This document shows, piece after piece, positions 1 through 64,000 of a DNA stretch of 64,000 nt. The notes beneath the pieces were generated by a model that worked only from the letters and a program-made list of their open reading frames with translations, made no database searches and had not been told where the DNA came from. This DNA comes from Acidobacteriota bacterium (GTDB taxonomy: Bacteria > Acidobacteriota > Vicinamibacteria > Vicinamibacterales > Fen-181). The stretch spans positions 1-64,000 of the forward strand of contig PMZR01000053.1 in the NCBI GenBank assembly GCA_003170135.1, written 5' to 3'. Both the position numbers and the translations under genes were made by a program. The stretch's first letter is position 1. Every line of letters starts with the position of its first letter.

Positions 1-20
1 CTGAACCTGACAAAGTAGTG

Positions 21-275
21 TTAGTAGGTCGTCGACGTCCGGTGCCGAATGGCGTGCACGAGAACCGTGCGGGTGGCAGCGTCCGGAGTGAAGAAGATGC
101 GCCAGTCGCCCACGCGACGGCGCCACTCACGTATCGCACGCAGGCGTCGTATGTCTCCGGCGAACGGATCTGATTCCATTGCGATGAGGGCGGCCTCGAT
201 GCGCCTGCGGTCAGCGGCGGGCGCGCGCGCGAGCGCTCTTGCGGCGGGCGACGCGACGTGGACCGTCCACCTCAC
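21..275 (-). CDS. RelE/ParE-family toxin-like protein
   Basis: 84 aa; fold-typical C-term 'WRRRVGDWRIFFTPD...VLVHAIRHRTSTTY'; partner ORF immediately upstream on the same strand. Confidence 0.75.
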   Translation of the reverse strand: MRWTVHVASPAARALARAPAADRRRIEAALIAMESDPFAGDIRRLRAIREWRRRVGDWRIFFTPDAATRTVLVHAIRHRTSTTY

Positions 276-567
276 GGCACAACTCGTCGAGCGTGACGTA
301 GTCGCCTTGCGCCATTGCGCGGCGCCCCCGCTCGATGGCGTTCAGGTCGGCCTTGGTCAGAACCTCCTGCTCGACCGTGAGGAGACCGAGCAGCTGGCGC
401 CGCAGTCGACGATCGTGAACGAGGCGCTGGAGCAAGACTAGCTGAGATTTGCGGTCGAGAGCCGTGAACGACGTCCACACCGCATCCGCTGATTGGCGCT
501 CCGACTCGGTCTCCGCGCCATAGCTGGGAGCCGTTTCCCGGACCGCGTGCGCGCCTCGACTTGCCAT
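211..567 (-). CDS. Putative antitoxin partner of the RelE/ParE-like toxin
   Basis: ORF in the 211..813 frame, ATG at 567; C-term 'IERGRRAMAQGDYVTLDELCREV' resembles RelB-type antitoxins; overlaps the toxin start by about 65 nt. Confidence 0.6.
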   Translation of the reverse strand: MASRGAHAVRETAPSYGAETESERQSADAVWTSFTALDRKSQLVLLQRLVHDRRLRRQLLGLLTVEQEVLTKADLNAIERGRRAMAQGDYVTLDELCREVDGPRRVARRKSARARARR

Positions 568-911
568 GATGCATCTCAGTCTACCATCGTCCTGGCAACG
601 GACGTGCCGCCGCGCTGGGCTGCGAAAAGAGCCTGGAACAGCGACCGGTTTGGAGCATGAGACGAGCAGGCCTTCCTCGTTCCGCAGTTCCTGCACTCGA
701 TTGGCGGCGCGAAGGTGGCGGATCTTGCCGCGGCGGACAGGAGACAGGTGGTGTAGACGGCCTGTTCGCGTGAATGACAGGAGATGGGGATGCGGGTAGT
801 GGAGAGTGGCCAAACGCCCAAGGTCTGGCTTCGGACACGCCCTTGTGTAATTATCCTCGCTGCCGGCGCGACCGTTTTGAACGCTCCGACGTCAAATAGG
901 AGCGGAGGGGC

Positions 912-2180
912 ATGGTGACGATCCTGCGGGCGGGCTTCTGGCCGCGCGGTCCCGGCGGTGCGTCTACCGCGGTCTTTCTGGTCCTTCTTACCTTTCTGTC
1001 GGTCTTACCGGCGTGCGGCTCCCGCCAGCCGGCCGACACCAACTCCACGCCCATTGTCGACGTCACGGCCCGCGCGGAGCGGCGGCCCTTCGTGCACACG
1101 ATTCGCGTGTCCGGCCTCGTCGCGGCCTCGCGATCGTTTGCGGTCACGGCCCCGCGGCTGGCCGGCGCCACCATGAGCATGCTGATTGTCACCAGGCTGG
1201 TCGCGTCGGGGGCCAGCGTCCGGCAGGGCGATCTGCTGGTCGAGTTCGACCGCCAGGCGCAAATCAAGAATGCGTTCGACCGGCGGGGCGAGTATCTCGA
1301 TCTGCTGGCGCAGATCAAGAAGAAGCAGGCCGACCAGCGGACGGCGCGGGCCGGCGACGAGAGCGAATTGAGCCAGGCGGAGAACGCGCTCGAGAAGGCC
1401 AGGCTCGAACTGCTCAAGAAGGAATTCCAGTCGCCGATCGAAGCGGAGAAGAACCAGCAGACGTTCGAGGAGGCGCAGGCGCGCCTGGCGCAGTTGCGCC
1501 AGACGTTCGACCTGAAACGACGCGCGGCCGCGGCGGAATTGCGCATTCTCGAGATCCAGCGGGATCGGGCGAATTCGGCGATGCTCAAGGCCGAGGATAA
1601 CTCGACAAAGATGCGCGTCCTGTCACCGCTCGATGGCCTGGTCGTGCCCAAGCAGGTGTACAAGGGCGGCCAGATGGGCGAAGTGCAGGAAGGCGAGCAG
1701 GTGCGGCCGGGCATGCCGATGATCGACGTCGTCGACGCGTCATCGATGGAGGTGCGTGCCCGCGTGAACCAGGCCGACGTGCCGTACCTGCGCCTCGGGC
1801 AGACCGCCGAGATTCGCCTCGATGCCTACCCGTCCAAGTTGTTCAAGGGCGAGTTGGTGCAGCTGGCGCCGATCGGCTCGGTCAGCGACATGACGGACCG
1901 GGTGCGCACGTTCGTCGCCGTTTTTTCCGTCGCCGGGCGCGATCCGGTGCTGATGCCCGATCTGTCGGCGTCCGCGGACGTCGAGATCGATCGTGTCGCC
2001 GACGCGGTGGTGGTGCCGCGCGACGCCGTCGCCATCCGCGACGGCAAGGCATCGGTGTTCGTGCAGAACGGATCCGGCTACGTCGAGCGGGCCATCACCG
2101 TCCGCGCCCGCAGCGAACGCGAGGTGGCGGTGGCGTCCGGCCTCGACGTCGGGGCGGTCGTGCGGCGCGGCGGCGTGTAA
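912..2180 (+). CDS. HlyD/RND-type periplasmic adaptor (membrane fusion protein) 1
   Basis: Lipoprotein-like N-term, coiled-coil hairpin, 'VLSPLDGLVVPKQVYKGGQMGEVQEGEQVRPGMPMIDV' lipoyl/barrel pattern. Confidence 0.85.
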   Translation: MVTILRAGFWPRGPGGASTAVFLVLLTFLSVLPACGSRQPADTNSTPIVDVTARAERRPFVHTIRVSGLVAASRSFAVTAPRLAGATMSMLIVTRLVASGASVRQGDLLVEFDRQAQIKNAFDRRGEYLDLLAQIKKKQADQRTARAGDESELSQAENALEKARLELLKKEFQSPIEAEKNQQTFEEAQARLAQLRQTFDLKRRAAAAELRILEIQRDRANSAMLKAEDNSTKMRVLSPLDGLVVPKQVYKGGQMGEVQEGEQVRPGMPMIDVVDASSMEVRARVNQADVPYLRLGQTAEIRLDAYPSKLFKGELVQLAPIGSVSDMTDRVRTFVAVFSVAGRDPVLMPDLSASADVEIDRVADAVVVPRDAVAIRDGKASVFVQNGSGYVERAITVRARSEREVAVASGLDVGAVVRRGGV

Positions 2181-2203
2181 CAGGACTGAAGTCCTGTCCC
2201 ACA
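2181..2203. repeat. Dispersed palindrome-containing 23-mer, copy 1 (CAGGACTGAAGTCCTGTCCCACA)
   Basis: Perfect inverted repeat CAGGACT-GA-AGTCCTG immediately after a stop codon; second copy at 37794 is 21/23 identical. Confidence 0.85.
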
Positions 2204-2240
2204 GGATGACAGGAACGAACACGACGAAAGGACCCACGCT

Positions 2241-3530
2241 GTGACCGGGAGAAACAGGCTCGTCCGGCCGTGGCTCACGTGGCGCCTTTCGGGCGCGCTC
2301 GCGGTGGTCGTATGCCTGGTCGCCGCCGTTGCCTGGTGGTGGACCCGCCCGGCTTCTTCGTCTGGCATTCCCGTGGCCGACGTCACCGCGGGCGATTTCC
2401 TCGACACGCTGGCGCTGCGCGGCGACATCAAGCCGGTGAAGTCGATCGTGCTGAACGCGCCCGTCATCGGCACGGGCGACCTGCGGATCGTGAAACTGGC
2501 CCGCGCGGGATCGACCGTCAAGCGCGGCGAGCCCGTCGTGCAGTTCGACACGACGACGCTGCAGCGCACGCTCGAGGAGAAGCAATCCGAGCTCAAGCGC
2601 GCCGCGTCCGACATCGACCGGGCGCACGCCCAGGCACGGATGCAGGAGGAGCAGAACGTCACCGAGCAGACCCGCGCCAGGAACGACGTGGAGCGCGCCC
2701 GGCTCGACACGACGGCGGCCGATCTCCTGTCGCCCGTCGAGGCGCAGGAGAAGAAGCTCGCCTTGAGCGACGCGCAGCACAGGCTGCGGGCGACCGACGA
2801 GAAGGTGAGCTCGGGCAAGGACGGGAACGCGGCGGACCTGGAGAGCCTGAAGCAGAAGCGCGACAAGGCGCTCGCGGAAGTGCGGCAGGCGGAGCGCAAC
2901 CTGGCGTCGATGACGCTCACCGCCCCGGCCGACGGCATGGTCACGCTGATGCAGAACTACAGCGCGTCGAGCGGTATGTCCACCGCGCCCGATTTCCGTG
3001 AAGGGGACCGACCATGGCCCGGCGCGGCGATCGCCGAGCTGCCGAGCATGGCCAGCGTCGTCACCGAAGCACACGTGGACGAGGCCGACCGCGGCCGCCT
3101 GCAGACGGGGCAGTCGGTGATGGTGCGGATCGATGCGCTGCCCGACAAGGAATTGACCGGGACGATCAAGGAAATTGGCGCCCTGGCGCGGGCCGACATC
3201 GGCAGCTGGCCGCCGGTGCGCAATTTCGACGTCGTCGTCGCCCTCGACCGCAGCGATCCGAGCCTGCGGCCGGGCATGAGCGCCTCGCTGCGCGTGGTGG
3301 TCGATCGCGTGCCGCACACGACGCTCGTGCCGGCGGGCGCCGTGTTCACCAGGGACGGCCGCAGCGTCGTCTACGTGGTCGCCGGCGGCGGGTTCGAGAT
3401 GCGGGTGGTGGAGGTGTCACGCCGCAACGACGAACGCGTGGCCGTCACGCGGGGCGTGAAGCCGGGCGAGCGCGTGGCGCTGAAGGATCCGACCGCGGCG
3501 CCGGCGGCGCCGGAAGCGGGGCGCAAATGA
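2241..3530 (+). CDS. HlyD/RND-type periplasmic adaptor 2
   Basis: N-term TM, long coiled coil, 'LTAPADGMVTLMQNYSASSGM', barrel-sandwich motifs. Confidence 0.85.
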   Translation: MTGRNRLVRPWLTWRLSGALAVVVCLVAAVAWWWTRPASSSGIPVADVTAGDFLDTLALRGDIKPVKSIVLNAPVIGTGDLRIVKLARAGSTVKRGEPVVQFDTTTLQRTLEEKQSELKRAASDIDRAHAQARMQEEQNVTEQTRARNDVERARLDTTAADLLSPVEAQEKKLALSDAQHRLRATDEKVSSGKDGNAADLESLKQKRDKALAEVRQAERNLASMTLTAPADGMVTLMQNYSASSGMSTAPDFREGDRPWPGAAIAELPSMASVVTEAHVDEADRGRLQTGQSVMVRIDALPDKELTGTIKEIGALARADIGSWPPVRNFDVVVALDRSDPSLRPGMSASLRVVVDRVPHTTLVPAGAVFTRDGRSVVYVVAGGGFEMRVVEVSRRNDERVAVTRGVKPGERVALKDPTAAPAAPEAGRK

Positions 3531-4840
3531 AACGCTGGGTGATCGTGGGGCTGGTCGTCGCGGTCGCCGCCGCGGGCGCGGCCTTCGCCTTCAAGCGCCT
3601 GCACGCGTCGGATCGAAGCCTGCCCACCTCTCGCGTGACGCGCGGCGACCTCAGCCTCGATGTCGCCATCACCGGCGAAGTGCGCACGCTGAAGACCGCC
3701 ACGCTGGTGGCGCCGCCGGTGGGTGGCACGCTGCAACTCGTCCTCCTGCAGCCGACCGGCAGCGCCGTCAAGACCGGCGATCTCGTCTGCGAGTTCGACC
3801 CGACCGAACAGGAATACAACCTGGAACAGAACAAGTTCGAATTGATGCAGGCCGACCAGGAGATTGCGAAGCTCAAAGCCGACGCCGCCGTGCAGCAGGG
3901 GCAGGACGAGGTGGCGCTGCTGCAGGCGCGCTTCGCCGTGCGCCGGGCCGAACTCGACGTCAAGGGCAACGAGCTGCTCGGGACGATCGACGCGCAGAAG
4001 AACGTGATCGCGCTCGGAGAAGCCCGGCGCTTTCTCGCCCAGCTCGACGAGGACGTCACCTCCCACGCGGCCAGCAACAGGGCCTCGCTCGCGGGCCTCG
4101 ACGAGCGGCGCAACAAGGCGATGCTCTCGATGGCCGTGGCGCAGAAGAACATCGAGAGCATGAAGATGCGTTCGCCGATCGACGGCCTCGTGGTGGCGCG
4201 CCAGAACGGGGACGCCTCCGGCGGGTTCTACTACTCGGGGATGATGCTGCCGGACTACCGCAGCGGCGACATGGTGAACCCCGGCCGTACCCTCGCCGAC
4301 GTCATCGACATTTCCGGCCTCGAGGTGCAGGGAAAAGTCAACGAAGCCGATCGCGCCACCCTGCAGGCGGGGCAGGGCGTCCGCGTACGCGCCGACGCGT
4401 TGCCGCATGAACGTCTGAGCGGCAAGCTCAAGACGATCGGGGCCCTCACGTCGCGCCGGTTCTTCTTCGACAGCGATTCCAAGCGCCAGTTCGACGGCAC
4501 GTTCCAGCTCGATCGCGTGGATCCGCGGCTGCGGCCGGGCATGAGCGCGCAGGTGGACATCATCGGCCAGCAGCTGAAGAACGTGCTGTCCATCCCGCGC
4601 CAGGCGGTCTTCGAGAAGGAGGGCCGCCCCGTCGTCTACGTGAAGGAAGGCGATCACCTCGCGCTGCACGAGGTGAAAGTGCGCTACCGCACCGCGAGCC
4701 GCGCGGTCATCGAGGGTCTCACCGAGGGAACCGAAGTGGCGCTGGTGAATCCGGAGCAGGGCGCTCCGGGCAAAGCCTCGCCTGCCACGCCCGCGGGCGG
4801 AGGCGGCGGCGGGGTGATGCGCATAGGGATCACGCAATGA
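3527..4840 (+). CDS. HlyD/RND-type periplasmic adaptor 3
   Basis: ATG at 3527 overlaps the previous stop (ATGA); 'MRSPIDGLVVARQNGDASGG' and the same architecture as the two upstream genes. Confidence 0.85.
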   Translation: MKRWVIVGLVVAVAAAGAAFAFKRLHASDRSLPTSRVTRGDLSLDVAITGEVRTLKTATLVAPPVGGTLQLVLLQPTGSAVKTGDLVCEFDPTEQEYNLEQNKFELMQADQEIAKLKADAAVQQGQDEVALLQARFAVRRAELDVKGNELLGTIDAQKNVIALGEARRFLAQLDEDVTSHAASNRASLAGLDERRNKAMLSMAVAQKNIESMKMRSPIDGLVVARQNGDASGGFYYSGMMLPDYRSGDMVNPGRTLADVIDISGLEVQGKVNEADRATLQAGQGVRVRADALPHERLSGKLKTIGALTSRRFFFDSDSKRQFDGTFQLDRVDPRLRPGMSAQVDIIGQQLKNVLSIPRQAVFEKEGRPVVYVKEGDHLALHEVKVRYRTASRAVIEGLTEGTEVALVNPEQGAPGKASPATPAGGGGGGVMRIGITQ

Positions 4841-6141
4841 CGGACACAATACCGGTGTCCCCGCCCGTGCCGCCTGTTCCGACGCCGGTCCGGGCGACGG
4901 GTCTTCTGCTCGACTTCCGCCAGGGAATGCAGAACCTGCTCGCGCACAAGCTGCGCTCGCTGCTGACGATGCTCGGCATCATCTTCGGCGTGGCAGCCGT
5001 TGTCTCGATGATGTCGATCGGGGCGGGCGCCGAGCAGCAGGTCATGGCGTTCATCGAGAACCTGGGCGTTCACAACCTGATTGTCGAGGCGAAGGAATCG
5101 GCGAATTCGCAGGCGCTGACGAAGATCCGCAAGCTCTCGCAGGGCCTGACCCTCGAGGAGTTCCGCGCGCTGAAGGCGAACGTGGGCGGCATCGTGGCGG
5201 CGACGCCGCGCAAGCGCGCCACGCCCACGAAGATCCTGCCGAAGCCCCAGCGCGAGATGCCCGTGGTGTACGGCATCGAGCCGGGCTACCGCTCGATCGC
5301 CGCGCTGCGGATCGTGCGCGGCCGCTTCTTCGACAGCGAGGAGAACGACGAGGCGGCGGCGGTGTGCGTGCTGGGCACGGCGGCGCGCAGCAACCTGTTC
5401 GGGACGGCGGACCCGATCGACCGGATGGTGAAGGTCAACGAGCAGTGGTTCCGGGTGATTGGCGAGCTGGCGCCGCAGCTGAGCGTCGAGGGTGCGGTGG
5501 CGGGGCTGTCCAGCCAGGACCGCAACAACATGATCTACGTGCCCATCTGCGCGGCGCTGCTGCGGCTCGAAGATTCGTACAGCTACCTGAAGGACGAGAT
5601 CGACGGCATCTACCTGCAGATGTCGCCGTCGACCGACAGCCTGGCGACCGCGGAACTGGTGCGCGGCCTGCTGAACGCGAGCCACCGCGGCGCCGACGAT
5701 TTCTCGCTGGTGGTGCCCGCCGAACTGCTCGAGCAGCAGAAGCGCACGCAGCGCGTGTTCGAGATGGTGATGGTGGCGCTTGCGTCGATCTCGCTGCTCG
5801 TCGGCGGGATCGGCATCATGAACATCATGCTGGCGTCGGTCCTCGAGCGCACGCGCGAGATCGGCGTGCGCCGCGCCGTCGGCGCCCGCCAATGGGACAT
5901 CGTCCGGCAGTTCCTGCTCGAAACGATCATGATCTCGTTTGTCGGCGGCGCGATCGGCCTCCTGTTCGGATTTGCGATGTCGCGGCTGATCGCGTTCTTC
6001 GCCGGCTGGTCCACGATCGTGACCGCCAGCTCGGTCCTCCTCGCCTTCCTCGTCTCGGTGTCGGTCGGGCTGGTGTTCGGCGTCTACCCGGCGCTGAAGG
6101 CCGCCAGGCTCGACCCGGTCGAAGCGCTGCACTACGAGTGA
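4837..6141 (+). CDS. MacB/FtsX-like ABC transporter permease
   Basis: 'FRQGMQNLLAHKLRSLLTMLGIIFGVAAVVSMMSIGAGA' and C-term FtsX domain 'LASVLERTREIGVRRAVGARQWDI...ALKAARLDPVEALHYE'; ATGA overlap with the upstream gene. Confidence 0.93.
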   Translation: MTDTIPVSPPVPPVPTPVRATGLLLDFRQGMQNLLAHKLRSLLTMLGIIFGVAAVVSMMSIGAGAEQQVMAFIENLGVHNLIVEAKESANSQALTKIRKLSQGLTLEEFRALKANVGGIVAATPRKRATPTKILPKPQREMPVVYGIEPGYRSIAALRIVRGRFFDSEENDEAAAVCVLGTAARSNLFGTADPIDRMVKVNEQWFRVIGELAPQLSVEGAVAGLSSQDRNNMIYVPICAALLRLEDSYSYLKDEIDGIYLQMSPSTDSLATAELVRGLLNASHRGADDFSLVVPAELLEQQKRTQRVFEMVMVALASISLLVGGIGIMNIMLASVLERTREIGVRRAVGARQWDIVRQFLLETIMISFVGGAIGLLFGFAMSRLIAFFAGWSTIVTASSVLLAFLVSVSVGLVFGVYPALKAARLDPVEALHYE

Positions 6142-6149
6142 GACAGGGG

Positions 6150-6205
6150 CAGTCGACAGTTGACAGTCGACAGTTGACCGTTGACCGTTGACAGTCAACA
6201 GTCCA
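6150..6205. repeat. Heptamer array A1: (CAGTYGA/CCGTTGA)x8
   Basis: CAGTCGA CAGTTGA CAGTCGA CAGTTGA CCGTTGA CCGTTGA CAGTCAA CAGTCCA, exact 7-nt register, between convergent genes. Confidence 0.95.
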
Positions 6206-6231
6206 TCGCGTCCGGGTGTACTGCCGACTGA

Positions 6232-7128
6232 TCAGAACATCATCCCCGCCTGCGGCTCCTCGAACGGGAAGATCAGCAGCGGTCCGGGCGCCTGGTCGAT
6301 CACCTTCCGCATCGTCGTCCGCTGCTCCGGCTCCCAGCCCGCCACCCATGCGATGACGATCAGGTCCGTGTGATGTTCGGCGGCGAACTCGACGATGACG
6401 TCGGCCGGCTCGCCGCAGGCGAAGAACAGTCGCATGCGCAGCGCCGGCGGCGGAACGCCCAGCGCCACGAAGCGGTCCATGAACTCGCGCGCCCACACCG
6501 GCCACTCGTGCTGCGGTTGATCGAGATAGCGCGGCGCCATCAGCGCGCCCGGCTCGCCGGGCGGCGGCGCGCCGGTCGAGGCGATGTGCAGCACCGCCAG
6601 TTCCGCGTGCGCCTTCTCGGCGAGATCCGACGCGCGCGCAATCGCCGCGGCGGTCGTCGGGATGCCGTCGTGCGGCAGCAGGATCTGGTGGATCGACCAC
6701 GAGTCGAACGCCTGCTCGGGCGGCACGATGACGATCGGGCAGGGCGTCGCGCGCAGCACGTCGCGCGTCACCGATCCCAGGGCGCCCCGCCCCGCCCCCT
6801 GCACGCCGCGCGAGGACATCACGATCAGCCGGCTGTCGAGATCGCGGGCCTGGTGCACGATTTCCGCGGCCGGCTGGCCGGTCCGCTGATCCAGCACCGT
6901 GCCGTCGAGCTGGTCCCGTGTCAGGTGAAGGCGCTGCGCCATGCTGCGCGCCGACAGCCGTTCGCTGCTGACATGCAGCAGATGCAGGGTCGCGCCCTCC
7001 GCCGCGGCCAGGGCCCTGGCCACCGGCAGCGCGGCCGCCGCCTCCGGCGAACCGTCCAGGGGCACGACGAGCGTGGAAGCGCGCACCTCGGCCGGCGGCG
7101 GTATTGTCGCAGCAGCTTCGTTGTGCAT
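6232..7128 (-). CDS. Universal stress protein, two UspA domains
   Basis: 298 aa from ATG at 7128; 'LVVPLDGSPEAAAALPVARALA', 'LIVMSSRGVQGAGRGALGSVTRDVLRATPCPIVIV'. Confidence 0.9.
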   Translation of the reverse strand: MHNEAAATIPPPAEVRASTLVVPLDGSPEAAAALPVARALAAAEGATLHLLHVSSERLSARSMAQRLHLTRDQLDGTVLDQRTGQPAAEIVHQARDLDSRLIVMSSRGVQGAGRGALGSVTRDVLRATPCPIVIVPPEQAFDSWSIHQILLPHDGIPTTAAAIARASDLAEKAHAELAVLHIASTGAPPPGEPGALMAPRYLDQPQHEWPVWAREFMDRFVALGVPPPALRMRLFFACGEPADVIVEFAAEHHTDLIVIAWVAGWEPEQRTTMRKVIDQAPGPLLIFPFEEPQAGMMF

Positions 7129-7144
7129 CGTGCCCTCCCGCAAG

Positions 7145-7180
7145 TTCGGACTCCGGACTTCGGACTCCGGACTCCGGACT
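7145..7180. repeat. Heptamer array A2: (TYCGGAC)x5
   Basis: TTCGGAC TCCGGAC TTCGGAC TCCGGAC TCCGGAC T; contributes two bases of the downstream gene's stop codon. Confidence 0.95.
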
Positions 7181-10100
7181 AAACTTGTTCCCAGTCCCCC
7201 CAACCGCTCTGCTCGTGGCGGGCTTTCCACCGGCCGCCCGGCGTCGCGCGCAACTCGCGCCCGCCCTCGAGCGCCACGACCATCGGTTCCGCGCCGGCCA
7301 CGCCGACTTCGACGCTCCGCGTCACGCGATCGAGCTCCACGGTCAGATGCCGTCCGCGCCATTGCACCGGGAAGCGCAGGCTGCTCCACGTGCGCGGCAG
7401 GTGCGGATCGAGGATCACGCCGTCGTTGCGCGGCCGCAGCCCGCCGATGCCGAGGACGGCGGCCTGCCACAAACCGCCCAGCGCCGCGATGTGCACGCCG
7501 CCGGACGCATTGCCCATGTTGTTCGCGAGGTCGATCTCGGACGCCTGCCGGAACAGTCTGTCGAACAGGACGTCGTCGCACAGGCGCGCGGCGACCAGCG
7601 CGTGCAGCGCCGGGCTGAGCGAGCTGCCGTGGGCGGTCCGCGGCTCGTAGTAGCGGAAGTTCGCCTCGTGCACGTGGCGCGGGAACTCGTCCCACAGCAA
7701 TGCAGTCAGCGCCACCACGTCGGCCTGCTTCACCACCTTCGACTTCTGCAGCCGCTCGCGCTGCAGGATGATGTCCATCGGCGCGTTGCGCGGCTCGTAG
7801 CTCGACAGCGAGATGTCCTCCAGGCGGAAGTACCCCTCGAACTGCTCGAACAGGCTGGAGCGCCGGTCGAAGCCGGTCTTCATCACGGCGGCGATCTCCT
7901 GCCACCGGCCCGGCTCGTCCGGTTCGATCCCCAGCCGCGCGACGAGCGCCTGCCAGGCCTGCGGCCAGCGGTCGGCGAGGAGGCGCGCCGTCTCGGCGGC
8001 GCGCGTCAGGTTCCACTGCGCCATGACGTTCGTGTAGGCGTTGTCGTCGATCGTCTCGTGGTACTCGTCGGGTCCGATCACGCGACGGATGTGAAACAAG
8101 CCGTCGGCCTCGATCGTGCCCCGGCTCGCCCAGAACCGCGCGGTGTCGACGATGATCTCGGCGCCGTACTCCACGAAGAAGCGGTCGTCGCCGGTCACGA
8201 GCCAGTACTGCCAGACGGCGTAGGCGATATCCGCGCTGATGTGATGCTCCTCGTCGCCGGTCAGGATCCGCACCACCTCGCCGCCCGGCGCGATGGCCAC
8301 CGTCGGGGTCATCTCGTCGCCCGTGTCGGTCGATTCCCACGCATAGAGCGCACCGCGGTAGCCGTGCGCCTGCGCCTTGCGCCTCGCGCCCGGCAGCGTG
8401 TGGTAGCGGTACTCGAGCAGGCTGCGCGCGGCCGCCGGGTCGGTGTAGACGTAGAAGGGCAGGGCGTAGATCTCCGTGTCCCAGAACACGTGGCCGCGAT
8501 ACCCCTCGCCGGTCAGCGCGCGCGCGCCGATCGACACGCGCGGGTCGTCGGGGTTCGCGGCGCTCACGAGGTGGTAGATCGCGAAGCGCAGCGCGCGCTG
8601 CGCCTCCTCGTCGCCGCCGACGCAAACGTCCGCCGACTGCCACCGTTCCGCCCACGCCGCCGTGTGCGCCTTGACGATGTCGCCTGCGTCCCGCCGGACG
8701 GCGACTGCCAGGCGGCGCGCCGCCGTCGCGGGCTGGCCGGCGGCGCCGCTGCCGCGATCCACCGTCAGGAAGCGGTCGAGGCGCATGTGGTCGCCGACCC
8801 GCGCGTCCCAGTCCCAGGCCTCGATCAGGGCATCCGCGTGGGCCTCGGTGGCCGGCTGTCGATGCTGCTCGTCCTGGCACGTCGCGACGGCTGCCGTTGC
8901 GAACGCGACGGACCTTCCCGTCGTGGCCATCTGGACGAACACCGACCAGGGCTCGGCGACCGAGGGCGCGTGTACCAGTCGCAACGACGGCGCCTGGTGC
9001 GCGGGCGCGGCGCCCCAGCGTTTGCGACGCACCGGCGAGAGCCCGATATGGCTTTCCACGCGCACATGCCCGGTGTAGTTCTCGGCCATGATGGTGGCGC
9101 CCTGGACGGCGAGCGCGCGATCGGCCAGCGACGCCAGGCGCAGGAACTGCAGGCGGGTCACGCGTCCCGCCTCGTCGCGGTGCAGCCATTCGCGCCACAG
9201 CACGCCGTGTTCGAGATCGAGCAGCCGCCGGTGCTCGAGCGTGCCGCCGGATTCGAGCGACAGCGCGCGGCCGTCCACCAGGACGCGCAGGTCGGTCCAG
9301 TCGGCGAGCACCATCAACCCGGGAATCGTGTTCCAGCTCGGCTCGATATCGAACACGCCGGCGACGAACGTCGCCGGGTCAGACAGTGACGTGCCCTCGG
9401 CCACTGAGCCGCGAATGCCGAGCGCGCCGTTGCCGACGGCGAACAGCGATTCGATCTCGTGCTCCCGCGCCAGCACGAAGCCACGGTCCTCGAGTGCCCA
9501 CGCCTCGTCCTGCGTGGGCGTGACGGCCCAGGGCGCGGACGGTGGGCGGACGAGCACGCCGGGCGCTGCCGCGCCGGCCTGGCTTCGCTCGGCACCGAAG
9601 CCAGACAGGTACCGCGAGAATTCCCCGAGGTGCGAGACCACCAGGTCCGCGCCGTGCTCGCGCAGCGCCTCGGCCTGCCCCGATTCGTCCACGCCGACCA
9701 CCTTGAAGCCGCCGCGCTTGCCGGCTTCGACGCCTGAAATCGCGTCCTCGAAGACGACCGCGCAATCCGGCGCGACCTGCAGGCGACGGGCGGCCTCGAG
9801 GAACGTGTCGGGCGCGGGTTTGCCCGGCAGGTGCAGGCGCTCGGCTTCCATGCCGTCGACATGCGCATCGAACAAATCGAGGATGCCGGCCAATCTGAGG
9901 ATCGCGCCGCAGTTCTTGCTCGACGAGACGACCGCGGTCTTCAGTCCACGCGCCCGCGCGTCGCGCACCAGCGACACCGCTTCCGGAAACGTCTCGACGC
10001 CGTGTTCGCCCAACGCCTGCTCGAAGTACCGGTCTTTTCGATTGCCGAGGCCGGCGATCGTTTCGTGATCCGGCGGATCGGCGGCCGATCCCCACGGCAG

Positions 10101-10370
10101 CGAGATGCTGCGCGCGGCGAGGAAGCTCTGGACGCCGTCGTAGCGCGGCTTGCCGTCCACGTAGCGACGGTAGTCGGCCACCACGTCGAATGGCACGAAC
10201 GAGGCGCCGGTGCGCTGCGCGTTGGCGGCCAGGTACTCGTCGAAGAGCCGTTTCCACGCCGCCGCGTGCAACGTGGCGGTCCGCGTCAGGACGCCGTCGA
10301 GGTCGAACAGCAGGGCCCGCACGTCCGTGAAGATCGGCTGGGATGTGGTGGTTGTGGCCGTCGGGCGCAT
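7179..10370 (-). CDS. Beta-phosphoglucomutase-like HAD domain fused to GH65 disaccharide phosphorylase
   Basis: ATG at 10370; N-term HAD '[22 protein letters not shown]...[24 protein letters not shown]'; C-term GH65 '[27 protein letters not shown]'. Confidence 0.92.
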   Translation of the reverse strand: [1063 protein letters not shown]

Positions 10371-10451
10371 AGAGGCCGGAAGAAGAGCAAGAAGAGCGCC
10401 ATCCTGCAGTTCAGCCGGGAACGCATGGGGTCGGTGGCTTATGATTCCCGT

Positions 10452-11909
10452 ATGACGCGCTCCGAGCAGATCCTCGTCGTCGATGTCGAGGGCATCGATC
10501 CGTCCGCCGACGGCGCGGGGTACGCCACGGTGGACGGCCGGCGGCTGCTCATCGACTACGCGATTCCCGGCGAGCGGGTCGAGCTGCGGATCGAGGCGCA
10601 TGGCGGCCGCACGACCCTCGGAGACATCACGCGCGTCGTCCGGCCGTCGCCGCATCGGGTGACGCCGGGCTGCCCGTCCTTCGGCCCGTGCGGCGGGTGC
10701 ACGTGGCAGCACATCGCGTCGAACGAGCAGCGGCGATTGAAGGAGCAGCTGCTGCAGGCGCTGTTGAACCAGGCACTCGGACGCGCCGCCCCGCAGGTGC
10801 AGCCGACGCTGACCGGCCATGAGGGCGACACCACGCCGTGGGGCTTCCGCAACAAGGCGCATTTCGTCCTTGCAGCCGGCTCACGCGCGGGCGGTCTCGT
10901 GCTCGGGCATTACCGCCGGCGATCGCAGGCGGTCATCGAGGTGGACGCGTGTCCGGTGCACGCGGAGCAGGCCAACCGCGTGGCGTTTGCGGTGCGCGAC
11001 GCGCTCGTGCGGGCGCGAGTCGGCGGGGCCACGCCGGACGGCCACCGCGGCGTCGCGCGGCACATCGTCGTGCGCGCGACCGAGACGCCGCGGGAAACGC
11101 TGGCGACGCTGGTCGTGACGCGCAATGAGAAGAGCCTTCGTCCCGCGGTCCGCGCCCTCGTCCAATCGCCCGGCGTTCCGGACGGCCTGCACCTCAACGT
11201 CAACGATCGGCCCGGGCCGTACCTGTTCGGCACCGAGACGCGGCGGCTGCACGGGCGCGACCGCGTGCGCGAGACCATCGCCGGCGTGTCGTTCCTGATC
11301 TCGCCGACGGCCTTCTTTCAGACCAACGTGCGCGCGGCCGCGGCCATGGTGGAGTGCGTGCTGGAGCAGGCCGGCGAGCCGGACACGGTTCTCGATCTGT
11401 ACGCGGGCGCCGGGCTGTTTGCGCTGCCGCTCGCCACGCGCGGTGCCCGCGTCACGGCGGTGGAGGAGAATCGCGAGGCGGTCGAGGACGGCGAGGCGAG
11501 CCGGCGCTTCAACCGGATCGCCGAGGCCGCGTGCCGGTTCGTGCGCGCGCGGGCCGAGGATTTCGCCGGCACCGGTGGACGCCGCGCCGCGTCCACGCCC
11601 GATCTCGTCATCCTCGATCCACCCAGGGTGGGATGTCCGCCCGGCGTCCTCAACTGGATCTGCGCGTCGCTCCGGCCGCCGCGCATCATCTACGTATCCT
11701 GCAATCCCGAGGCACTCGCCGCCGATCTCCGGCAGGCGTCCGCCGCTGGATACGCCCTTCAGATCGTTCAGCCCGTCGATATGTTTCCGCACACGGCGCA
11801 CATCGAAACGGTTGCGGTGCTGCGCACCGTGCGAACGCCCGAGGAGAGCGCGCAGGTGACGCGGATGGTCAAGGAGGCGCCCGGGGTCAAGCAGATGGCG
11901 AACGCCTGA
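10452..11909 (+). CDS. 23S rRNA (uracil-5-)-methyltransferase, RlmD/RumA-like, with [4Fe-4S] Cys motif
   Basis: 'CPSFGPCGGCTWQHI', 'VLDLYAGAGLFALPLA', 'LVILDPPRVGC', 'IIYVSCNPEALAADL'. Confidence 0.92.
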   Translation: MTRSEQILVVDVEGIDPSADGAGYATVDGRRLLIDYAIPGERVELRIEAHGGRTTLGDITRVVRPSPHRVTPGCPSFGPCGGCTWQHIASNEQRRLKEQLLQALLNQALGRAAPQVQPTLTGHEGDTTPWGFRNKAHFVLAAGSRAGGLVLGHYRRRSQAVIEVDACPVHAEQANRVAFAVRDALVRARVGGATPDGHRGVARHIVVRATETPRETLATLVVTRNEKSLRPAVRALVQSPGVPDGLHLNVNDRPGPYLFGTETRRLHGRDRVRETIAGVSFLISPTAFFQTNVRAAAAMVECVLEQAGEPDTVLDLYAGAGLFALPLATRGARVTAVEENREAVEDGEASRRFNRIAEAACRFVRARAEDFAGTGGRRAASTPDLVILDPPRVGCPPGVLNWICASLRPPRIIYVSCNPEALAADLRQASAAGYALQIVQPVDMFPHTAHIETVAVLRTVRTPEESAQVTRMVKEAPGVKQMANA

Positions 11910-11975
11910 CCCACCGACCCCGCGCGTGCGCTGAAACGCCTGCATGGCGTCATGGTTGGTCGGATCCGCCTTGTC

Positions 11976-12045
11976 AGGCTTCGGGCTCCAGGCTCCGGGC
12001 TTCGGCGGACGATGGTGGCTTCGGGCCGCAAGGCTCCGGGCTCGA
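11976..12045. repeat. Heptamer array A3a: (RGGCTYC)n, two blocks
   Basis: AGGCTTC GGGCTCC AGGCTCC GGGCTTC at 11976-12003, then GGCTTCG GGCCGCAA GGCTCCG GGCTCGA at 12017-12045. Confidence 0.85.
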
Positions 12046-12116
12046 GCCGCAGGTTCCAGCAGGGCAGGCCGACTCACGTTGACACGGCGTAGCGCCGCGG
12101 CGGATCATCGGCCGTT

Positions 12117-12171
12117 CAGGAGTCCGGAGTCCGGGGTCCGGTGTCCGAAGTCTGGCCCGGAGCCCGGAGCC
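12117..12171. repeat. Heptamer array A3b: (CCGGAGT)n
   Basis: CAGGAGT CCGGAGT CCGGGGT CCGGTGT CCGAAGT CTGGC CCGGAGC CCGGAGC C; close upstream of the ggt start. Confidence 0.93.
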
Positions 12172-12189
12172 TTTCGAAGGGGAGTTGCG

Positions 12190-14037
12190 ATGCGCAGAAC
12201 ACTGATGGCCCTCGCCGGTACGATTCTCGTCTGCGCGATCGCCGCGCCGGTCGTAGCCCAGGACGAGCAGGAAACCCCGGCCACGTCCATCCGGACGATG
12301 AGGCCTGTGATCACCGGACGGCAGTACGCCGCCACGTCGATGAAGCCGCAGGCAACCGAGGCCGCCGTGCGGATTCTCGAGGCGGGCGGCAACGCGTTCG
12401 ACGCCGCGGTCGCGGGCCAGGCCGTCCTGGCGCTGGTCGATCCGTCGCTGAACGGCTACGGCAGCGACGCCGTGCTGCTCGTCTGGGACGCGAAGGCGAA
12501 GAAGGTCTTCTCGATCAACGCCGAGGGGACGGCGCCGCGCCTGGCGACGATCGACTGGTACAACAAGAACAACGGCGGCAAGCTGCCGGTGAACGACAGC
12601 CTGCTCGCGGGCACGGTGCCGGGGGTTGTCGATGCGTGGTTCACGCTGCTCGATCGCTGGGGGACGATGACCTTCGCGCAGGTGCTGCAGCCGGCGATCG
12701 AGATGGCGGAGCAGGGATTCCCGCTCCCGGACAGCCTGGCGCGATCGATTGCGACCACGCGCAAGCTGCAGAAATATCCGAGCAGCATGAAGTTGTACTG
12801 GCGCGACGGCAAGCCGCCGCAACCGGGCGACATCTTCACCAACCCGGATGCGGGCCGCACGCTGCGCAAGCTCGTGGAGGCCGAGAAGGCCGCGGCCGGC
12901 AAGGGGCGGCACGAGGCGCTGCGCGCCGCGCGCGATCGCTTCTACAAGGGCGACATCGCGAAAGCGATGGCGGCGTTCTCGGAACAGAACGGCGGCCTGT
13001 TCCGGTACGAGGACTTCGCCAGCTATACCGTGGAAGTCGAAACGCCCGTCTCGATCAACTACCGCGGCTACGACATCTACAAGAACCCGTCGGCAAGCCA
13101 GGGGCCGGCCGAGCTCATCGCGCTGAACCTGCTCGAAGGCTACGACCTGAAGAAGCTCGGGCTCAACTCCGCGGCTTACGTGCACACCAGCGCCGAGGCG
13201 GTGAAGCTCGCCTTCGGCGATCGCGAGAAATACCTGGGCGACATGGACTTCATCAAGATCCCCTACGACGGCCTGCTCTCGAAGGAGTACGCGGCCGAGC
13301 GGCGCGCGCTCATCGATCCGGACAAGGCGTCGCTCGATCTGCGACCGGGCGATCCGTCGAAGTTCATGAAGAAGACGGAGTCGATCGATCGGGCGGCATT
13401 TGGTTTCGACCGGCCCGTGCAGGTGACGACCGAGGGCAACGCCGATCACACCGGCGACACGAGCTATATCGCGGTCGTGGACAAGGACCGCAACATGGTG
13501 AGCTTCGAACCCAGTCTGCACAGTTCGTGGGGCACGGGCGTCGTCATGGGCGATCTCGGGTTCATCTTCAATTGCCGCGGCGATTACTATTCGCTGGTGC
13601 CGGGCGAGGCGAACGCACTCGCACCGGGGAAGCGTCCGCGAAGCACGCTGCAGAGCACGCTGGTCATGAAAGACGGCCAGCCCTACATGATCCTCGGCAG
13701 CCCGGGCGGCGACGACCAGGTGATGCGGACGATCCAGACGCTCGTCAACATCCTGGATTTCGGCATGAACGTGCAGCAGGCGATCGAGGCGCCACGCTGG
13801 TCGACGCGTAGTTTCCCGGCTTCGCCGTTCCCGCACACGATGTACCCGGGCGACCTCTCGGTGGAAGCGCGCATCCCGGACGCGGTCCAGAAGGCGCTCA
13901 CGGCGAAAGGCCACACGCTGCACGTCGCCAACGGGTGGTCGCTCGGTTCGAACGCGGTCATCATGGTGGACGTGAAACGCGGCATCCTCAGCGCCGGCGC
14001 GGATCCGCGCGTGGACGCGTACGCGTGGGCGCGATAG
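12190..14037 (+). CDS. ggt: Gamma-glutamyltransferase family protein, secreted
   Basis: Signal peptide; 'EAAVRILEAGGNAFDAAVAGQAVLALVDPSLNGYGSDAVLLVWD'; 'HTGDTSYIAVVDKDRNMVSF' nucleophile region. Confidence 0.9.
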   Translation: MRRTLMALAGTILVCAIAAPVVAQDEQETPATSIRTMRPVITGRQYAATSMKPQATEAAVRILEAGGNAFDAAVAGQAVLALVDPSLNGYGSDAVLLVWDAKAKKVFSINAEGTAPRLATIDWYNKNNGGKLPVNDSLLAGTVPGVVDAWFTLLDRWGTMTFAQVLQPAIEMAEQGFPLPDSLARSIATTRKLQKYPSSMKLYWRDGKPPQPGDIFTNPDAGRTLRKLVEAEKAAAGKGRHEALRAARDRFYKGDIAKAMAAFSEQNGGLFRYEDFASYTVEVETPVSINYRGYDIYKNPSASQGPAELIALNLLEGYDLKKLGLNSAAYVHTSAEAVKLAFGDREKYLGDMDFIKIPYDGLLSKEYAAERRALIDPDKASLDLRPGDPSKFMKKTESIDRAAFGFDRPVQVTTEGNADHTGDTSYIAVVDKDRNMVSFEPSLHSSWGTGVVMGDLGFIFNCRGDYYSLVPGEANALAPGKRPRSTLQSTLVMKDGQPYMILGSPGGDDQVMRTIQTLVNILDFGMNVQQAIEAPRWSTRSFPASPFPHTMYPGDLSVEARIPDAVQKALTAKGHTLHVANGWSLGSNAVIMVDVKRGILSAGADPRVDAYAWAR

Positions 14038-14042
14038 GGTCG

Positions 14043-14104
14043 TCGTTACTCGTTAGTCGTTGGTTGTTGGTTGTTGGTTGTTGGTCTGGGTCGTTGGTCG
14101 TTGG
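14043..14104. repeat. Heptamer array A4: (TYGTTGG)n
   Basis: TCGTTAC TCGTTAG TCGTTGG TTGTTGG x3 TCTGGG TCGTTGG TCGTTGG; fills the ggt-amidase intergenic gap. Confidence 0.95.
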
Positions 14105-14110
14105 TCTGCT

Positions 14111-15691
14111 ATGAGACTCAAACTGCGCGTTTGCTTCTCGGCGCTCGTTGCACTGCTGGCTCTCGCTCATCTCACGGGCACTGCCGCGATCCAGGCGCCA
14201 CAGGTTCCCGCGCCGGCACCGTTCCGGATTGAAGAAGCGACCATCGCCCAGATTCACGCGGCGATGAAGGCGGGCCAGCTGACCTGCCGCGCCCTCGTCG
14301 AGAACTATCTGCGGCGCATCGAGGCCTACGACAAGAACGGCCCGGCCTTGAACGCCATCGTCGTCGTCAACCCGGATGCCCTGAAGGTGGCGGACGATCT
14401 CGATCGCCGCTACAAGCAGGGAGGACCGACCGGGCCGTTGCACTGCGTGCCGGCGATCGTGAAGGACAACTTCGAGACCATCGGCCTGCAGAGCGCGGCG
14501 GGGTCGCTGTCGCTCAAGGGCTTCGTGTCGAACAAGGATGCGTTCGAGGTCAGGCGCATCAAGGAGGCGGGCGCGATCGTGCTCGCCAAGTCGAACATGG
14601 CCGAGTTCGCGTTCAGCCCGTACGAGACGGTCAACTCGATCCTGCCCGGCTACACGAAGAACCCGTACGCGCTCGATCGGGTGACCGCGGGGTCGAGTGG
14701 CGGCACCGCGGCCGCCGTCGCCGCCAACTTCGGGGCCGTCGGCCTGGGCAGCGACACCGGCAATTCGATCCGCGGACCGTCATCGCACCAGAGCCTGGCC
14801 GGCATCCGGTCGACGATGGGGCTGACCAGCCGCAGCGGGGTGGTGCCGCTGAACCTGCTGGCCGACGTCGCGGGGCCGATCACGAGGACCGTCGAGGACG
14901 CGGTGGCGGTGTTCCAGGTGGTTGTGGGCGAGGATCCGGACGATCCGGTCACGACGGCGAGTCGCGGGCACGTCGCGACGAACTACGCCGCGTCGCTCGT
15001 CAGGGACGGATTGAAGGGCGCGCGCATCGGCGTCCTCCGCCAGGCGTACGAACGCGACACGACCGACGCGGAAGTTGTCGATGTCTTCGCCGCGGCCGTG
15101 GACGATCTGCGGCGGGCGGGCGCGACGATCGTCGATCCGGCGCTCGTCGAACAGGTCCGGCGCGCGGCGGGCGGGGGATCGTGCGGCGGCTTCAAGTACG
15201 ACATCAACCGCTACCTGGCCGCGCAGGGCGACCGCGTGCCGGTGCACACGCTCGAGGACATCATCAAGTCGCGCCGGTTCCATCCTTCGATCCAGGCGCG
15301 CCTCGAGAGCGCGCAACAAGGTCCGGCGGATGGGCCGGACTCGCCGGCCTGTCGCGCCGACGCGGAGTATCGCGACGCGGTGCGCGCGGCCGTGGTGAAG
15401 GCGATGGATACGATGCGGCTCGACGCGTTCGTCTATCCGACCTGGAGCAACCCGCCGCGGCTGATTGGCGATCTCAACACACCGAACGGCGACAACAGCC
15501 AGTTCTACTCACCCACGACGGGCTTTCCGGCGATCAACGTGCCGATGGGGTACACGAGGGGCGTGCTGCCGGCGGGCATGACGTTCTTCGGCCGTGCGTG
15601 GAGCGAGCCGACGCTCATCAAGCTGGCGTATGCCTACGAGCAGGCGACGCGCCATCGCCATCCGCCCGCGACCGTGCCGCCGCTGCGGTGA
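14111..15691 (+). CDS. Secreted amidase, amidase-signature family
   Basis: 'PLHCVPAIVKDNFET' (Lys), 'VTAGSSGGTAAAVAANFGAVGLGSDTGNSIRGPSS' (Ser-cisSer). Confidence 0.92.
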   Translation: MRLKLRVCFSALVALLALAHLTGTAAIQAPQVPAPAPFRIEEATIAQIHAAMKAGQLTCRALVENYLRRIEAYDKNGPALNAIVVVNPDALKVADDLDRRYKQGGPTGPLHCVPAIVKDNFETIGLQSAAGSLSLKGFVSNKDAFEVRRIKEAGAIVLAKSNMAEFAFSPYETVNSILPGYTKNPYALDRVTAGSSGGTAAAVAANFGAVGLGSDTGNSIRGPSSHQSLAGIRSTMGLTSRSGVVPLNLLADVAGPITRTVEDAVAVFQVVVGEDPDDPVTTASRGHVATNYAASLVRDGLKGARIGVLRQAYERDTTDAEVVDVFAAAVDDLRRAGATIVDPALVEQVRRAAGGGSCGGFKYDINRYLAAQGDRVPVHTLEDIIKSRRFHPSIQARLESAQQGPADGPDSPACRADAEYRDAVRAAVVKAMDTMRLDAFVYPTWSNPPRLIGDLNTPNGDNSQFYSPTTGFPAINVPMGYTRGVLPAGMTFFGRAWSEPTLIKLAYAYEQATRHRHPPATVPPLR

Positions 15692-15709
15692 GCGAAACGG
15701 CTTGACGCT

Positions 15710-16954
15710 TCACTTCGTCCGCAGGCGCTTCGCGACGTTTTCGTTGGCCTCCATCAACCGCAGCACATTCTCGCCGAGAATGTTCCGGACGTCCTGCTCC
15801 TTGTAGCCCTTCGCCAGCAGCGCCGCCGTGATCTTGGGCAGCATCGTGCAGTCTTCCATGCCGGTTGGCATGTCCGCGCCGTCGAAATCCGAGCCCAGGC
15901 CCACGTGTTCCGACCCCACCAGCTTCACCGCGTGGTCGATGTGATCGATGATCTTCTCCCACGACGTGGTGCCGGCCGACCGCGCCTTCAGGTCCACCGC
16001 CCGCAGCGCCGCGACGCGCTGCTGTTCGTTCGCCGGCCCCGGGTATTTCTCCTGGGCCTCGCGGCGCATGCGCTGCAGCGCCGGCTCGAGCGCCTTCTGC
16101 TTCAGGTACAGCTCCTGGTCGAGGAACCCGTCGTTGAAGTTGATCTGAATCGTGCCGCCCTTGGCCGCCAGCGCCTTGATCATCTCGTCGGTCATGTTCC
16201 GCGGGTGACCGCACAGCGCGCGGCACGACGAGTGCGACGCGATCACCGGTGACTCGCTGACCGCCAGCACGTCCCAGAACGTCTTGTCCGAGACGTGCGA
16301 CACGTCAACCATGACGCCCAGGCGGTTCAGTTCGTGGACGACCTGCCTGCCGAACTGGGTGAGGCCGTTGTGGGCGGGCGTGTCGCCAGACGAGTCCGCC
16401 CAATCCGTGTTGACCATGTGCGTGAGCGTCAGGTAGCGAGCGCCCCGGCGGGCGAAGTCCTCGAGCACCGCCAGGTCGTTGTTGATCATGTGACCGCCCT
16501 CGACGCCGATGAGCACCGCGATCTTCCCTGACTTGTGGGCGGCGCGCACCTCGGCGGCCGTCATGCATAGCGCCAGATCCGCCGGGTGCGTCTCGACGAG
16601 GGTGTGGAGGGCGTCGAACTGCTGCCGGGCCGCGCCGACCGCGGGCAGCCCCGTCACCGTCCCCGCCATGTAGACGGAGAAGAACGCGGCGTCCAGGCCC
16701 CCTTCGCGCATGCGGGGCAGGTCCACCGACGTGCCATCGGGATGGTCGCGCGAAGGCGCCGTGCCCCGGCGATCGAATCTCCAGCCGGGCGCGTGAGGTT
16801 CGCTCATCGTGTCGTCGTGCGTATCGAAGACGATGGCATCGCGATGCAGGCGCAGCGCCCGCGCGTCGGGCGATTGCGGGGCGCTCGCGCCGACAGCGAA
16901 CACGAGGCCGCCGAGCGCGAAGACGACGATCCAGGCCGCGAGTGAGCGTTTCAT
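15710..16954 (-). CDS. Membrane dipeptidase, peptidase M19
   Basis: 'IVFDTHDDTM', 'IGVEGGHMINNDLAVLEDFARRGARYLTLTHMVNTDWADSS', 'GVMVDVSHVSDKTFWDVL', 'VGLGSDFDGAD'. Confidence 0.95.
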   Translation of the reverse strand: MKRSLAAWIVVFALGGLVFAVGASAPQSPDARALRLHRDAIVFDTHDDTMSEPHAPGWRFDRRGTAPSRDHPDGTSVDLPRMREGGLDAAFFSVYMAGTVTGLPAVGAARQQFDALHTLVETHPADLALCMTAAEVRAAHKSGKIAVLIGVEGGHMINNDLAVLEDFARRGARYLTLTHMVNTDWADSSGDTPAHNGLTQFGRQVVHELNRLGVMVDVSHVSDKTFWDVLAVSESPVIASHSSCRALCGHPRNMTDEMIKALAAKGGTIQINFNDGFLDQELYLKQKALEPALQRMRREAQEKYPGPANEQQRVAALRAVDLKARSAGTTSWEKIIDHIDHAVKLVGSEHVGLGSDFDGADMPTGMEDCTMLPKITAALLAKGYKEQDVRNILGENVLRLMEANENVAKRLRTK

Positions 16955-17052
16955 GATGAGCTCCAGTTCGGAGTGGCGCGCGTAGAGCCGCGATTCTACC
17001 GGTCGCGTGCGAGCCGAGGCAAGCGACCGGACATGGCCACGGCCCGCGAGAC

Positions 17053-17470
17053 ATGCCCGTGTCCAGAAGGATTCCCATCGTCCTCCCGCTTTCTGCCGGC
17101 GAGCCTGTTCGTGGTGCCGCTGTCCAGCGGGCCGGGACGGCGACGATCGCAGGCCGCGTGGTGGACTACGATACGAGTCGCCCGCTGAAACGCGTCCACG
17201 TGACCGTGAGCGGGGCGGGACTTGCGCAAGGCGCCTCGGCGTTGACCGACGCTGACGGCCGCTACACGATCCCCGACCTTCCATCTGGCCGCTATCGCGT
17301 GAACGCCTCGAAGGCCGGCTTCGTGACCGTCTCCTATCGACGATGCCGACCAGGGCCAGTGGTACGACCCGGTGTTCCTCGAGCAGCTGCGTCCGAGCGC
17401 GGTGCACGTGGCGCTGGCGGAGGGCGAAACCAGGTCGCAGGATCTGAAACTCGTCCCGCTGGACCGGTAG
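17053..17470 (+). pseudogene. Internally deleted carboxypeptidase-regulatory-like domain protein remnant
   Basis: 'GTATIAGRVVDYDTSRPLKRVHVTVSG...TDADGRYTIPDLPSGRYRVNASKAGFVTVSY', then after a frame change 'IDDADQGQWYDPVFLEQLRPSAVHVALAEGETRSQDLKLVPLDR*', the normal C-term of this family. Confidence 0.75.
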
Positions 17471-17536
17471 CGCGGGCGCGCGCAAAATAGGGTCTGGCAC
17501 ATTTCTTCAACCAGTCTCGAGATTGCGAGGCCACCG

Positions 17537-18016
17537 ATGACGCGCTTCCTGCTGCTCCTGGCGCTCGTGCCGCTTGCCTGGCCGCCTCATGCCGGCGCGC
17601 AAGTGGCGGGCGCGCGCACGATTGAGATCCAGGTGGGAGACAACATGCGCTTCACGCCTGCGCGCATCGACGCGCGTCCGGGCGAGCAGCTGCACGTCGT
17701 CCTGAAGGACACCGGGACGATGCCGAAGGTCGCGATGGCACACAACTTCGTGCTGCTGAAGAAGGGCGCCGATCCGAAGGCGTTCGCCGAGAAGTCCGCG
17801 GCGGCGCGCGACACCGACTACGTCGCGCCCGCCGTCAAGGCCCAGGTGCTGGCCGCCACGAAGCTGGTGGGTCCCGGCGAAACCGCGGACGTGACGTTCG
17901 CGGCGCCCGCGCAAGGCGGCGACTACACGTTCATCTGTTCGTTCCCGGGCCACTTCGTGGTCGGCATGCGGGGCAGCCTCGTGGTGTCGGCCCGCGACCT
18001 CGCGCGCGAACCGTAG
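17537..18016 (+). CDS. Azurin/plastocyanin-family cupredoxin
   Basis: Signal peptide; 'IEIQVGDNMRFTPARIDARPGEQLHVVLKDTG...HNFVLLKKG...YTFICSFPGHFVVGMRGSLVV' Cu-site pattern. Confidence 0.92.
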   Translation: MTRFLLLLALVPLAWPPHAGAQVAGARTIEIQVGDNMRFTPARIDARPGEQLHVVLKDTGTMPKVAMAHNFVLLKKGADPKAFAEKSAAARDTDYVAPAVKAQVLAATKLVGPGETADVTFAAPAQGGDYTFICSFPGHFVVGMRGSLVVSARDLAREP

Positions 18017-18111
18017 GACGCAATTTCCGGCGATCGTCCATCCGCACTTGATACGGTCCTCGCCATCGCGATACCGTTGAGCTGCTCTGCTTCGAGAGCG
18101 GGCAGGTCTTC

Positions 18112-18579
18112 ATGCCGATGTTGTGGGCCAATCGCTGGCTGATCGTCGCGATCCTGACGGGCGTTCTCGGCGGCGTCGGGACCTTCACGTTCCGCTATGC
18201 CGAGGGGCTCTCGTATTTCAGCACCGACCCGGCCGCCTGCGCCAACTGCCACATCATGAACGACCAGTACGCCTCGTGGCAGAAGGGGCCGCACCACGTC
18301 GCGGCCCGCTGCGTGGACTGTCACCTGCCGCACGCGCTCGTCCCGAAACTGCTGGCGAAGGCCTCTAACGGCTACCACCACTCGAAGGGATTCACGCTCC
18401 AGGATTTCCACGAGCCCATCCGGATCACGCCTCGCAACGCCGCCATCCTCGAGGACAACTGCCTGCGGTGTCACGGTGAGTTCGTGCACGAGATCGTCGC
18501 CGGCAGCACCACCGATGCCGATGCCGTGCACTGCGTGCACTGCCACCGGGGCGTGGGCCACGGCGTGACGGGCACGTAG
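18112..18579 (+). CDS. nrfH: Cytochrome c nitrite reductase small subunit NrfH
   Basis: N-term TM anchor; four CxxCH (CANCH, CVDCH, CLRCH, CVHCH); followed by nrfA. Confidence 0.93.
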
Positions 18580-18615
18580 GATCGCGAGGGCAGAACGAAC
18601 GCAACAGGGGGAGCC

Positions 18616-20109
18616 ATGAGCCGCAGGGTGTCGGTGTGGGTGTTCGGTGCCGTGCTCATCGTCGTGGCCGCCGGCGCCGCGGCGCTGTCCGGGCTGCTCG
18701 TCAACATCGCCGAGCGCAAGCAGGAGGCGAAGGACCCCTACCTGAAGCTCGTCAACGTCGCCGAGGACACGACGGACCCGCAGCCGTGGGGCATGAACTG
18801 GCCGCGCGAGTACGAGCAGTACCAGCGCACGGTCGATCCCAGCCGCACCAGTTTCGGCGGCGGCGACGTGCCGGTGCCACACGAGAAGGCCGACACGTTC
18901 CCGTGGCTCACGCGGATGTTTGCCGGTTATGCCTTCTCGCTCGACTATCGCGACCGGCGCGGCCACGCCTACATGCTGGTGGACCAGGAGAAGACGCGGC
19001 GCGTCACCGAGCGGCCGCAGCCGGGCTCGTGCCTGCACTGTCACGCGTCGATCATTCCCACGTACCGGCGCCTGGGCTCCGGCGAGTCCGATTGGGACAA
19101 GGTCCGCAGCGGCTTCGTGGCCCTCGGCGCGATGACTTACCAGCAGGCCCACGCCGAAGTGGTCAAGACGGGCTCGCTCAACCCGGTGCCGAAGGGCACG
19201 ACCCAGGCCCTGGAGCGCGTCGATGGCGCGCACCCGGTCAGCTGCGTCGATTGCCACGATCCGAAGACGATGCACCTGCGCGTGACGCGCCCCGGGTTCA
19301 TCCTCGGCATCCAGGCCCTGGCCGCCTCCACCGAGCCGACGCCGCAGCTGCCGAGCATCGAGCGCTGGCGGCAGGGCAATCGGGCGAAGCCCTACGACCC
19401 GAACGTCGATGGGACGCGTCAGGAAATGCGCTCCTACGTCTGCGGCCAGTGTCACGTCGAGTACTACTGCGGGCCGAAGACCACGCTGTTCTTCCCGTGG
19501 AACAACGGCCTGAAGGTGGAGGCCATCGAAGCCTACTACGACGGCTACAAGTTTCCCGATGGCCACCGGTTCTACGACTGGCAGCACGCCGACACCGGCG
19601 CCGAGGTGCTCAAGGCGCAGCATCCCGAGTTCGAGACGTGGAGCCAGGGGCCGCATGCGCGCAGCGGCGTCGCGTGCGCCGACTGCCACATGCCGTACGT
19701 GCGCGACGGCGCGATGAAGGTCTCGGACCACTGGGTGCGCAGCCCGCTGCCGACGGTCAGCCGTGCGTGCCAGGTGTGCCACCCGTTCGACGAGGCGGAG
19801 CTGAAGGCGCGCGTGGCGACGATCCAGAACCGGCACCTGGCGCTGTTGCAGCGCGCGGGCAGCGCGATGGTGGCGATGCTGGACGTGATGAAGCAGGCGC
19901 GTGCGGATGGCGCCACGCCGGAGCAACTACGCGGCGCGCTGGACCTGCAGCGCAAGGCGCAGTGGCGGCTCGACTTCGTCGCGGCGGAGAACTCGATGGG
20001 CTTCCACGCGCCGCAGGAGGCGGCGCGTATCCTGGGCGAAGCCATAGACGAGGCGCGGCAGGCGCAGATCCTGGCGGCGCAGTGGCGGAGCGCGCGCCGC
20101 ATCCCGTGA
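18616..20109 (+). CDS. nrfA: Ammonia-forming cytochrome c nitrite reductase NrfA, all-CxxCH type
   Basis: Five heme motifs CLHCH, CVDCH, CGQCH, CADCH, CQVCH; '[22 protein letters not shown]', '[25 protein letters not shown]'. Confidence 0.95.
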
Positions 20110-20162
20110 ACAATCGCGCGCCTTCCTTGCCACCGCGCACGCCGGTCCGGAGCGTGGACGCA

Positions 20163-20194
20163 GCCCCCCCGGGGGGGCCGGGCCCCCCGGGGCC
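20163..20194. terminator. 32-nt pure G/C palindromic run between convergent genes; terminator-like or cruciform
   Basis: gcccccccgggggggccgggccccccggggcc between nrfA (+) and dinB-like (-); no U-tract. Confidence 0.5.
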
Positions 20195-20217
20195 TGTCTG
20201 GCCCGGCCGGAACGTCG

Positions 20218-20754
20218 CTACCGCCGGGCCTGGGCCATGTGCGCCTCGCGCTCCCGCGTGAGGTGCGGCACCAGTCCGAGGATCCGCTCGTACACCATCA
20301 ACTGCGCACGGTGGTGCATCTCGTGCTCCTTCACCTGGAGGAACATCTCGAAGCGGCTCTTGCTGCGCGGCTCGATTGGCTCGGGAAACGTGATCGATTC
20401 CGACAGCACGTCCTCGGTCACCCCGTCGAGGAACGTGCCCCACGCCTCGCCGTCCCGGCGCAGCGCCGCCAGGATCTCCTCCCGGGCCACGAGCTTCCGT
20501 TCGGCCTCGCTGCGCTCCCGCATGCGCGATTGAAAATCGAGCCCGATGAACGTCTGGATGTGTTCAACGATGAGATTCTCGTAGTTGGCGCGGCTGCTGA
20601 CCGCGATGTGCGACAGAATCTCGGCGACGCTGCGGCTGGCCGGTGACGGGCGGAAACTGTAGTGCTGTTCGGGAATCTCTTCGGCAATCACCAGCGTGTT
20701 CTTGCGGACCACGCGAAAGCTGCGCGCCAGTTCCTTGCCCCCGTAATACTTCAT
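20218..20754 (-). CDS. DinB-family protein
   Basis: 'VAEILSHIAVSSRANYENLI', 'LQVKEHEMHHRAQLMVYERILGLVPH' metal-His pattern. Confidence 0.85.
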   Translation of the reverse strand: MKYYGGKELARSFRVVRKNTLVIAEEIPEQHYSFRPSPASRSVAEILSHIAVSSRANYENLIVEHIQTFIGLDFQSRMRERSEAERKLVAREEILAALRRDGEAWGTFLDGVTEDVLSESITFPEPIEPRSKSRFEMFLQVKEHEMHHRAQLMVYERILGLVPHLTREREAHMAQARR

Positions 20755-20846
20755 GGACGCTCTCCTTGGATATGGGTGGAAGGGCCTATTGTACGCTTCC
20801 TCTTGACCCTCACGTTAGGTCAGAATGCACCATCTTCTCGAGGCAC

Positions 20847-21275
20847 ATGGTGAAGCAGTCGCCGGCCCCCGTCTATCGCATCCGCCAGTTCTCCCGGCTC
20901 GCCGGCGTGACCGTCCGCGCGCTGCACCACTACGATCGGCTCGGGCTTCTGAAGCCGGCGGCGAGGTCGGCGGCCGGCTACCGCCTGTACACCGATCGCG
21001 ATATCGCGCGCCTCGAGCAGATCGTCGTCTTGAAGTTCCTCGGGTTGTCGCTCGCAGATTGGCCGGTTGCTGAAGCGACCATCGCCGCTCGCGGACACGC
21101 GCTGCGGCGCCAGCAGCGCGTGCTGGCCGAGAAGCGACGTCACCTCGACGCCGCGATCGGCGCCATCGGCTCGACGCCGCATGTTTGCGACGACTGCTAC
21201 ATGCGAACCCGCACCCGCGGGACGCGACAGCGGAGCGCCCCGCTACGGATTCAGGCGATACAGTCCACGAGCTAG
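20847..21275 (+). CDS. MerR-family transcriptional regulator, short
   Basis: 'YRIRQFSRLAGVTVRALHHYDRLGLLKPAARSAAGYRLYTDRDIARLEQIVVLKFLGLSL'. Confidence 0.9.
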   Translation: MVKQSPAPVYRIRQFSRLAGVTVRALHHYDRLGLLKPAARSAAGYRLYTDRDIARLEQIVVLKFLGLSLADWPVAEATIAARGHALRRQQRVLAEKRRHLDAAIGAIGSTPHVCDDCYMRTRTRGTRQRSAPLRIQAIQSTS

Positions 21276-21466
21276 CTCGCGTCCCTCAGCCGCACCAGCA
21301 GATCCACGATCGCGCTCCACTGGGTCATCAAGTCTGCCGGCACGTGTCGCTGGGCGAGAGCGCGCTGCGTCCTTTGCGCGTCCTGCAACAATCCGTCGAT
21401 AATCTGTGGGAATCCGAGAAAATCTGCGGCTGAATATCGTCCGGCGGAAGCGGCGACTGCTCGCCG

Positions 21467-22636
21467 CTAGCGTTTGCCAGCGGCGGCAAGCCCGCACTGA
21501 TTGCGGCCGACCTCGAGTTCCTCGGCCGCGTCTTCGTCGACGTCGAGCAGGCCGACGTTGACCGCCTTGATCCTGCGGTAGGCGTCAGGGCAGGCGGTCG
21601 TTTGCGACGCCACCCACTGCGCGAATGCCGCGGGGTCGGTGAAGGTCAGCGCGTGGTTCGCGTCGAGCAACGCACCATACGAAGCCGCGACCCGTCCGTC
21701 AGGGCGCCGTTCGCGCGCCGACGCGTAATGCGCCGGGTAGATGGTCAGGCTGGAGCGCCACGTCCGTTTCACCAGTTCGAGGCTCTCCCAGAGATCGGCC
21801 GTCCACTCCGTCGTCTTTCCCGCCAGGTCCGGTCTGCCTACCGAATCGACGAAGATGAAGTCGCCGGTGAGCGCCGCGACGTCATCGAGCACGTACGACA
21901 CGCTGCCCTCGGTGTGCCCCGGCGTGTGCAGCACGCGCAGCGCACAGCGTCCGAATCGCACGGTATCGCCGTCTTCGATCGCGCGGAAATCGACGCGACC
22001 GACGGTGCCGTCGTACGGGTAGAGTGCGTCCCGGGGGTGCAGGTAATAGGGCACCTGCAGCGTCCTGGCCAGGATCGGTCCGCCGCTGATGTAATCGGCG
22101 TGCACGTGGGTGTCGGCAACCCCGACGATGCGCGCGCGCGCCTGGGCGGCGGCGCGCAGGTACGCGGTCCCGTCCCGCGGCGGGTCCACGAAAACGGCCT
22201 CGCCGTCGCTCGCGAGCAGGTAGCCGAGCGCCCCCTTGCCGAGGCGATCGAACTGGATGAACCGATCCAATGACGGCGGTGTCGCGACGTCGCGTCCGAG
22301 AACCACCATCATCCACGCCGCCATGCCCCCACGCAGCGAGTTCGCACGACACCCGAGCCGGTTCAGGTGCACCGCGGCGATGCGGCTGTCGTGACCGCGG
22401 CTGCAGACGACGGTGGCTGGAATCGCGGGGTCGATGCCGGTGCGGGCGAGCGTCGGGCAGGCGATCAGATCGGAACAGGCGATGTTTCGGAAGCGAGGCG
22501 GCGGGACCAGGTCGATGCGGCCTGCCGCAACGACACCGGGCGGGCGGACGTCAATCACCTGGAGCGCTTCGCCGGCGTCGAGCTGCACGGCGAGCTCGAG
22601 CGCGGAGATCTCGGGAACGTTCGAGGCGATATCCAC
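21467..22636 (-). CDS. Rhodanese domain plus metallo-beta-lactamase-fold protein, persulfide dioxygenase-like
   Basis: GTG start at 22636 with GGAGG 6 nt upstream; rhodanese 'LQVIDVRPPG...VVCSRGHDSR' then MBL 'VADTHVHADYISGG...LHTPGHTEGSVSYVLDDVAALTGDFIFVDSVGRPDL'. Confidence 0.85.
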   Translation of the reverse strand: MDIASNVPEISALELAVQLDAGEALQVIDVRPPGVVAAGRIDLVPPPRFRNIACSDLIACPTLARTGIDPAIPATVVCSRGHDSRIAAVHLNRLGCRANSLRGGMAAWMMVVLGRDVATPPSLDRFIQFDRLGKGALGYLLASDGEAVFVDPPRDGTAYLRAAAQARARIVGVADTHVHADYISGGPILARTLQVPYYLHPRDALYPYDGTVGRVDFRAIEDGDTVRFGRCALRVLHTPGHTEGSVSYVLDDVAALTGDFIFVDSVGRPDLAGKTTEWTADLWESLELVKRTWRSSLTIYPAHYASARERRPDGRVAASYGALLDANHALTFTDPAAFAQWVASQTTACPDAYRRIKAVNVGLLDVDEDAAEELEVGRNQCGLAAAGKR

Positions 22637-22763
22637 CGAACGCCTCCGGTCACCACTCGTGCCCGCCGCGATTTCATCGTGGCGGGCAGCACACCATGTT
22701 CGTGGCACCGCCGGGCTCCGGGCGCGCACGCGCCTCGCTTCAGCCCGGCGGCCCGAGATGACT

Positions 22764-23411
22764 TCAGCGCGTCGTCTGCACTTCGCCCGGTTGCGGAACC
22801 ACCCGGAGGTACGGTTTCTTCGCGTTGAACCCCGGGAACCTCTTCCGGGCGTCTTCGTCCGACAGGCTGCTCGCGATAATGACGTCCTGTCCAGGCTTCC
22901 AGTCCGCCGGCGTCGCGACCGCGTAATTGGCCGTCAGCTGCAGGGAATCGATCACGCGCAGCAACTCATCGAAATTCCGGCCCGTGCTGGCCGGGTAGGT
23001 GAGCGTCAGCTTCACCTTGTTGTCCGGACTGATCACGAACACCGAACGCACCGTGAGCGTGTCGTTCGCGTTCGGGTGGATCATGTCGTACAGGTCGGAG
23101 ACCTTGCGGTTCACATCAGCGATGAGCGGGAAGTTCAGGGCATGCCCGGTCACGTCTTCGATGTCCCGCATCCAGTTCATGTGGCTGTCGAGAGGGTCGA
23201 CGCTGAGCCCGATCACCTTCGTGTTCCGCTTCGCGAAGTCCTTCCTCAGCGCGGCGACCCTGCCGAGTTCCGTGGTGCAGACGGGCGTGAAGTCCTTCGG
23301 GTGCGAAAACAGCACAGCCCAGGCGTCACCTTTCCAGTCATAGAAGTCGATGATTCCTTCGGTGGTCTCGGCGGTGAAATTCGGCGCCGTGTCGCCCAGA
23401 CGGATGGCCAT
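22764..23411 (-). CDS. 1-Cys peroxiredoxin, Prx6-like
   Basis: 'WAVLFSHPKDFTPVCTTELGRVA', 'VIGLSVDPLDSHMNWMRDIED', 'IADVNRKVSDLYDMIHP'. Confidence 0.95.
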   Translation of the reverse strand: MAIRLGDTAPNFTAETTEGIIDFYDWKGDAWAVLFSHPKDFTPVCTTELGRVAALRKDFAKRNTKVIGLSVDPLDSHMNWMRDIEDVTGHALNFPLIADVNRKVSDLYDMIHPNANDTLTVRSVFVISPDNKVKLTLTYPASTGRNFDELLRVIDSLQLTANYAVATPADWKPGQDVIIASSLSDEDARKRFPGFNAKKPYLRVVPQPGEVQTTR

Positions 23412-23726
23412 GAGCGAATCTCCTTTCGAAGCGAAGCCGTGCGGCTGCGGGGGAACAGCCTCGGCGATGTTGCAATAAGAAAGCTCTGTGTAGCCGAAAC
23501 CGTGCCAGGTGCCGCCATGCGGGCGGCCACGCATTTGCTGCGATTTCGCGAGCGTCGCTGAACGCAGACGCTGCAGCGAGGCGGTAAAGTCATCCACTGG
23601 AGCAGACTTCAGCTTCACGTCGGCAGATTTGCGGCATCACCCGGAATCCCCGATTTCGGGGTGAAAGGGAATAAGAAGGCCGCGGTCCGGGTTGTAAGAT
23701 GAGAAGTCTGGCCACCCCGGCGTACC

Positions 23727-24686
<960 letters not shown>

Positions 24687-25331
24687 ATGAAAGCTGCCAC
24701 GGTTCGGCGCCTGGAAAAGTCGCTGCTGTTCGCCGTGTGCCTGCTCCCGCTCGGGCTGCTCGCGTGGCGCGGGTTCACCGCCGGCCTCGGGGCCAACCCG
24801 ATTGAAGCCATCACGCACGCCACGGGCGACTGGACGCTGCGACTGCTCCTGGTGACACTGGCGATGACGCCCTTGCGCCGCGTCTCCGGCTGGAACGGCG
24901 TCGTCAGGTTCCGCCGGATGCTCGGGCTCTTCGCGTTCTTCTACGCCACGCTACACTTTGCCACCTACCTCTGGCTCGACAAGTTCTTCGCCTGGGCCGA
25001 GATTCTGCACGACATCCCGAAGCGGCCGTTCATCACGATTGGCTTCTCGGCCTTCGTGCTGCTGGTGCCCTTGGCGCTCACATCGACGGCGGCGGCCATC
25101 AGGCGCCTGGGTGGCCGCCGATGGCGCGCGCTCCATCGGCTCATTTACGTGGCCGCCGTGTTCGGCGTCATCCACTACTGGTGGCTGGTGAAGGCCGACA
25201 TCACGCTGCCGGCCACCTACGCCTGTATCCTCGCGTTGCTTTTTGCCGTTCGTGTCTGGTTCGCCGCGTCGAAGGCGCTGCAGCAAAGCCGCGCCACGCT
25301 CCGCAAGCAGCTGCCTGTCCTGCCTCAGTGA
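24687..25331 (+). CDS. msrQ: Heme-binding membrane subunit MsrQ
   Basis: ATG directly after the msrP stop; 'TGDWTLRLLLVTLAMTPLRRV', 'GLFAFFYATLHFATYLWLD', 'ALHRLIYVAAVFGVIHYWWLVK'. Confidence 0.96.
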   Translation: MKAATVRRLEKSLLFAVCLLPLGLLAWRGFTAGLGANPIEAITHATGDWTLRLLLVTLAMTPLRRVSGWNGVVRFRRMLGLFAFFYATLHFATYLWLDKFFAWAEILHDIPKRPFITIGFSAFVLLVPLALTSTAAAIRRLGGRRWRALHRLIYVAAVFGVIHYWWLVKADITLPATYACILALLFAVRVWFAASKALQQSRATLRKQLPVLPQ

Positions 25332-25765
25332 CCTCCGTGATAGCCGCCGTAGCCTGGACTCCCGGGGCCGTTGTTGCCCGATGATCCGTTGAAGCCGCCG
25401 ACCATGGTCGGGTGAATCGAGCAGTGATACGACACGGCGCCCGACGGCGCGGTAATCGAGATGCTGGTGGCGCCTGGCGGGATGTCGCCGGTGTCGAAGC
25501 CGCCGCCGTCCATCACGATGTGATGCGTGATCGAATCGGTGTTCTTCCAGGCGACCGTCTGGCCCGCCGGCACGTTCGCGGGATCCGGCGAGAAGGACTG
25601 GTTGCCGTTCATGCCGACGATCGTGATGACGACCGCGGCCGAACCGCCGCCGCCGCCGCCGCTCGGGGCCGTGGGCGCTGCATTGCTGCTGCCGCAGCCA
25701 ACCTGGTACAGCACTGCCATGGAGACGACGAACAAGGCCGATGCGATCGTGACTCTTCGTTTCAT
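25325..25765 (-). CDS. Plastocyanin-like cupredoxin lipoprotein
   Basis: 'FSPDPANVPAGQTVAWKNTDSITHHIVMDGGGFDTG...VSYHCSIHPTMVGG', N-term lipobox 'VGC'. Confidence 0.9.
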   Translation of the reverse strand: MKRRVTIASALFVVSMAVLYQVGCGSSNAAPTAPSGGGGGGSAAVVITIVGMNGNQSFSPDPANVPAGQTVAWKNTDSITHHIVMDGGGFDTGDIPPGATSISITAPSGAVSYHCSIHPTMVGGFNGSSGNNGPGSPGYGGYHGGH

Positions 25766-25978
25766 GGTCCCTCGCTGCGCCGCCAGGCGTCTGGCGACGC
25801 TGAGCAAATCGGGTCTTCCCGTTCCGCTGACTGGCGATGCACGCGCCCTGCCCGGCTGGCCTGGCCATTTTCCCCATGTTTTCGCGATCACCCGGGCCAG
25901 ATCGCGTACGCGACGCGAAAGCGGTTACGGTGGCGGAAATCGACTGCCCGGCATTGGCTCAACCAGCAGGTCGATCAC

Positions 25979-25999
25979 GTCCGGGGTCCGGGGTCTCGA
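25979..25999. repeat. Short heptamer block A5: GTCCGGG GTCCGGG GTCTCGA
   Basis: Three 7-nt units upstream of the VOC protein; short, so weak on its own. Confidence 0.45.
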
Positions 26000-26104
26000 G
26001 GCGGATCCCCGATCCTTGCTCGCGCAGGTCGGCTACAATCGTCTTCTGGGCATCCCACGCGCGATTCGACTGTCAAAAGGGCTATGCACGCGAAGGAGGT
26101 CTCG

Positions 26105-26899
26105 ATGGCAACTGCCGTGGAAGTGCAACGTCGATTTTCCTGGTACGAGCTGATGACGACGGACCCGAAGGCCGCGCAGTCGTTCTACACGCGGCTGCTC
26201 GGGTGGGGGCTTCAGGATTTCAACGCCGGGGCGAACGAACCGTACGTGATGTGGACGCGCAGTAATCAGCCATTCGGCGGCGTGATGACACTGCCCGAAG
26301 AGGCGCGCAAAATGGGAGCACCGCCCCACTGGCTGGCCTACGTGGACGTGGCCAAGGTCGATGCGACCGTGGAGCAGGCGAAGGGCCTCGGCGCGAAAGT
26401 CTACGTGCCGCCCGTGGACATTCCGGGCGGCGGCCGCTTCGCCGTGCTGGCCGATCCGCAGGGCGCGGTGTTCGGCGTCGTGTCATCGGCGCAGCTGACG
26501 CCGGAACCTGCCGAGCCCGCCGTGCCGCAGGTGGGCGAGTTCTCGTGGCACGAACTGATGACGACCGACTACGGTGCGGCGTTCAGTTTCTACAATGCGC
26601 TGTTCGGGTGGGAGAAGGGCGAGGCCGCCGACATGGGGCCCATGGGCATCTACCAGATGTTCGGCCGTCGCGGCCGCCCGCTCGGGGGCATGATGAACAA
26701 GCCGCCGCAGATGCCCGCGCCGCCGCACTGGATGCTCTATATCCGCGTGCCCGACGTGGACAAGGGGGCCGAGCAGGTCAAGGCCATGGGCGGCAGGATC
26801 CTCAATGGCCCGACGGACGTCCCGGGCGGGGATCGCGTCGTCCAGTGCGCCGATCCGCAGGGCGCGGCGTTCGCGCTTCACCAGAGGAAGAACCCCTAG
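26105..26899 (+). CDS. VOC-family protein with two glyoxalase-like domains
   Basis: Duplicated 'FSWYELMTTDPKAAQSFYTRLLGW' / 'FSWHELMTTDYGAAFSFYNALFGW'; SD gaaggaggt. Confidence 0.92.
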   Translation: MATAVEVQRRFSWYELMTTDPKAAQSFYTRLLGWGLQDFNAGANEPYVMWTRSNQPFGGVMTLPEEARKMGAPPHWLAYVDVAKVDATVEQAKGLGAKVYVPPVDIPGGGRFAVLADPQGAVFGVVSSAQLTPEPAEPAVPQVGEFSWHELMTTDYGAAFSFYNALFGWEKGEAADMGPMGIYQMFGRRGRPLGGMMNKPPQMPAPPHWMLYIRVPDVDKGAEQVKAMGGRILNGPTDVPGGDRVVQCADPQGAAFALHQRKNP

Positions 26900-26927
26900 C
26901 CAGCGGGAACGACGGAACGGATATCAC

Positions 26928-27698
26928 GTGTCGAATGTCACGAACCGGGAGCCGGGCGCCAGGAGGGCGCCTGGCTCCCGGCGCCTCTTCGTCTTCGTCC
27001 TTCTCGCCGTCGCGGGCGCGGCAGCGCTTTCGGGCTGCAGCGACGCGACGCGCCTGAACCTGCGGTGCCTCACCGGCGATCTCCAGCGGTGCCGCCAGCT
27101 GGGCGACATGTATGCCAACGGCAACGGCGTGCACCAGGACTATGCGCGAGCGGCGACGCTGTACGAACGCGTGTGCGAGGCCGGCGTGTCGGAGGTGTGC
27201 AACACGCTCGGCGAGCTCTACGAGCGCGTGCCGGGATTTGAAAGCGAGGCGAAACGCGTGCCCGATCTGTACGAGCGCGCGTGCACCGCGGGCAGCGCCA
27301 CCGGCTGCCTGAACTTCGGCCTCGTCCGCGCGTCGCGTGAAGAATTCGCGCAGGCCGCGCTGCTCTTCGATCGGGCGTGCACCGGCGGCTCGAACGCCGC
27401 GTGCTTCCAGCTGGCCGGCGCCTATCAGCGGGGGGAGGGCGTAGAGGCTGACCTCGCGCGCGCCGTCGCGCTCTACGATCAGACGTGCAACGCCGACTAC
27501 GTGGATTCGTGCCTGACGCTGGCGGCGCTCTACACCGACGGCGCCGGCGCGGAAAAGGACCCGCAACGCGCGGCGCAGTACCTGGCGGCGGCGCTCAAGA
27601 TCTACGACGACGGCTGCCAGAGCGGCGCCACCCGCGACTGTCGCGAGCGCGATCGGCTCAAGACGCGCCTCGCACTGCAATCGGCCGCGGGGAAGTGA
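26928..27698 (+). CDS. Cys-rich Sel1-like repeat lipoprotein, Hcp-like
   Basis: GTG start; lipobox 'LSGC'; six repeats each carrying C-x7-C. Confidence 0.8.
   Translation: MSNVTNREPGARRAPGSRRLFVFVLLAVAGAAALSGCSDATRLNLRCLTGDLQRCRQLGDMYANGNGVHQDYARAATLYERVCEAGVSEVCNTLGELYERVPGFESEAKRVPDLYERACTAGSATGCLNFGLVRASREEFAQAALLFDRACTGGSNAACFQLAGAYQRGEGVEADLARAVALYDQTCNADYVDSCLTLAALYTDGAGAEKDPQRAAQYLAAALKIYDDGCQSGATRDCRERDRLKTRLALQSAAGK
26946..26980 (+). repeat. 15-bp hairpin with AGGAG loop in the 5' coding region of the Sel1-like gene
   Basis: CGGGAGCCGGGCGCC-AGGAG-GGCGCCTGGCTCCCG, 14/15 Watson-Crick plus one G:T. Confidence 0.8.
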
Positions 27699-27713
27699 CC
27701 GCGCGCCCTCATC

Positions 27714-28298
27714 TCAGTGCAGCACCAGCGCGAAGGCAATCCTCGAAAAATTCAGCTTGGCGTTCGGCAGCGTGAACCCCGCGATGGTGAGGCTCTTCGC
27801 CGAACGGATGTTCCGGTAATCCACGCGCAGGCCCAGGTGGCTCGGGAGAAAGACCAGCACGCCGCCCCCGACGTCATACCCGAAGCTGCTGTCGCTGGTG
27901 CTGAGCAGGCTGCCCACGTTCGGCTCCACCTTGGTCCGCATCAGGCCGACGCCCCCGCTGACGTACGGGTGGACCGGGCCGGCCGGCACGGCGACCACCA
28001 GGTTCGACATCAACGTCAGCACGCTGTTGGCGCCGAAGGTCGCACTGCTGCCGAAGAAGTCGGGCGCGTAGCTGAGGTCTTCCTCGAATCCGAAGATGCC
28101 GTGGCTCAGGTGGCCGAAGCCCAACCCATAGGCGGTCCGCTTGACGGAACAGTCGTTGAGGAAGGACGGACAGTTGCCCGCGTCGCCCCCGAAGTCGAAG
28201 CCGAAGAAGGGGGCAAAATAGCTCTGCGCAAGGGCCGGCCGCGGCGCGAACGTCAGGGCGGCGAGCACGGCCAGGCCAACGGCGAAACGACGCATCAC
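27714..28298 (-). CDS. Outer-membrane beta-barrel protein
   Basis: Signal peptide 'MMRRFAVGLAVLAALTFAPRPALAQ', 'VHPYVSGGVGLMRTKVEPN', Gly/aromatic alternating strands. Confidence 0.8.
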   Translation of the reverse strand: MMRRFAVGLAVLAALTFAPRPALAQSYFAPFFGFDFGGDAGNCPSFLNDCSVKRTAYGLGFGHLSHGIFGFEEDLSYAPDFFGSSATFGANSVLTLMSNLVVAVPAGPVHPYVSGGVGLMRTKVEPNVGSLLSTSDSSFGYDVGGGVLVFLPSHLGLRVDYRNIRSAKSLTIAGFTLPNAKLNFSRIAFALVLH

Positions 28299-28520
28299 GA
28301 ACCTCCTGTCGAAGCTGTCGAAGCGAAACGCTTCATCTCATACATATTACTCGCCAGCGCGTGTCCGCGCACGATGATTGAAGCGGCGGCCCAGCGGATG
28401 CGCGTGGCAGAACGATGCGTTCACGACGACCGTGTGAAACCGGCTCGACAGTATCGTGTTAACCTGTTGGGCGCCTTCGTCCTGACACGTCTGCTGTCCA
28501 CGATTAGCGCGGGAGTTCAT

Positions 28521-28718
28521 ATGGCCGTCCGCCGTCCCGTCGCCTCGATCGTCGTGCCGATCATGGTCGGCTGCATCGGTTTCTTTTCGTTGATGCAGAG
28601 GCCGCGCTTCCAGACCTACCACACCGCCGACGTCCTGCAGCTCGTCGCGTCGGGCATGTGCTTCGGCGTCGCCCTGGCGGCGATCTTCATGCTCGCGCGC
28701 AAGCCGCACGTGCGCTGA
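28521..28718 (+). CDS. Small two-TM membrane protein
   Basis: 65 aa, two hydrophobic helices, upstream GGGAG. Confidence 0.5.
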   Translation: MAVRRPVASIVVPIMVGCIGFFSLMQRPRFQTYHTADVLQLVASGMCFGVALAAIFMLARKPHVR

Positions 28719-28792
28719 CGTGGCCGCCGGCCGGCGTCCTGGTCGCCGAGGCGTCGGCCCGTGATTGCCGCGCGGTCGGCTGCGCGGTCGGC

Positions 28793-29419
28793 CTATTTCG
28801 GCTTGTGCACCACCCACGTCGTCATGCAGCGCTGATTCTGCACGACCGTCGTCTTGAGCGGGTCGGCCAGCGTGGCACCCAGTTCCCGGGTCCAGCGCAG
28901 CAGCATCGCTTCGTCGACAAGATATCGCTCGCTGCCGTCAGGCAGGAGGAAGCGGCCGTTGCACAGAGGGCGCATGCGATCCGGCATCCCGATGGTCGAG
29001 GCGAGCCGGCAGAAGAACAGGCCTCCCGCCGCCAGCACGCGCCAGGCTTCGCGGAGCATGCGCGCGAAGTGATCGTCATCGCGCGCGAAGTGCAGCACGG
29101 CGGAGCTGATGACGAGGTCGGCGCAGCCATCGGCGAAGGGCATCGCCTCCACCGGTTCCGCGCGGAAGTTCGAGGCGGGAAGCGCCGGCGCCAGCCGTGC
29201 CGCCAGTTCGCGCACGGCGGCGACGGCGATGGGGTCCGCATCCACGGCGCGCACGTCGTAGCCGGAGCGCAGCAGGTACACGAGGTTTCGGCCCGCTCCG
29301 CAGCCGGCGTCGAGAACGCGCATTCCCGGCGTGATGCGGCGGCGCAGCAGCTGATCGAACAGGTAGATGTCGATCTGGCCGAAGAGCGCGGCCGGATCGT
29401 TCGGGTCGGGTTTGGCCAT
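28793..29419 (-). CDS. SAM-dependent class I methyltransferase
   Basis: 'MRVLDAGCGAGRNLVYLLRSGYDVRAVDADP', 'LVISSAVLHFARDDDHFARMLREAWRVLAAGGLFFCR'. Confidence 0.92.
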   Translation of the reverse strand: MAKPDPNDPAALFGQIDIYLFDQLLRRRITPGMRVLDAGCGAGRNLVYLLRSGYDVRAVDADPIAVAAVRELAARLAPALPASNFRAEPVEAMPFADGCADLVISSAVLHFARDDDHFARMLREAWRVLAAGGLFFCRLASTIGMPDRMRPLCNGRFLLPDGSERYLVDEAMLLRWTRELGATLADPLKTTVVQNQRCMTTWVVHKPK

Positions 29420-29699
29420 CGTGTGACCGGCGGCCGCGCCGCGCGCGCGACGACATAGCGCCTGAGCCGGGCTCGCGCGGCGACACAGACCGCCACTCGC
29501 GACCATGCAACGCGCCAGCCAGCCTGCGGATGCGCTGTCCACCTCAGCCGGCCCGGCCTCGTGGACCTCGACCAGCTGGTGGCGGGATGCTCGATGAACG
29601 GGGGAGCCCCGCGCGCTTGGACTTCCGTTCGTCTTCTGAGACAATCCTCCGCGGCCGGCGGCGCGACGTTCCCGCGCTGACGGCGGGCGCGACCGGCCC

Positions 29700-30242
29700 A
29701 TGGAGATCCCGCAGTCACCGCGGCCGATCGTGGCCGGCCCGGAGCTTCCTCAATGCTCGGAGCACGTGTTCGGAAAGTCGGTAGACGTGCAGCAGACAAC
29801 GGTCGATCGCTACGGGCGCTCGGTCGGGCGGGTCTTCGTGAACGGCGCCGATCTGAGCATGGCGATCGTGTCCGCGGGCCTCGCGTGGCATTATACCCAG
29901 TATTCCGCGGACAGCACGCTCGCCGCCGCGGAACAGTCCGCCCGCGTCGCCCATCTCGGATTGTGGAGTCAGCCGAATCCCGTGCCGCCGTGGGTCTATC
30001 GCAGACCAGCCTCGCGCGCGGCGCCCGTCCCGACGCCCGCCGGCCGCCTGGCGCACCCGCCAGCGCACGAGGCGCCCGTTGCCGCCGCGGCGGGACCGTT
30101 CCACGGCAACGTCCAGAGCCATGTCTTTCACGCGCCGGGCTGCGCGAACTACAACTGCAAGAACTGCACGGCCGTGTTCGCGACGCGGGAAGACGCGATC
30201 GCGCGCGGGTACAAGCCGGCGGGCGATTGCAACCGGCGGTAG
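29700..30242 (+). pseudogene. 5'-truncated thermonuclease (SNase)-like protein with C-terminal Ada-like Cys domain
   Basis: 'VFGKSVDVQQTTVDRYGRSVGRVFVNGADLSMAIVSAGLAWHYTQYS' plus 'HVFHAPGCANYNCKNCTAVFATREDAIARGYKPAGDC'; SNase N-term with Asp/Glu/Arg catalytic residues absent. Confidence 0.6.
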
Positions 30243-30353
30243 ACGTAGACCGCCGCCACCGATCTGCCTCGGGCTAGAATAGGGATTCGTCTGATCGATG
30301 TTGCGCCAGGCGCGGCGTTCACGCCGTGAGGCGGCAGCCGCGGGAAGGGTTCG

Positions 30354-31712
30354 ATGCCATTCAGCACGTTGAAGCTTCACCCGAGCCTTCTCAAGGGCAT
30401 GAAGGAGCTCGGCTTCGCCCGCCCGACGCCCGTCCAGGCCGAGGCGATTCCGCCCGCCCTGGCCGGACGGGACATCCTCGCCTCGGCGATGACCGGCAGC
30501 GGCAAGACGGCGGCGTTCCTGCTGCCCATCCTGCACCGGCTCATCGACCGTCCGCGCGGCGCCACGCACGCGCTCGTGCTCACGCCGACACGCGAGCTCG
30601 CGTTGCAGATCCTCGAACACCTGAACGACCTGGCCATCCACACGCCCATCACGGGCGCCGCGGTCATCGGCGGTGTCGGCATGGGGCCGCAGGAACACGC
30701 CTTCCGGACCGGAGCGGACGTCATCGTCGCCACGCCGGGCCGTCTGCTCGATCACCTGCGGGCGCCCTACGCCAGGATGAGCAGCCTCGAGTACCTGGTC
30801 ATCGATGAAGCCGACCGGATGCTCGACATGGGATTTTTGCCCGAGATCCGCCGGGTGCTGCGGTACCTGCCCGTGCGCCGGCAGACGCTGCTCTTCAGCG
30901 CGACGATGCCCGCGCCGATCGTGGAGCTGACGCGCGAGATGCTGCGCGATCCCGTGCGCGTGCAGCTGGATCGGGCCGTCACGCTGACGCCGGCGGTGGG
31001 CATCTCCCAGGCCATCTACCCGGTGGCGCAGACGCTCAAGGCGCCGCTGCTGGTGGCGCTGCTCGAGCGGGGCGATCTGCAGGACGCGCTCGTCTTCACC
31101 CGCACGAAGCACCGCACCAACCGCCTCGCCGAATTCCTGGTGCGGCACGGCATCAACGCCGAGCGCATCCATGGCAATCGCTCGCAGTCCCAGCGCACCG
31201 CCGCGCTGGCCGGGTTCAAGGGCGGGAAGTTCCGGGTGCTGGTTGCGACCGACATCGCGGCGCGCGGCATCGATGTCGAAGAGCTCGGTCACGTGGTGAA
31301 CTTCGACGTGCCGAAGGCGCCGGAAGATTACGTCCACCGTGTCGGCCGCACGGCGCGGGCCGAAGCCACCGGCAGCGCGTTCACGTTCGTCTCGCCAGAA
31401 GAAGAGGGCGACCTGCGGCGGATCGAGCACGCGATCGGCAAACGACTGCCGCGCGTGACGGTTCCCGACTTCGACTACGCGGCGCGGCCGGACGGACGGC
31501 TGGAAATTCCGCGGGCCGATCGGATTGCCGCCATCCGGAAGGAGAAGGCTGCCGCGCGGGCCAACGCCGAGGCGAAGCGCGAAAAGGCCGCGGCGCGCGG
31601 ACAAGCCGCGCCACCGCGGCCCGCACCTGGCAGGCCGGGTGCCCACCGGCCAGGCGGCGCCAGATCCGGCGCCGGCGCCTACGGCCGGCCCCGACGTGGA
31701 CGCCGGGGATGA
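30354..31712 (+). CDS. rhlE: DEAD-box RNA helicase, RhlE-like
   Basis: 'ASAMTGSGKTAAFLLPIL', 'VIDEADRMLDMGF', 'LLFSATMP', 'VGRTARAEATGSAFTFVSPEE', basic C-tail. Confidence 0.96.
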   Translation: MPFSTLKLHPSLLKGMKELGFARPTPVQAEAIPPALAGRDILASAMTGSGKTAAFLLPILHRLIDRPRGATHALVLTPTRELALQILEHLNDLAIHTPITGAAVIGGVGMGPQEHAFRTGADVIVATPGRLLDHLRAPYARMSSLEYLVIDEADRMLDMGFLPEIRRVLRYLPVRRQTLLFSATMPAPIVELTREMLRDPVRVQLDRAVTLTPAVGISQAIYPVAQTLKAPLLVALLERGDLQDALVFTRTKHRTNRLAEFLVRHGINAERIHGNRSQSQRTAALAGFKGGKFRVLVATDIAARGIDVEELGHVVNFDVPKAPEDYVHRVGRTARAEATGSAFTFVSPEEEGDLRRIEHAIGKRLPRVTVPDFDYAARPDGRLEIPRADRIAAIRKEKAAARANAEAKREKAAARGQAAPPRPAPGRPGAHRPGGARSGAGAYGRPRRGRRG

Positions 31713-31789
31713 CGGATGATTAATCGCGGCGCTCACATATAATCCTCCCGCCAGGATGTGGCGTGGCCGGCGTGCCCCACGGAGGACCG

Positions 31790-32236
31790 ATGACCAGGAG
31801 CGAGGTCATTCGACCGTTCATCGAGAAGACGCTGTCGGAGTGGCTCGACGGCAGTGAGTTGCGGCGCAGCGAGAAGGGCGAGTTCCAGTTCCGTCGCGGC
31901 AGCGCGGAAATCTGCGTGCGCATCGACGAGGGCGACCAGACCAGCATCTCGGTCTACAGCATCATTCTCAAGAACGTGAAGAAGAGCGCCCGCCTGCTGG
32001 ACGGGCTCAACGCGATCAATGCCGAGATCGACTATGTGCGCGTCTTCTGGATCCAGAACGCCGTCGTGCTGATGACCGAGATGCTCGCCTCCAGCGTGGA
32101 CGCCGAGCAGCTGCGCGCCGCGTGCGAGCTGGTCGCGAGTCGTGCCGACGACCTGGACACGCGGTTGAAGAAGAAGTTCGGGGGCAAGACGACGTTTGCG
32201 GATGCCCGGATCCGCTCGGACGAGGTGGACGTGTGA
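31790..32236 (+). CDS. YbjN-like domain protein
   Basis: 149 aa, SD ggagga; 'ICVRIDEGDQTSISVYSIILKNVKKSARLLDGLNAINAEIDYVRVFWIQNAVVLMTEML'. Confidence 0.7.
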   Translation: MTRSEVIRPFIEKTLSEWLDGSELRRSEKGEFQFRRGSAEICVRIDEGDQTSISVYSIILKNVKKSARLLDGLNAINAEIDYVRVFWIQNAVVLMTEMLASSVDAEQLRAACELVASRADDLDTRLKKKFGGKTTFADARIRSDEVDV

Positions 32237-33141
32237 GGAGCCTCGCTGATTTCAGCGCGAACCTCGCGCGCCTGGCCGCCTCCGCGATGCGCGGCGTCGT
32301 CACCATCTTCGGCCGCACCTCGGACGGCGAGGTGGCCGGGTCCGGGTTCCTCATCGACGCCCACGGCCACATCGTCACCAACAACCACGTCATCGAGGAC
32401 GTCGAGCCGCCGCTCGACGTGGTGCTGCACGGCGACATCCGGCGCACCGCGTCCGTCCTGGGCAGCGATCCGTGGACCGACCTGGCGCTGCTGCGCGTCG
32501 ATCGCCCGATTCGGGCGCACCTGCGCCTGCGCTCCGCGCCGGCGCGTTTGGGCGAGCTGTGCCTGGCCCTGGGCAGTCCGCTGGGCGTGTATCCCGAGAG
32601 CGCGTCGATCGGCGTCGTCAGCGGCATCGCGCGCACGATCCCGCAGGAAGTGGGCCGGCCCATCTTCCACGCGATCCAGACCGACTGCGCGATCAATCCC
32701 GGCAACTCCGGCGGGCCCCTCGTCGATGCGCGCGGGCTGGTGCTTGGCGCCAACAACTGCTGCGATGCCCGGGCGGCGAACATCGGTTTCGCGGTGCCGG
32801 CCGAGACCATCCAGGCCGTGCTGGCGGACCTGCAGAAAAGCGGGCGGGTGGTGCGGGCCACGCTGGACGTGACGGTGACGAGGGCGAACGTGGCCGTCGA
32901 GGGCAAGACGCTGGCTGGGCTGCAGGTGGTCAAGGCGCCAAAAGGTCCGGGCGCTCATTTCCGGCCGGGCGACGTCATCCTGCGCATCGGCGGCAGGCGC
33001 GTTCGCCACCCGCACGACATCTTCAGCCTGCTGACGAAGGACTGCATCGGCCGGCCGATGCCGATCGAGGTGGTGCGCCGCGGTGAGCGCCGGCAGCTGA
33101 CGGTCCACCCGCGCGAACTGCGGCACGACTCGCGCGTGTAG
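32233..33141 (+). CDS. HtrA/trypsin-like serine protease with PDZ domain
   Basis: GTG overlapping the upstream stop (GTGA); 'IVTNNHVIED', 'DLALLRVD', 'DCAINPGNSGGPLV'. Confidence 0.93.
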   Translation: MRSLADFSANLARLAASAMRGVVTIFGRTSDGEVAGSGFLIDAHGHIVTNNHVIEDVEPPLDVVLHGDIRRTASVLGSDPWTDLALLRVDRPIRAHLRLRSAPARLGELCLALGSPLGVYPESASIGVVSGIARTIPQEVGRPIFHAIQTDCAINPGNSGGPLVDARGLVLGANNCCDARAANIGFAVPAETIQAVLADLQKSGRVVRATLDVTVTRANVAVEGKTLAGLQVVKAPKGPGAHFRPGDVILRIGGRRVRHPHDIFSLLTKDCIGRPMPIEVVRRGERRQLTVHPRELRHDSRV

Positions 33142-33144
33142 GCC

Positions 33145-33172
33145 ACCGCCTGCCGCCTACCGCCTACCGACT
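33145..33172. repeat. Heptamer array A6: (ACCGCCT)x4
   Basis: ACCGCCT GCCGCCT ACCGCCT ACCGACT between htrA (+) and the M19 relic (-). Confidence 0.85.
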
Positions 33173-33683
33173 TCCTGTCCACCGTCTTCCATCTCCCGGA
33201 ACAGTCCCGGCAGCGACGCGCCGACCGTGGGGAACGCGGCCACCGCGCGCAGTTGATCGTCGGTCAGGTTGCGGCCGACGGGGCACAGGGCCGCGGCGTT
33301 CGAGTGCGACGCGATGAAGGGCCGCGCGGCGACGCGCACGACGTCCCAGAACGTGCGTTCGTGCACGTGCGACACGTCCACGATGATGCCCAGCCGGTTC
33401 ATCTCGCGGACCACCTCCGCCGCACCTCGTCGGGATGGCGCTGGCACGCCGCGTCCAGCACGTCGAGCATCGCGTTCGCCTCCTGGTGCGCGCGCGCCGC
33501 GGACAACCGCGACGGCACGAAGCAGGCGAACACCTGCAAGCCCACGCGCCCGCGCCGCAGGCGCGCGAGGTCCACGTGGCCGCCCGGGTTCGACGCCAGG
33601 TCGGCGCCTCCCTGCAGTTCGAGGATGGTGTCGCAGTGCAGATCGCAGATGAGGCCGGGTGAGTCACGCGGAGTTGATGGCAT
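33157..33683 (-). pseudogene. M19 membrane dipeptidase relic: N-term fragment, frame change, central fragment, missing C-term
   Basis: 'GLICDLHCDTILELQGGADLASNPGGHVDLARLRRGRVGLQVFACFVP' in one frame; 'REMNRLGIIVDVSHVHERTFWDVVRVAARPFIASHSNAAALCPVGRNLTDDQLRAVAA' in another. Confidence 0.88.
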
Positions 33684-33911
33684 CTCCCTATGCTACGGCA
33701 ATGTCTCGTTCGCGCTGAGGACGAATGCCTCGCTCGGCGGGTGTGCAGATTGTCCATGCGCGCACGCCCTGTGGCGTTGAACATCCTGCAACCACCGCGG
33801 CCCTTGTGGGTGGAATCCCCGTGTATTTCATGCGGCCGGTCCCTTGCTTCAGGTGCGGCCGGCGCGCTCGACACGGTCGGGCGCGGCGAGCAGACAAGCA
33901 AGGGAGGATGC

Positions 33912-34610
33912 ATGACCCCGCATACGGCCGGCGCCGCCATCGACCCCGACCCCACCCTGGTACCGGGCATCTACGAGCATTGCGATCAATGGTGTTCGTA
34001 CTGCCCCATGACGGCACGCTGTCTGGCGCACCGCCGCCTGCGGGCGCGTCAGGCGCAGAACGGTCCGGACGCGTTCAGCAGTCTCGAGGACGTGATCGAA
34101 TTCACGCGGGAAGTCAGCAGGGCGGAGGGGAGACCGACGCCGGAACTCGACGCGCTGCTGTCGCCGGATCCGGCGGTCCAGGCCTCGCTGCCGGAGATCG
34201 ACGATCCCCTCGACGATCTGGCCTCGCGCTATGAATTCGAGACGATGCGCTTCCTCGAACGGCGCCACTGGACGCCCCCGGTGCGGCCCACGCCGCAGCC
34301 GTCATCGATCGACGTCGTCGCGTGGTACCACGTGCTCATCCAGTCCCGCCTCGCTCGCGCGCTCGCGAGGTCCATGGAGGCGGCTCGCGGACGAGCCGAT
34401 CGCCTGGTGGACGCGAATGGCTGCGCGAAGATGGTGCTCATCGGCATCGATCGCTCCCGTGCCGCGTTGGGACGGCTCCGCGGCCTTTGCGACGACCAGC
34501 GTGTCGCGTCACTGCTCGACACGCTCGATCGCCTCGGGCCGGCCGTCGAGCAGCGGTTTCCGGCGGCGCGCGCGTTCATCCGGCCGGGCCTCGACGGTCC
34601 GATCGTGTGA
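33912..34610 (+). CDS. Conserved hypothetical protein with CxxxCxxCx5C N-term
   Basis: 'GIYEHCDQWCSYCPMTARCLAHRRLR'; good SD agggagg. Confidence 0.75.
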   Translation: MTPHTAGAAIDPDPTLVPGIYEHCDQWCSYCPMTARCLAHRRLRARQAQNGPDAFSSLEDVIEFTREVSRAEGRPTPELDALLSPDPAVQASLPEIDDPLDDLASRYEFETMRFLERRHWTPPVRPTPQPSSIDVVAWYHVLIQSRLARALARSMEAARGRADRLVDANGCAKMVLIGIDRSRAALGRLRGLCDDQRVASLLDTLDRLGPAVEQRFPAARAFIRPGLDGPIV

Positions 34611-34650
34611 CGGGCGCGGCCAGGCCCGGACGGCGATCGCGCGTTGACGA

Positions 34651-34670
34651 GGTAGCTTCCAGAAGCTACC
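34651..34670. promoter_or_regulatory. Perfect 20-bp palindrome, candidate TA operator
   Basis: GGTAGCTTC-CA-GAAGCTACC, 8 nt upstream of the antitoxin ATG; flanked by TTGACG (34644) and TACCAT (34667) at 17-nt spacing. Confidence 0.8.
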
Positions 34671-34678
34671 ATGGACGT

Positions 34679-34969
34679 ATGCGGGCTGTTGGTCTGAAAG
34701 TGCTGAAGAACCGCCTGTCCGAGTACGTCCGGCTGGCCGCTGGCGGCGAGGTGGTGCTCGTGACGGACCGGGATCGCGTCGTCGCCGAACTGGGGCCGCC
34801 GCAGGCCGGACGCAGCGCGTCGCTCGGTGACGCCCTGCTGGCCGAGGCCGTCCGCAACGGCTGGCTGACGCCCGCGGTTGCGCCCGACCGCCGGCCGCCG
34901 CCGCGCCAGCCTGTCGCGCCGCTGGCATCGCTGCTCGCCGAACTGGCGGGCGACCGCGCATCGCGATGA
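34679..34969 (+). CDS. Phd/YefM-type antitoxin
   Basis: 'MRAVGLKVLKNRLSEYVRLAAGGEVVLVTDRDRVVAELGP'. Confidence 0.92.
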   Translation: MRAVGLKVLKNRLSEYVRLAAGGEVVLVTDRDRVVAELGPPQAGRSASLGDALLAEAVRNGWLTPAVAPDRRPPPRQPVAPLASLLAELAGDRASR

Positions 34970-35382
34970 TTTACCTCGATACGTCCGTGGGCCTCGCGCA
35001 GCTGCTGGCCGAGGATCGGGTGCCGCCCGCCGCGCTGTGGGAGCAGCCGCTGGTCGCGAGCCGGTTCATCCAGTACGAGATCTGGACGCGCCTTCACGCC
35101 CGGGGGCTCGGCGCGTCGCACGGCGAGGCGGCGCGCGATCTGCTCGCGCGGGTCGCCTTCATCGAGCTCGCGCCGTCCGTCCTCGAACGCGCGCTCGCGC
35201 CGTTTCCCTCGCCCGTTCGCACCCTCGACGCGCTCCACCTGGCCTCGATCGAGTTCCTGCGTGCCCAACGCCAGGAGGTCGCGCTCGCGACCTACGACGA
35301 GCGCATGGCCGCGGCGGCCCGTGCGCTGCGCATCCCCCTCTATGACCTGACGGAAGGCTCTTCTCAGAATCCCGCGCGGTAA
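34966..35382 (+). CDS. PIN-domain toxin, VapC-like
   Basis: 'MIYLDTSVGLAQLL...SRFIQYEIWTRLH...RTLDALHLASIEFL...LATYDERMAAAA'; ATGA overlap with antitoxin. Confidence 0.94.
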   Translation: MIYLDTSVGLAQLLAEDRVPPAALWEQPLVASRFIQYEIWTRLHARGLGASHGEAARDLLARVAFIELAPSVLERALAPFPSPVRTLDALHLASIEFLRAQRQEVALATYDERMAAAARALRIPLYDLTEGSSQNPAR

Positions 35383-35526
35383 GCCATCGGCGATGCGAGC
35401 GCCCGCAGGGACATGCCCGGGTACGCAGGGCGAGGTTTTGGCCTTGCCGCGCCGCGCGACATGGTTCGACTCAAGCCTGGATGCTGCTTGCCACAGCGTC
35501 GGCGGGTCCGATTGTGATTGAGATTT

Positions 35527-35602
35527 TGGAGCCGGCGCTCGGACTCGAACCGAGGACCTGCTGATTACGAATCAGCTGCTCTACCAACTGAGCTACGCCG
35601 GC
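35527..35602 (-). tRNA. tRNA-Thr (anticodon CGT), CCA encoded
   Basis: GCCGGCG acceptor, TAGCTCAGTTGGTAGAGC D-arm, CTGATTCGTAATCAG anticodon arm, TCGGTTCGAGTCCGA T-arm, GCCGGC-T-CCA. Confidence 0.97.
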
Positions 35603-35717
35603 CGGCGGGTGGGTGTCTCGCCGGCCGAGATCGGCGGCGGACAGAACCCCCAGTCTAGCACAAGGGGAGCGCGCGCAGCGAAATCCGGCAGCAGAATCGG
35701 GCGACGAGCCGCCCCCG

Positions 35718-36221
35718 CTACTTCAGAAACGTGATCGTCAACGGGTACTTCCAGACGATGCCGTCGTTGGCTTTGATCGCGCCGATGATCGGGAAGACGA
35801 CCCCGACGATGCACAGGGCAATCAGCAAGGGAATGCCGATGAGCACGAAGATCAGCAGGCCGGACGCGATCATGTAAATGAAGCCGCTGATGATCCAGTT
35901 CACGACGACCTTGCCGTGGACGTCGATGCCGGGGAGTTCCTCCTTCTTCATCTGCCAGATGACGATCGGGACGATCAGCCCGGCAAAGGGCACGAGGAAG
36001 CCGGCGAGCAGCGACAGGTGCAGGAACATCGCCCACTGCCTGGTCTGACGCTCCTTCGCCTCAGCCAGCGCCTCGGCTGGCGGCGTGGGCGGCGGCGGAA
36101 TGGCCGCCGGCGAAGCCGCATCGGCGAGCGCCGTCGCTTTCGCCCTGGCGAACTCGTCGTCTGAAAGCCGGCCTGCCTGGTGCAACTCGTCGAGTTTCTG
36201 CAGTTCGTCAGCGATGCTCAT
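35718..36221 (-). CDS. SHOCT-like N-term plus DUF4870-type membrane protein
   Basis: 'LQKLDELHQAGRLSDDEFARAKATAL' and 'WAMFLHLSLLAGFLVPFAGLIVPIVIWQMKKEELPGIDVHGKVVVNWIISGFIY'. Confidence 0.88.
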   Translation of the reverse strand: MSIADELQKLDELHQAGRLSDDEFARAKATALADAASPAAIPPPPTPPAEALAEAKERQTRQWAMFLHLSLLAGFLVPFAGLIVPIVIWQMKKEELPGIDVHGKVVVNWIISGFIYMIASGLLIFVLIGIPLLIALCIVGVVFPIIGAIKANDGIVWKYPLTITFLK

Positions 36222-36557
36222 CGCATTCTTCCTTGCGGGGCCGGACCGGGAGGCCACGATGCCGGCGGCCGGCGCCGGTGACACTCCGACGCCTACGGTG
36301 TCGAGGGGATGCTAGCACGACAATGGGATCGTCGGCGGGGCAGTCGCGCCAGCGTTCCGACAGTCGTCGTCGCCGCTGCCGGCCCGCCCTTCGGGCTCGC
36401 TCCGGGCCGCGGATTCGGAGTATATTGCCCAGTCCTCGGCGCCGCACTCGTTTCACGCCCCACCGGCGCACTGCGCTCCCACGGCATATCAGACGTCCGC
36501 CCCATGGCGGGCCCCTATTGCGCGCAGCCCCCACGCACTCATGAAAGGACACACGGA

Positions 36558-37745
36558 ATGAACGCGTTCTCGTCGCTTGGCAAGGCCGCGTGCCTGTTAC
36601 TGCTGACACCCGCTCTGGCCGCCGCGCAGACCGCGGCGCCGGCCGATCTCGCGAGCACGGTGCGCGACGTCCAGCAGTACGGTTTCGCCATTCACATCCT
36701 CGCGATGCTGCTGGTCGGCTTCGGGTTCCTGATGGTCTTCGTCAAGCGCTACGGCTACGGCGCCATCACCGGCACCTACCTGATCGTGGCCGTGGGCCTG
36801 CCGCTCTACCTGGGCCTCCGGTCGACCGGGGTCTTGTCGGCCGATGCGGTGGACGCGCACACGATTCGCGCGGTGCTGCTCGCCGAGTTCGCCGTCGCGT
36901 CCGCGCTGATCGCGGCGGGCGCCGTGCTGGGCCGCATCCGGCTGTACCAGTACGCGCTGCTCGCGGTCGTCATGGTGCCGCTCTACATGCTCAACGAACA
37001 CCTGGTGCTCGACGGAGGCCTGCCGGCCACCAAGGGATTCGTTGACGCCGCCGGGTCGATCAGCATCCACGCCTTCGGGGCGTATTTCGGCCTCGGCCTC
37101 GCCGTCGCGCTGACCAGCAAGCGGCAGCGCGAGATGGAGATCGCCAACGACGCCACGTCCAACCGCTTCTCGCTGATCGGGTCGATGGTGTTGTGGCTGT
37201 TCTGGCCGAGCTTCTGCAGCGCGGTGGTGCCACAGGCGCAGTTCGCGGCGACCGCCGTCAACACCATCCTCGCCCTGTGCGGCGCGACCGTCTCCACCTA
37301 CGTGTTCAGTTCGATCATCGGCAAGGGCAAGGTGGCGATTGGCGACATGGCGAACGCCGCGCTCGCGGGCGGCGTCGCGATTGGGGCCACCTGCAACGTG
37401 GTCGCGGCCCCGTTCGCGTTCGCGATCGGGCTCTTCGCGGGCGCCCTGTGCGTGTTCGGCTACGCCGTCGTCCAGCCGAGGCTTCAGAATCGCCTGAAGA
37501 TCGTTGACACGTGCGGCGTGCACAACCTGCACGGCATGCCCGGGTTGCTTGGCGGCGTGGCGGCGATCTTCGTGCTGCCGGGCGTGGCCGGCGCGCAGCT
37601 GGCCGGCATCGGCGTGACCGTGGTCCTGGCGCTCGCGGGCGGGATCGCGTCCGGGTTCGTCCTGCGTGCCACCGCTGGTGCGCAAGTTCCCTACGAGGAC
37701 GGCGAAGAGTTCGCCAACGCGCAGGAAGAGAAAGTCTTCGTCTAG
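36558..37745 (+). CDS. Rh-type ammonium/gas channel of the Amt/MEP/Rh superfamily
   Basis: 'SISIHAFGAYFGLGLAVALTSKRQ', 'SLIGSMVLWLFWPSFCSAVV', 'DTCGVHNLHGMPGLLGGVAAIF'. Confidence 0.9.
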   Translation: MNAFSSLGKAACLLLLTPALAAAQTAAPADLASTVRDVQQYGFAIHILAMLLVGFGFLMVFVKRYGYGAITGTYLIVAVGLPLYLGLRSTGVLSADAVDAHTIRAVLLAEFAVASALIAAGAVLGRIRLYQYALLAVVMVPLYMLNEHLVLDGGLPATKGFVDAAGSISIHAFGAYFGLGLAVALTSKRQREMEIANDATSNRFSLIGSMVLWLFWPSFCSAVVPQAQFAATAVNTILALCGATVSTYVFSSIIGKGKVAIGDMANAALAGGVAIGATCNVVAAPFAFAIGLFAGALCVFGYAVVQPRLQNRLKIVDTCGVHNLHGMPGLLGGVAAIFVLPGVAGAQLAGIGVTVVLALAGGIASGFVLRATAGAQVPYEDGEEFANAQEEKVFV

Positions 37746-37756
37746 GCGGGACCAGG

Positions 37757-37782
37757 GGGCCCCGGGCTCACGCTCGGGGCCC
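37757..37782. terminator. Strong hairpin after the Rh-channel gene
   Basis: GGGCCCCGGGC-TCAC-GCTCGGGGCCC, 11-bp stem including one G:T. Confidence 0.65.
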
Positions 37783-37793
37783 GCCGCGTCGAG

Positions 37794-37816
37794 CAGGACT
37801 GAAGTCCTGCGCCACA
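37794..37816. repeat. Dispersed palindrome-containing 23-mer, copy 2 (CAGGACTGAAGTCCTGCGCCACA)
   Basis: 21/23 identity with 2181-2203. Confidence 0.85.
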
Positions 37817-37831
37817 ACAACAGGCGCGGCG

Positions 37832-38410
37832 CTACACAACCGCAATCGGATTGTGGGCGACCTCGAGAATCCGCCGCCCGAGATACGCGCCCCGTAACGC
37901 GTCCACGTACGAGTTGCAACGGAACGTGCGAATCGCGTCGGGTCGCACGCGGACGACGATGTCGCGGTCGGCATCGCGCACCTCGGCAACGTGCGCCCAT
38001 GAGACGGTGACCGACGGCGAACCGAGATAGACGACCCGGCGGTCGGTGAAGAACAGCTTGCCGCCCGGATCGTTCGGTGCGTCGGGGCGGCACGCCGGGG
38101 CGACGAAACGGCACGTCTCGCCGGCAAGCGCGCGGTGACTGGAGACGATCTCCGGCAGCGGCGCGCCTTCCATCCGCGCTTTCGTCAGCGCAGCCACTTC
38201 CAGCAGCCCTTCCACCAACTCGAGTTCCAGCGCGACATCGTCTTCGGTCAGACCGAGTGCCGCGGGACGGCCGCGCAGTCGGGCGAACAGCGCCTCGTCC
38301 GACGCTTCGCGGGCGGCGAGAACCTCGCCGCGGAACAGGCGCACGCGGCGGTCGAGATCGCGGGCGGCAGCGCGGGATTTCGAGTCGAAGAGGTGGCGGA
38401 GCAGGGACAT
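37832..38410 (-). CDS. Hypothetical protein
   Basis: 192 aa from ATG at 38410; 'GKLFFTDRRVVYLGSPSVTVSWAHVAEVRDADRDIVVRV' PH/GRAM-like strand pattern. Confidence 0.7.
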   Translation of the reverse strand: MSLLRHLFDSKSRAAARDLDRRVRLFRGEVLAAREASDEALFARLRGRPAALGLTEDDVALELELVEGLLEVAALTKARMEGAPLPEIVSSHRALAGETCRFVAPACRPDAPNDPGGKLFFTDRRVVYLGSPSVTVSWAHVAEVRDADRDIVVRVRPDAIRTFRCNSYVDALRGAYLGRRILEVAHNPIAVV

Positions 38411-38450
38411 AGGGGGCACATTGTAGAGGGAATGGCCGTGCTGGCGTGCG

Positions 38451-38543
38451 CTCCGGCCGCCGCGACGCGTCGCCCGCCTGGAAGAACATGTCGAACACGC
38501 GGGGCAAGTCCTCCGCCCCCGGTGCCCTGCCTGGGTCGCGCAC
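38451..38543 (-). pseudogene. Histidine-kinase HATPase fragment
   Basis: 'VRDPGRAPGAEDLPRVFDMFFQAGDASRRPE' matches the HATPase 'VRDTGxGIxxEdLPRVFDMFxQ' region; no HK frame around it. Confidence 0.7.
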
Positions 38544-38607
38544 GCCCATCCGCATCTGGCCGCCTTGTCAACAGACTTGCCACCACCGTGAAACTTCCAG
38601 CGCGCTC

Positions 38608-38781
38608 GTGCTGCCTGTCTACCTTGCCGGCGAAGCGAGCGCCGACACGCGGGCGCTCGTCGAAGAATTCTCAAGACAGGACCACGACCTGGCGGCGACG
38701 ATTCGCGCCGACTGGACGGAAAAGATGTCCGCCGCGGCGCCCTCGGACCTGCCGCCGGGGCTCGAACGAGGACCGACTCCT
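38608..38781 (+). pseudogene. Fragment resembling a zf-HC2/anti-sigma-type N-terminal segment
   Basis: 'VLPVYLAGEASADTRALVEEFSRQDHDLAATIRADW' without start or partner domain. Confidence 0.5.
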
Positions 38782-38839
38782 GCTCCACGCACCTGTGGTA
38801 TCTTCGCCGCGACGTTTGCCCCAGACGCCTTCCCGGGAA

Positions 38840-38939
38840 TCAGGAGTCAGGCATCAGGAGCCAGGAGTCAGGAGCCGGAGGCGCGAGCCCGGAGCCTGGA
38901 GCCTGGAGCTGGAGCCTGAAAGTAATCAGGAGTCAGGCG
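38840..38939. repeat. Heptamer array A7: (TCAGGAG/CCTGGAG)n, about 14 units
   Basis: TCAGGAG TCAGGCA TCAGGAG CCAGGAG TCAGGAG CCGGAGG CGCGAG CCCGGAG CCTGGAG CCTGGAG CTGGAG CCTGAAA GTAA TCAGGAG TCAGGCG|ATG. Confidence 0.96.
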
Positions 38940-40640
38940 ATGGACACGCGCAAGCTTCGGAGGCTGTTCCTCTTTCTCCTTCCTGTCCTCATGTGTGCGT
39001 TCTCGATGCCGGGGGGCAACCCTGCGGCGGTCGGGCAGGGCGTCAGCCTTGCCGAGTCCGGCGGCAGGGTCCCGGCGGCGACACAGGCGCGGATCCATGC
39101 GCTTCGGCAGGCGCAGCTCGCGCAAGTGCAGTCGGACAATCCTGACGGCCCCGTCTGCTGGTGCGAGGGCTGCACCAGCATCCTGGTGGGCAAGGCCGCG
39201 TCGATCGACGGCTCGACGATGACGTCGCACTCGTGCGATTCGACGACCGACCGCACCTGGATGACCCTGGTGCCGAACCAGAAACACAAGCCGGGCGAGA
39301 TGGCGAAGGTGTACTACCTGCCCAAGGAAACCAAGGAGCCCGACGATCCCGATCGCGTCGAGACCGGCGACATCCCGCAGGTGGGGGAGACCTACGGGTA
39401 TCTGAACGCGGCTTACCCGATCATGAACGAGCACCAGCTCGCCATCGGCGAGACGACCTTCGGCGGCAAGCGCGAGATGCAGAGCGACAACGGCATCATC
39501 GATTGCCCGGAACTCTATCGCCTGTGCCTCGAGCGGGCGAAGACGGCGCGCGAGGCGATCCACGTGGCCGACGAGTTGACGAAGCAGTACGGCTACAACG
39601 ATTTCGGCGAGGCCTTCACGTTCGCGGATCCGAACGAAGTGTGGCTGTTCGAGATCGTCGGGCCGGGCAAGGGCAAGAGGGGCGCGGTCTGGGCGGCGGT
39701 CCGCATTCCCGACGATCACGTGTCGGTGTCGGCCAACGCGCCGCGCATCCGCACGCTCGACCTCAAGGACGCGGAGCACTTCCTCGCGTCGGCGAACGTC
39801 CAGGCGGTCGCGCAGGAGATGGGCGCGTGGACCCCGACCGGCGGCAAGCCGTTCGAGTTCTGCTATGCCTACGGCTCACGCACCGCGATGGGCAGCCGCC
39901 GGCGCGAGTGGCGCGCGCTGTCGCGCATCGCGCCCTCGCTCAAGCTCGATGCGTTCGACGAGAACTACCCGGTCTCGGTGAAGGCGGAGAAGAAGCTCTC
40001 GGTGGCCGACGTGCTGGCGATCTTCCGCGACGCCTACGAGGACACGCCGTTCGACATGACGCGCTCGCTGACCACCGTGACGCGCGACGGCAAGGTGACC
40101 AAGAGCCCCATCGCCAACCCGTTCATGAACAACGACTACCTGAACGCGTTCAAGATCCCGTCCGAACGCACCATCGCCTGCAAACGGTCCACCTACCTGC
40201 AGATCACGCAGTCGCGCGCGTGGCTCCCCGACCCGATCGGCGGCGTCGTGTGGCTGGGCTACGACAACCCGATGACGACCCCGCACACGCCGTTCTACAT
40301 CGGCATGTCCCAGATGCCGGTGTCTTACACCGTGGACGGCCGGGCGCGGTTCCGCCGCGACTGCGCGTGGTGGGCGTACCGCCAGGTGAGCCAGTTGGCG
40401 TTCCTTCGCTGGCAGGACATGGTGAAGGAGATCGAGAAGACCTGGAAACCGATCGAGGACAAGGCGTTTTCCGAGCAGGCGAAAGTCGAGGACGAGGCGC
40501 AGCGGCTCTACAAGCAGGATCCCGCCAGGGCGCGGGAGTTCCTCACGAAGTACTCGCAGGGGGTCGCAACCGGCGCGGTGGATGCGTACTGGAAGCTCGC
40601 CGACGATCTGTGGTCGAAGTACACGAACTACTTCGACTGA
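38940..40640 (+). CDS. Secreted C69-family dipeptidase
   Basis: Signal peptide; 'CTSILVGKAASIDGSTMTSHSCDS', 'MNEHQLAIGETTFGGKRE', 'EAFTFADPNEVWLFEIVGPGKGK'. Confidence 0.95.
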   Translation: MDTRKLRRLFLFLLPVLMCAFSMPGGNPAAVGQGVSLAESGGRVPAATQARIHALRQAQLAQVQSDNPDGPVCWCEGCTSILVGKAASIDGSTMTSHSCDSTTDRTWMTLVPNQKHKPGEMAKVYYLPKETKEPDDPDRVETGDIPQVGETYGYLNAAYPIMNEHQLAIGETTFGGKREMQSDNGIIDCPELYRLCLERAKTAREAIHVADELTKQYGYNDFGEAFTFADPNEVWLFEIVGPGKGKRGAVWAAVRIPDDHVSVSANAPRIRTLDLKDAEHFLASANVQAVAQEMGAWTPTGGKPFEFCYAYGSRTAMGSRRREWRALSRIAPSLKLDAFDENYPVSVKAEKKLSVADVLAIFRDAYEDTPFDMTRSLTTVTRDGKVTKSPIANPFMNNDYLNAFKIPSERTIACKRSTYLQITQSRAWLPDPIGGVVWLGYDNPMTTPHTPFYIGMSQMPVSYTVDGRARFRRDCAWWAYRQVSQLAFLRWQDMVKEIEKTWKPIEDKAFSEQAKVEDEAQRLYKQDPARAREFLTKYSQGVATGAVDAYWKLADDLWSKYTNYFD

Positions 40641-40682
40641 ACGGACGGGGACGGAGGCTTAGCCGTCAGCCCTGAGCCTCTT

Positions 40683-41459
40683 TCAGAACCGCGCATTCTC
40701 CCGGATCCGCCGCGCGACGGCTTCGAGGAACGCGTCGGGCGACTGGCGAGGATCGTCGGCGATGCCGGCCTTCTCGCGGATCTTCCCGGCGATCTTTCGC
40801 GCCATGCTCTCCTGCACGTCAACGGGCAGATCGTTGCGACGCTGCAGGTAGGTCTCGATGAGCAGCAGGTCCTCGCGCGCGAGCTGCGCAAGGTCGGTCG
40901 TCACCGACGCCTCGGCCGTCGTCGGGCCCAGGCGTGGCCCGCTGTCCACGTACGGTTGCACCTCGTCAGTCGGGGTCTCGTGGACGACCACCGTGCCCGC
41001 CACGAAGTCGCCCAGGCGGCGGTTCCGCGCGTTCAGCAGCATGCAGACGACGCCCGCGCCGTACATCGCGGGCAGGAAGTCAACCGCGCGCACCAGGTTG
41101 CGCGCGATGGCCTCGAACGCGTTGATCGGGCGGCCGGATTCCTTGATGACACGGATGTGCGCCACGCGCTTGCCGGGCGTCTGACCCTTCCAGACCGTCT
41201 CGAAGAACGCGAAGTAGCCCCAGTACAGGCAGAAGGTGAGGAACACGAAGACCACGGGCATGAGGCACGCCGAGAGCCAGGCGCCTCCCGTGACGAACCC
41301 GGCGAAGGCCAGACCCAGCACCACGGCTGCGAAGACGGCGATTTGCAGTAGAGTATCGACGGCAATCGCGAGGAAGCGGCTCCCGACGCCGGCCAGCGGC
41401 AGTTCGAGCGCAATCTGCTCGGGCGTCTCGATCGTCAACCGTTCGAACGGATCCACCAC
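40683..41459 (-). CDS. RDD-family membrane protein
   Basis: 'SRFLAIAVDTLLQIAVFAAVVLGL', 'TPGKRVAHIRVIKESGRPINAFEAIARNLVRAVDFLP'. Confidence 0.95.
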   Translation of the reverse strand: MVDPFERLTIETPEQIALELPLAGVGSRFLAIAVDTLLQIAVFAAVVLGLAFAGFVTGGAWLSACLMPVVFVFLTFCLYWGYFAFFETVWKGQTPGKRVAHIRVIKESGRPINAFEAIARNLVRAVDFLPAMYGAGVVCMLLNARNRRLGDFVAGTVVVHETPTDEVQPYVDSGPRLGPTTAEASVTTDLAQLAREDLLLIETYLQRRNDLPVDVQESMARKIAGKIREKAGIADDPRQSPDAFLEAVARRIRENARF

Positions 41460-41461
41460 CT

Positions 41462-42418
41462 GTGCTCTCCACCACCTGGCTGGAAAAACGGAAACCGCAC
41501 TGGGCCCGGCTGGAACAGCTGCTGGAGAGTGCGGCGCGGGACGGCCTGGGGACGCTCTCGCGTGAGGACCTGCGCGATCTCGGATTGCTCTACCGGCAGA
41601 TGGCCGCCGATCTGGCCGCCATCCGCGAGGATCCCACCTCGGTTCACTTCGCGCGCTACCTGAATCAGCTGCTCACGCGCGCACACAATACCATTTATGC
41701 GGCCGAACGCAGCCGGCCCTGGGCCGCGCTGGGCTTTTTCAGCCACACTTTCCCGATGGTGTTTTGCCGCAACCTGGGGTGCTGCCTGCTCGCGTGTGCC
41801 GTGTTCGTCGGCGCCGGCCTGGTGGGCGCGGTCCTCTGCTACCAGGATCCCGATTTCAAGATGAAGATCCTCGGGCCGCAGATGGTGGACACGATCGAGC
41901 GGCACCAGATGTGGACGCACTCGATCCTGACGATCAAGCCCGTGGCGTCGAGCGCGATCATGACCAACAACCTCAGCGTGTCGTTCACCACCTTCGCGCT
42001 GGGCATCACCGCGGGCCTCGGTACGCTTTACATGATGGCGCTCAACGGCCTGATGCTTGGCGTGGTGGGGATGGCGTGCTGGCTGGCGGGCATGAGCCTG
42101 GCGCTCTGGAGCTTCGTCGCGCCACATGGCGTGCTGGAGTTGCCGGCGGTCGTCATCGCGGGCGGCGCGGGGCTGCGCGTGGCGCAGGGGTTGCTGTTCC
42201 CGGGCCTTCTGCCGCGACGCGACTCGCTGGCCGCATCGGGCGCCGAAGCGGTGAAGCTGGTGCTCGGCTGCGTGCCGCTGCTCGTGGTGGCGGGCATCAT
42301 CGAAGCCTTCGTGTCGCCGACCGGGCTGGCCGTGCCGCTGAAATTCGCGATGGCCGCGGCGCTGTTCGTGCTGCTGGTGGGGTACCTCGCGGGACGTCGG
42401 GAACCGGGCCAGACTTAA
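41462..42418 (+). CDS. SpoIIM-like (stage II sporulation protein M) membrane protein
   Basis: GTG start; 'AIMTNNLSVSFTTFALGITAGLGTLYMMALNGLMLG', 'PHGVLELPAVVIAGGAGLRVAQGLLFPG'. Confidence 0.94.
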   Translation: MLSTTWLEKRKPHWARLEQLLESAARDGLGTLSREDLRDLGLLYRQMAADLAAIREDPTSVHFARYLNQLLTRAHNTIYAAERSRPWAALGFFSHTFPMVFCRNLGCCLLACAVFVGAGLVGAVLCYQDPDFKMKILGPQMVDTIERHQMWTHSILTIKPVASSAIMTNNLSVSFTTFALGITAGLGTLYMMALNGLMLGVVGMACWLAGMSLALWSFVAPHGVLELPAVVIAGGAGLRVAQGLLFPGLLPRRDSLAASGAEAVKLVLGCVPLLVVAGIIEAFVSPTGLAVPLKFAMAAALFVLLVGYLAGRREPGQT

Positions 42419-42499
42419 GGCTCAAGGCTTAAGACTTATGGCCTGTTTGGCTCACGGCCCTGAGCCGGACAATGCCCTAAGCCTTAAGCCTTAAGCCTT
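42413..42499. repeat. Heptamer array A8 in inverted orientation forming an 83-nt hairpin (42417-42499) between convergent genes
   Basis: ACTTAAG GCTCAAG GCTTAAG ACTTATG ... CCCTAAG CCTTAAG CCTTAAG CCTTG; outer stem 23/26, inner stem TGTTTGGCTCA/TGAGCCGGACA. Confidence 0.93.
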
Positions 42500-42512
42500 G
42501 TCCTCCCCGTCG

Positions 42513-43889
42513 TCAGATCCGGTTCCTTTCCTTGATTGCCAGATACGCGTTCACCAGCGTCGGCGACAGGGAAGCGGACTCGGCCTCGATGGTCAGCACG
42601 CCGCGGTCACGCATGCGGGCGAGCAGCATCTCGCGGCGGTGCGCCATCTCCTGCGCGGCGGCCGTCTGGTACATCTCGGCCAGGTTCGCCGGCTCACGGC
42701 CCGCCATCGTCGCGAGGTCGGGCTGGCCGATGGCGACGAAGAGGACCAGGTGGCGCGGCATCATCTGGGCGGCCTCCACCACCTCGGGCGTCATGGCCGT
42801 CTCGGCCAGGTCGGTCAGCCACACGACGAGGCAGCGGCGTTTCTGATCGCCGAGCAGCCGGCTCGCCGCCAGCAGGTGATCGGCCTCCGGCGCCTCTTCG
42901 CGCACATCCGCCAGCTGCTCCACCAGCAACCGCAGGTGCGCGCTGCCGCGCGCGGCCGGCACGCGGTGGCGCACCGTGCGGCCGTAGGCCAGCAGGCCGA
43001 CGCGGTCGCCCGTGTAGAGCGCCACCTCCGCCAGGCTCAACGCGGCGGTGGCCGCGTAATCCAGCTTGCTCAACTCGCCGATCCGCGCGCGCATCAGGCG
43101 GCCCGAGTCCACCACGATCCAGATGGTCTGGCTGCGTTCGACCTGGTACGTGCGCGTCACGAGCTTGCCGCGGCGCGCGGTCGCCGTCCAGCAGATGTCG
43201 CGGAACTCGTCGCCCTCGCGGTACTCGCGCAGGCTCTCGAACTCGCGCCCGGTGCCGCGCGTGTGCGTGAGGCGGCGTTCGAGCGCGGTCTGCCGGCTCC
43301 GGACCAGGTACACCGCCTGGCGCCTGGCTTCTTCCAGGTTCGGGTACACGCGCACGGTCTGCGCGAGCGGCGCCTTCACCCAGCGCTCGGCGATCCCGAG
43401 CGACCGCTGATAGCGCACCCACGTGTCGCCCACCGTCACGTCGCCGCGTTCGAGCGGACGGATGGAGTAGGACGCCCGTGCCTGGCCGTGCGCAGGCGCG
43501 CGGATCTCGACGCGCAAAGGCTCGGTGCACAGCTGACGGGGGATGGCGTCCACGAGAGTGGCGCCAACGGGCGTGCCCGAGAGATTCGTGAGCACCAGCT
43601 CGACGTCACACGCGACCGACAGGGCGAGCGGCGCGCTCCATGACCTGGTCACCCGCAGATCGGAGGGGCGCGGCAGCCGGGCGAGGTCCGCCACCCACGC
43701 GAGCAGCACCAGGCCGTCCCACGCGAGCACCGCGTACCCGAGACGCAGGTTGACGAAGGCCGGCACGAGCCAGATGAAACCGATGGCGAGCAGCAGGAAG
43801 AACCGCCGCCCGAATGCCACGCCAAAGCGCGCAGACGTTGCCGTCGCAGCTTCAACGGCCGCCGGTCTCAGCGAGTCCGCCTCACTCAC
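42513..43889 (-). CDS. DUF58 domain-containing protein
   Basis: 'GTGREFESLREYREGDEFRDICWTATARRGKLVTRTYQVERSQTIWIVVDSGRLM'. Confidence 0.95.
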   Translation of the reverse strand: MSEADSLRPAAVEAATATSARFGVAFGRRFFLLLAIGFIWLVPAFVNLRLGYAVLAWDGLVLLAWVADLARLPRPSDLRVTRSWSAPLALSVACDVELVLTNLSGTPVGATLVDAIPRQLCTEPLRVEIRAPAHGQARASYSIRPLERGDVTVGDTWVRYQRSLGIAERWVKAPLAQTVRVYPNLEEARRQAVYLVRSRQTALERRLTHTRGTGREFESLREYREGDEFRDICWTATARRGKLVTRTYQVERSQTIWIVVDSGRLMRARIGELSKLDYAATAALSLAEVALYTGDRVGLLAYGRTVRHRVPAARGSAHLRLLVEQLADVREEAPEADHLLAASRLLGDQKRRCLVVWLTDLAETAMTPEVVEAAQMMPRHLVLFVAIGQPDLATMAGREPANLAEMYQTAAAQEMAHRREMLLARMRDRGVLTIEAESASLSPTLVNAYLAIKERNRI

Positions 43890-44833
43890 CGGGGGACCTC
43901 GACCGCCCGCACGACATCCTGCAGCACCTGGTCGGCGGTGACGCCTTCAAGGTCGGCTTCCGGCTTCAGCACGATCCGATGCCGCAGCACCGGTCCGGCC
44001 GCCTGCTTCACATCGTCGGGGATCAGGTAGTCGCGGCCGTCCATCGCGGCGATCGCTTTTGCCACCGACATCAGGCCGATCGCCGCGCGCGGACTCGCGC
44101 CGAGCGAAAGCGACGGCCAGGCCCGCGTCCGCCGGACAACCTGGACGATGTAGTTGAAGAGCGCCTCCTGCACCTTGACGGCGTTCACCTCCTGCCGCGC
44201 GCGTTCCAGCATCTCGGCCTCGATCGGCGCAAGCGGCATCGAATCCAGCGCGTGCGCGTCGAAGCCCTCCTGCACGCTGGCGAGCAGGCGCACTTCCTCC
44301 TCGGCGCCGGGATAGGGCACGCGAATCTTGAGGAGGAACCGGTCGAGTTGCGCCTCGGGCAGCGGATAGGTGCCTTCGAACTCGATGGGGTTCTCGGTGG
44401 CGAAGACGGCGAACGAGGGCGAGAGCTGGTGGCGGATGCCGTCGATCGTCACCTGCCGTTCCTCCATGCACTCGAGCAGCGCCGCCTGCGTGCGGGGCGG
44501 CATGCGATTCACCTCGTCCACGAGCAACAGATCGCTGAACACCGGGCCGCGGTGCAGCTCGAAGGTGGTGGTGGCCATGTTCAGCACGTTGGTGCCGAGG
44601 ATGTCGGCCGGCATCAGGTCGGACGTGCACTGCACGCGCTGGAACTGCTGGCGCGTGAGGCGCGCGAGCGTCTTCACGGCGAGCGTCTTCGCGATGCCGG
44701 GCACGCCCTCGACCAGCGCATGGCCCCGGCACAGCAGGGTGATCATGCACTGGTCCCTGAGGTCGGGCTGCCCGATGATCACGCGCCCCATTTCCGTGCA
44801 GACGTGCCGCATCAGATTCGTTACCGCGTCCAT
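43886..44833 (-). CDS. MoxR-family AAA+ ATPase
   Basis: 'HALVEGVPGIAKTLAVKTLARL', 'LLLVDEVNRMPPRTQAALLECMEERQVTIDG', 'FAVFATENPIEFEGTYPLPEAQLDRF'. Confidence 0.97.
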   Translation of the reverse strand: MDAVTNLMRHVCTEMGRVIIGQPDLRDQCMITLLCRGHALVEGVPGIAKTLAVKTLARLTRQQFQRVQCTSDLMPADILGTNVLNMATTTFELHRGPVFSDLLLVDEVNRMPPRTQAALLECMEERQVTIDGIRHQLSPSFAVFATENPIEFEGTYPLPEAQLDRFLLKIRVPYPGAEEEVRLLASVQEGFDAHALDSMPLAPIEAEMLERARQEVNAVKVQEALFNYIVQVVRRTRAWPSLSLGASPRAAIGLMSVAKAIAAMDGRDYLIPDDVKQAAGPVLRHRIVLKPEADLEGVTADQVLQDVVRAVEVPR

Positions 44834-44856
44834 CGAATACTTCTCCTCCGGCAAGG

Positions 44857-46023
44857 CTAACGCCTCGCCCCGCTGAACAGCTTCAGCCTCGCCCCGTACC
44901 GCCACAACGCGCGGACGAGCCGCAGCGCTTCTTTCGGTTTCAGATCCGGACGGCGGCGGGCGGCCTCGCAGGCGGCGAGCGTGGCCCCCAGGTCCGCGTC
45001 CTCGAACGCCCATCGTTCGCAAAGCGCCGCTTCGAGCACCGCGGGCGACGCGTCGCCGGGCGCGCCCAGCCGGCGCGTCAGCCAGTACCGGAAATGCGAG
45101 TAACTGACCTCCGCGGCCACCGACGCGGCGCCCGCCCGCTCGTAGAGATGTCCGAGCGTGCGCACGAACTCGAGCGGCGAGAGGCGCGTGTCATCGCCGG
45201 CCGCGAACACCGGACCGCTGCGCCGCGAGTAGGTCGCGAGGACCGCCAGCGCGATGAGGCCGAGGTGCACGAACAGCCAGGCCAGCGGCGAATGCGCCGC
45301 CGAGGCGGTCAGCGACTGCCGGTAGCCGTGGAAGTACTCGTCCCAGAGCACCTTCACGCGATCGCGCCTGCCGATACACGCGAGGAAGAACTCGAGGTTG
45401 CCCGGTTCCCGCAGCCCGGCATTCGTGAGCGGGGTGGCCGAGGCCCAGAAGATGATGTCGCCCCGGCCGATCTGCTGCGCGATGACGCGCGTCCTGCCTT
45501 CGTCCGCGAACAGCGGCATGGCCGGGGCCGCCGAGTCCCAGTAGGCCGACGGCGTGAGCGTGATGTGCGGGGCGGCACGGGTGATCGCCGACGGCGAGAC
45601 GGCGGCCGCCTGCTTCCACACGTTTGCCGCGAGCGGCTCCGGAACGAAGCCGTCAGCGGGCAGGAAGATGGCGGCCTGCACGCCGGTCGCGATGATGCGC
45701 CCGCCGCGGGCCACGAAGTCCTTCAGATGTTCGCGATCGGCCAGGGTTGGAAACGTCGCGGGGTTGGCGAGGACGAGCACCTTGCCCGCGGGATCGGGCA
45801 GGTCCGCCGGCGGGCGTTCCCAGCGCTCGACGTCGTATCCGGCCTGCCGCAGCAGCAGCCATGCGGCCTTCGCTCCGCCTGACGCGGTCGAGAAGGTCGT
45901 CGGCTCCTCTCGCCTCGCGTCGGTGTCCGGCACCAGGACGAACGCCGCGACGAGCAGCAGCACGAAGATGCCGCCTGCGATCGTCAAGCTGCGCCGGTCA
46001 CGGCTGTCCAACTCGAATGGCAT
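44857..46023 (-). CDS. DUF4350 domain-containing protein
   Basis: N-term TM, 'STASGGAKAAWLLLRQAGYDVERWERPPADLP', position in the MoxR cluster. Confidence 0.85.
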   Translation of the reverse strand: MPFELDSRDRRSLTIAGGIFVLLLVAAFVLVPDTDARREEPTTFSTASGGAKAAWLLLRQAGYDVERWERPPADLPDPAGKVLVLANPATFPTLADREHLKDFVARGGRIIATGVQAAIFLPADGFVPEPLAANVWKQAAAVSPSAITRAAPHITLTPSAYWDSAAPAMPLFADEGRTRVIAQQIGRGDIIFWASATPLTNAGLREPGNLEFFLACIGRRDRVKVLWDEYFHGYRQSLTASAAHSPLAWLFVHLGLIALAVLATYSRRSGPVFAAGDDTRLSPLEFVRTLGHLYERAGAASVAAEVSYSHFRYWLTRRLGAPGDASPAVLEAALCERWAFEDADLGATLAACEAARRRPDLKPKEALRLVRALWRYGARLKLFSGARR

Positions 46024-47054
46024 CAGCCCTGCTCCGGCGCGACGGGCCCATCGCGCAGCGCCGTGGCGTGCTGTGCCCCGGCCGAAGCCACGGCGCCCAG
46101 ACGTTCCAGATTCGCCACGATCCGCGAGAAGGTCGAGGCGTCGGCCGCCTGGCTGCCGTACCAGGTCGGCTCGAAGATATGCGTGAGCGCCGACAACGTC
46201 GATCGATGCTCGCTCGTCGGGGAGAGCAGTCGCAGGTACTCGCGCGGTGTGCGCGCGCGATCGGGCGGCCATACGCCCTGCGATTCGAGTCGGGAGATGG
46301 CCGCCCAATACCCGAGGCGAACCGCGTCCCGCCAGCGACCAACGGCCGCGGCGTCGCGCGCCTCGCTCAGCCACACAGACCACTCCTTGGCCGAGATCGT
46401 CACGCCTTCGGGCACGACGGGCGGCAGGGTTCCGCCGGCCAACGTCCGGTACACCCACAGCCCCGTCAGCAGCACGGCCAGGCCAACCAACACGTAGACG
46501 ATTGTGGAGGCGATGACCGGGAAGGAGGACGAGCCGAAGATTCGCGCGACCAGTTTGAGGAGCAGCTCGGCGATTTGCTGCTTCAGCCGGTCGAGCCAGT
46601 TCGGCCCGCGCACGGCAGAGAACTCGCTGGTCGCGAGGATTCCGGTCAGGGCCCGGCGGGTCGTGGACACGTCGGGCGGCGGCGTTTCGTAAGCGTCGAG
46701 ATCGGCGAGCAGGCGTTCGAGGCGGCGCTGGATGCCCTGGCGGGTTTCGGGATCGGCCTTTTCCCGGAGCGCCGTGAGTTCCCCGCGCAGCCAGGCGGTC
46801 GAGACGACGAACTGCTGTTGTCCGGCCCGCACGTGCCAGGCGGGCGGCAATGCGGCGAGCATGGCCGCCGACGCGGCCGGGTCGGCGAGTCGCGGCGCGG
46901 CGGCGACGAGCTGCTGCAACTGCGCGCGATACTCCGCCAGCGTCATCGTCGCCGGCGCCGAGTCCGATGCGGCCCGGCACACGAGCGGCGCGAGCAGCAC
47001 CAGCAGTACGATCGCGAATTTCGCCCGCACGGGCGCGCCAGAGTGATCGCTCAC
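46023..47054 (-). CDS. DUF4129 domain-containing membrane protein
   Basis: Single TM mid-protein, C-term 'DAVRLGYWAAISRLESQGVWPPDRARTPREYLRLL'; GTG start. Confidence 0.85.
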   Translation of the reverse strand: MSDHSGAPVRAKFAIVLLVLLAPLVCRAASDSAPATMTLAEYRAQLQQLVAAAPRLADPAASAAMLAALPPAWHVRAGQQQFVVSTAWLRGELTALREKADPETRQGIQRRLERLLADLDAYETPPPDVSTTRRALTGILATSEFSAVRGPNWLDRLKQQIAELLLKLVARIFGSSSFPVIASTIVYVLVGLAVLLTGLWVYRTLAGGTLPPVVPEGVTISAKEWSVWLSEARDAAAVGRWRDAVRLGYWAAISRLESQGVWPPDRARTPREYLRLLSPTSEHRSTLSALTHIFEPTWYGSQAADASTFSRIVANLERLGAVASAGAQHATALRDGPVAPEQG

Positions 47055-47072
47055 AGGTTCTTTACGGCCGGT

Positions 47073-47900
47073 TCACGCGCCGGCCTGGCTGTCAGGCGGC
47101 TGCGCGCCGGGGCCGTCGAGCGTGGTCATCATCAGCTGCAGGTCGAACGCTTCCTTGCGCACACGCACGTCGTAATACAGCACGGCAATGCCAATCGTCA
47201 TCAGCGGCCCGACCAGGCAGTGGGTGATGAAGGACATGCCCACGTTGAGGACCTGTACCCAACCGGGCAGGGCCGTGGCGGGGCCGTGCTGCATCATCGA
47301 CATGAAGACGATCACGCCGACGGGCAGGCCGAAGAGGACCCCGACAATCCAGGTGGCAAGCAGGAACAGCACGCAGATGAGCAGGATGCGCATCCGCGAG
47401 CCCTGCGTCAACTCGACGCTTCGCGAAAGGGACTTGAAAACGCCCTCGTCCTCCAGCACAGCCACCGGTACCGCGAGCGACCACATCAACGCGAAGATGA
47501 TACCCGGCACGAGCAGCAGTATCAGGCCCACGCCGACGCCCATGCCGATGACGAACGTCAGCAACAACAATCCGGGGAGGCGACTTCTGATTCGCGACAG
47601 CGCTTCCGTCACCGTGACGGGACGTCCCAGGTAAACATGTGAGACGGCGATCATCGTGGCGCCCTGAGACGCCGCGCTCGCGACGAGCGCCGCCACGGCG
47701 ATAACCAGCACCAGCAGCGCGCTGGTGACCGAGAAGCGGAACCCTGCCGGTTGAATGACGATGTTCAGGATCTGGAACGGCAGGATGACCAGGTACGGGA
47801 CGGCAATGAGCCCGACGAACAGCACGAAGTGACGTCTGTAGAGCGAGAAGGTCGCGTCCAGCAGCTCCCCGGTGCTCAACGGGCGCAAAGGTGTCGTCAT
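47073..47900 (-). CDS. Multi-TM membrane protein of the MoxR cluster
   Basis: 'MTTPLRPLSTGELLDATFSLYRRHFVLFVGLIAVPYL', six hydrophobic segments. Confidence 0.85.
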   Translation of the reverse strand: MTTPLRPLSTGELLDATFSLYRRHFVLFVGLIAVPYLVILPFQILNIVIQPAGFRFSVTSALLVLVIAVAALVASAASQGATMIAVSHVYLGRPVTVTEALSRIRSRLPGLLLLTFVIGMGVGVGLILLLVPGIIFALMWSLAVPVAVLEDEGVFKSLSRSVELTQGSRMRILLICVLFLLATWIVGVLFGLPVGVIVFMSMMQHGPATALPGWVQVLNVGMSFITHCLVGPLMTIGIAVLYYDVRVRKEAFDLQLMMTTLDGPGAQPPDSQAGA

Positions 47901-48033
47901 CGCGGCCCCTTCTGAATGGATGTGCGGCGGGGGCGTGCCCGGTGCAGGTCGCTGAATCCTAGCACGGACGGCTGTGATATCTTCGCGGCGCGCATACTCG
48001 ATGTGCAGGCAGCCGTTGTCTCGAGGAGGACTC

Positions 48034-49281
48034 ATGCGAAGGATCATGTCTGTCGGTGCCCTGGCGTTGGTACTGGCCGTCGTGGCGGCGGTGTTCCTCG
48101 CGGCGCAACAGCCGAAGCCGGTCGTGAGGCCTGCGCCGCCGGTCGCGGTGCCGCCGGCCGCGCCGCAGCCGGTCGCGTGGATGGAGCTGGCGCGCACACC
48201 GCCGATGGGCTGGAACAGCTGGAACAAGTTCGGCTGCAATGTCAGCGAGCAGCTCATTCGCGAGACCGCCGATGCGCTCGTGGCCACGGGCATGAAGGAT
48301 GCCGGTTACCAGTACGTCGTCATCGACGACTGCTGGCAGGTCTCGCGCGACGCCCGGGGCGTCATCGTCCCCGATGCGCAGCGGTTCGCAGGGGGCATGA
48401 AGGCGCTGGCCGATTACGTCCACTCGAAGGGCCTGAAGTTCGGCCTCTATTCGGACGCGGGAGCGAAGACCTGCGAGGGACGACCCGGGAGCAATGGCTA
48501 CGAGGACGTGGACGCCCGGCAGTACGCGGCATGGGGCGTGGACTACCTCAAATACGACTGGTGCAGCACCGACGGCGTCGATCCGAAGATCGCCTACCCG
48601 ACGATGCGCGACGCGCTGAGGAAGGCGGGCCGGTCGATCGTCTTCAGCATGTGCGAGTGGGGACGGAGCCAGCCGTGGACGTGGGCGCGCGGCGTCGGCC
48701 ACCTGTGGCGCACGACGGGCGACATCGGGCCGACGTGGCAGAGTTTCGTGCGGTTGCTCGATCAGCAGGTGGATCTCTATAAGTTCGCGGGCCCCGGCGG
48801 CTGGAACGATCCGGACATGCTGGAGGTCGGCAACGGCGCGTTGACGGCGGCCGAGAACCGCGCGCACTTCAGCCTCTGGTGCCTGCTGGCGTCGCCGCTC
48901 ATCGCGGGCAACGACGTGCGCCAGATGCCGCCGGAGGTGCGCGACGTCCTGATGAACAAGGACGTCATCGCGATCGACCAGGACGCGCTTGGCGCGCAGG
49001 GCCGTCGCATCCGGAGAGACGATCTCGGCAGGGGCGCGTCGGTCGAGATCTGGGCGAAGAAACTGCAGGACGGCGGGTATGCCGTCGCGCTGCTGAACAG
49101 GAGCGCCACCACCAGCGAGCCGGCGCCGATCGCGGTGTCGTGGCAGGAACTGGGGCTGCGCTACGACGCCGAGCCGACAGTCCGCGACCTGTGGACGAAG
49201 AAGGACCTCGGGCGCGTGAAGGGAACGTTCACGGCGACGGTGGCGCCGCACGACGTCATGCTGATCCGAGTGACGCCGTAG
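48034..49281 (+). CDS. GH27 alpha-galactosidase-like glycosidase
   Basis: 'TPPMGWNSWNKFGCNVSEQLIRETADALV', 'YLKYDWCSTDG', 'GGWNDPDMLEVGNGALTAAENRAHFSLWCLLASPLIAGNDVR'. Confidence 0.96.
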   Translation: MRRIMSVGALALVLAVVAAVFLAAQQPKPVVRPAPPVAVPPAAPQPVAWMELARTPPMGWNSWNKFGCNVSEQLIRETADALVATGMKDAGYQYVVIDDCWQVSRDARGVIVPDAQRFAGGMKALADYVHSKGLKFGLYSDAGAKTCEGRPGSNGYEDVDARQYAAWGVDYLKYDWCSTDGVDPKIAYPTMRDALRKAGRSIVFSMCEWGRSQPWTWARGVGHLWRTTGDIGPTWQSFVRLLDQQVDLYKFAGPGGWNDPDMLEVGNGALTAAENRAHFSLWCLLASPLIAGNDVRQMPPEVRDVLMNKDVIAIDQDALGAQGRRIRRDDLGRGASVEIWAKKLQDGGYAVALLNRSATTSEPAPIAVSWQELGLRYDAEPTVRDLWTKKDLGRVKGTFTATVAPHDVMLIRVTP

Positions 49282-49293
49282 AAGAGGCCCGCG

Positions 49294-50259
49294 TCACGCG
49301 GCGTGGGAGGAGCGCGCCGCGATCTGGCGGGCGATCTTGCGACCACGTACCAGGCCGGCCGCATAGAGGCGCCGGACCGAACGTCGCGTCGCGTCCTCGG
49401 CACCGGTCGCCCAGGCGACCGCGGCATGGCCGATGGCCCAGGTGCCGCCGTACGCCACCGCAACCTTCGGGATGATTCCGATCACGGGAATCAGGCCGAT
49501 CATCTCGCGCGCGATCTGGCGCCACAGCAGGCTCCCGCCGACGACCCCGATCAACTCGCCGATGACGTCGGCGGGCCGGCCCGTCTTGCCCGCCGCCAGC
49601 GCAATCCGGTACGCCATGATCGCCTGGTTCTTCGTCAGGACGACGATGTCGCCGATGTTGAGCGGCACATCGAGCAGCGGCACGATTTCGGCGACGCCGG
49701 TGCTGAAGGCGTAGCTGGCATTCGCTCGCGAGGTTTCCTCGATGATCTGGTCGAACAACGGCTTGCGCAATCCCGGGAACTGGCGTGCGAGCGCGATTCG
49801 CGTGTCGGGCGCGACCAGATCGAACAGGGACGTCGCGAGCGCATCCGCCTGATCGGGGGCCAGCGATGGCAGGGCGATGCGCCGCTGCTCGCCGCGGCGC
49901 GGCAGCACGTCCCGCTGGCTGAACGCGCCGATGAGTGCGGTGACGACGGGCATCTTCTTCGACACGAGCATGCCGCGCGCCGATTCGAGGGAGGCTGGCA
50001 CCTCACCCGTGCGCGAGACGATCAGTGCGAGGTCCGGCGCCTGGTCGGCGATCGACGCGCCAACCTGGTCCGGGCTGACAAGCGACAGCCACGGATGGCT
50101 CGCGTCCGCATCGCCCATGAGCAGCGCGGCCATGGCCTCGCGGTCGCCGGGATCGTCGGCGACAACCGCGATGCGACATGGCGCCTCGGCGCGCTCCCGG
50201 ATCGCGTCCAGGTTGATCTCCCGCACGATCTTCAGGAACCGACTCAGTTTGGGGAGCAT
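49294..50259 (-). CDS. DUF697/YcjF-like protein
   Basis: 'LTKNQAIMAYRIALAAGKTGRPADVIGELIGVVGGSLLWRQIAREMIGLIPVIGIIPKVAVAYGGTWAIG'. Confidence 0.85.
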   Translation of the reverse strand: MLPKLSRFLKIVREINLDAIRERAEAPCRIAVVADDPGDREAMAALLMGDADASHPWLSLVSPDQVGASIADQAPDLALIVSRTGEVPASLESARGMLVSKKMPVVTALIGAFSQRDVLPRRGEQRRIALPSLAPDQADALATSLFDLVAPDTRIALARQFPGLRKPLFDQIIEETSRANASYAFSTGVAEIVPLLDVPLNIGDIVVLTKNQAIMAYRIALAAGKTGRPADVIGELIGVVGGSLLWRQIAREMIGLIPVIGIIPKVAVAYGGTWAIGHAAVAWATGAEDATRRSVRRLYAAGLVRGRKIARQIAARSSHAA

Positions 50260-50464
50260 ACGTCACGATTCTACCGCCTTGGCGCGGTCGATGCTCGTCG
50301 CGGCGCCCGCGCGGGCAGACCCATGGAGGTCGGTGGGGCAGATCCAGTGGGGGCTTGCGAATGGAGATTGCCGGCGCTTTCCGCTGTGTTACCCTCTTGT
50401 TTCACGTCTGGCGCCCGGCCTGATACGGTATCCAGGGCTTGACGTTTTGCCAGGAGGGAATCCT

Positions 50465-51247
50465 ATGCGTCGTCCAAGCGTCGGCTGGCTCGGTTTCATC
50501 GTGCTCATGGCGATGCTGGCGTTCACGTGGCCTATGCATATCGTGGCGTACGCGCAGGCCACCCAGGCCGGTGCCGACCTCAAGCCGGAAGCGGTGGCGG
50601 GGAAGTATCAAGGCACCGCGACCACACCGAACGGCGACATGCCGTTGACGGTGGACCTGAAGGTCGAGAAGGGAACACTTGTCGGCACGATTGACTCGGG
50701 TCACGGGCCGATCGCGATCACGGGAGCCAGCATTACCGGCGTCCGCGTCACGCTCAGCATCGATATTGGGGGCACGTCCGGGACGATCGCAGGAACGGTG
50801 AACGGCGACCGGATCGAAGGCACATGGACGATGGCGGAGGCCAACGGGCCCTTCATGCTGACGAAAGTCACCGGCGATGCGGCCCGGCCAGCGGCCAATG
50901 CGCCTGCGCCAGCCGGGGCCGCCGCGGCGAGCAACGCGCCCGCGTCCGGGGACGTTCTGTCCGGGGCGTGGGATGGCGTCACGGGCAACGCTGACATGTC
51001 GGTCCCGTTTACGATGCGGCTGACGCTCGACGGCGACAAAGTCACGGGTGACATCTCGTCCGATCAGGGCGGCGCCCAGTTCATTCCCGGCACGTGGAAG
51101 GACGGTGCGCTCACCGTCTCTTTCGAGTTCAACGGCATGGGCACCGTGACCATGGTCGGCTCCATCAAGGAAGGGAAGCTCGTCGGGAGCATGGACTTCG
51201 CCGGCCAGATGCAGATGTCGTGGGCGGCGGTGAAGAAGGGCTCCTAG
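50465..51247 (+). CDS. Secreted protein with two tandem beta-rich repeats
   Basis: Signal peptide; 'KYQGTATTPNGDMPLTVDLKVEKGTLVGTIDSGHG' parallels 'AWDGVTGNADMSVPFTMRLTLDGDKVTGDISSDQG'. Confidence 0.8.
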   Translation: MRRPSVGWLGFIVLMAMLAFTWPMHIVAYAQATQAGADLKPEAVAGKYQGTATTPNGDMPLTVDLKVEKGTLVGTIDSGHGPIAITGASITGVRVTLSIDIGGTSGTIAGTVNGDRIEGTWTMAEANGPFMLTKVTGDAARPAANAPAPAGAAAASNAPASGDVLSGAWDGVTGNADMSVPFTMRLTLDGDKVTGDISSDQGGAQFIPGTWKDGALTVSFEFNGMGTVTMVGSIKEGKLVGSMDFAGQMQMSWAAVKKGS

Positions 51248-51261
51248 CTCGTCTTCCTCGG

Positions 51262-51288
51262 AAGGGGCGGCCGACGGTCGCCCCTTTT
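51262..51288 (+). terminator. Rho-independent-type terminator
   Basis: AAGGGGCG-GCCGACGGT-CGCCCCTT-TT following the 50465-51247 gene. Confidence 0.75.
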
Positions 51289-51370
51289 CCCTGCCTCTGC
51301 TTGAAGAAAGACCGACCACTGCGGTACCATTTCCTCTTTGCGGACCTTCGCAACGTCCCTGCAGTACGCC

Positions 51371-54300
51371 ATGCCGGATTCCTCTGGCGTCGTCGCCGCC
51401 GCTGATCTCGTCATTCGCGGGGCCAGGACGCACAACCTCAAGAACGTCGACCTGACACTGCCGCTCGAGCGCCTGGTCGTGATCACCGGCGTCAGCGGGT
51501 CGGGCAAGTCGTCGCTCGCCTTCGACACGATCTACGCCGAAGGGCAGCGCCGCTATGTCGAATCGCTGTCCGCCTACGCGCGCCAGTTCCTCGAGCGGAT
51601 GGAGAAGCCCGACGTCGATCGCATCGACGGGCTCGCGCCCGCGATCGCCATCCGCCAGAAGAACAGCATCCGCAACCCGCGGTCCACCGTCGGCACCACC
51701 ACCGAGATCCACGACTACCTGCGGCTGCTCTACGCGCGCATCGGGCGGACTTTCTGCCGCAACTGCGGGCAGGAGGTGGTGCGCGAGAGCCCCGAGGTCG
51801 TCGCGAGCCGGTTGGCGGCGCTGCCCGAGGGCACCCGCCTGGTGCTCGGCTTCGACATGCCCGTGGTCGCGGTGCCGGCCGAGGCCCCTGCTGCGGCGGC
51901 AAACGGCAACGGTGACGAGGCGACCGACGAGACGGACGCGGAAGGGCAGCTCCCGTTGGAGGACGTCGAGGCAAGCGCCGCGGCACCCGCTGCGCAGACC
52001 ACGGCGATCAAGGAGACGATCGACACGCTGCGCCGGAAGGGCTTCGGGCGCCTGCTTGTCGATGGGCGCGCGGTAGACTTCGGCGACATCGATGTCGAGG
52101 TTGAGCCCTCGTCTGCCGCATCCGCCGCGGCGTCGGCCGACGCCGGGCCTGGGCGGATTTCGCTCGGCGACCGCGGCGTGCTGCACGTCGTTGTTGACCG
52201 CATCCGGGTCCAGCCGGGCGTCGAGAGCCGGCTGACCGACTCGATTGAAACGGCGTACGTGGAAGGCGGCGGCGCCGCGTTCGCCTACGAGGCCGGGGAG
52301 ATGTCCGACGTCGCGCCTTCTGACCCGACTTCGGACCCTCGGACTTCGGACTTCGGACCAGGTCGGTTCCACCTGTTCAGCGAGCGCTTCGAGTGCCGGC
52401 CGTGCGGCCTCTCGTACGAGGATCCCCAGCCGCGCCTGTTCTCCTTCAACAACCCGTTCGGCGCCTGCCCGACGTGCCATGGCTTCGGCAACGTCATCGA
52501 ACTCGACCTGGATCTCGTCGTGCCCGACCCGACGAAGTCGATCGCGCAGAATGCGATCGAGCCGTGGAGCAAGCCGTACTACCGGGTCAACCTCGGCGAC
52601 CTGAAGAAGGCCGCGCGCAAGGCCGGCGTACGCCTCGACGTGCCGTGGCAGAGCCTCACCGACGAGGAGCGCCGGTTCGTGGTTGACGGCGACGGGGCAG
52701 ACTACGCGGGGATCCGCGGGTTCTTCGACTGGCTCGAACGCAAGAAGTACAAGGTGCACGTGCGGGTGTTCCTGTCGCGCTACCGCGGGTACCTGACGTG
52801 CCCCGATTGCCGGGGCGCGCGGTTGCGGCAGGAGGCGCGCGACGTGAAGGTGGGCGGGCGCTCGATCGACCAGATCTCGTCGCTCAACGTCCGGGAGGCA
52901 CAGCGGTTCTTCCGAGATCTCGAGCCGACCGAGAAAGAGGCGGTAATTGCGGGGAAGGTCCTCGGCGAGATCCGCCGCCGCCTGGCGTTCTTGAGCGATG
53001 TCGGTCTCGATTACCTGACGATCGATCGGCTGTCCTCGACGCTGTCGGGGGGCGAAGCGCAGCGCATCAACCTCGCCACGTCGCTCGGATCGGCGCTGGT
53101 CGGCACGCTCTACGTGCTCGACGAGCCGTCGGTCGGCCTGCATCCGCGCGACAACGACCGGCTGATCGCGATCCTGCGGCAGCTGCGCGACCAGGGCAAC
53201 TCGGTGCTGGTGGTCGAGCACGACGCGGACATGATCCGGGTCGCGGACCACGTCGTCGATCTCGGCCTCGGCGCGGGCGAGCAGGGCGGGAGAATTGTCT
53301 ACTCGGGCGACCTCGCCGGCCTGATGCAGGAGCCGCGCTCGCTCACCGCGAAGTACCTCCGGACGGAGCTCGCCATCCCGGTGCCCGCCGTGCGGCGCAA
53401 GGGCACCGGCCAGGTGCTGCGCGCCATCGGCGCCAGCGAGCACAACCTGAAGAACCTGACCGTCGAGATCCCGTTGAACACGCTCACGTGCATCACCGGC
53501 GTGAGCGGCTCGGGCAAATCGACGCTCGTGCACGACATCATCCACCCGGCCGTCAAGCGCGCGAAAGGCAGCTGGGAGCGGCGGGTCGGCGCCTTGCGGA
53601 AGATCGAGGGCACCGAGTACGTCACCGACGCGGTGCTCATCGACCAGACGCCCATCGGCCGGACGCCGCGGTCGAACCCGGTCACGTATCTCAAGGCGTT
53701 CGATCCGATTCGCGAGCTGTTCGCGTCCACCAAGGACGCGCGATCGCATGGCCTGACCGCGAGCCACTTCTCCTTCAACGTGCCCGGCGGGCGCTGCGAG
53801 GCGTGCGAGGGCGAAGGGCAGGTGCGCGTCGAGATGCAGTTCCTCGCCGACGTCTTCGTGCCCTGCGATCAGTGCGACGGGAAGCGCTTCAAGCCCCAGG
53901 TGCTCGAGGTGAAGTACCGCGGCCGGAACGTGCACCAGGTGCTCGACATGACGGTGCGCGAGGCGCTCGCCTTCTTCGCGAGCTCGCCGAAGGTCGTGCG
54001 CCGCCTGCAGGTCCTCGACGAGATCGGCCTCGGCTATCTCCGCCTCGGCCAGCCGGCGACGACGCTGTCGGGCGGCGAGGCGCAGCGCATCAAGATCGCC
54101 GCGCACCTCTCGTCGCACACCGGCGAGCGCCTGCTCTACATCCTGGACGAGCCGACCACCGGGCTGCATTTCGACGACATCGCCAAGCTGCTGACCGCAT
54201 TCCGGAAGTTGATCGCCGCGGGCCACTCGCTGCTCGTCATCGAACACAACCTCGACATCATCAAGACCGCCGATCACGTGATTGACCTCGGGCCCGAAGG

Positions 54301-54442
54301 CGGCGACGAAGGCGGCTGGATCGTGGCCACCGGCACGCCCGAACAGATCGCACAGGATCCGGTGTCCCACACCGGGCGCTACCTGGCGCCGGTACTCGCG
54401 GTCGGGCGCGCGCACGCCTATGCGAGCGCGAAAACGGAGTGA
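51371..54442 (+). CDS. uvrA: Excinuclease ABC subunit A
   Basis: '[39 protein letters not shown]', '[37 protein letters not shown]', second ABC half complete. Confidence 0.98.
52318..52358. repeat. Heptamer array A9 inside uvrA: (TTCGGAC)n
   Basis: TTCTGAC CCGAC TTCGGAC CCTCGGAC TTCGGAC TTCGGAC, translated as '[15 protein letters not shown]'. Confidence 0.88.
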
Positions 54443-55159
54443 ATGGTGGCGGCCGTTCGCAGTTCGGGGTCGGCACGCGGCAGGCGGGGCCCCGGTGAGA
54501 CGCCACAAACGCTCGCCCGCGCCTTCTATGCCCGGCCAACCCTGACCGTCGCACGCGATCTCATCGGCAAGGTCCTCGTGCATCGTTCGCCCGCGGGTGT
54601 CACCAGCGGGCGCATCGTCGAGGTCGAGGCGTACATTGGCGAAGACGATCCGGCGTGCCACGCCGCGCCGGGGCCGACCCGGCGCAACGAGCCGCTCTAC
54701 GGCGAGCCCGGTCACGTCTATGTCTACTTCAACTACGGCATGCACGACATGTTCAATGTCGTGACGGAGCGGCGCGGCAAGCCGGCCGCGATTCTCGTGC
54801 GCGCGCTCGAGCCGCTCGACGGTCTCGAGGTGATGGAGCAACGGCGATTGGCCGCGGGCGGCCGGCAGCCGGCGGCACCGCGCAGAGCGATTCCGCCCGG
54901 GCACCTGTGCCGCGGACCGGGCAACCTCGCGCGCGCGATGGGGATCACGCTCGCCGACAATCGCCTGGACCTGTGCGGCCCGGAGTTGTTCATCGAGGAT
55001 CGCGGGTTGGATGTCGGGCAGGTCGCCTGGTCACCGCGGATCGGGATCAGGGTCGGCGCCGACCGGCCGTGGCGATGCTACGTGGTGGGGAGCCGGGCGG
55101 TGTCGGGCCCGACTGCTTCGCCAGCCAGCGTGCGAAGTTCGTCTGCTGCGTTGCCTTGA
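54443..55159 (+). CDS. DNA-3-methyladenine glycosylase (AAG/Mpg family)
   Basis: 'FYARPTLTVARDLIGKVLVH', 'RIVEVEAYIGEDDPACHAAPGPTRRNEPLYGEPGHVYVYFNYGMHDMFNVV'; ATG abuts the uvrA stop. Confidence 0.95.
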   Translation: MVAAVRSSGSARGRRGPGETPQTLARAFYARPTLTVARDLIGKVLVHRSPAGVTSGRIVEVEAYIGEDDPACHAAPGPTRRNEPLYGEPGHVYVYFNYGMHDMFNVVTERRGKPAAILVRALEPLDGLEVMEQRRLAAGGRQPAAPRRAIPPGHLCRGPGNLARAMGITLADNRLDLCGPELFIEDRGLDVGQVAWSPRIGIRVGADRPWRCYVVGSRAVSGPTASPASVRSSSAALP

Positions 55160-57734
55160 AGTCGATGCAGCCTTGAATCTGCTCGAGCGTCTGCGCGAGC
55201 GCGTGGCTGCCGCCCATTCGCTTTCCGCCAAAGAACGCTTTCACGTCGTCCCGCATGTCGGCGTCGCAGAAGCCTGTGGCCGCCATCAGCACGTGTTCGG
55301 CCGCCTGATCCGCGCCGCTCTTCGCCGCGATGTCGTTCCAGTGCGCCTTGACGAACGCCCAGGCCGCCGGTCGCGCCGCCGTGTTCTCCAGCGCTGCGGC
55401 TATCGCGTCGGCCGCGTCCTGGCCGTGCACGTGCTCCGAGATCGCATAGCCGAGCGCCCGCTCGACGAGCGCCGGGTCGCCGAAATCGCCAAGCGCGCTC
55501 ACGTTGCGCAGGTACACGTCGGGCGACGAGGCATGTTCGATGTTCGCCGCCAGGCGGTCGAGCACCGCGCCGTCGCCGCTTGCGGCCGCCAGGCGCAGAA
55601 AGACCGCGAGCATCGCGGCATCGCCGGCGCTATTCGCGTCACCGTCCATCACCAGCGCGCGCGCCTTGCCGAGGACGTCGGGATCGCGGCCGACGGCGCC
55701 GAGAAAGTACAGAAGCGTCGCGCGCAGGCCGCGCCTCGCGACTTCGTTGTCGTCGGTCGAGGGCTGGTCCAGGCCGGCGGCGAGCGGCGCCAGCAGCCGG
55801 CGCACCCACCCGTGGTAGGCGTCACGGTCGGCGCCCACGGCCAACCGATCGTCCACGACCCGGAGCGTCTCACCCATGCGCTCGATGATCCGGGCGTAGC
55901 GTTCGGTCGAGTAGCCACCGACGAGCGACAGGTACTCGCCGACATCGAGCCGGCCCGCGCGGGCGAGCGCCCATTGATCGTCGAGCAGCCGCAGCCGCTC
56001 GGCCGGCGTCAGGTGCGTTTCCGCGTCCTGCGCCAGGCGCGCGAGCATCTCCGGCGCGTACGCGGAACGAAAATACCCGGCCGCCTCGGCGTTCCCGAGC
56101 ACGAGCGCGTTGCAGCCCGCGAGGTCGAATGCCTGCTCCTTGGCCGACAGCAGGTGGTTCGACGAGGCGGCGGGAACGCCCGGTGGCGGCGCAACCGGCC
56201 GCGTGGAGACCGGGATCGCCCACACCGGCGACGTGGCGGCCGCGCGCGTCGAATCGATCCAGAAGCGCTGCTGGGCGAGCGCGAGCGACGAGGTGGCGTC
56301 GGTCACGCAACGGGCGGCGATCGAGACGACCGGCACGCCGGGCTGTTCGAGGAACGTCCGGAGGATCTGGCCGGTGGCGCGGACCGTGTTGTCGTCGAGC
56401 GCGGCCCACAGGTCCTCGGCACCGGCGTTCGCGTACGCGAATTGCCGGATGAAGCCATTGACGGCGACCCGGAATGGCTCGGGCCCCATGGCCGCTTCGA
56501 CCATGCGAAAGACGGCGCCCGCCTTCTGGTACACGATCGCGTCGTACGACTCGTCGATCTCGGCCGGCGTCGTCACCGTCGTCCGCGCGGGGTGCGCCGA
56601 CGCGAGGCCGTCAGAGGCCATCCCGTCCTCGGCCGACGCCACTTCGTCCAGTTCGACGTGCCATTCCGGTTTCCATGCCCGAATCGGCTTGGTCTCCATG
56701 AAGGTCGCGAACCCTTCCTTCAGCCACAGGTCGTTCCACCACTTCATCGTCACGAGGTCGCCGATCCACTGGTGCGCCATCTCGTGCGCGATCGTCGAGG
56801 CCACCAGTTTCCGGCTCTCGATCGAGGCGCCCTGCGGATCGACGAGCAGGTCGTGCTCGCCGAAAAAGATCGCGGCCGTGTTCTCCATGCCGCCGCTTTC
56901 GAAGTCGGGAATCGCGATCAGGTCGAGCTTGCCGAAGGGGTACTTCACCGTGAAGTACTGGTCGTAGAACCGCAGGAACGCCTGCGCGGCGTCGAGCGCG
57001 AACCGTCCGAGCGCCTCTTTCCCCGCGATGGCGCAGACACGGATCGGGACGCCGTCGCTCTGCGCCTCGAGGCACCGGAAATCGCCGGCCGAGAGGGCCA
57101 TCAGGTACGTGGACATCTTGCGCGTGGTCGCGAACTTCACCGTGTGCTCGTCCGGCCCGGGCCCCGGCGTGTCGGACAGCACGCGGCCGTTGGAGATCGC
57201 GACGTCGCCGGCAGGCACCACCGCCGTGAGCAGGAACGACGCCTTCATGTCCGGCTGGTCGAAACAGGGGAAGGCGCGGCGGGCCTCGGTCGCTTCGAAC
57301 TGGGTCGCCGCGTACTTGCGGCCGTTCGCGCGGCCGACGTAGAGGCCCCGAAGGCCCGCCTGCAGCCTCGCCGTGTATTCGATGCGGATGCGCGCGGGTC
57401 CGGCGACGAGCCGCCTCCGGACGCTGAAGGTCGCGGTGTCATGCCGTTCGTCGACGGCAACCGTGGCGGGCTGGCTGCTGAAGCCCGATGCGATCGTCAC
57501 CTGCTTGAAGGAGATGCCGACGGCATTGAGCGTGACCCGCGCGGTCGGCTTGACGATGGTGACGAGGATCTGCTCCGAGCCGGTGAAGGTGTCGTCGTGG
57601 AAATTGAGCGCCAGCCGCAGCTCGTACTGATCGGGGACGACGTCGGGCGGGAGCGGTTGTGCAAACCCCAGGGCCGGCGCGCCGATGACGAGCGCGAGCG
57701 CGACGACGAGCGCGCGAAGACGCGTGATGCGCAC
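55047..57734 (-). CDS. M1-family aminopeptidase
   Basis: GTG at 57734; 'ESGGMENTAAIFFGEHDLL', 'VASTIAHEMAHQWIGDLVTMKWWNDLWLKEGFATFMETK' (HExxH + E). Confidence 0.96.
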   Translation of the reverse strand: MRITRLRALVVALALVIGAPALGFAQPLPPDVVPDQYELRLALNFHDDTFTGSEQILVTIVKPTARVTLNAVGISFKQVTIASGFSSQPATVAVDERHDTATFSVRRRLVAGPARIRIEYTARLQAGLRGLYVGRANGRKYAATQFEATEARRAFPCFDQPDMKASFLLTAVVPAGDVAISNGRVLSDTPGPGPDEHTVKFATTRKMSTYLMALSAGDFRCLEAQSDGVPIRVCAIAGKEALGRFALDAAQAFLRFYDQYFTVKYPFGKLDLIAIPDFESGGMENTAAIFFGEHDLLVDPQGASIESRKLVASTIAHEMAHQWIGDLVTMKWWNDLWLKEGFATFMETKPIRAWKPEWHVELDEVASAEDGMASDGLASAHPARTTVTTPAEIDESYDAIVYQKAGAVFRMVEAAMGPEPFRVAVNGFIRQFAYANAGAEDLWAALDDNTVRATGQILRTFLEQPGVPVVSIAARCVTDATSSLALAQQRFWIDSTRAAATSPVWAIPVSTRPVAPPPGVPAASSNHLLSAKEQAFDLAGCNALVLGNAEAAGYFRSAYAPEMLARLAQDAETHLTPAERLRLLDDQWALARAGRLDVGEYLSLVGGYSTERYARIIERMGETLRVVDDRLAVGADRDAYHGWVRRLLAPLAAGLDQPSTDDNEVARRGLRATLLYFLGAVGRDPDVLGKARALVMDGDANSAGDAAMLAVFLRLAAASGDGAVLDRLAANIEHASSPDVYLRNVSALGDFGDPALVERALGYAISEHVHGQDAADAIAAALENTAARPAAWAFVKAHWNDIAAKSGADQAAEHVLMAATGFCDADMRDDVKAFFGGKRMGGSHALAQTLEQIQGCIDFKATQQTNFARWLAKQSGPTPPGSPPRSIATAGRRRP

Positions 57735-57736
57735 CG

Positions 57737-58909
57737 CTAGTAGCCGGGCTGCCGCCGCCGGCTGCCCTGGACGACGGGCACGCTCAACTCGATCGGGCGG
57801 CCGTCGCGGATGATGCCCAGCTTCGCCGTGCCGCCAATCTTCGCGTCCGCCACGATCCGCAGCAGCTGCGACGTGTCTTCGACCATCTGCCCGTTGAACG
57901 ACGTGATGACGTCGCCCCGGCGGAGGCCCTCGGCGGACGCCGTCTGGTACACGTTGTAGACGAGCGCGCCGCGCGTGCTGCGAAGCCCGAGCTGCGCGGC
58001 CAGTTCGGGCGTGATCGTCGTCACGTCCACCGCGCCAATCGAGCCGCGCCGCACTTCCTTGTACTTGAGCAGGTCGTCGGCGATCTTGCGCGCGAGGTTG
58101 CTCGGCACGGCGAAGCCGATGCCCTGGTAGCCGCCGCTCTCCGAGTAGATCGCCGTGTTGATGCCGACCAGTTCGCCGCGCGCGTCGATCAACGCCCCGC
58201 CGGAGTTCCCCGGGTTGATCGCCGCGTCGGTCTGGATGAAGTCTTCGTACCCCGCGACGCCCAGGTTTGCGCGTCCGACGGCACTGACGATGCCGAGCGT
58301 GACGGTCTGGTTCAGCTGAAACGGACTGCCGATGGCGAGCACCCACTGGCCGACCCGGAGTTTCGACGAGTCGCCCCAGGGCACGGCCGGGAGGTTGGCC
58401 ACGTCGATCTTGAGCAGCGCGATATCGGTCATCGGGTCGGTCGCGACCAGCCGGCCGCGCACCTGGCGCTTGTCGGGCAGCACCGCGTTGATCTCGCGCA
58501 CCGTCCCGCCGTTGCCCGCCACCACGTGGTTGTTGGTGATGACGTAGCCGTCCGGGGAGATGATCACGCCCGAGCCCAGGCTGAGGGACCGCTGGTCCTG
58601 GTCGCCCACTTCGTCGCCGAAGAAGTAGCGGAAGAACGGATCGTCGGAAAGCGGTGAGCGTCGCGTGCGCACGATCTGGAGCGACGACACGTTGACGACG
58701 CCGCTGACGGCGCGGGCGGCGACGTCGCTGAAGTCCGGCATGCGGGCGAGGGGGGTGGCGAACGATTGTGACACGGGCGCGACGGGCGGGGCCACAGGCG
58801 CGGCGACGGTCTCGTCGAGCGCGCGCATCCGGCCGGTGAGCACGAAGCCAGCCGCGAGCCCGCAGCTGACGAGGATGACGGACAGCACCAGCCGCTTGAT
58901 CATGGGCAC
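57737..58909 (-). CDS. DegP/DegQ-type HtrA serine protease with PDZ
   Basis: 'YVITNNHVVAGNG', 'DIALLKIDVANLPAVPWGDSSKLRVGQWVLAIGSPF', 'TDAAINPGNSGGALIDARGELVGINTAI'. Confidence 0.96.
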   Translation of the reverse strand: MPMIKRLVLSVILVSCGLAAGFVLTGRMRALDETVAAPVAPPVAPVSQSFATPLARMPDFSDVAARAVSGVVNVSSLQIVRTRRSPLSDDPFFRYFFGDEVGDQDQRSLSLGSGVIISPDGYVITNNHVVAGNGGTVREINAVLPDKRQVRGRLVATDPMTDIALLKIDVANLPAVPWGDSSKLRVGQWVLAIGSPFQLNQTVTLGIVSAVGRANLGVAGYEDFIQTDAAINPGNSGGALIDARGELVGINTAIYSESGGYQGIGFAVPSNLARKIADDLLKYKEVRRGSIGAVDVTTITPELAAQLGLRSTRGALVYNVYQTASAEGLRRGDVITSFNGQMVEDTSQLLRIVADAKIGGTAKLGIIRDGRPIELSVPVVQGSRRRQPGY

Positions 58910-58961
58910 GAGCCTCGCCGGACGCGTGTCTCCGAGAAGCGGCCGGCTCGAACGACCTCCG

Positions 58962-59363
58962 CTAGCGAATCTCGATGCGCCGGGGCCGGGCCGTGGCCTT
59001 GGGAATCGTCACCGAGAGCACGCCGTCGCGCAGGTCCGCCCCGACGTTCTCCTCGTCGATGGGCTGCGGCAGGGCGAAGGTCCGCGAGAACTGACCGTGG
59101 CCGCGCTCGACGCGGTGGAACTGCTCGTGGGGCGTCTCGCGGGTCGGGCGCTGACCCTTGAGGATGACCTTCCCGTCCTGCACGGCGATCTGGAAGTCGT
59201 CACGCGAGAGGCCGGGGAGTTCGACAAAGATCACGTAGTGGTCGGCGGTCTCATACAGGTCGACCGCCGGGACCCAGCCGGACGCGTGATCGCCGGCCAG
59301 TCGGTTCAGTCGCTCCTGCAGCGCGAGCAAATCCTGGAGCGGATCCCACCGGGCAAAGGCCAC
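58962..59363 (-). CDS. Hsp20/alpha-crystallin family protein
   Basis: '[44 protein letters not shown]...[36 protein letters not shown]'. Confidence 0.97.
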
Positions 59364-59489
59364 ACCTCATGCTAGCACGCTTTCCCGCCATCGGGCAGGC
59401 CACGGCCGGGCCGCGTTGGAGGCGGATCCTCACATGTGCTAGGATTCGAAGGATCTGCGGCATCCAACTTTCCCAAAGAGTACCTCTGC

Positions 59490-60053
59490 ATGGCTTCCAT
59501 TCCAGCGACCCGGTTGCGCAAGGGCATGTTGATCAAGATCGAGAACGAGCTGTGGCGGATTCTCGAGCTTCAGCACATCACGCCGGGGAACTGGCGCGGC
59601 ATGGTCAAGGTCAAGCTGCGCAACCTGCGCACCGGTTCGCTGTCCGACCAGCGGCTGCGCTCGGAGGACATCGTCGAACGCGAAACGCTCGACGAGCGCC
59701 AGGTGCAGTACCTCTACAACGACGCCAACGGCTATCACTTCATGGATACGTCCTCGTACGAACAGTTCCAGCTCTCGCCCGAAGCGCTCGGGGACGCGAC
59801 GAATTACCTGGTCGCCGAGGGCCTGGTAAAGGTCGAGTTCTATGGCTCCGAGCCGGTCGGGGTCGAGATGCCGCAGACCGTCGACCTGCGGGTCGAAGAC
59901 ACCGCGCCCGGGATCAAGGGCGCCACGGCGAGCGCGCAGGTGAAGCCCGCGAAGCTGGAGACCGGGCTCGTCATCAACGTGCCGCCCTTCGTGAACCCGG
60001 GCGACGTCGTCCGCGTCAACACCGAGACCGGCGAGTACCAATCGCGCGTGTAG
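59490..60053 (+). CDS. efp: Translation elongation factor P
   Basis: '[44 protein letters not shown]...[47 protein letters not shown]'. Confidence 0.97.
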
Positions 60054-60097
60054 GCGGGCGACCGGCGGCGACGACGCAACCTCTTTCGGGGATTCCC

Positions 60098-60685
60098 ATG
60101 GACATCGTTCGGCATCCGCAGACCGGTTGGATCGAGGTGATCACCGGCAGCATGTTCAGCGGCAAGAGCGAGGAGCTGATTCGGCGCCTGCGCCGTGCCC
60201 AGATCGCGCGCCAGAAGGTGCAGATCTTCAAGCCCCGCTTCGACACGCGGTACAGCGACGATCACATCGTCTCCCACAGCGACATGCGCATTCCGTCGCA
60301 GCAGGTCGCCGACTCGAAGGATCTGCTCGAGCAGGTGTTGCCCGAGACCGAGATCATCGGGATCGACGAGGGCCAGTTCTTCGATCAGGATCTGCCCGGC
60401 GTCTGCAACCAGCTGGCGAACATGGGCAAACGCGTCATCGTCGCCGGACTCGACCAGGATTACCTGGGGAAGCCGTTCGAGCCGATGCCGCAGCTGCTGG
60501 CGGTTGCCGAGTACATCACCAAGACGCTGGCGATCTGCGTGGTCTGCGGGAATCCCGCGAACCACACGCAGCGGCTGGTGGCGAGCCAGGATCGCGTCCT
60601 GCTGGGAGCGCAAGGCACCTACGAGGCGCGGTGCCGGCACTGTTACGACCCCGAGCTGTCCAAGGCCGGTCCGGCGCCGGTCTGA
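60098..60685 (+). CDS. tdk: Thymidine kinase
   Basis: '[32 protein letters not shown]', '[11 protein letters not shown]', Zn motif CVVC...CRHC. Confidence 0.97.
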
Positions 60686-60822
60686 GGGCCGCGCGACCCA
60701 TCCGGATCGGCGGCGTCAGTCGCGGCGAACCCGCACCGTCGAGATGGATTGAAGATTGCAAGACCCAGCCAAGGGGCACTCTCGTCCCCCCGTCAACAAC
60801 GGGCCCTTTGAGAAGGTCAGAC

Positions 60823-61377
60823 ATGACGCTCCAGGACATCCTGCTGCTGCTCGGCGCCGGCTTCCTGGTGGCTAACGTCCGGACGGCGTTCGACTTCCTG
60901 CGCTTTCTCAAGCGGCGATCGTCGGCGCTCCTGGTCTGGCTGCCGCCCAAACCGCCCTACTACGGCATGCTCGTCGCCATTGGCGTGCTGATGGGCCTCC
61001 TCATCGTTTACAACATCTCGCTGTCGCCGATCCGGTCAGGCCGGCAGTTGTTCGGCGAAGCCATGATGTTTCTCTACTACACGGCGGCGATCGCCATGAA
61101 CCGGGCCATCGCGCGCGGTTTCTACGCGGACGGCATCTGGGCCGAAGGCGGCTTCATGACTTACCGCCAGATCGGCGCGATCAGCTGGCGCGAGGGCAAG
61201 GACGTCACGCTGCTGCTCACGGCGCGGATGCGCCACTTCGCCCGCACGCTGGTCGTACCAGGGAACTTGTACGGCGCGGCGCGGCGGCTGCTGCGCGACA
61301 AGATCGAGGCCCACGACATCAAGTTCCTGCACACCGGGCTGGATCTTGGTCTGGGCGACGGGCGCGACAAGGTGTGA
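60823..61377 (+). CDS. Membrane protein of unknown function
   Basis: 184 aa, N-term TM helices, 'FYADGIWAEGGFMTYRQIGAISWREGKDVTLLL' soluble domain. Confidence 0.7.
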   Translation: MTLQDILLLLGAGFLVANVRTAFDFLRFLKRRSSALLVWLPPKPPYYGMLVAIGVLMGLLIVYNISLSPIRSGRQLFGEAMMFLYYTAAIAMNRAIARGFYADGIWAEGGFMTYRQIGAISWREGKDVTLLLTARMRHFARTLVVPGNLYGAARRLLRDKIEAHDIKFLHTGLDLGLGDGRDKV

Positions 61378-61398
61378 AAGAGGCTTAGGAGGCTCCCC

Positions 61399-62259
61399 AT
61401 GGCTGCCCGTCCGACCTGGAAAGGGTTCCTGAAAGTCAGTCTCGTCAACATTCCCATCAAGGTATTTCCCGCCTCGGAATCCGCCGCCGCGCTGTCTTTC
61501 AACCAGCTGCACGGGGAGTGCAGGACGCGCATCCAGCAGAAGCGCTGGTGCCCGCAGTGCAACCGCGAGGTTCAGAACAGCGAGATCGTCAAGGGATACG
61601 AGTTCGAGAAGGGCCGCTGGGTGGTGCTCACCGACGAAGATATCGCGAAAGTGCGCCCCGAATCGACGCGTGTCATCGACCTGGTGCAGTTCGCCGACGA
61701 GGGCGACATCGACCCGCTGTACGTCGATCGGGCGTACTACCTGGCGCCGGACGGCCCGATGGCCAGCGAGGCGTTTGCCGTGATGCGCGAAGGCATGCGG
61801 GGCAAGGCGGGCGTCGGCAAGCTGGCGCTCTACGGCCGCGAGTACATCGTCGCCGTGCGGCCGCGGGAGCGCGGGCTCGTGATGTACACGTTGCACGTGG
61901 CCTCCGAGGTGCGCGCGATGGATCAGATCGACGAGCTGAACGGCCTGCCCACCTCGGTCAAGCCCGAACAGCTGAAGCTCGCCCAGCAGGTCATTGCCAC
62001 CTTCGAAGGCGAACTGAATCTCGCCGACTACCACGACGAGTATCGCGAGGGGCTGCGCAAGATCATCGACGCGAAGATCGCGGGCGAGGAGGTGGTGGCG
62101 CCTGAAGAGAAGGCGGCGCCAAAGGTCGCGGATCTGATGGAGGCGCTCAAGCGGAGCCTGGACGCGGTCAGCGCGTCACGCAAGAAGCCCGCGAAGGTGG
62201 CCACGATGCCGAAGCGCGCCGCCGCGGCGGAACGGCCGCGGGCGAAGAAGCGCGCGTAG
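61399..62259 (+). CDS. ku: Bacterial Ku, non-homologous end joining
   Basis: 'WKGFLKVSLVNIPIKVFPASESAAALSFNQLHGECRTRIQQKRWCPQCNREV...VKGYEFEKGRWVVLTDEDIAKVRPESTR'. Confidence 0.97.
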   Translation: MAARPTWKGFLKVSLVNIPIKVFPASESAAALSFNQLHGECRTRIQQKRWCPQCNREVQNSEIVKGYEFEKGRWVVLTDEDIAKVRPESTRVIDLVQFADEGDIDPLYVDRAYYLAPDGPMASEAFAVMREGMRGKAGVGKLALYGREYIVAVRPRERGLVMYTLHVASEVRAMDQIDELNGLPTSVKPEQLKLAQQVIATFEGELNLADYHDEYREGLRKIIDAKIAGEEVVAPEEKAAPKVADLMEALKRSLDAVSASRKKPAKVATMPKRAAAAERPRAKKRA

Positions 62260-62276
62260 TGGGGGACCGGCCTGCA

Positions 62277-62311
62277 GGAATGTGGAAGATGGAATGTGGA
62301 GTGTGGAATGT
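62277..62311. repeat. Heptamer array A10: (GGAATGT)x5
   Basis: GGAATGT GGAAGAT GGAATGT GGAGTGT GGAATGT between convergent ku (+) and a small membrane ORF (-). Confidence 0.95.
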
Positions 62312-62323
62312 GCGGCGTGACGT

Positions 62324-62521
62324 TCAGTGGAGCAGTCGCGCGATCCATTCGATGAGGCCCGGCCCGGTGGCCATCGGGTCGTGCAGCCAGGCGGGCGGCG
62401 TCAGCCAGATGAAGGCCAGGATCACGATCACCCACAGATCGTACTGCCACGTGGCGCGTTCGTAGGTCCAGAAGAACGTCCGCCACAAGACCAGCGTCGG
62501 CAGCGTGAAGAGCCGTTTCAT
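62324..62521 (-). CDS. Small membrane protein, 65 aa
   Basis: ATG overlaps the upstream stop on the same strand; 'WQYDLWVIVILAFIWLTPPAWL'. Confidence 0.6.
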   Translation of the reverse strand: MKRLFTLPTLVLWRTFFWTYERATWQYDLWVIVILAFIWLTPPAWLHDPMATGPGLIEWIARLLH

Positions 62522-63174
62522 GGCCGGCCGCCACGCGGCGTGCCCAGGCGCATTTCGGCGAGGCGGTGCTCGAGTTCGTCTTCCACTTTGATCCCGCCGC
62601 TCAGTTCCCGCCACGTCAAGTACATGCGATCGGCGACCGTGAAGATCGACAAGACCATCACCACCCACATGACCGCGGCCATGCGGTTGGTGAAGGCGCC
62701 GATGATGAACAGCACGATCCGCTCGGGCCGTTCCATGAACCCGACCTTGCATTTGGCGATGAGCGACTCGGCGCGCGCGCGGGTGTAGCTCGTCATGATC
62801 GAGAACATCATGGCGAGCGCCGTGACGATGACGTAATCCGTGCGGCCTTTCTCGGCGTACAGGTAGATGAGGCCGACGAACAGGCTGATGTCCGAGAACC
62901 GATCCATCACCGAGTCGAAGAATCCGCCGAACGCCGATTCCGCGTGAAGTTCCCGCGCCACCTTGCCGTCGATGAAGTCGAAGATGTTGGCGACGATGAT
63001 GATGACGCCGCCCAGGCGGAACTCGTCCAGGGCCAGGGCCCAGGCGGCGGCCGCATTGATGGCCACGCCGGTGGCCGTCAGGATGTTCGGGTGGATGCGC
63101 AGCGCCACGCAGACGCGAATAATCGCGCTCAGCGGGAACATGCAGATCTTGCCGATGGTGCCGGTAAAGGTCAT
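62518..63174 (-). CDS. CDP-alcohol phosphatidyltransferase family protein
   Basis: 'ANIFDFIDGKVARELHAESAFGGFFDSVMDRFSD' matches D-x2-DG-x2-A-R-x7-8-G-x3-D-x3-D. Confidence 0.96.
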   Translation of the reverse strand: MTFTGTIGKICMFPLSAIIRVCVALRIHPNILTATGVAINAAAAWALALDEFRLGGVIIIVANIFDFIDGKVARELHAESAFGGFFDSVMDRFSDISLFVGLIYLYAEKGRTDYVIVTALAMMFSIMTSYTRARAESLIAKCKVGFMERPERIVLFIIGAFTNRMAAVMWVVMVLSIFTVADRMYLTWRELSGGIKVEDELEHRLAEMRLGTPRGGRP

Positions 63175-63194
63175 GGCACGAACGAGTTCGGGGC

Positions 63195-63206
63195 GTCGGC
63201 TATAAT
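63195..63206 (+). promoter_or_regulatory. Extended -10 TATAAT upstream of uvrC
   Basis: gtcggcTATAAT; weak -35. Confidence 0.4.
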
Positions 63207-63247
63207 TGCAGATTGGTGCGCTGCTAGAAACGCGGCCATCTTAGTCC

Positions 63248-64000
63248 ATGCCGATTCACGATCTCAAGGCCCAGATCGCCAGGCTACCTGAACAGCCGGG
63301 AGTGTATCTCTTTTTGAACCGGGCCGGGGAGGCGATCTACGTCGGCAAGGCCCGGGCGCTACGTGACCGCGTCAGAAGCTACCTGGGCGCGCGGGGCGCC
63401 AGCCCGAAGACCGACGCGCTCATCGACGAGGTCGATCGCCTCGAGTTCACGGTCACCGACTCGGTGGTCGAAGCCCTTGCGCTCGAGAACAACCTCATCA
63501 AGCAGCGGATGCCCAAGTTCAACATCCTGCTGCGGGACGACAAGAGCTATCCGTATCTGAAACTCACCACGACCGAATCGTCTCCCCGGGTGCTGCTGGT
63601 CCGGCGCGTCGAGCGCGACGGCGACGTCTACGCCGGTCCGTTCATGCCCGCCAGCCTCGCCCGGAAGACGATGAGCCTCACACACAAACTATTCGGGCTC
63701 CGCTCGTGCAACGAGGAGATCAATGGCCGTCGCGGCCGTCCTTGTCTCGAGTACGACATCAAGCGGTGCGTGGCGCCGTGCGTGGCCTCGTTGTGCTCAC
63801 CGGAGCAGTACGCGCGGGCGGTCGAGCACACGAGGCTGTTCCTCGAGGGGCGCAACGACGAACTGATCGAGCATCTCGGCCAGCAGATGCAGGAGGCGGC
63901 CGGGGCCGAGCGGTTCGAAGAAGCCGCGCAGCTGCGCGACGCGATGCGCACGGTTCAGACGGTGCACGACCGCCATCAGAAAATGGCCACCACCGAGCTC
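63248..64000 (+). CDS. uvrC: Excinuclease ABC subunit C, 5' part, runs off the window
   Basis: 'IARLPEQPGVYLFLNRAGEAIYVGKARALRDRVRSYL', 'ALALENNLIKQRMPKFNILLRDDKSYPYLKLT'; open to the end, so absent from the ORF track. Confidence 0.97.
   Translation, partial: MPIHDLKAQIARLPEQPGVYLFLNRAGEAIYVGKARALRDRVRSYLGARGASPKTDALIDEVDRLEFTVTDSVVEALALENNLIKQRMPKFNILLRDDKSYPYLKLTTTESSPRVLLVRRVERDGDVYAGPFMPASLARKTMSLTHKLFGLRSCNEEINGRRGRPCLEYDIKRCVAPCVASLCSPEQYARAVEHTRLFLEGRNDELIEHLGQQMQEAAGAERFEEAAQLRDAMRTVQTVHDRHQKMATTEL

What the first reader, a model, noticed from the sequence alone, without database searches (positions are those of the whole stretch)
6150..62311. Dispersed family of degenerate 7-nt-period arrays, each locus with its own heptamer
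At least nine loci in 56 kb carry tandem blocks in strict 7-nt register (6150, 7145, 11976/12117, 14043, 33145, 38840, 42413, 52318, 62277), with weaker ones at 25979 and 26946. Heptamers differ between loci but are locally homogenised, and some are shared or inverted: TYCGGAC at 7145 and 52318, its complement at 12117, GGCTCCG/CGGAGCC at 11976, 12117 and 38840. All but one lie between genes, often at convergent ends or strand switches. Heptanucleotide short tandem repeats (STRR) are established in heterocystous cyanobacteria; I know of no description of a locus-variable heptamer family like this in this kind of genome. A constant period with changing sequence suggests a mechanism that measures 7 nt (slippage, a polymerase or repair process, or a protein reading 7-nt steps) rather than a transposed element.
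Basis: partly seen in the sequence, partly recalled or inferred. Interest (0 to 1): 0.88.

Follow-up and report, generated by a model that had tools for sequence, protein, structure and literature searches.

The report
Genome-wide intergenic seven-base repeat arrays
This soil-type acidobacterium carries roughly 900 short arrays of seven-base repeats in the gaps between its genes, laid out by strict rules seen before only for single repeat types in Xanthomonas and cyanobacteria, and between two sister species the repeat "dialect" at the same gap can be switched wholesale.

Summary
In 864 kb of this genome (Acidobacteriota, 5.8 Mb draft) there are 133 period-7 arrays against 0-12 for other periods, apart from the multiple 14. 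About 890 are expected genome-wide, nearly all intergenic and rare between divergent genes. The units fall into roughly ten "dialects" (GTCCGGA/GTCCGAA, GTGCGNN, GTCCYTG, AGTGGRT, GTTRACC and others), so "each locus its own heptamer" is only partly right. Three rules were found. (1) A unit is about 4 fixed plus 3 variable bases. (2) Arrays have fixed polarity: the GT-strand reads away from the nearer gene at either gene end. (3) Inverted pairs always run GT...AC (21:0). A congeneric pair of relatives in the same family, 97% identical, shows array sites kept while units change: 7-nt indels, whole-pair deletions, and wholesale CAGT to CAGC switches in both arms at 4 of 9 loci, with flanks 96-99% identical. 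The same layout is published for GGGNATC heptamers of Xanthomonas/Nostoc, so this is a new, multi-dialect variant of a known and unexplained kind. My best guess is intergenic stem-loop or gene-boundary elements that turn over in 7-nt steps. G-quadruplexes and REP/MITE transposition do not explain it.

The parts
6150..6203 (+). heptad array CAGTYGA, between convergent genes (MacB/FtsX permease and Usp), 8 nt after the left stop
7147..7180 (-). heptad array; minus strand AGTCCGG/AGTCCGA (reads away from the GH65/HAD gene's 3' end); ends at that gene's stop
11977..12005 (+). weaker heptad array GGCTYCG
12119..12147 (+). heptad array GGAGTCC (GTCC dialect)
12155..12171 (+). 2.4 copies of GCCCGGA, about 33 nt before the gamma-glutamyltranspeptidase start
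14043..14106 (+). heptad array GTCGTTG/GTTGTTG filling the 73-nt gap between gamma-glutamyltranspeptidase and amidase genes
25979..25995 (+). 2.4 copies of GTCCGGG, weak
33146..33169 (+). heptad array ACCGCCT at convergent gene ends
38836..38909 (+). two abutting arrays (GGAGTCA then GGAGCCT) upstream of peptidase C69 gene
42411..42438 (+). left arm of an inverted pair (TTAAGGC) between convergent SpoIIM-like and DUF58 genes
42474..42499 (-). right arm of the same pair (GCCTTAA = rc TTAAGGC), 35 nt from the left arm
52327..52358 (+). heptad array GACTTCG inside uvrA, in frame, in a loop whose length varies between relatives
62277..62312 (+). heptad array GGAATGT between convergent genes (Ku-like, left; opposite-strand gene, right)

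Best explanation
These are Acidobacteriota members of the bacterial intergenic heptameric-repeat class. SHOWN: each array is a run (median about 5 units) of a 4-nt fixed core plus a 3-nt variable spacer. It is placed a few nt after a stop codon or about 16 nt before a start, with one strand (usually GT...) reading into the gap. It often sits opposite an inverted partner around a short palindrome, and it is scarce in divergent promoter gaps. SHOWN between two sister species: the sites persist while units are gained, lost, deleted or switched together in both arms. INFERRED: the paired arrays act as stem-loops at gene boundaries (transcript ends, bidirectional), with pairing of the 4-nt cores tolerating any 7-nt register. 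Slippage, hairpin template-switching and unit conversion keep rewriting them in 7-nt steps, so each lineage drifts to its own dialect. Single arrays would be partly decayed pairs.
For: Period 7 only. Placement: arrays in 23% of ++, 22% of +- and 14% of -- gaps but 7% of -+ gaps; median 7 nt from 3' ends, 16 nt from 5' ends. Polarity: 96/120 GTSC-type arrays, pairs L-before-R 21:0; 33/39 unpaired arrays; GT outward 87 against AC 30 over all units. Fixed core: 4.15 invariant columns against 2.02 when the same mismatches are scattered. Gene tails with arrays fold much more strongly (mean z -2.3 against -0.7). Palindromic centres: CAGTNNNTCACGCGTGANNNACTG in relative G300, GGTGCGCACC in G000. Sister species G300/G301 (97.2% identical): one exact 7-nt unit gained or lost; an inverted pair deleted between two CAGTT copies; CAGT to CAGC on the left together with ACTG to GCTG on the right at 4 loci. 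Gaps about 18 times denser in arrays than elsewhere (57 in 2,900 columns against 55 in 49,455).
Against: Shuffling unit order within arms does not weaken folding (mean fraction as stable 0.48 over 35 pairs), so there is no unit-by-unit covariation. About half the arrays have no partner, yet keep polarity. Arrays also lie before start codons. T-tracts are weak in G000 and absent in G300. A folding excess is expected of any inverted repeat. Nothing here shows transcription or termination.
Confidence: 0.42

Rival explanations
1. Pure mutational minisatellites: the replication machinery in these lineages slips in 7-nt steps (polymerase footprint), arrays grow wherever selection permits, and they have no function.
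For: Period strictly 7 whatever the sequence; 7-nt indels, high indel density and homogenised arrays in G301; arrays fill gaps up to the stop codon and Shine-Dalgarno zone; the polymerase-footprint idea is in the literature (cited in PMC4692102).
Against: Does not predict a fixed 4 + variable 3 unit, fixed strand polarity, or neighbouring spacers being no more alike than distant ones (G299 0.00 against 0.05 expected; G000 GTGC lag-1 0.12, lag-3 0.14).
Confidence: 0.27
2. Binding platforms for a protein that reads contiguous 7-bp steps, as the ribbon-helix-helix Omega/ParB of pSM19035 does on (WATCACW)n: the 4-nt core is the contact, the 3-nt spacer is free, and dialects follow changes of protein specificity.
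For: Core-plus-free-spacer anatomy and 7-nt step; GTGCNNN arrays of G299 with 33 different spacers among 95; Omega dimers bind each 7-bp heptad and need >=4 contiguous (PMC9499535).
Against: No Omega_Repress family hit in the genome, though that search had no positive control. Several dialects coexist in one genome. A switch of many sites between species 97% identical is hard for point mutation under binding selection. Inverted pairing is not required by this model.
Confidence: 0.16
3. Remnants of a small mobile hairpin element (REP/REPIN, MITE or cyanobacterial SDR-like) that inserts in intergenic DNA.
For: Shared centre palindrome in G300; one G000 subfamily of 4 loci shares a ~40-nt core between GTGC arms; absence at some orthologous loci.
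Against: With arrays masked, array gaps otherwise share no sequence; no target-site duplication seen; the clear absence looks like a deletion between CAGTT repeats; orthologous arrays are colinear unit by unit, including an idiosyncratic CGGT/CGAG unit; only two Y1-transposase-family genes in the genome.
Confidence: 0.1
4. G-quadruplex (or i-motif) elements, as proposed for GGGNATC in Xanthomonas/Nostoc.
For: Same layout as those repeats (PMC4692102).
Against: Only 6 of 133 arrays contain a canonical G4 pattern on either strand; cores GTGC, CAGT, CAGC and GTCC cannot supply G-tracts.
Confidence: 0.03

Closest known systems
GGGNATC / GGGGAYT heptameric intergenic repeats of Xanthomonas and Nostoc (Rehm et al. 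2015, PMC4692102)
   Same: 7-nt period; ~90% intergenic; 4-5 of 7 positions conserved; single arrays or convergent inverted pairs; nearest the ORF lying 5' on the repeat strand whatever its orientation; rare between divergent ORFs; site conserved but length variable between species
   Different: There one G-rich unit per genome, explained by G4 folding. Here about ten mostly non-G4 dialects in one genome, other dialects in relatives, and dialect switching at orthologous loci
TAACTGA direct repeats of Beggiatoaceae, cyanobacteria, Bacteroidetes (MacGregor 2015, PMC4679880)
   Same: heptamers, intergenic, indels in 7-nt steps between close strains, other heptamers mixed in (Microcystis)
   Different: mostly one unit, just upstream of start codons in one orientation in BOGUAY; here both gene ends and inverted pairs
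Heptanucleotide STRRs of heterocystous cyanobacteria
   Same: dispersed tandem heptamers between genes
   Different: different phylum and units; not compared directly here (known from reviews and memory)
pSM19035 parS heptads bound by Omega/ParB (PMC9499535)
   Same: contiguous 7-bp units, core plus flexible bases, direct and inverted arrangement
   Different: six plasmid sites and a known binder; no Omega family hit here

Membership tests
Bacterial intergenic heptameric repeats (Rehm type) | strict 7-nt tandem period, intergenic | tested here: met
   133 against 0-12; 69/79 intergenic
Bacterial intergenic heptameric repeats (Rehm type) | strand polarity relative to nearer ORF; single or convergent pairs | tested here: met
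   96/120 and 21:0; 33/39 singles
Bacterial intergenic heptameric repeats (Rehm type) | under-represented between divergent ORFs | tested here: met
   7% of -+ gaps against 14-23% of others
Bacterial intergenic heptameric repeats (Rehm type) | G-tracts able to form G-quadruplexes, peak at four units | tested here: not met
   6/133 with G4 pattern; no peak at four, roughly geometric unit counts
REP/REPIN | one conserved palindromic sequence family tagged GTAG or CGTC | tested here: not met
   no shared sequence outside arrays; GTAG is not a common core
REP/REPIN | RAYT transposase in the genome | tested here: inconclusive
   2 Y1_Tnp hits, not shown to be RAYTs
Intrinsic terminators | GC-rich hairpin followed by T-tract | tested here: inconclusive
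   G299 arrays are flush with an outer A-tract (=T-tract on the other strand) in 71% against 0% on the inner side; G000 17-20%, G300 0-9%; many arrays single-armed
Omega-type parS heptads | cognate RHH protein of the Omega family | tested here: inconclusive
   no PF07764 hit but no positive control
Cyanobacterial STRR | same units or cyanobacterial host | tested here: not met
   Acidobacteriota host by nearest named relatives

The most novel reading that the evidence does not exclude
A trans-acting factor (protein or template RNA) in these bacteria reads or writes DNA in 7-nt steps. Its specificity sets a genome-wide heptamer dialect, and a change of specificity rewrites orthologous intergenic arrays in a new species, both arms at once.
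Probability: 0.12. Interest if true: 0.88.

Novelty: new variant of a known kind. Interest (0 to 1): 0.58.

Why it matters
Heptameric intergenic repeats have been noted in a few unrelated bacteria with a different explanation each time: G4, translational regulation, slippage. Here the same layout rules hold for about ten sequence-unrelated dialects in one genome and for other dialects across the phylum. That excludes G4 folding as the general cause and points to one shared mechanism. The sister-species pair with switched dialects makes the long-open question of why 7 directly testable.

Tried and rejected
Chance or composition: rejected. Coding periodicity: rejected (period 7 and intergenic). 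One REP/MITE family: rejected for G000, with one 4-copy GTGC subfamily having a shared core. Perfect nested hairpins maintained by covariation: rejected by the unit-permutation fold test, except a few arms close to the centre. G4: rejected. Canonical bidirectional terminators: not general. Long-range conservation of the array after the gamma-glutamyltranspeptidase gene: only 3 of 30 orthologous loci carry one, so not conserved beyond close relatives. Heptads searched by BLAST in the plasmid collection: no match, and a simple-repeat query is removed by the low-complexity filter, so uninformative. Nostoc plasmid record not held.

Full report
WHAT WAS CHECKED. The window is the first 64 kb of contig C109 of a 5.8-Mb, 141-contig genome. 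Its gamma-glutamyltranspeptidase has its best named hits in Acidobacteria MAGs (83 and 81% identity). I scanned for self-matches at each period, wrote a simple codon-based gene caller, and extended the analysis to 464 kb and then 864 kb of the same genome.

IS IT REAL. Yes. In the window there are 8 period-7 arrays at score >=12 against 0 for nearly every other period, and 0.2 in simulations. In 864 kb there are 133 against 0-12 for other periods, except 14, which re-detects the same arrays; that extrapolates to about 890 in the genome. In the 464-kb sample 69 of 79 arrays are intergenic although about 88% of the sequence is coding. 52327-52358 lies in uvrA, in a loop whose length varies between relatives.

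ANATOMY. (a) Dialects: units group into about ten families that recur at many loci, for example 297 places for TTCGGACTTCGGAC with <=1 mismatch against 12 for the reversed control. (b) Unit: sorted column conservation within arrays is 1.00, 1.00, 0.98, 0.96, 0.88, 0.73, 0.57, with 4.15 invariant columns against 2.02 when the same mismatches are scattered at random; that is about four fixed and three free bases. In a same-family relative (G299) GTGCNNN arrays have 33 different spacers among 95, and neighbours are never identical. (c) Placement: a few nt after stops (median 7) or about 16 nt before starts; 23% of ++ gaps, 22% of +- gaps, 14% of -- gaps, but only 7% of divergent gaps. (d) Polarity: 96 of 120 GTSC-type arrays read GTSC away from the nearer gene, irrespective of gene orientation; in gaps with both arms the order is always GTSC...GSAC (21:0); 33 of 39 unpaired arrays obey too; over all dialects GT is outward in 87 arrays and AC in 30. 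(e) Centres: paired arms flank short palindromes, such as GGTGCGCACC in G000 and CAGTNNNTCACGCGTGANNNACTG in G300.

RELATIVES. A GTSC-type heptad pattern (GTSCNNN x4) is found in 81 of 297 Acidobacteriota genomes, with very uneven counts, the highest here; others are rich in different cores, seen as high counts of the reversed control. Among 37 acidobacterial loci fetched blindly through a conserved enzyme, period 7 is the only over-represented period (11 against 0-2). Among 43 loci of other phyla it is not (3, all in one Algoriphagus locus). Same-family relatives each have their own dialect: G299 GTGCNNN, G300 CAGTKGY and CAGCNNN, G302 GAGCCYT, G298 GAGCCYT and AGCCACY.

EVOLUTION. G300 and G301 are 97.2% identical over the stretch compared. 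Of nine comparable loci picked as CAGT arrays in G300, three lack the array in G301 (one apparently by deletion between two CAGTT copies). One differs by exactly one 7-nt unit and one is mixed. At four the same gap holds CAGC units instead, with the right arm changed from ACTG to GCTG, flanks 96-99% identical, and at two of them colinear units including an odd CGGT/CGAG unit. Fourteen loci picked as CAGC arrays in G300 show no such switch; where arrays align, cores are nearly invariant and spacers change. Gaps are about 18 times denser in arrays than elsewhere, with 7 nt the commonest size above one. So sites persist, units turn over rapidly, and the core of both arms can change together. Because loci were picked in G300, the direction of change is not established.

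MECHANISM. Gene tails with arrays have a strong folding excess (z -2.3 against -0.7), and both arms change core together. I therefore favour boundary stem-loops whose cores pair in any 7-nt register and which are rewritten by slippage, hairpin template-switching or conversion. This is inference. Unit order does not matter for folding, half of the arrays are unpaired, and T-tracts are clear only in G299. A heptad-reading protein, as Omega/ParB of pSM19035 does (PMC9499535), fits the core-spacer unit but no candidate is in hand. Pure slippage explains the period and indels but not polarity or fixed cores.

KNOWN OR NEW. Rehm et al. (PMC4692102) describe the same layout for GGGNATC in Xanthomonas and GGGGAYT in Nostoc, including polarity, convergent pairs and scarcity between divergent ORFs; MacGregor (PMC4679880) describes TAACTGA heptamers with 7-nt indels. 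I therefore call this a new variant of a known kind. What is added: the phylum, several sequence-unrelated dialects in one genome under one set of rules, exclusion of G4 as the general cause (6 of 133 arrays), and dialect switching at orthologous sites.

CAVEATS. Gene calls are my own. Genomes are drafts, and arrays can be mis-assembled. The G300/G301 set is small. Arrays within one gap are not independent in the polarity test; the 21:0 and 33/39 counts are per gap. The core GTSC used in the polarity test was chosen after seeing the arrays, although the all-unit count did not depend on it. The literature held here is only open-access.

Noticed in passing
C109:68928-69000, C109:128672, C111:157803, C118:33940 (outside the window): REP-like perfect palindromes GTAGGGGCGCAACATGTTGCGCCCCTAC in gene gaps, a separate dispersed family.
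   Followed up: partly
window 21276-21466: Member of a 9-copy dispersed intergenic family containing ATCTGCGG/CCGCAGAT motifs, unrelated to the heptads.
   Followed up: no
window 37746-37831: CAGGACTGAAGTCCTG palindrome family, also at C111:36922 next to a heptad array.
   Followed up: no
C109:87923-88081, C118:103985-104429, C118:106992-107394, C118:59849-59991: Four GTGC/GCAC-armed elements share a ~40-nt inner core (CAAGAGATGAWGCGCGG...GTGCCGGCGCCTCC): the only heptad subfamily with a conserved core.
   Followed up: partly
L153-L172 (relative G299): GTGC arrays sit flush against an outer A-tract in 71% of cases; one locus (L165) has GTGC spaced by 9 instead of 7 nt.
   Followed up: partly
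L126 (Algoriphagus mannitolivorans): Three strong period-7 arrays in 18 kb, the only ones in 43 non-acidobacterial loci.
   Followed up: no
window 61399-62259: Gene that looks like an NHEJ Ku protein (N-terminal sequence read by eye), next to the 62277 array; no link shown.
   Followed up: no
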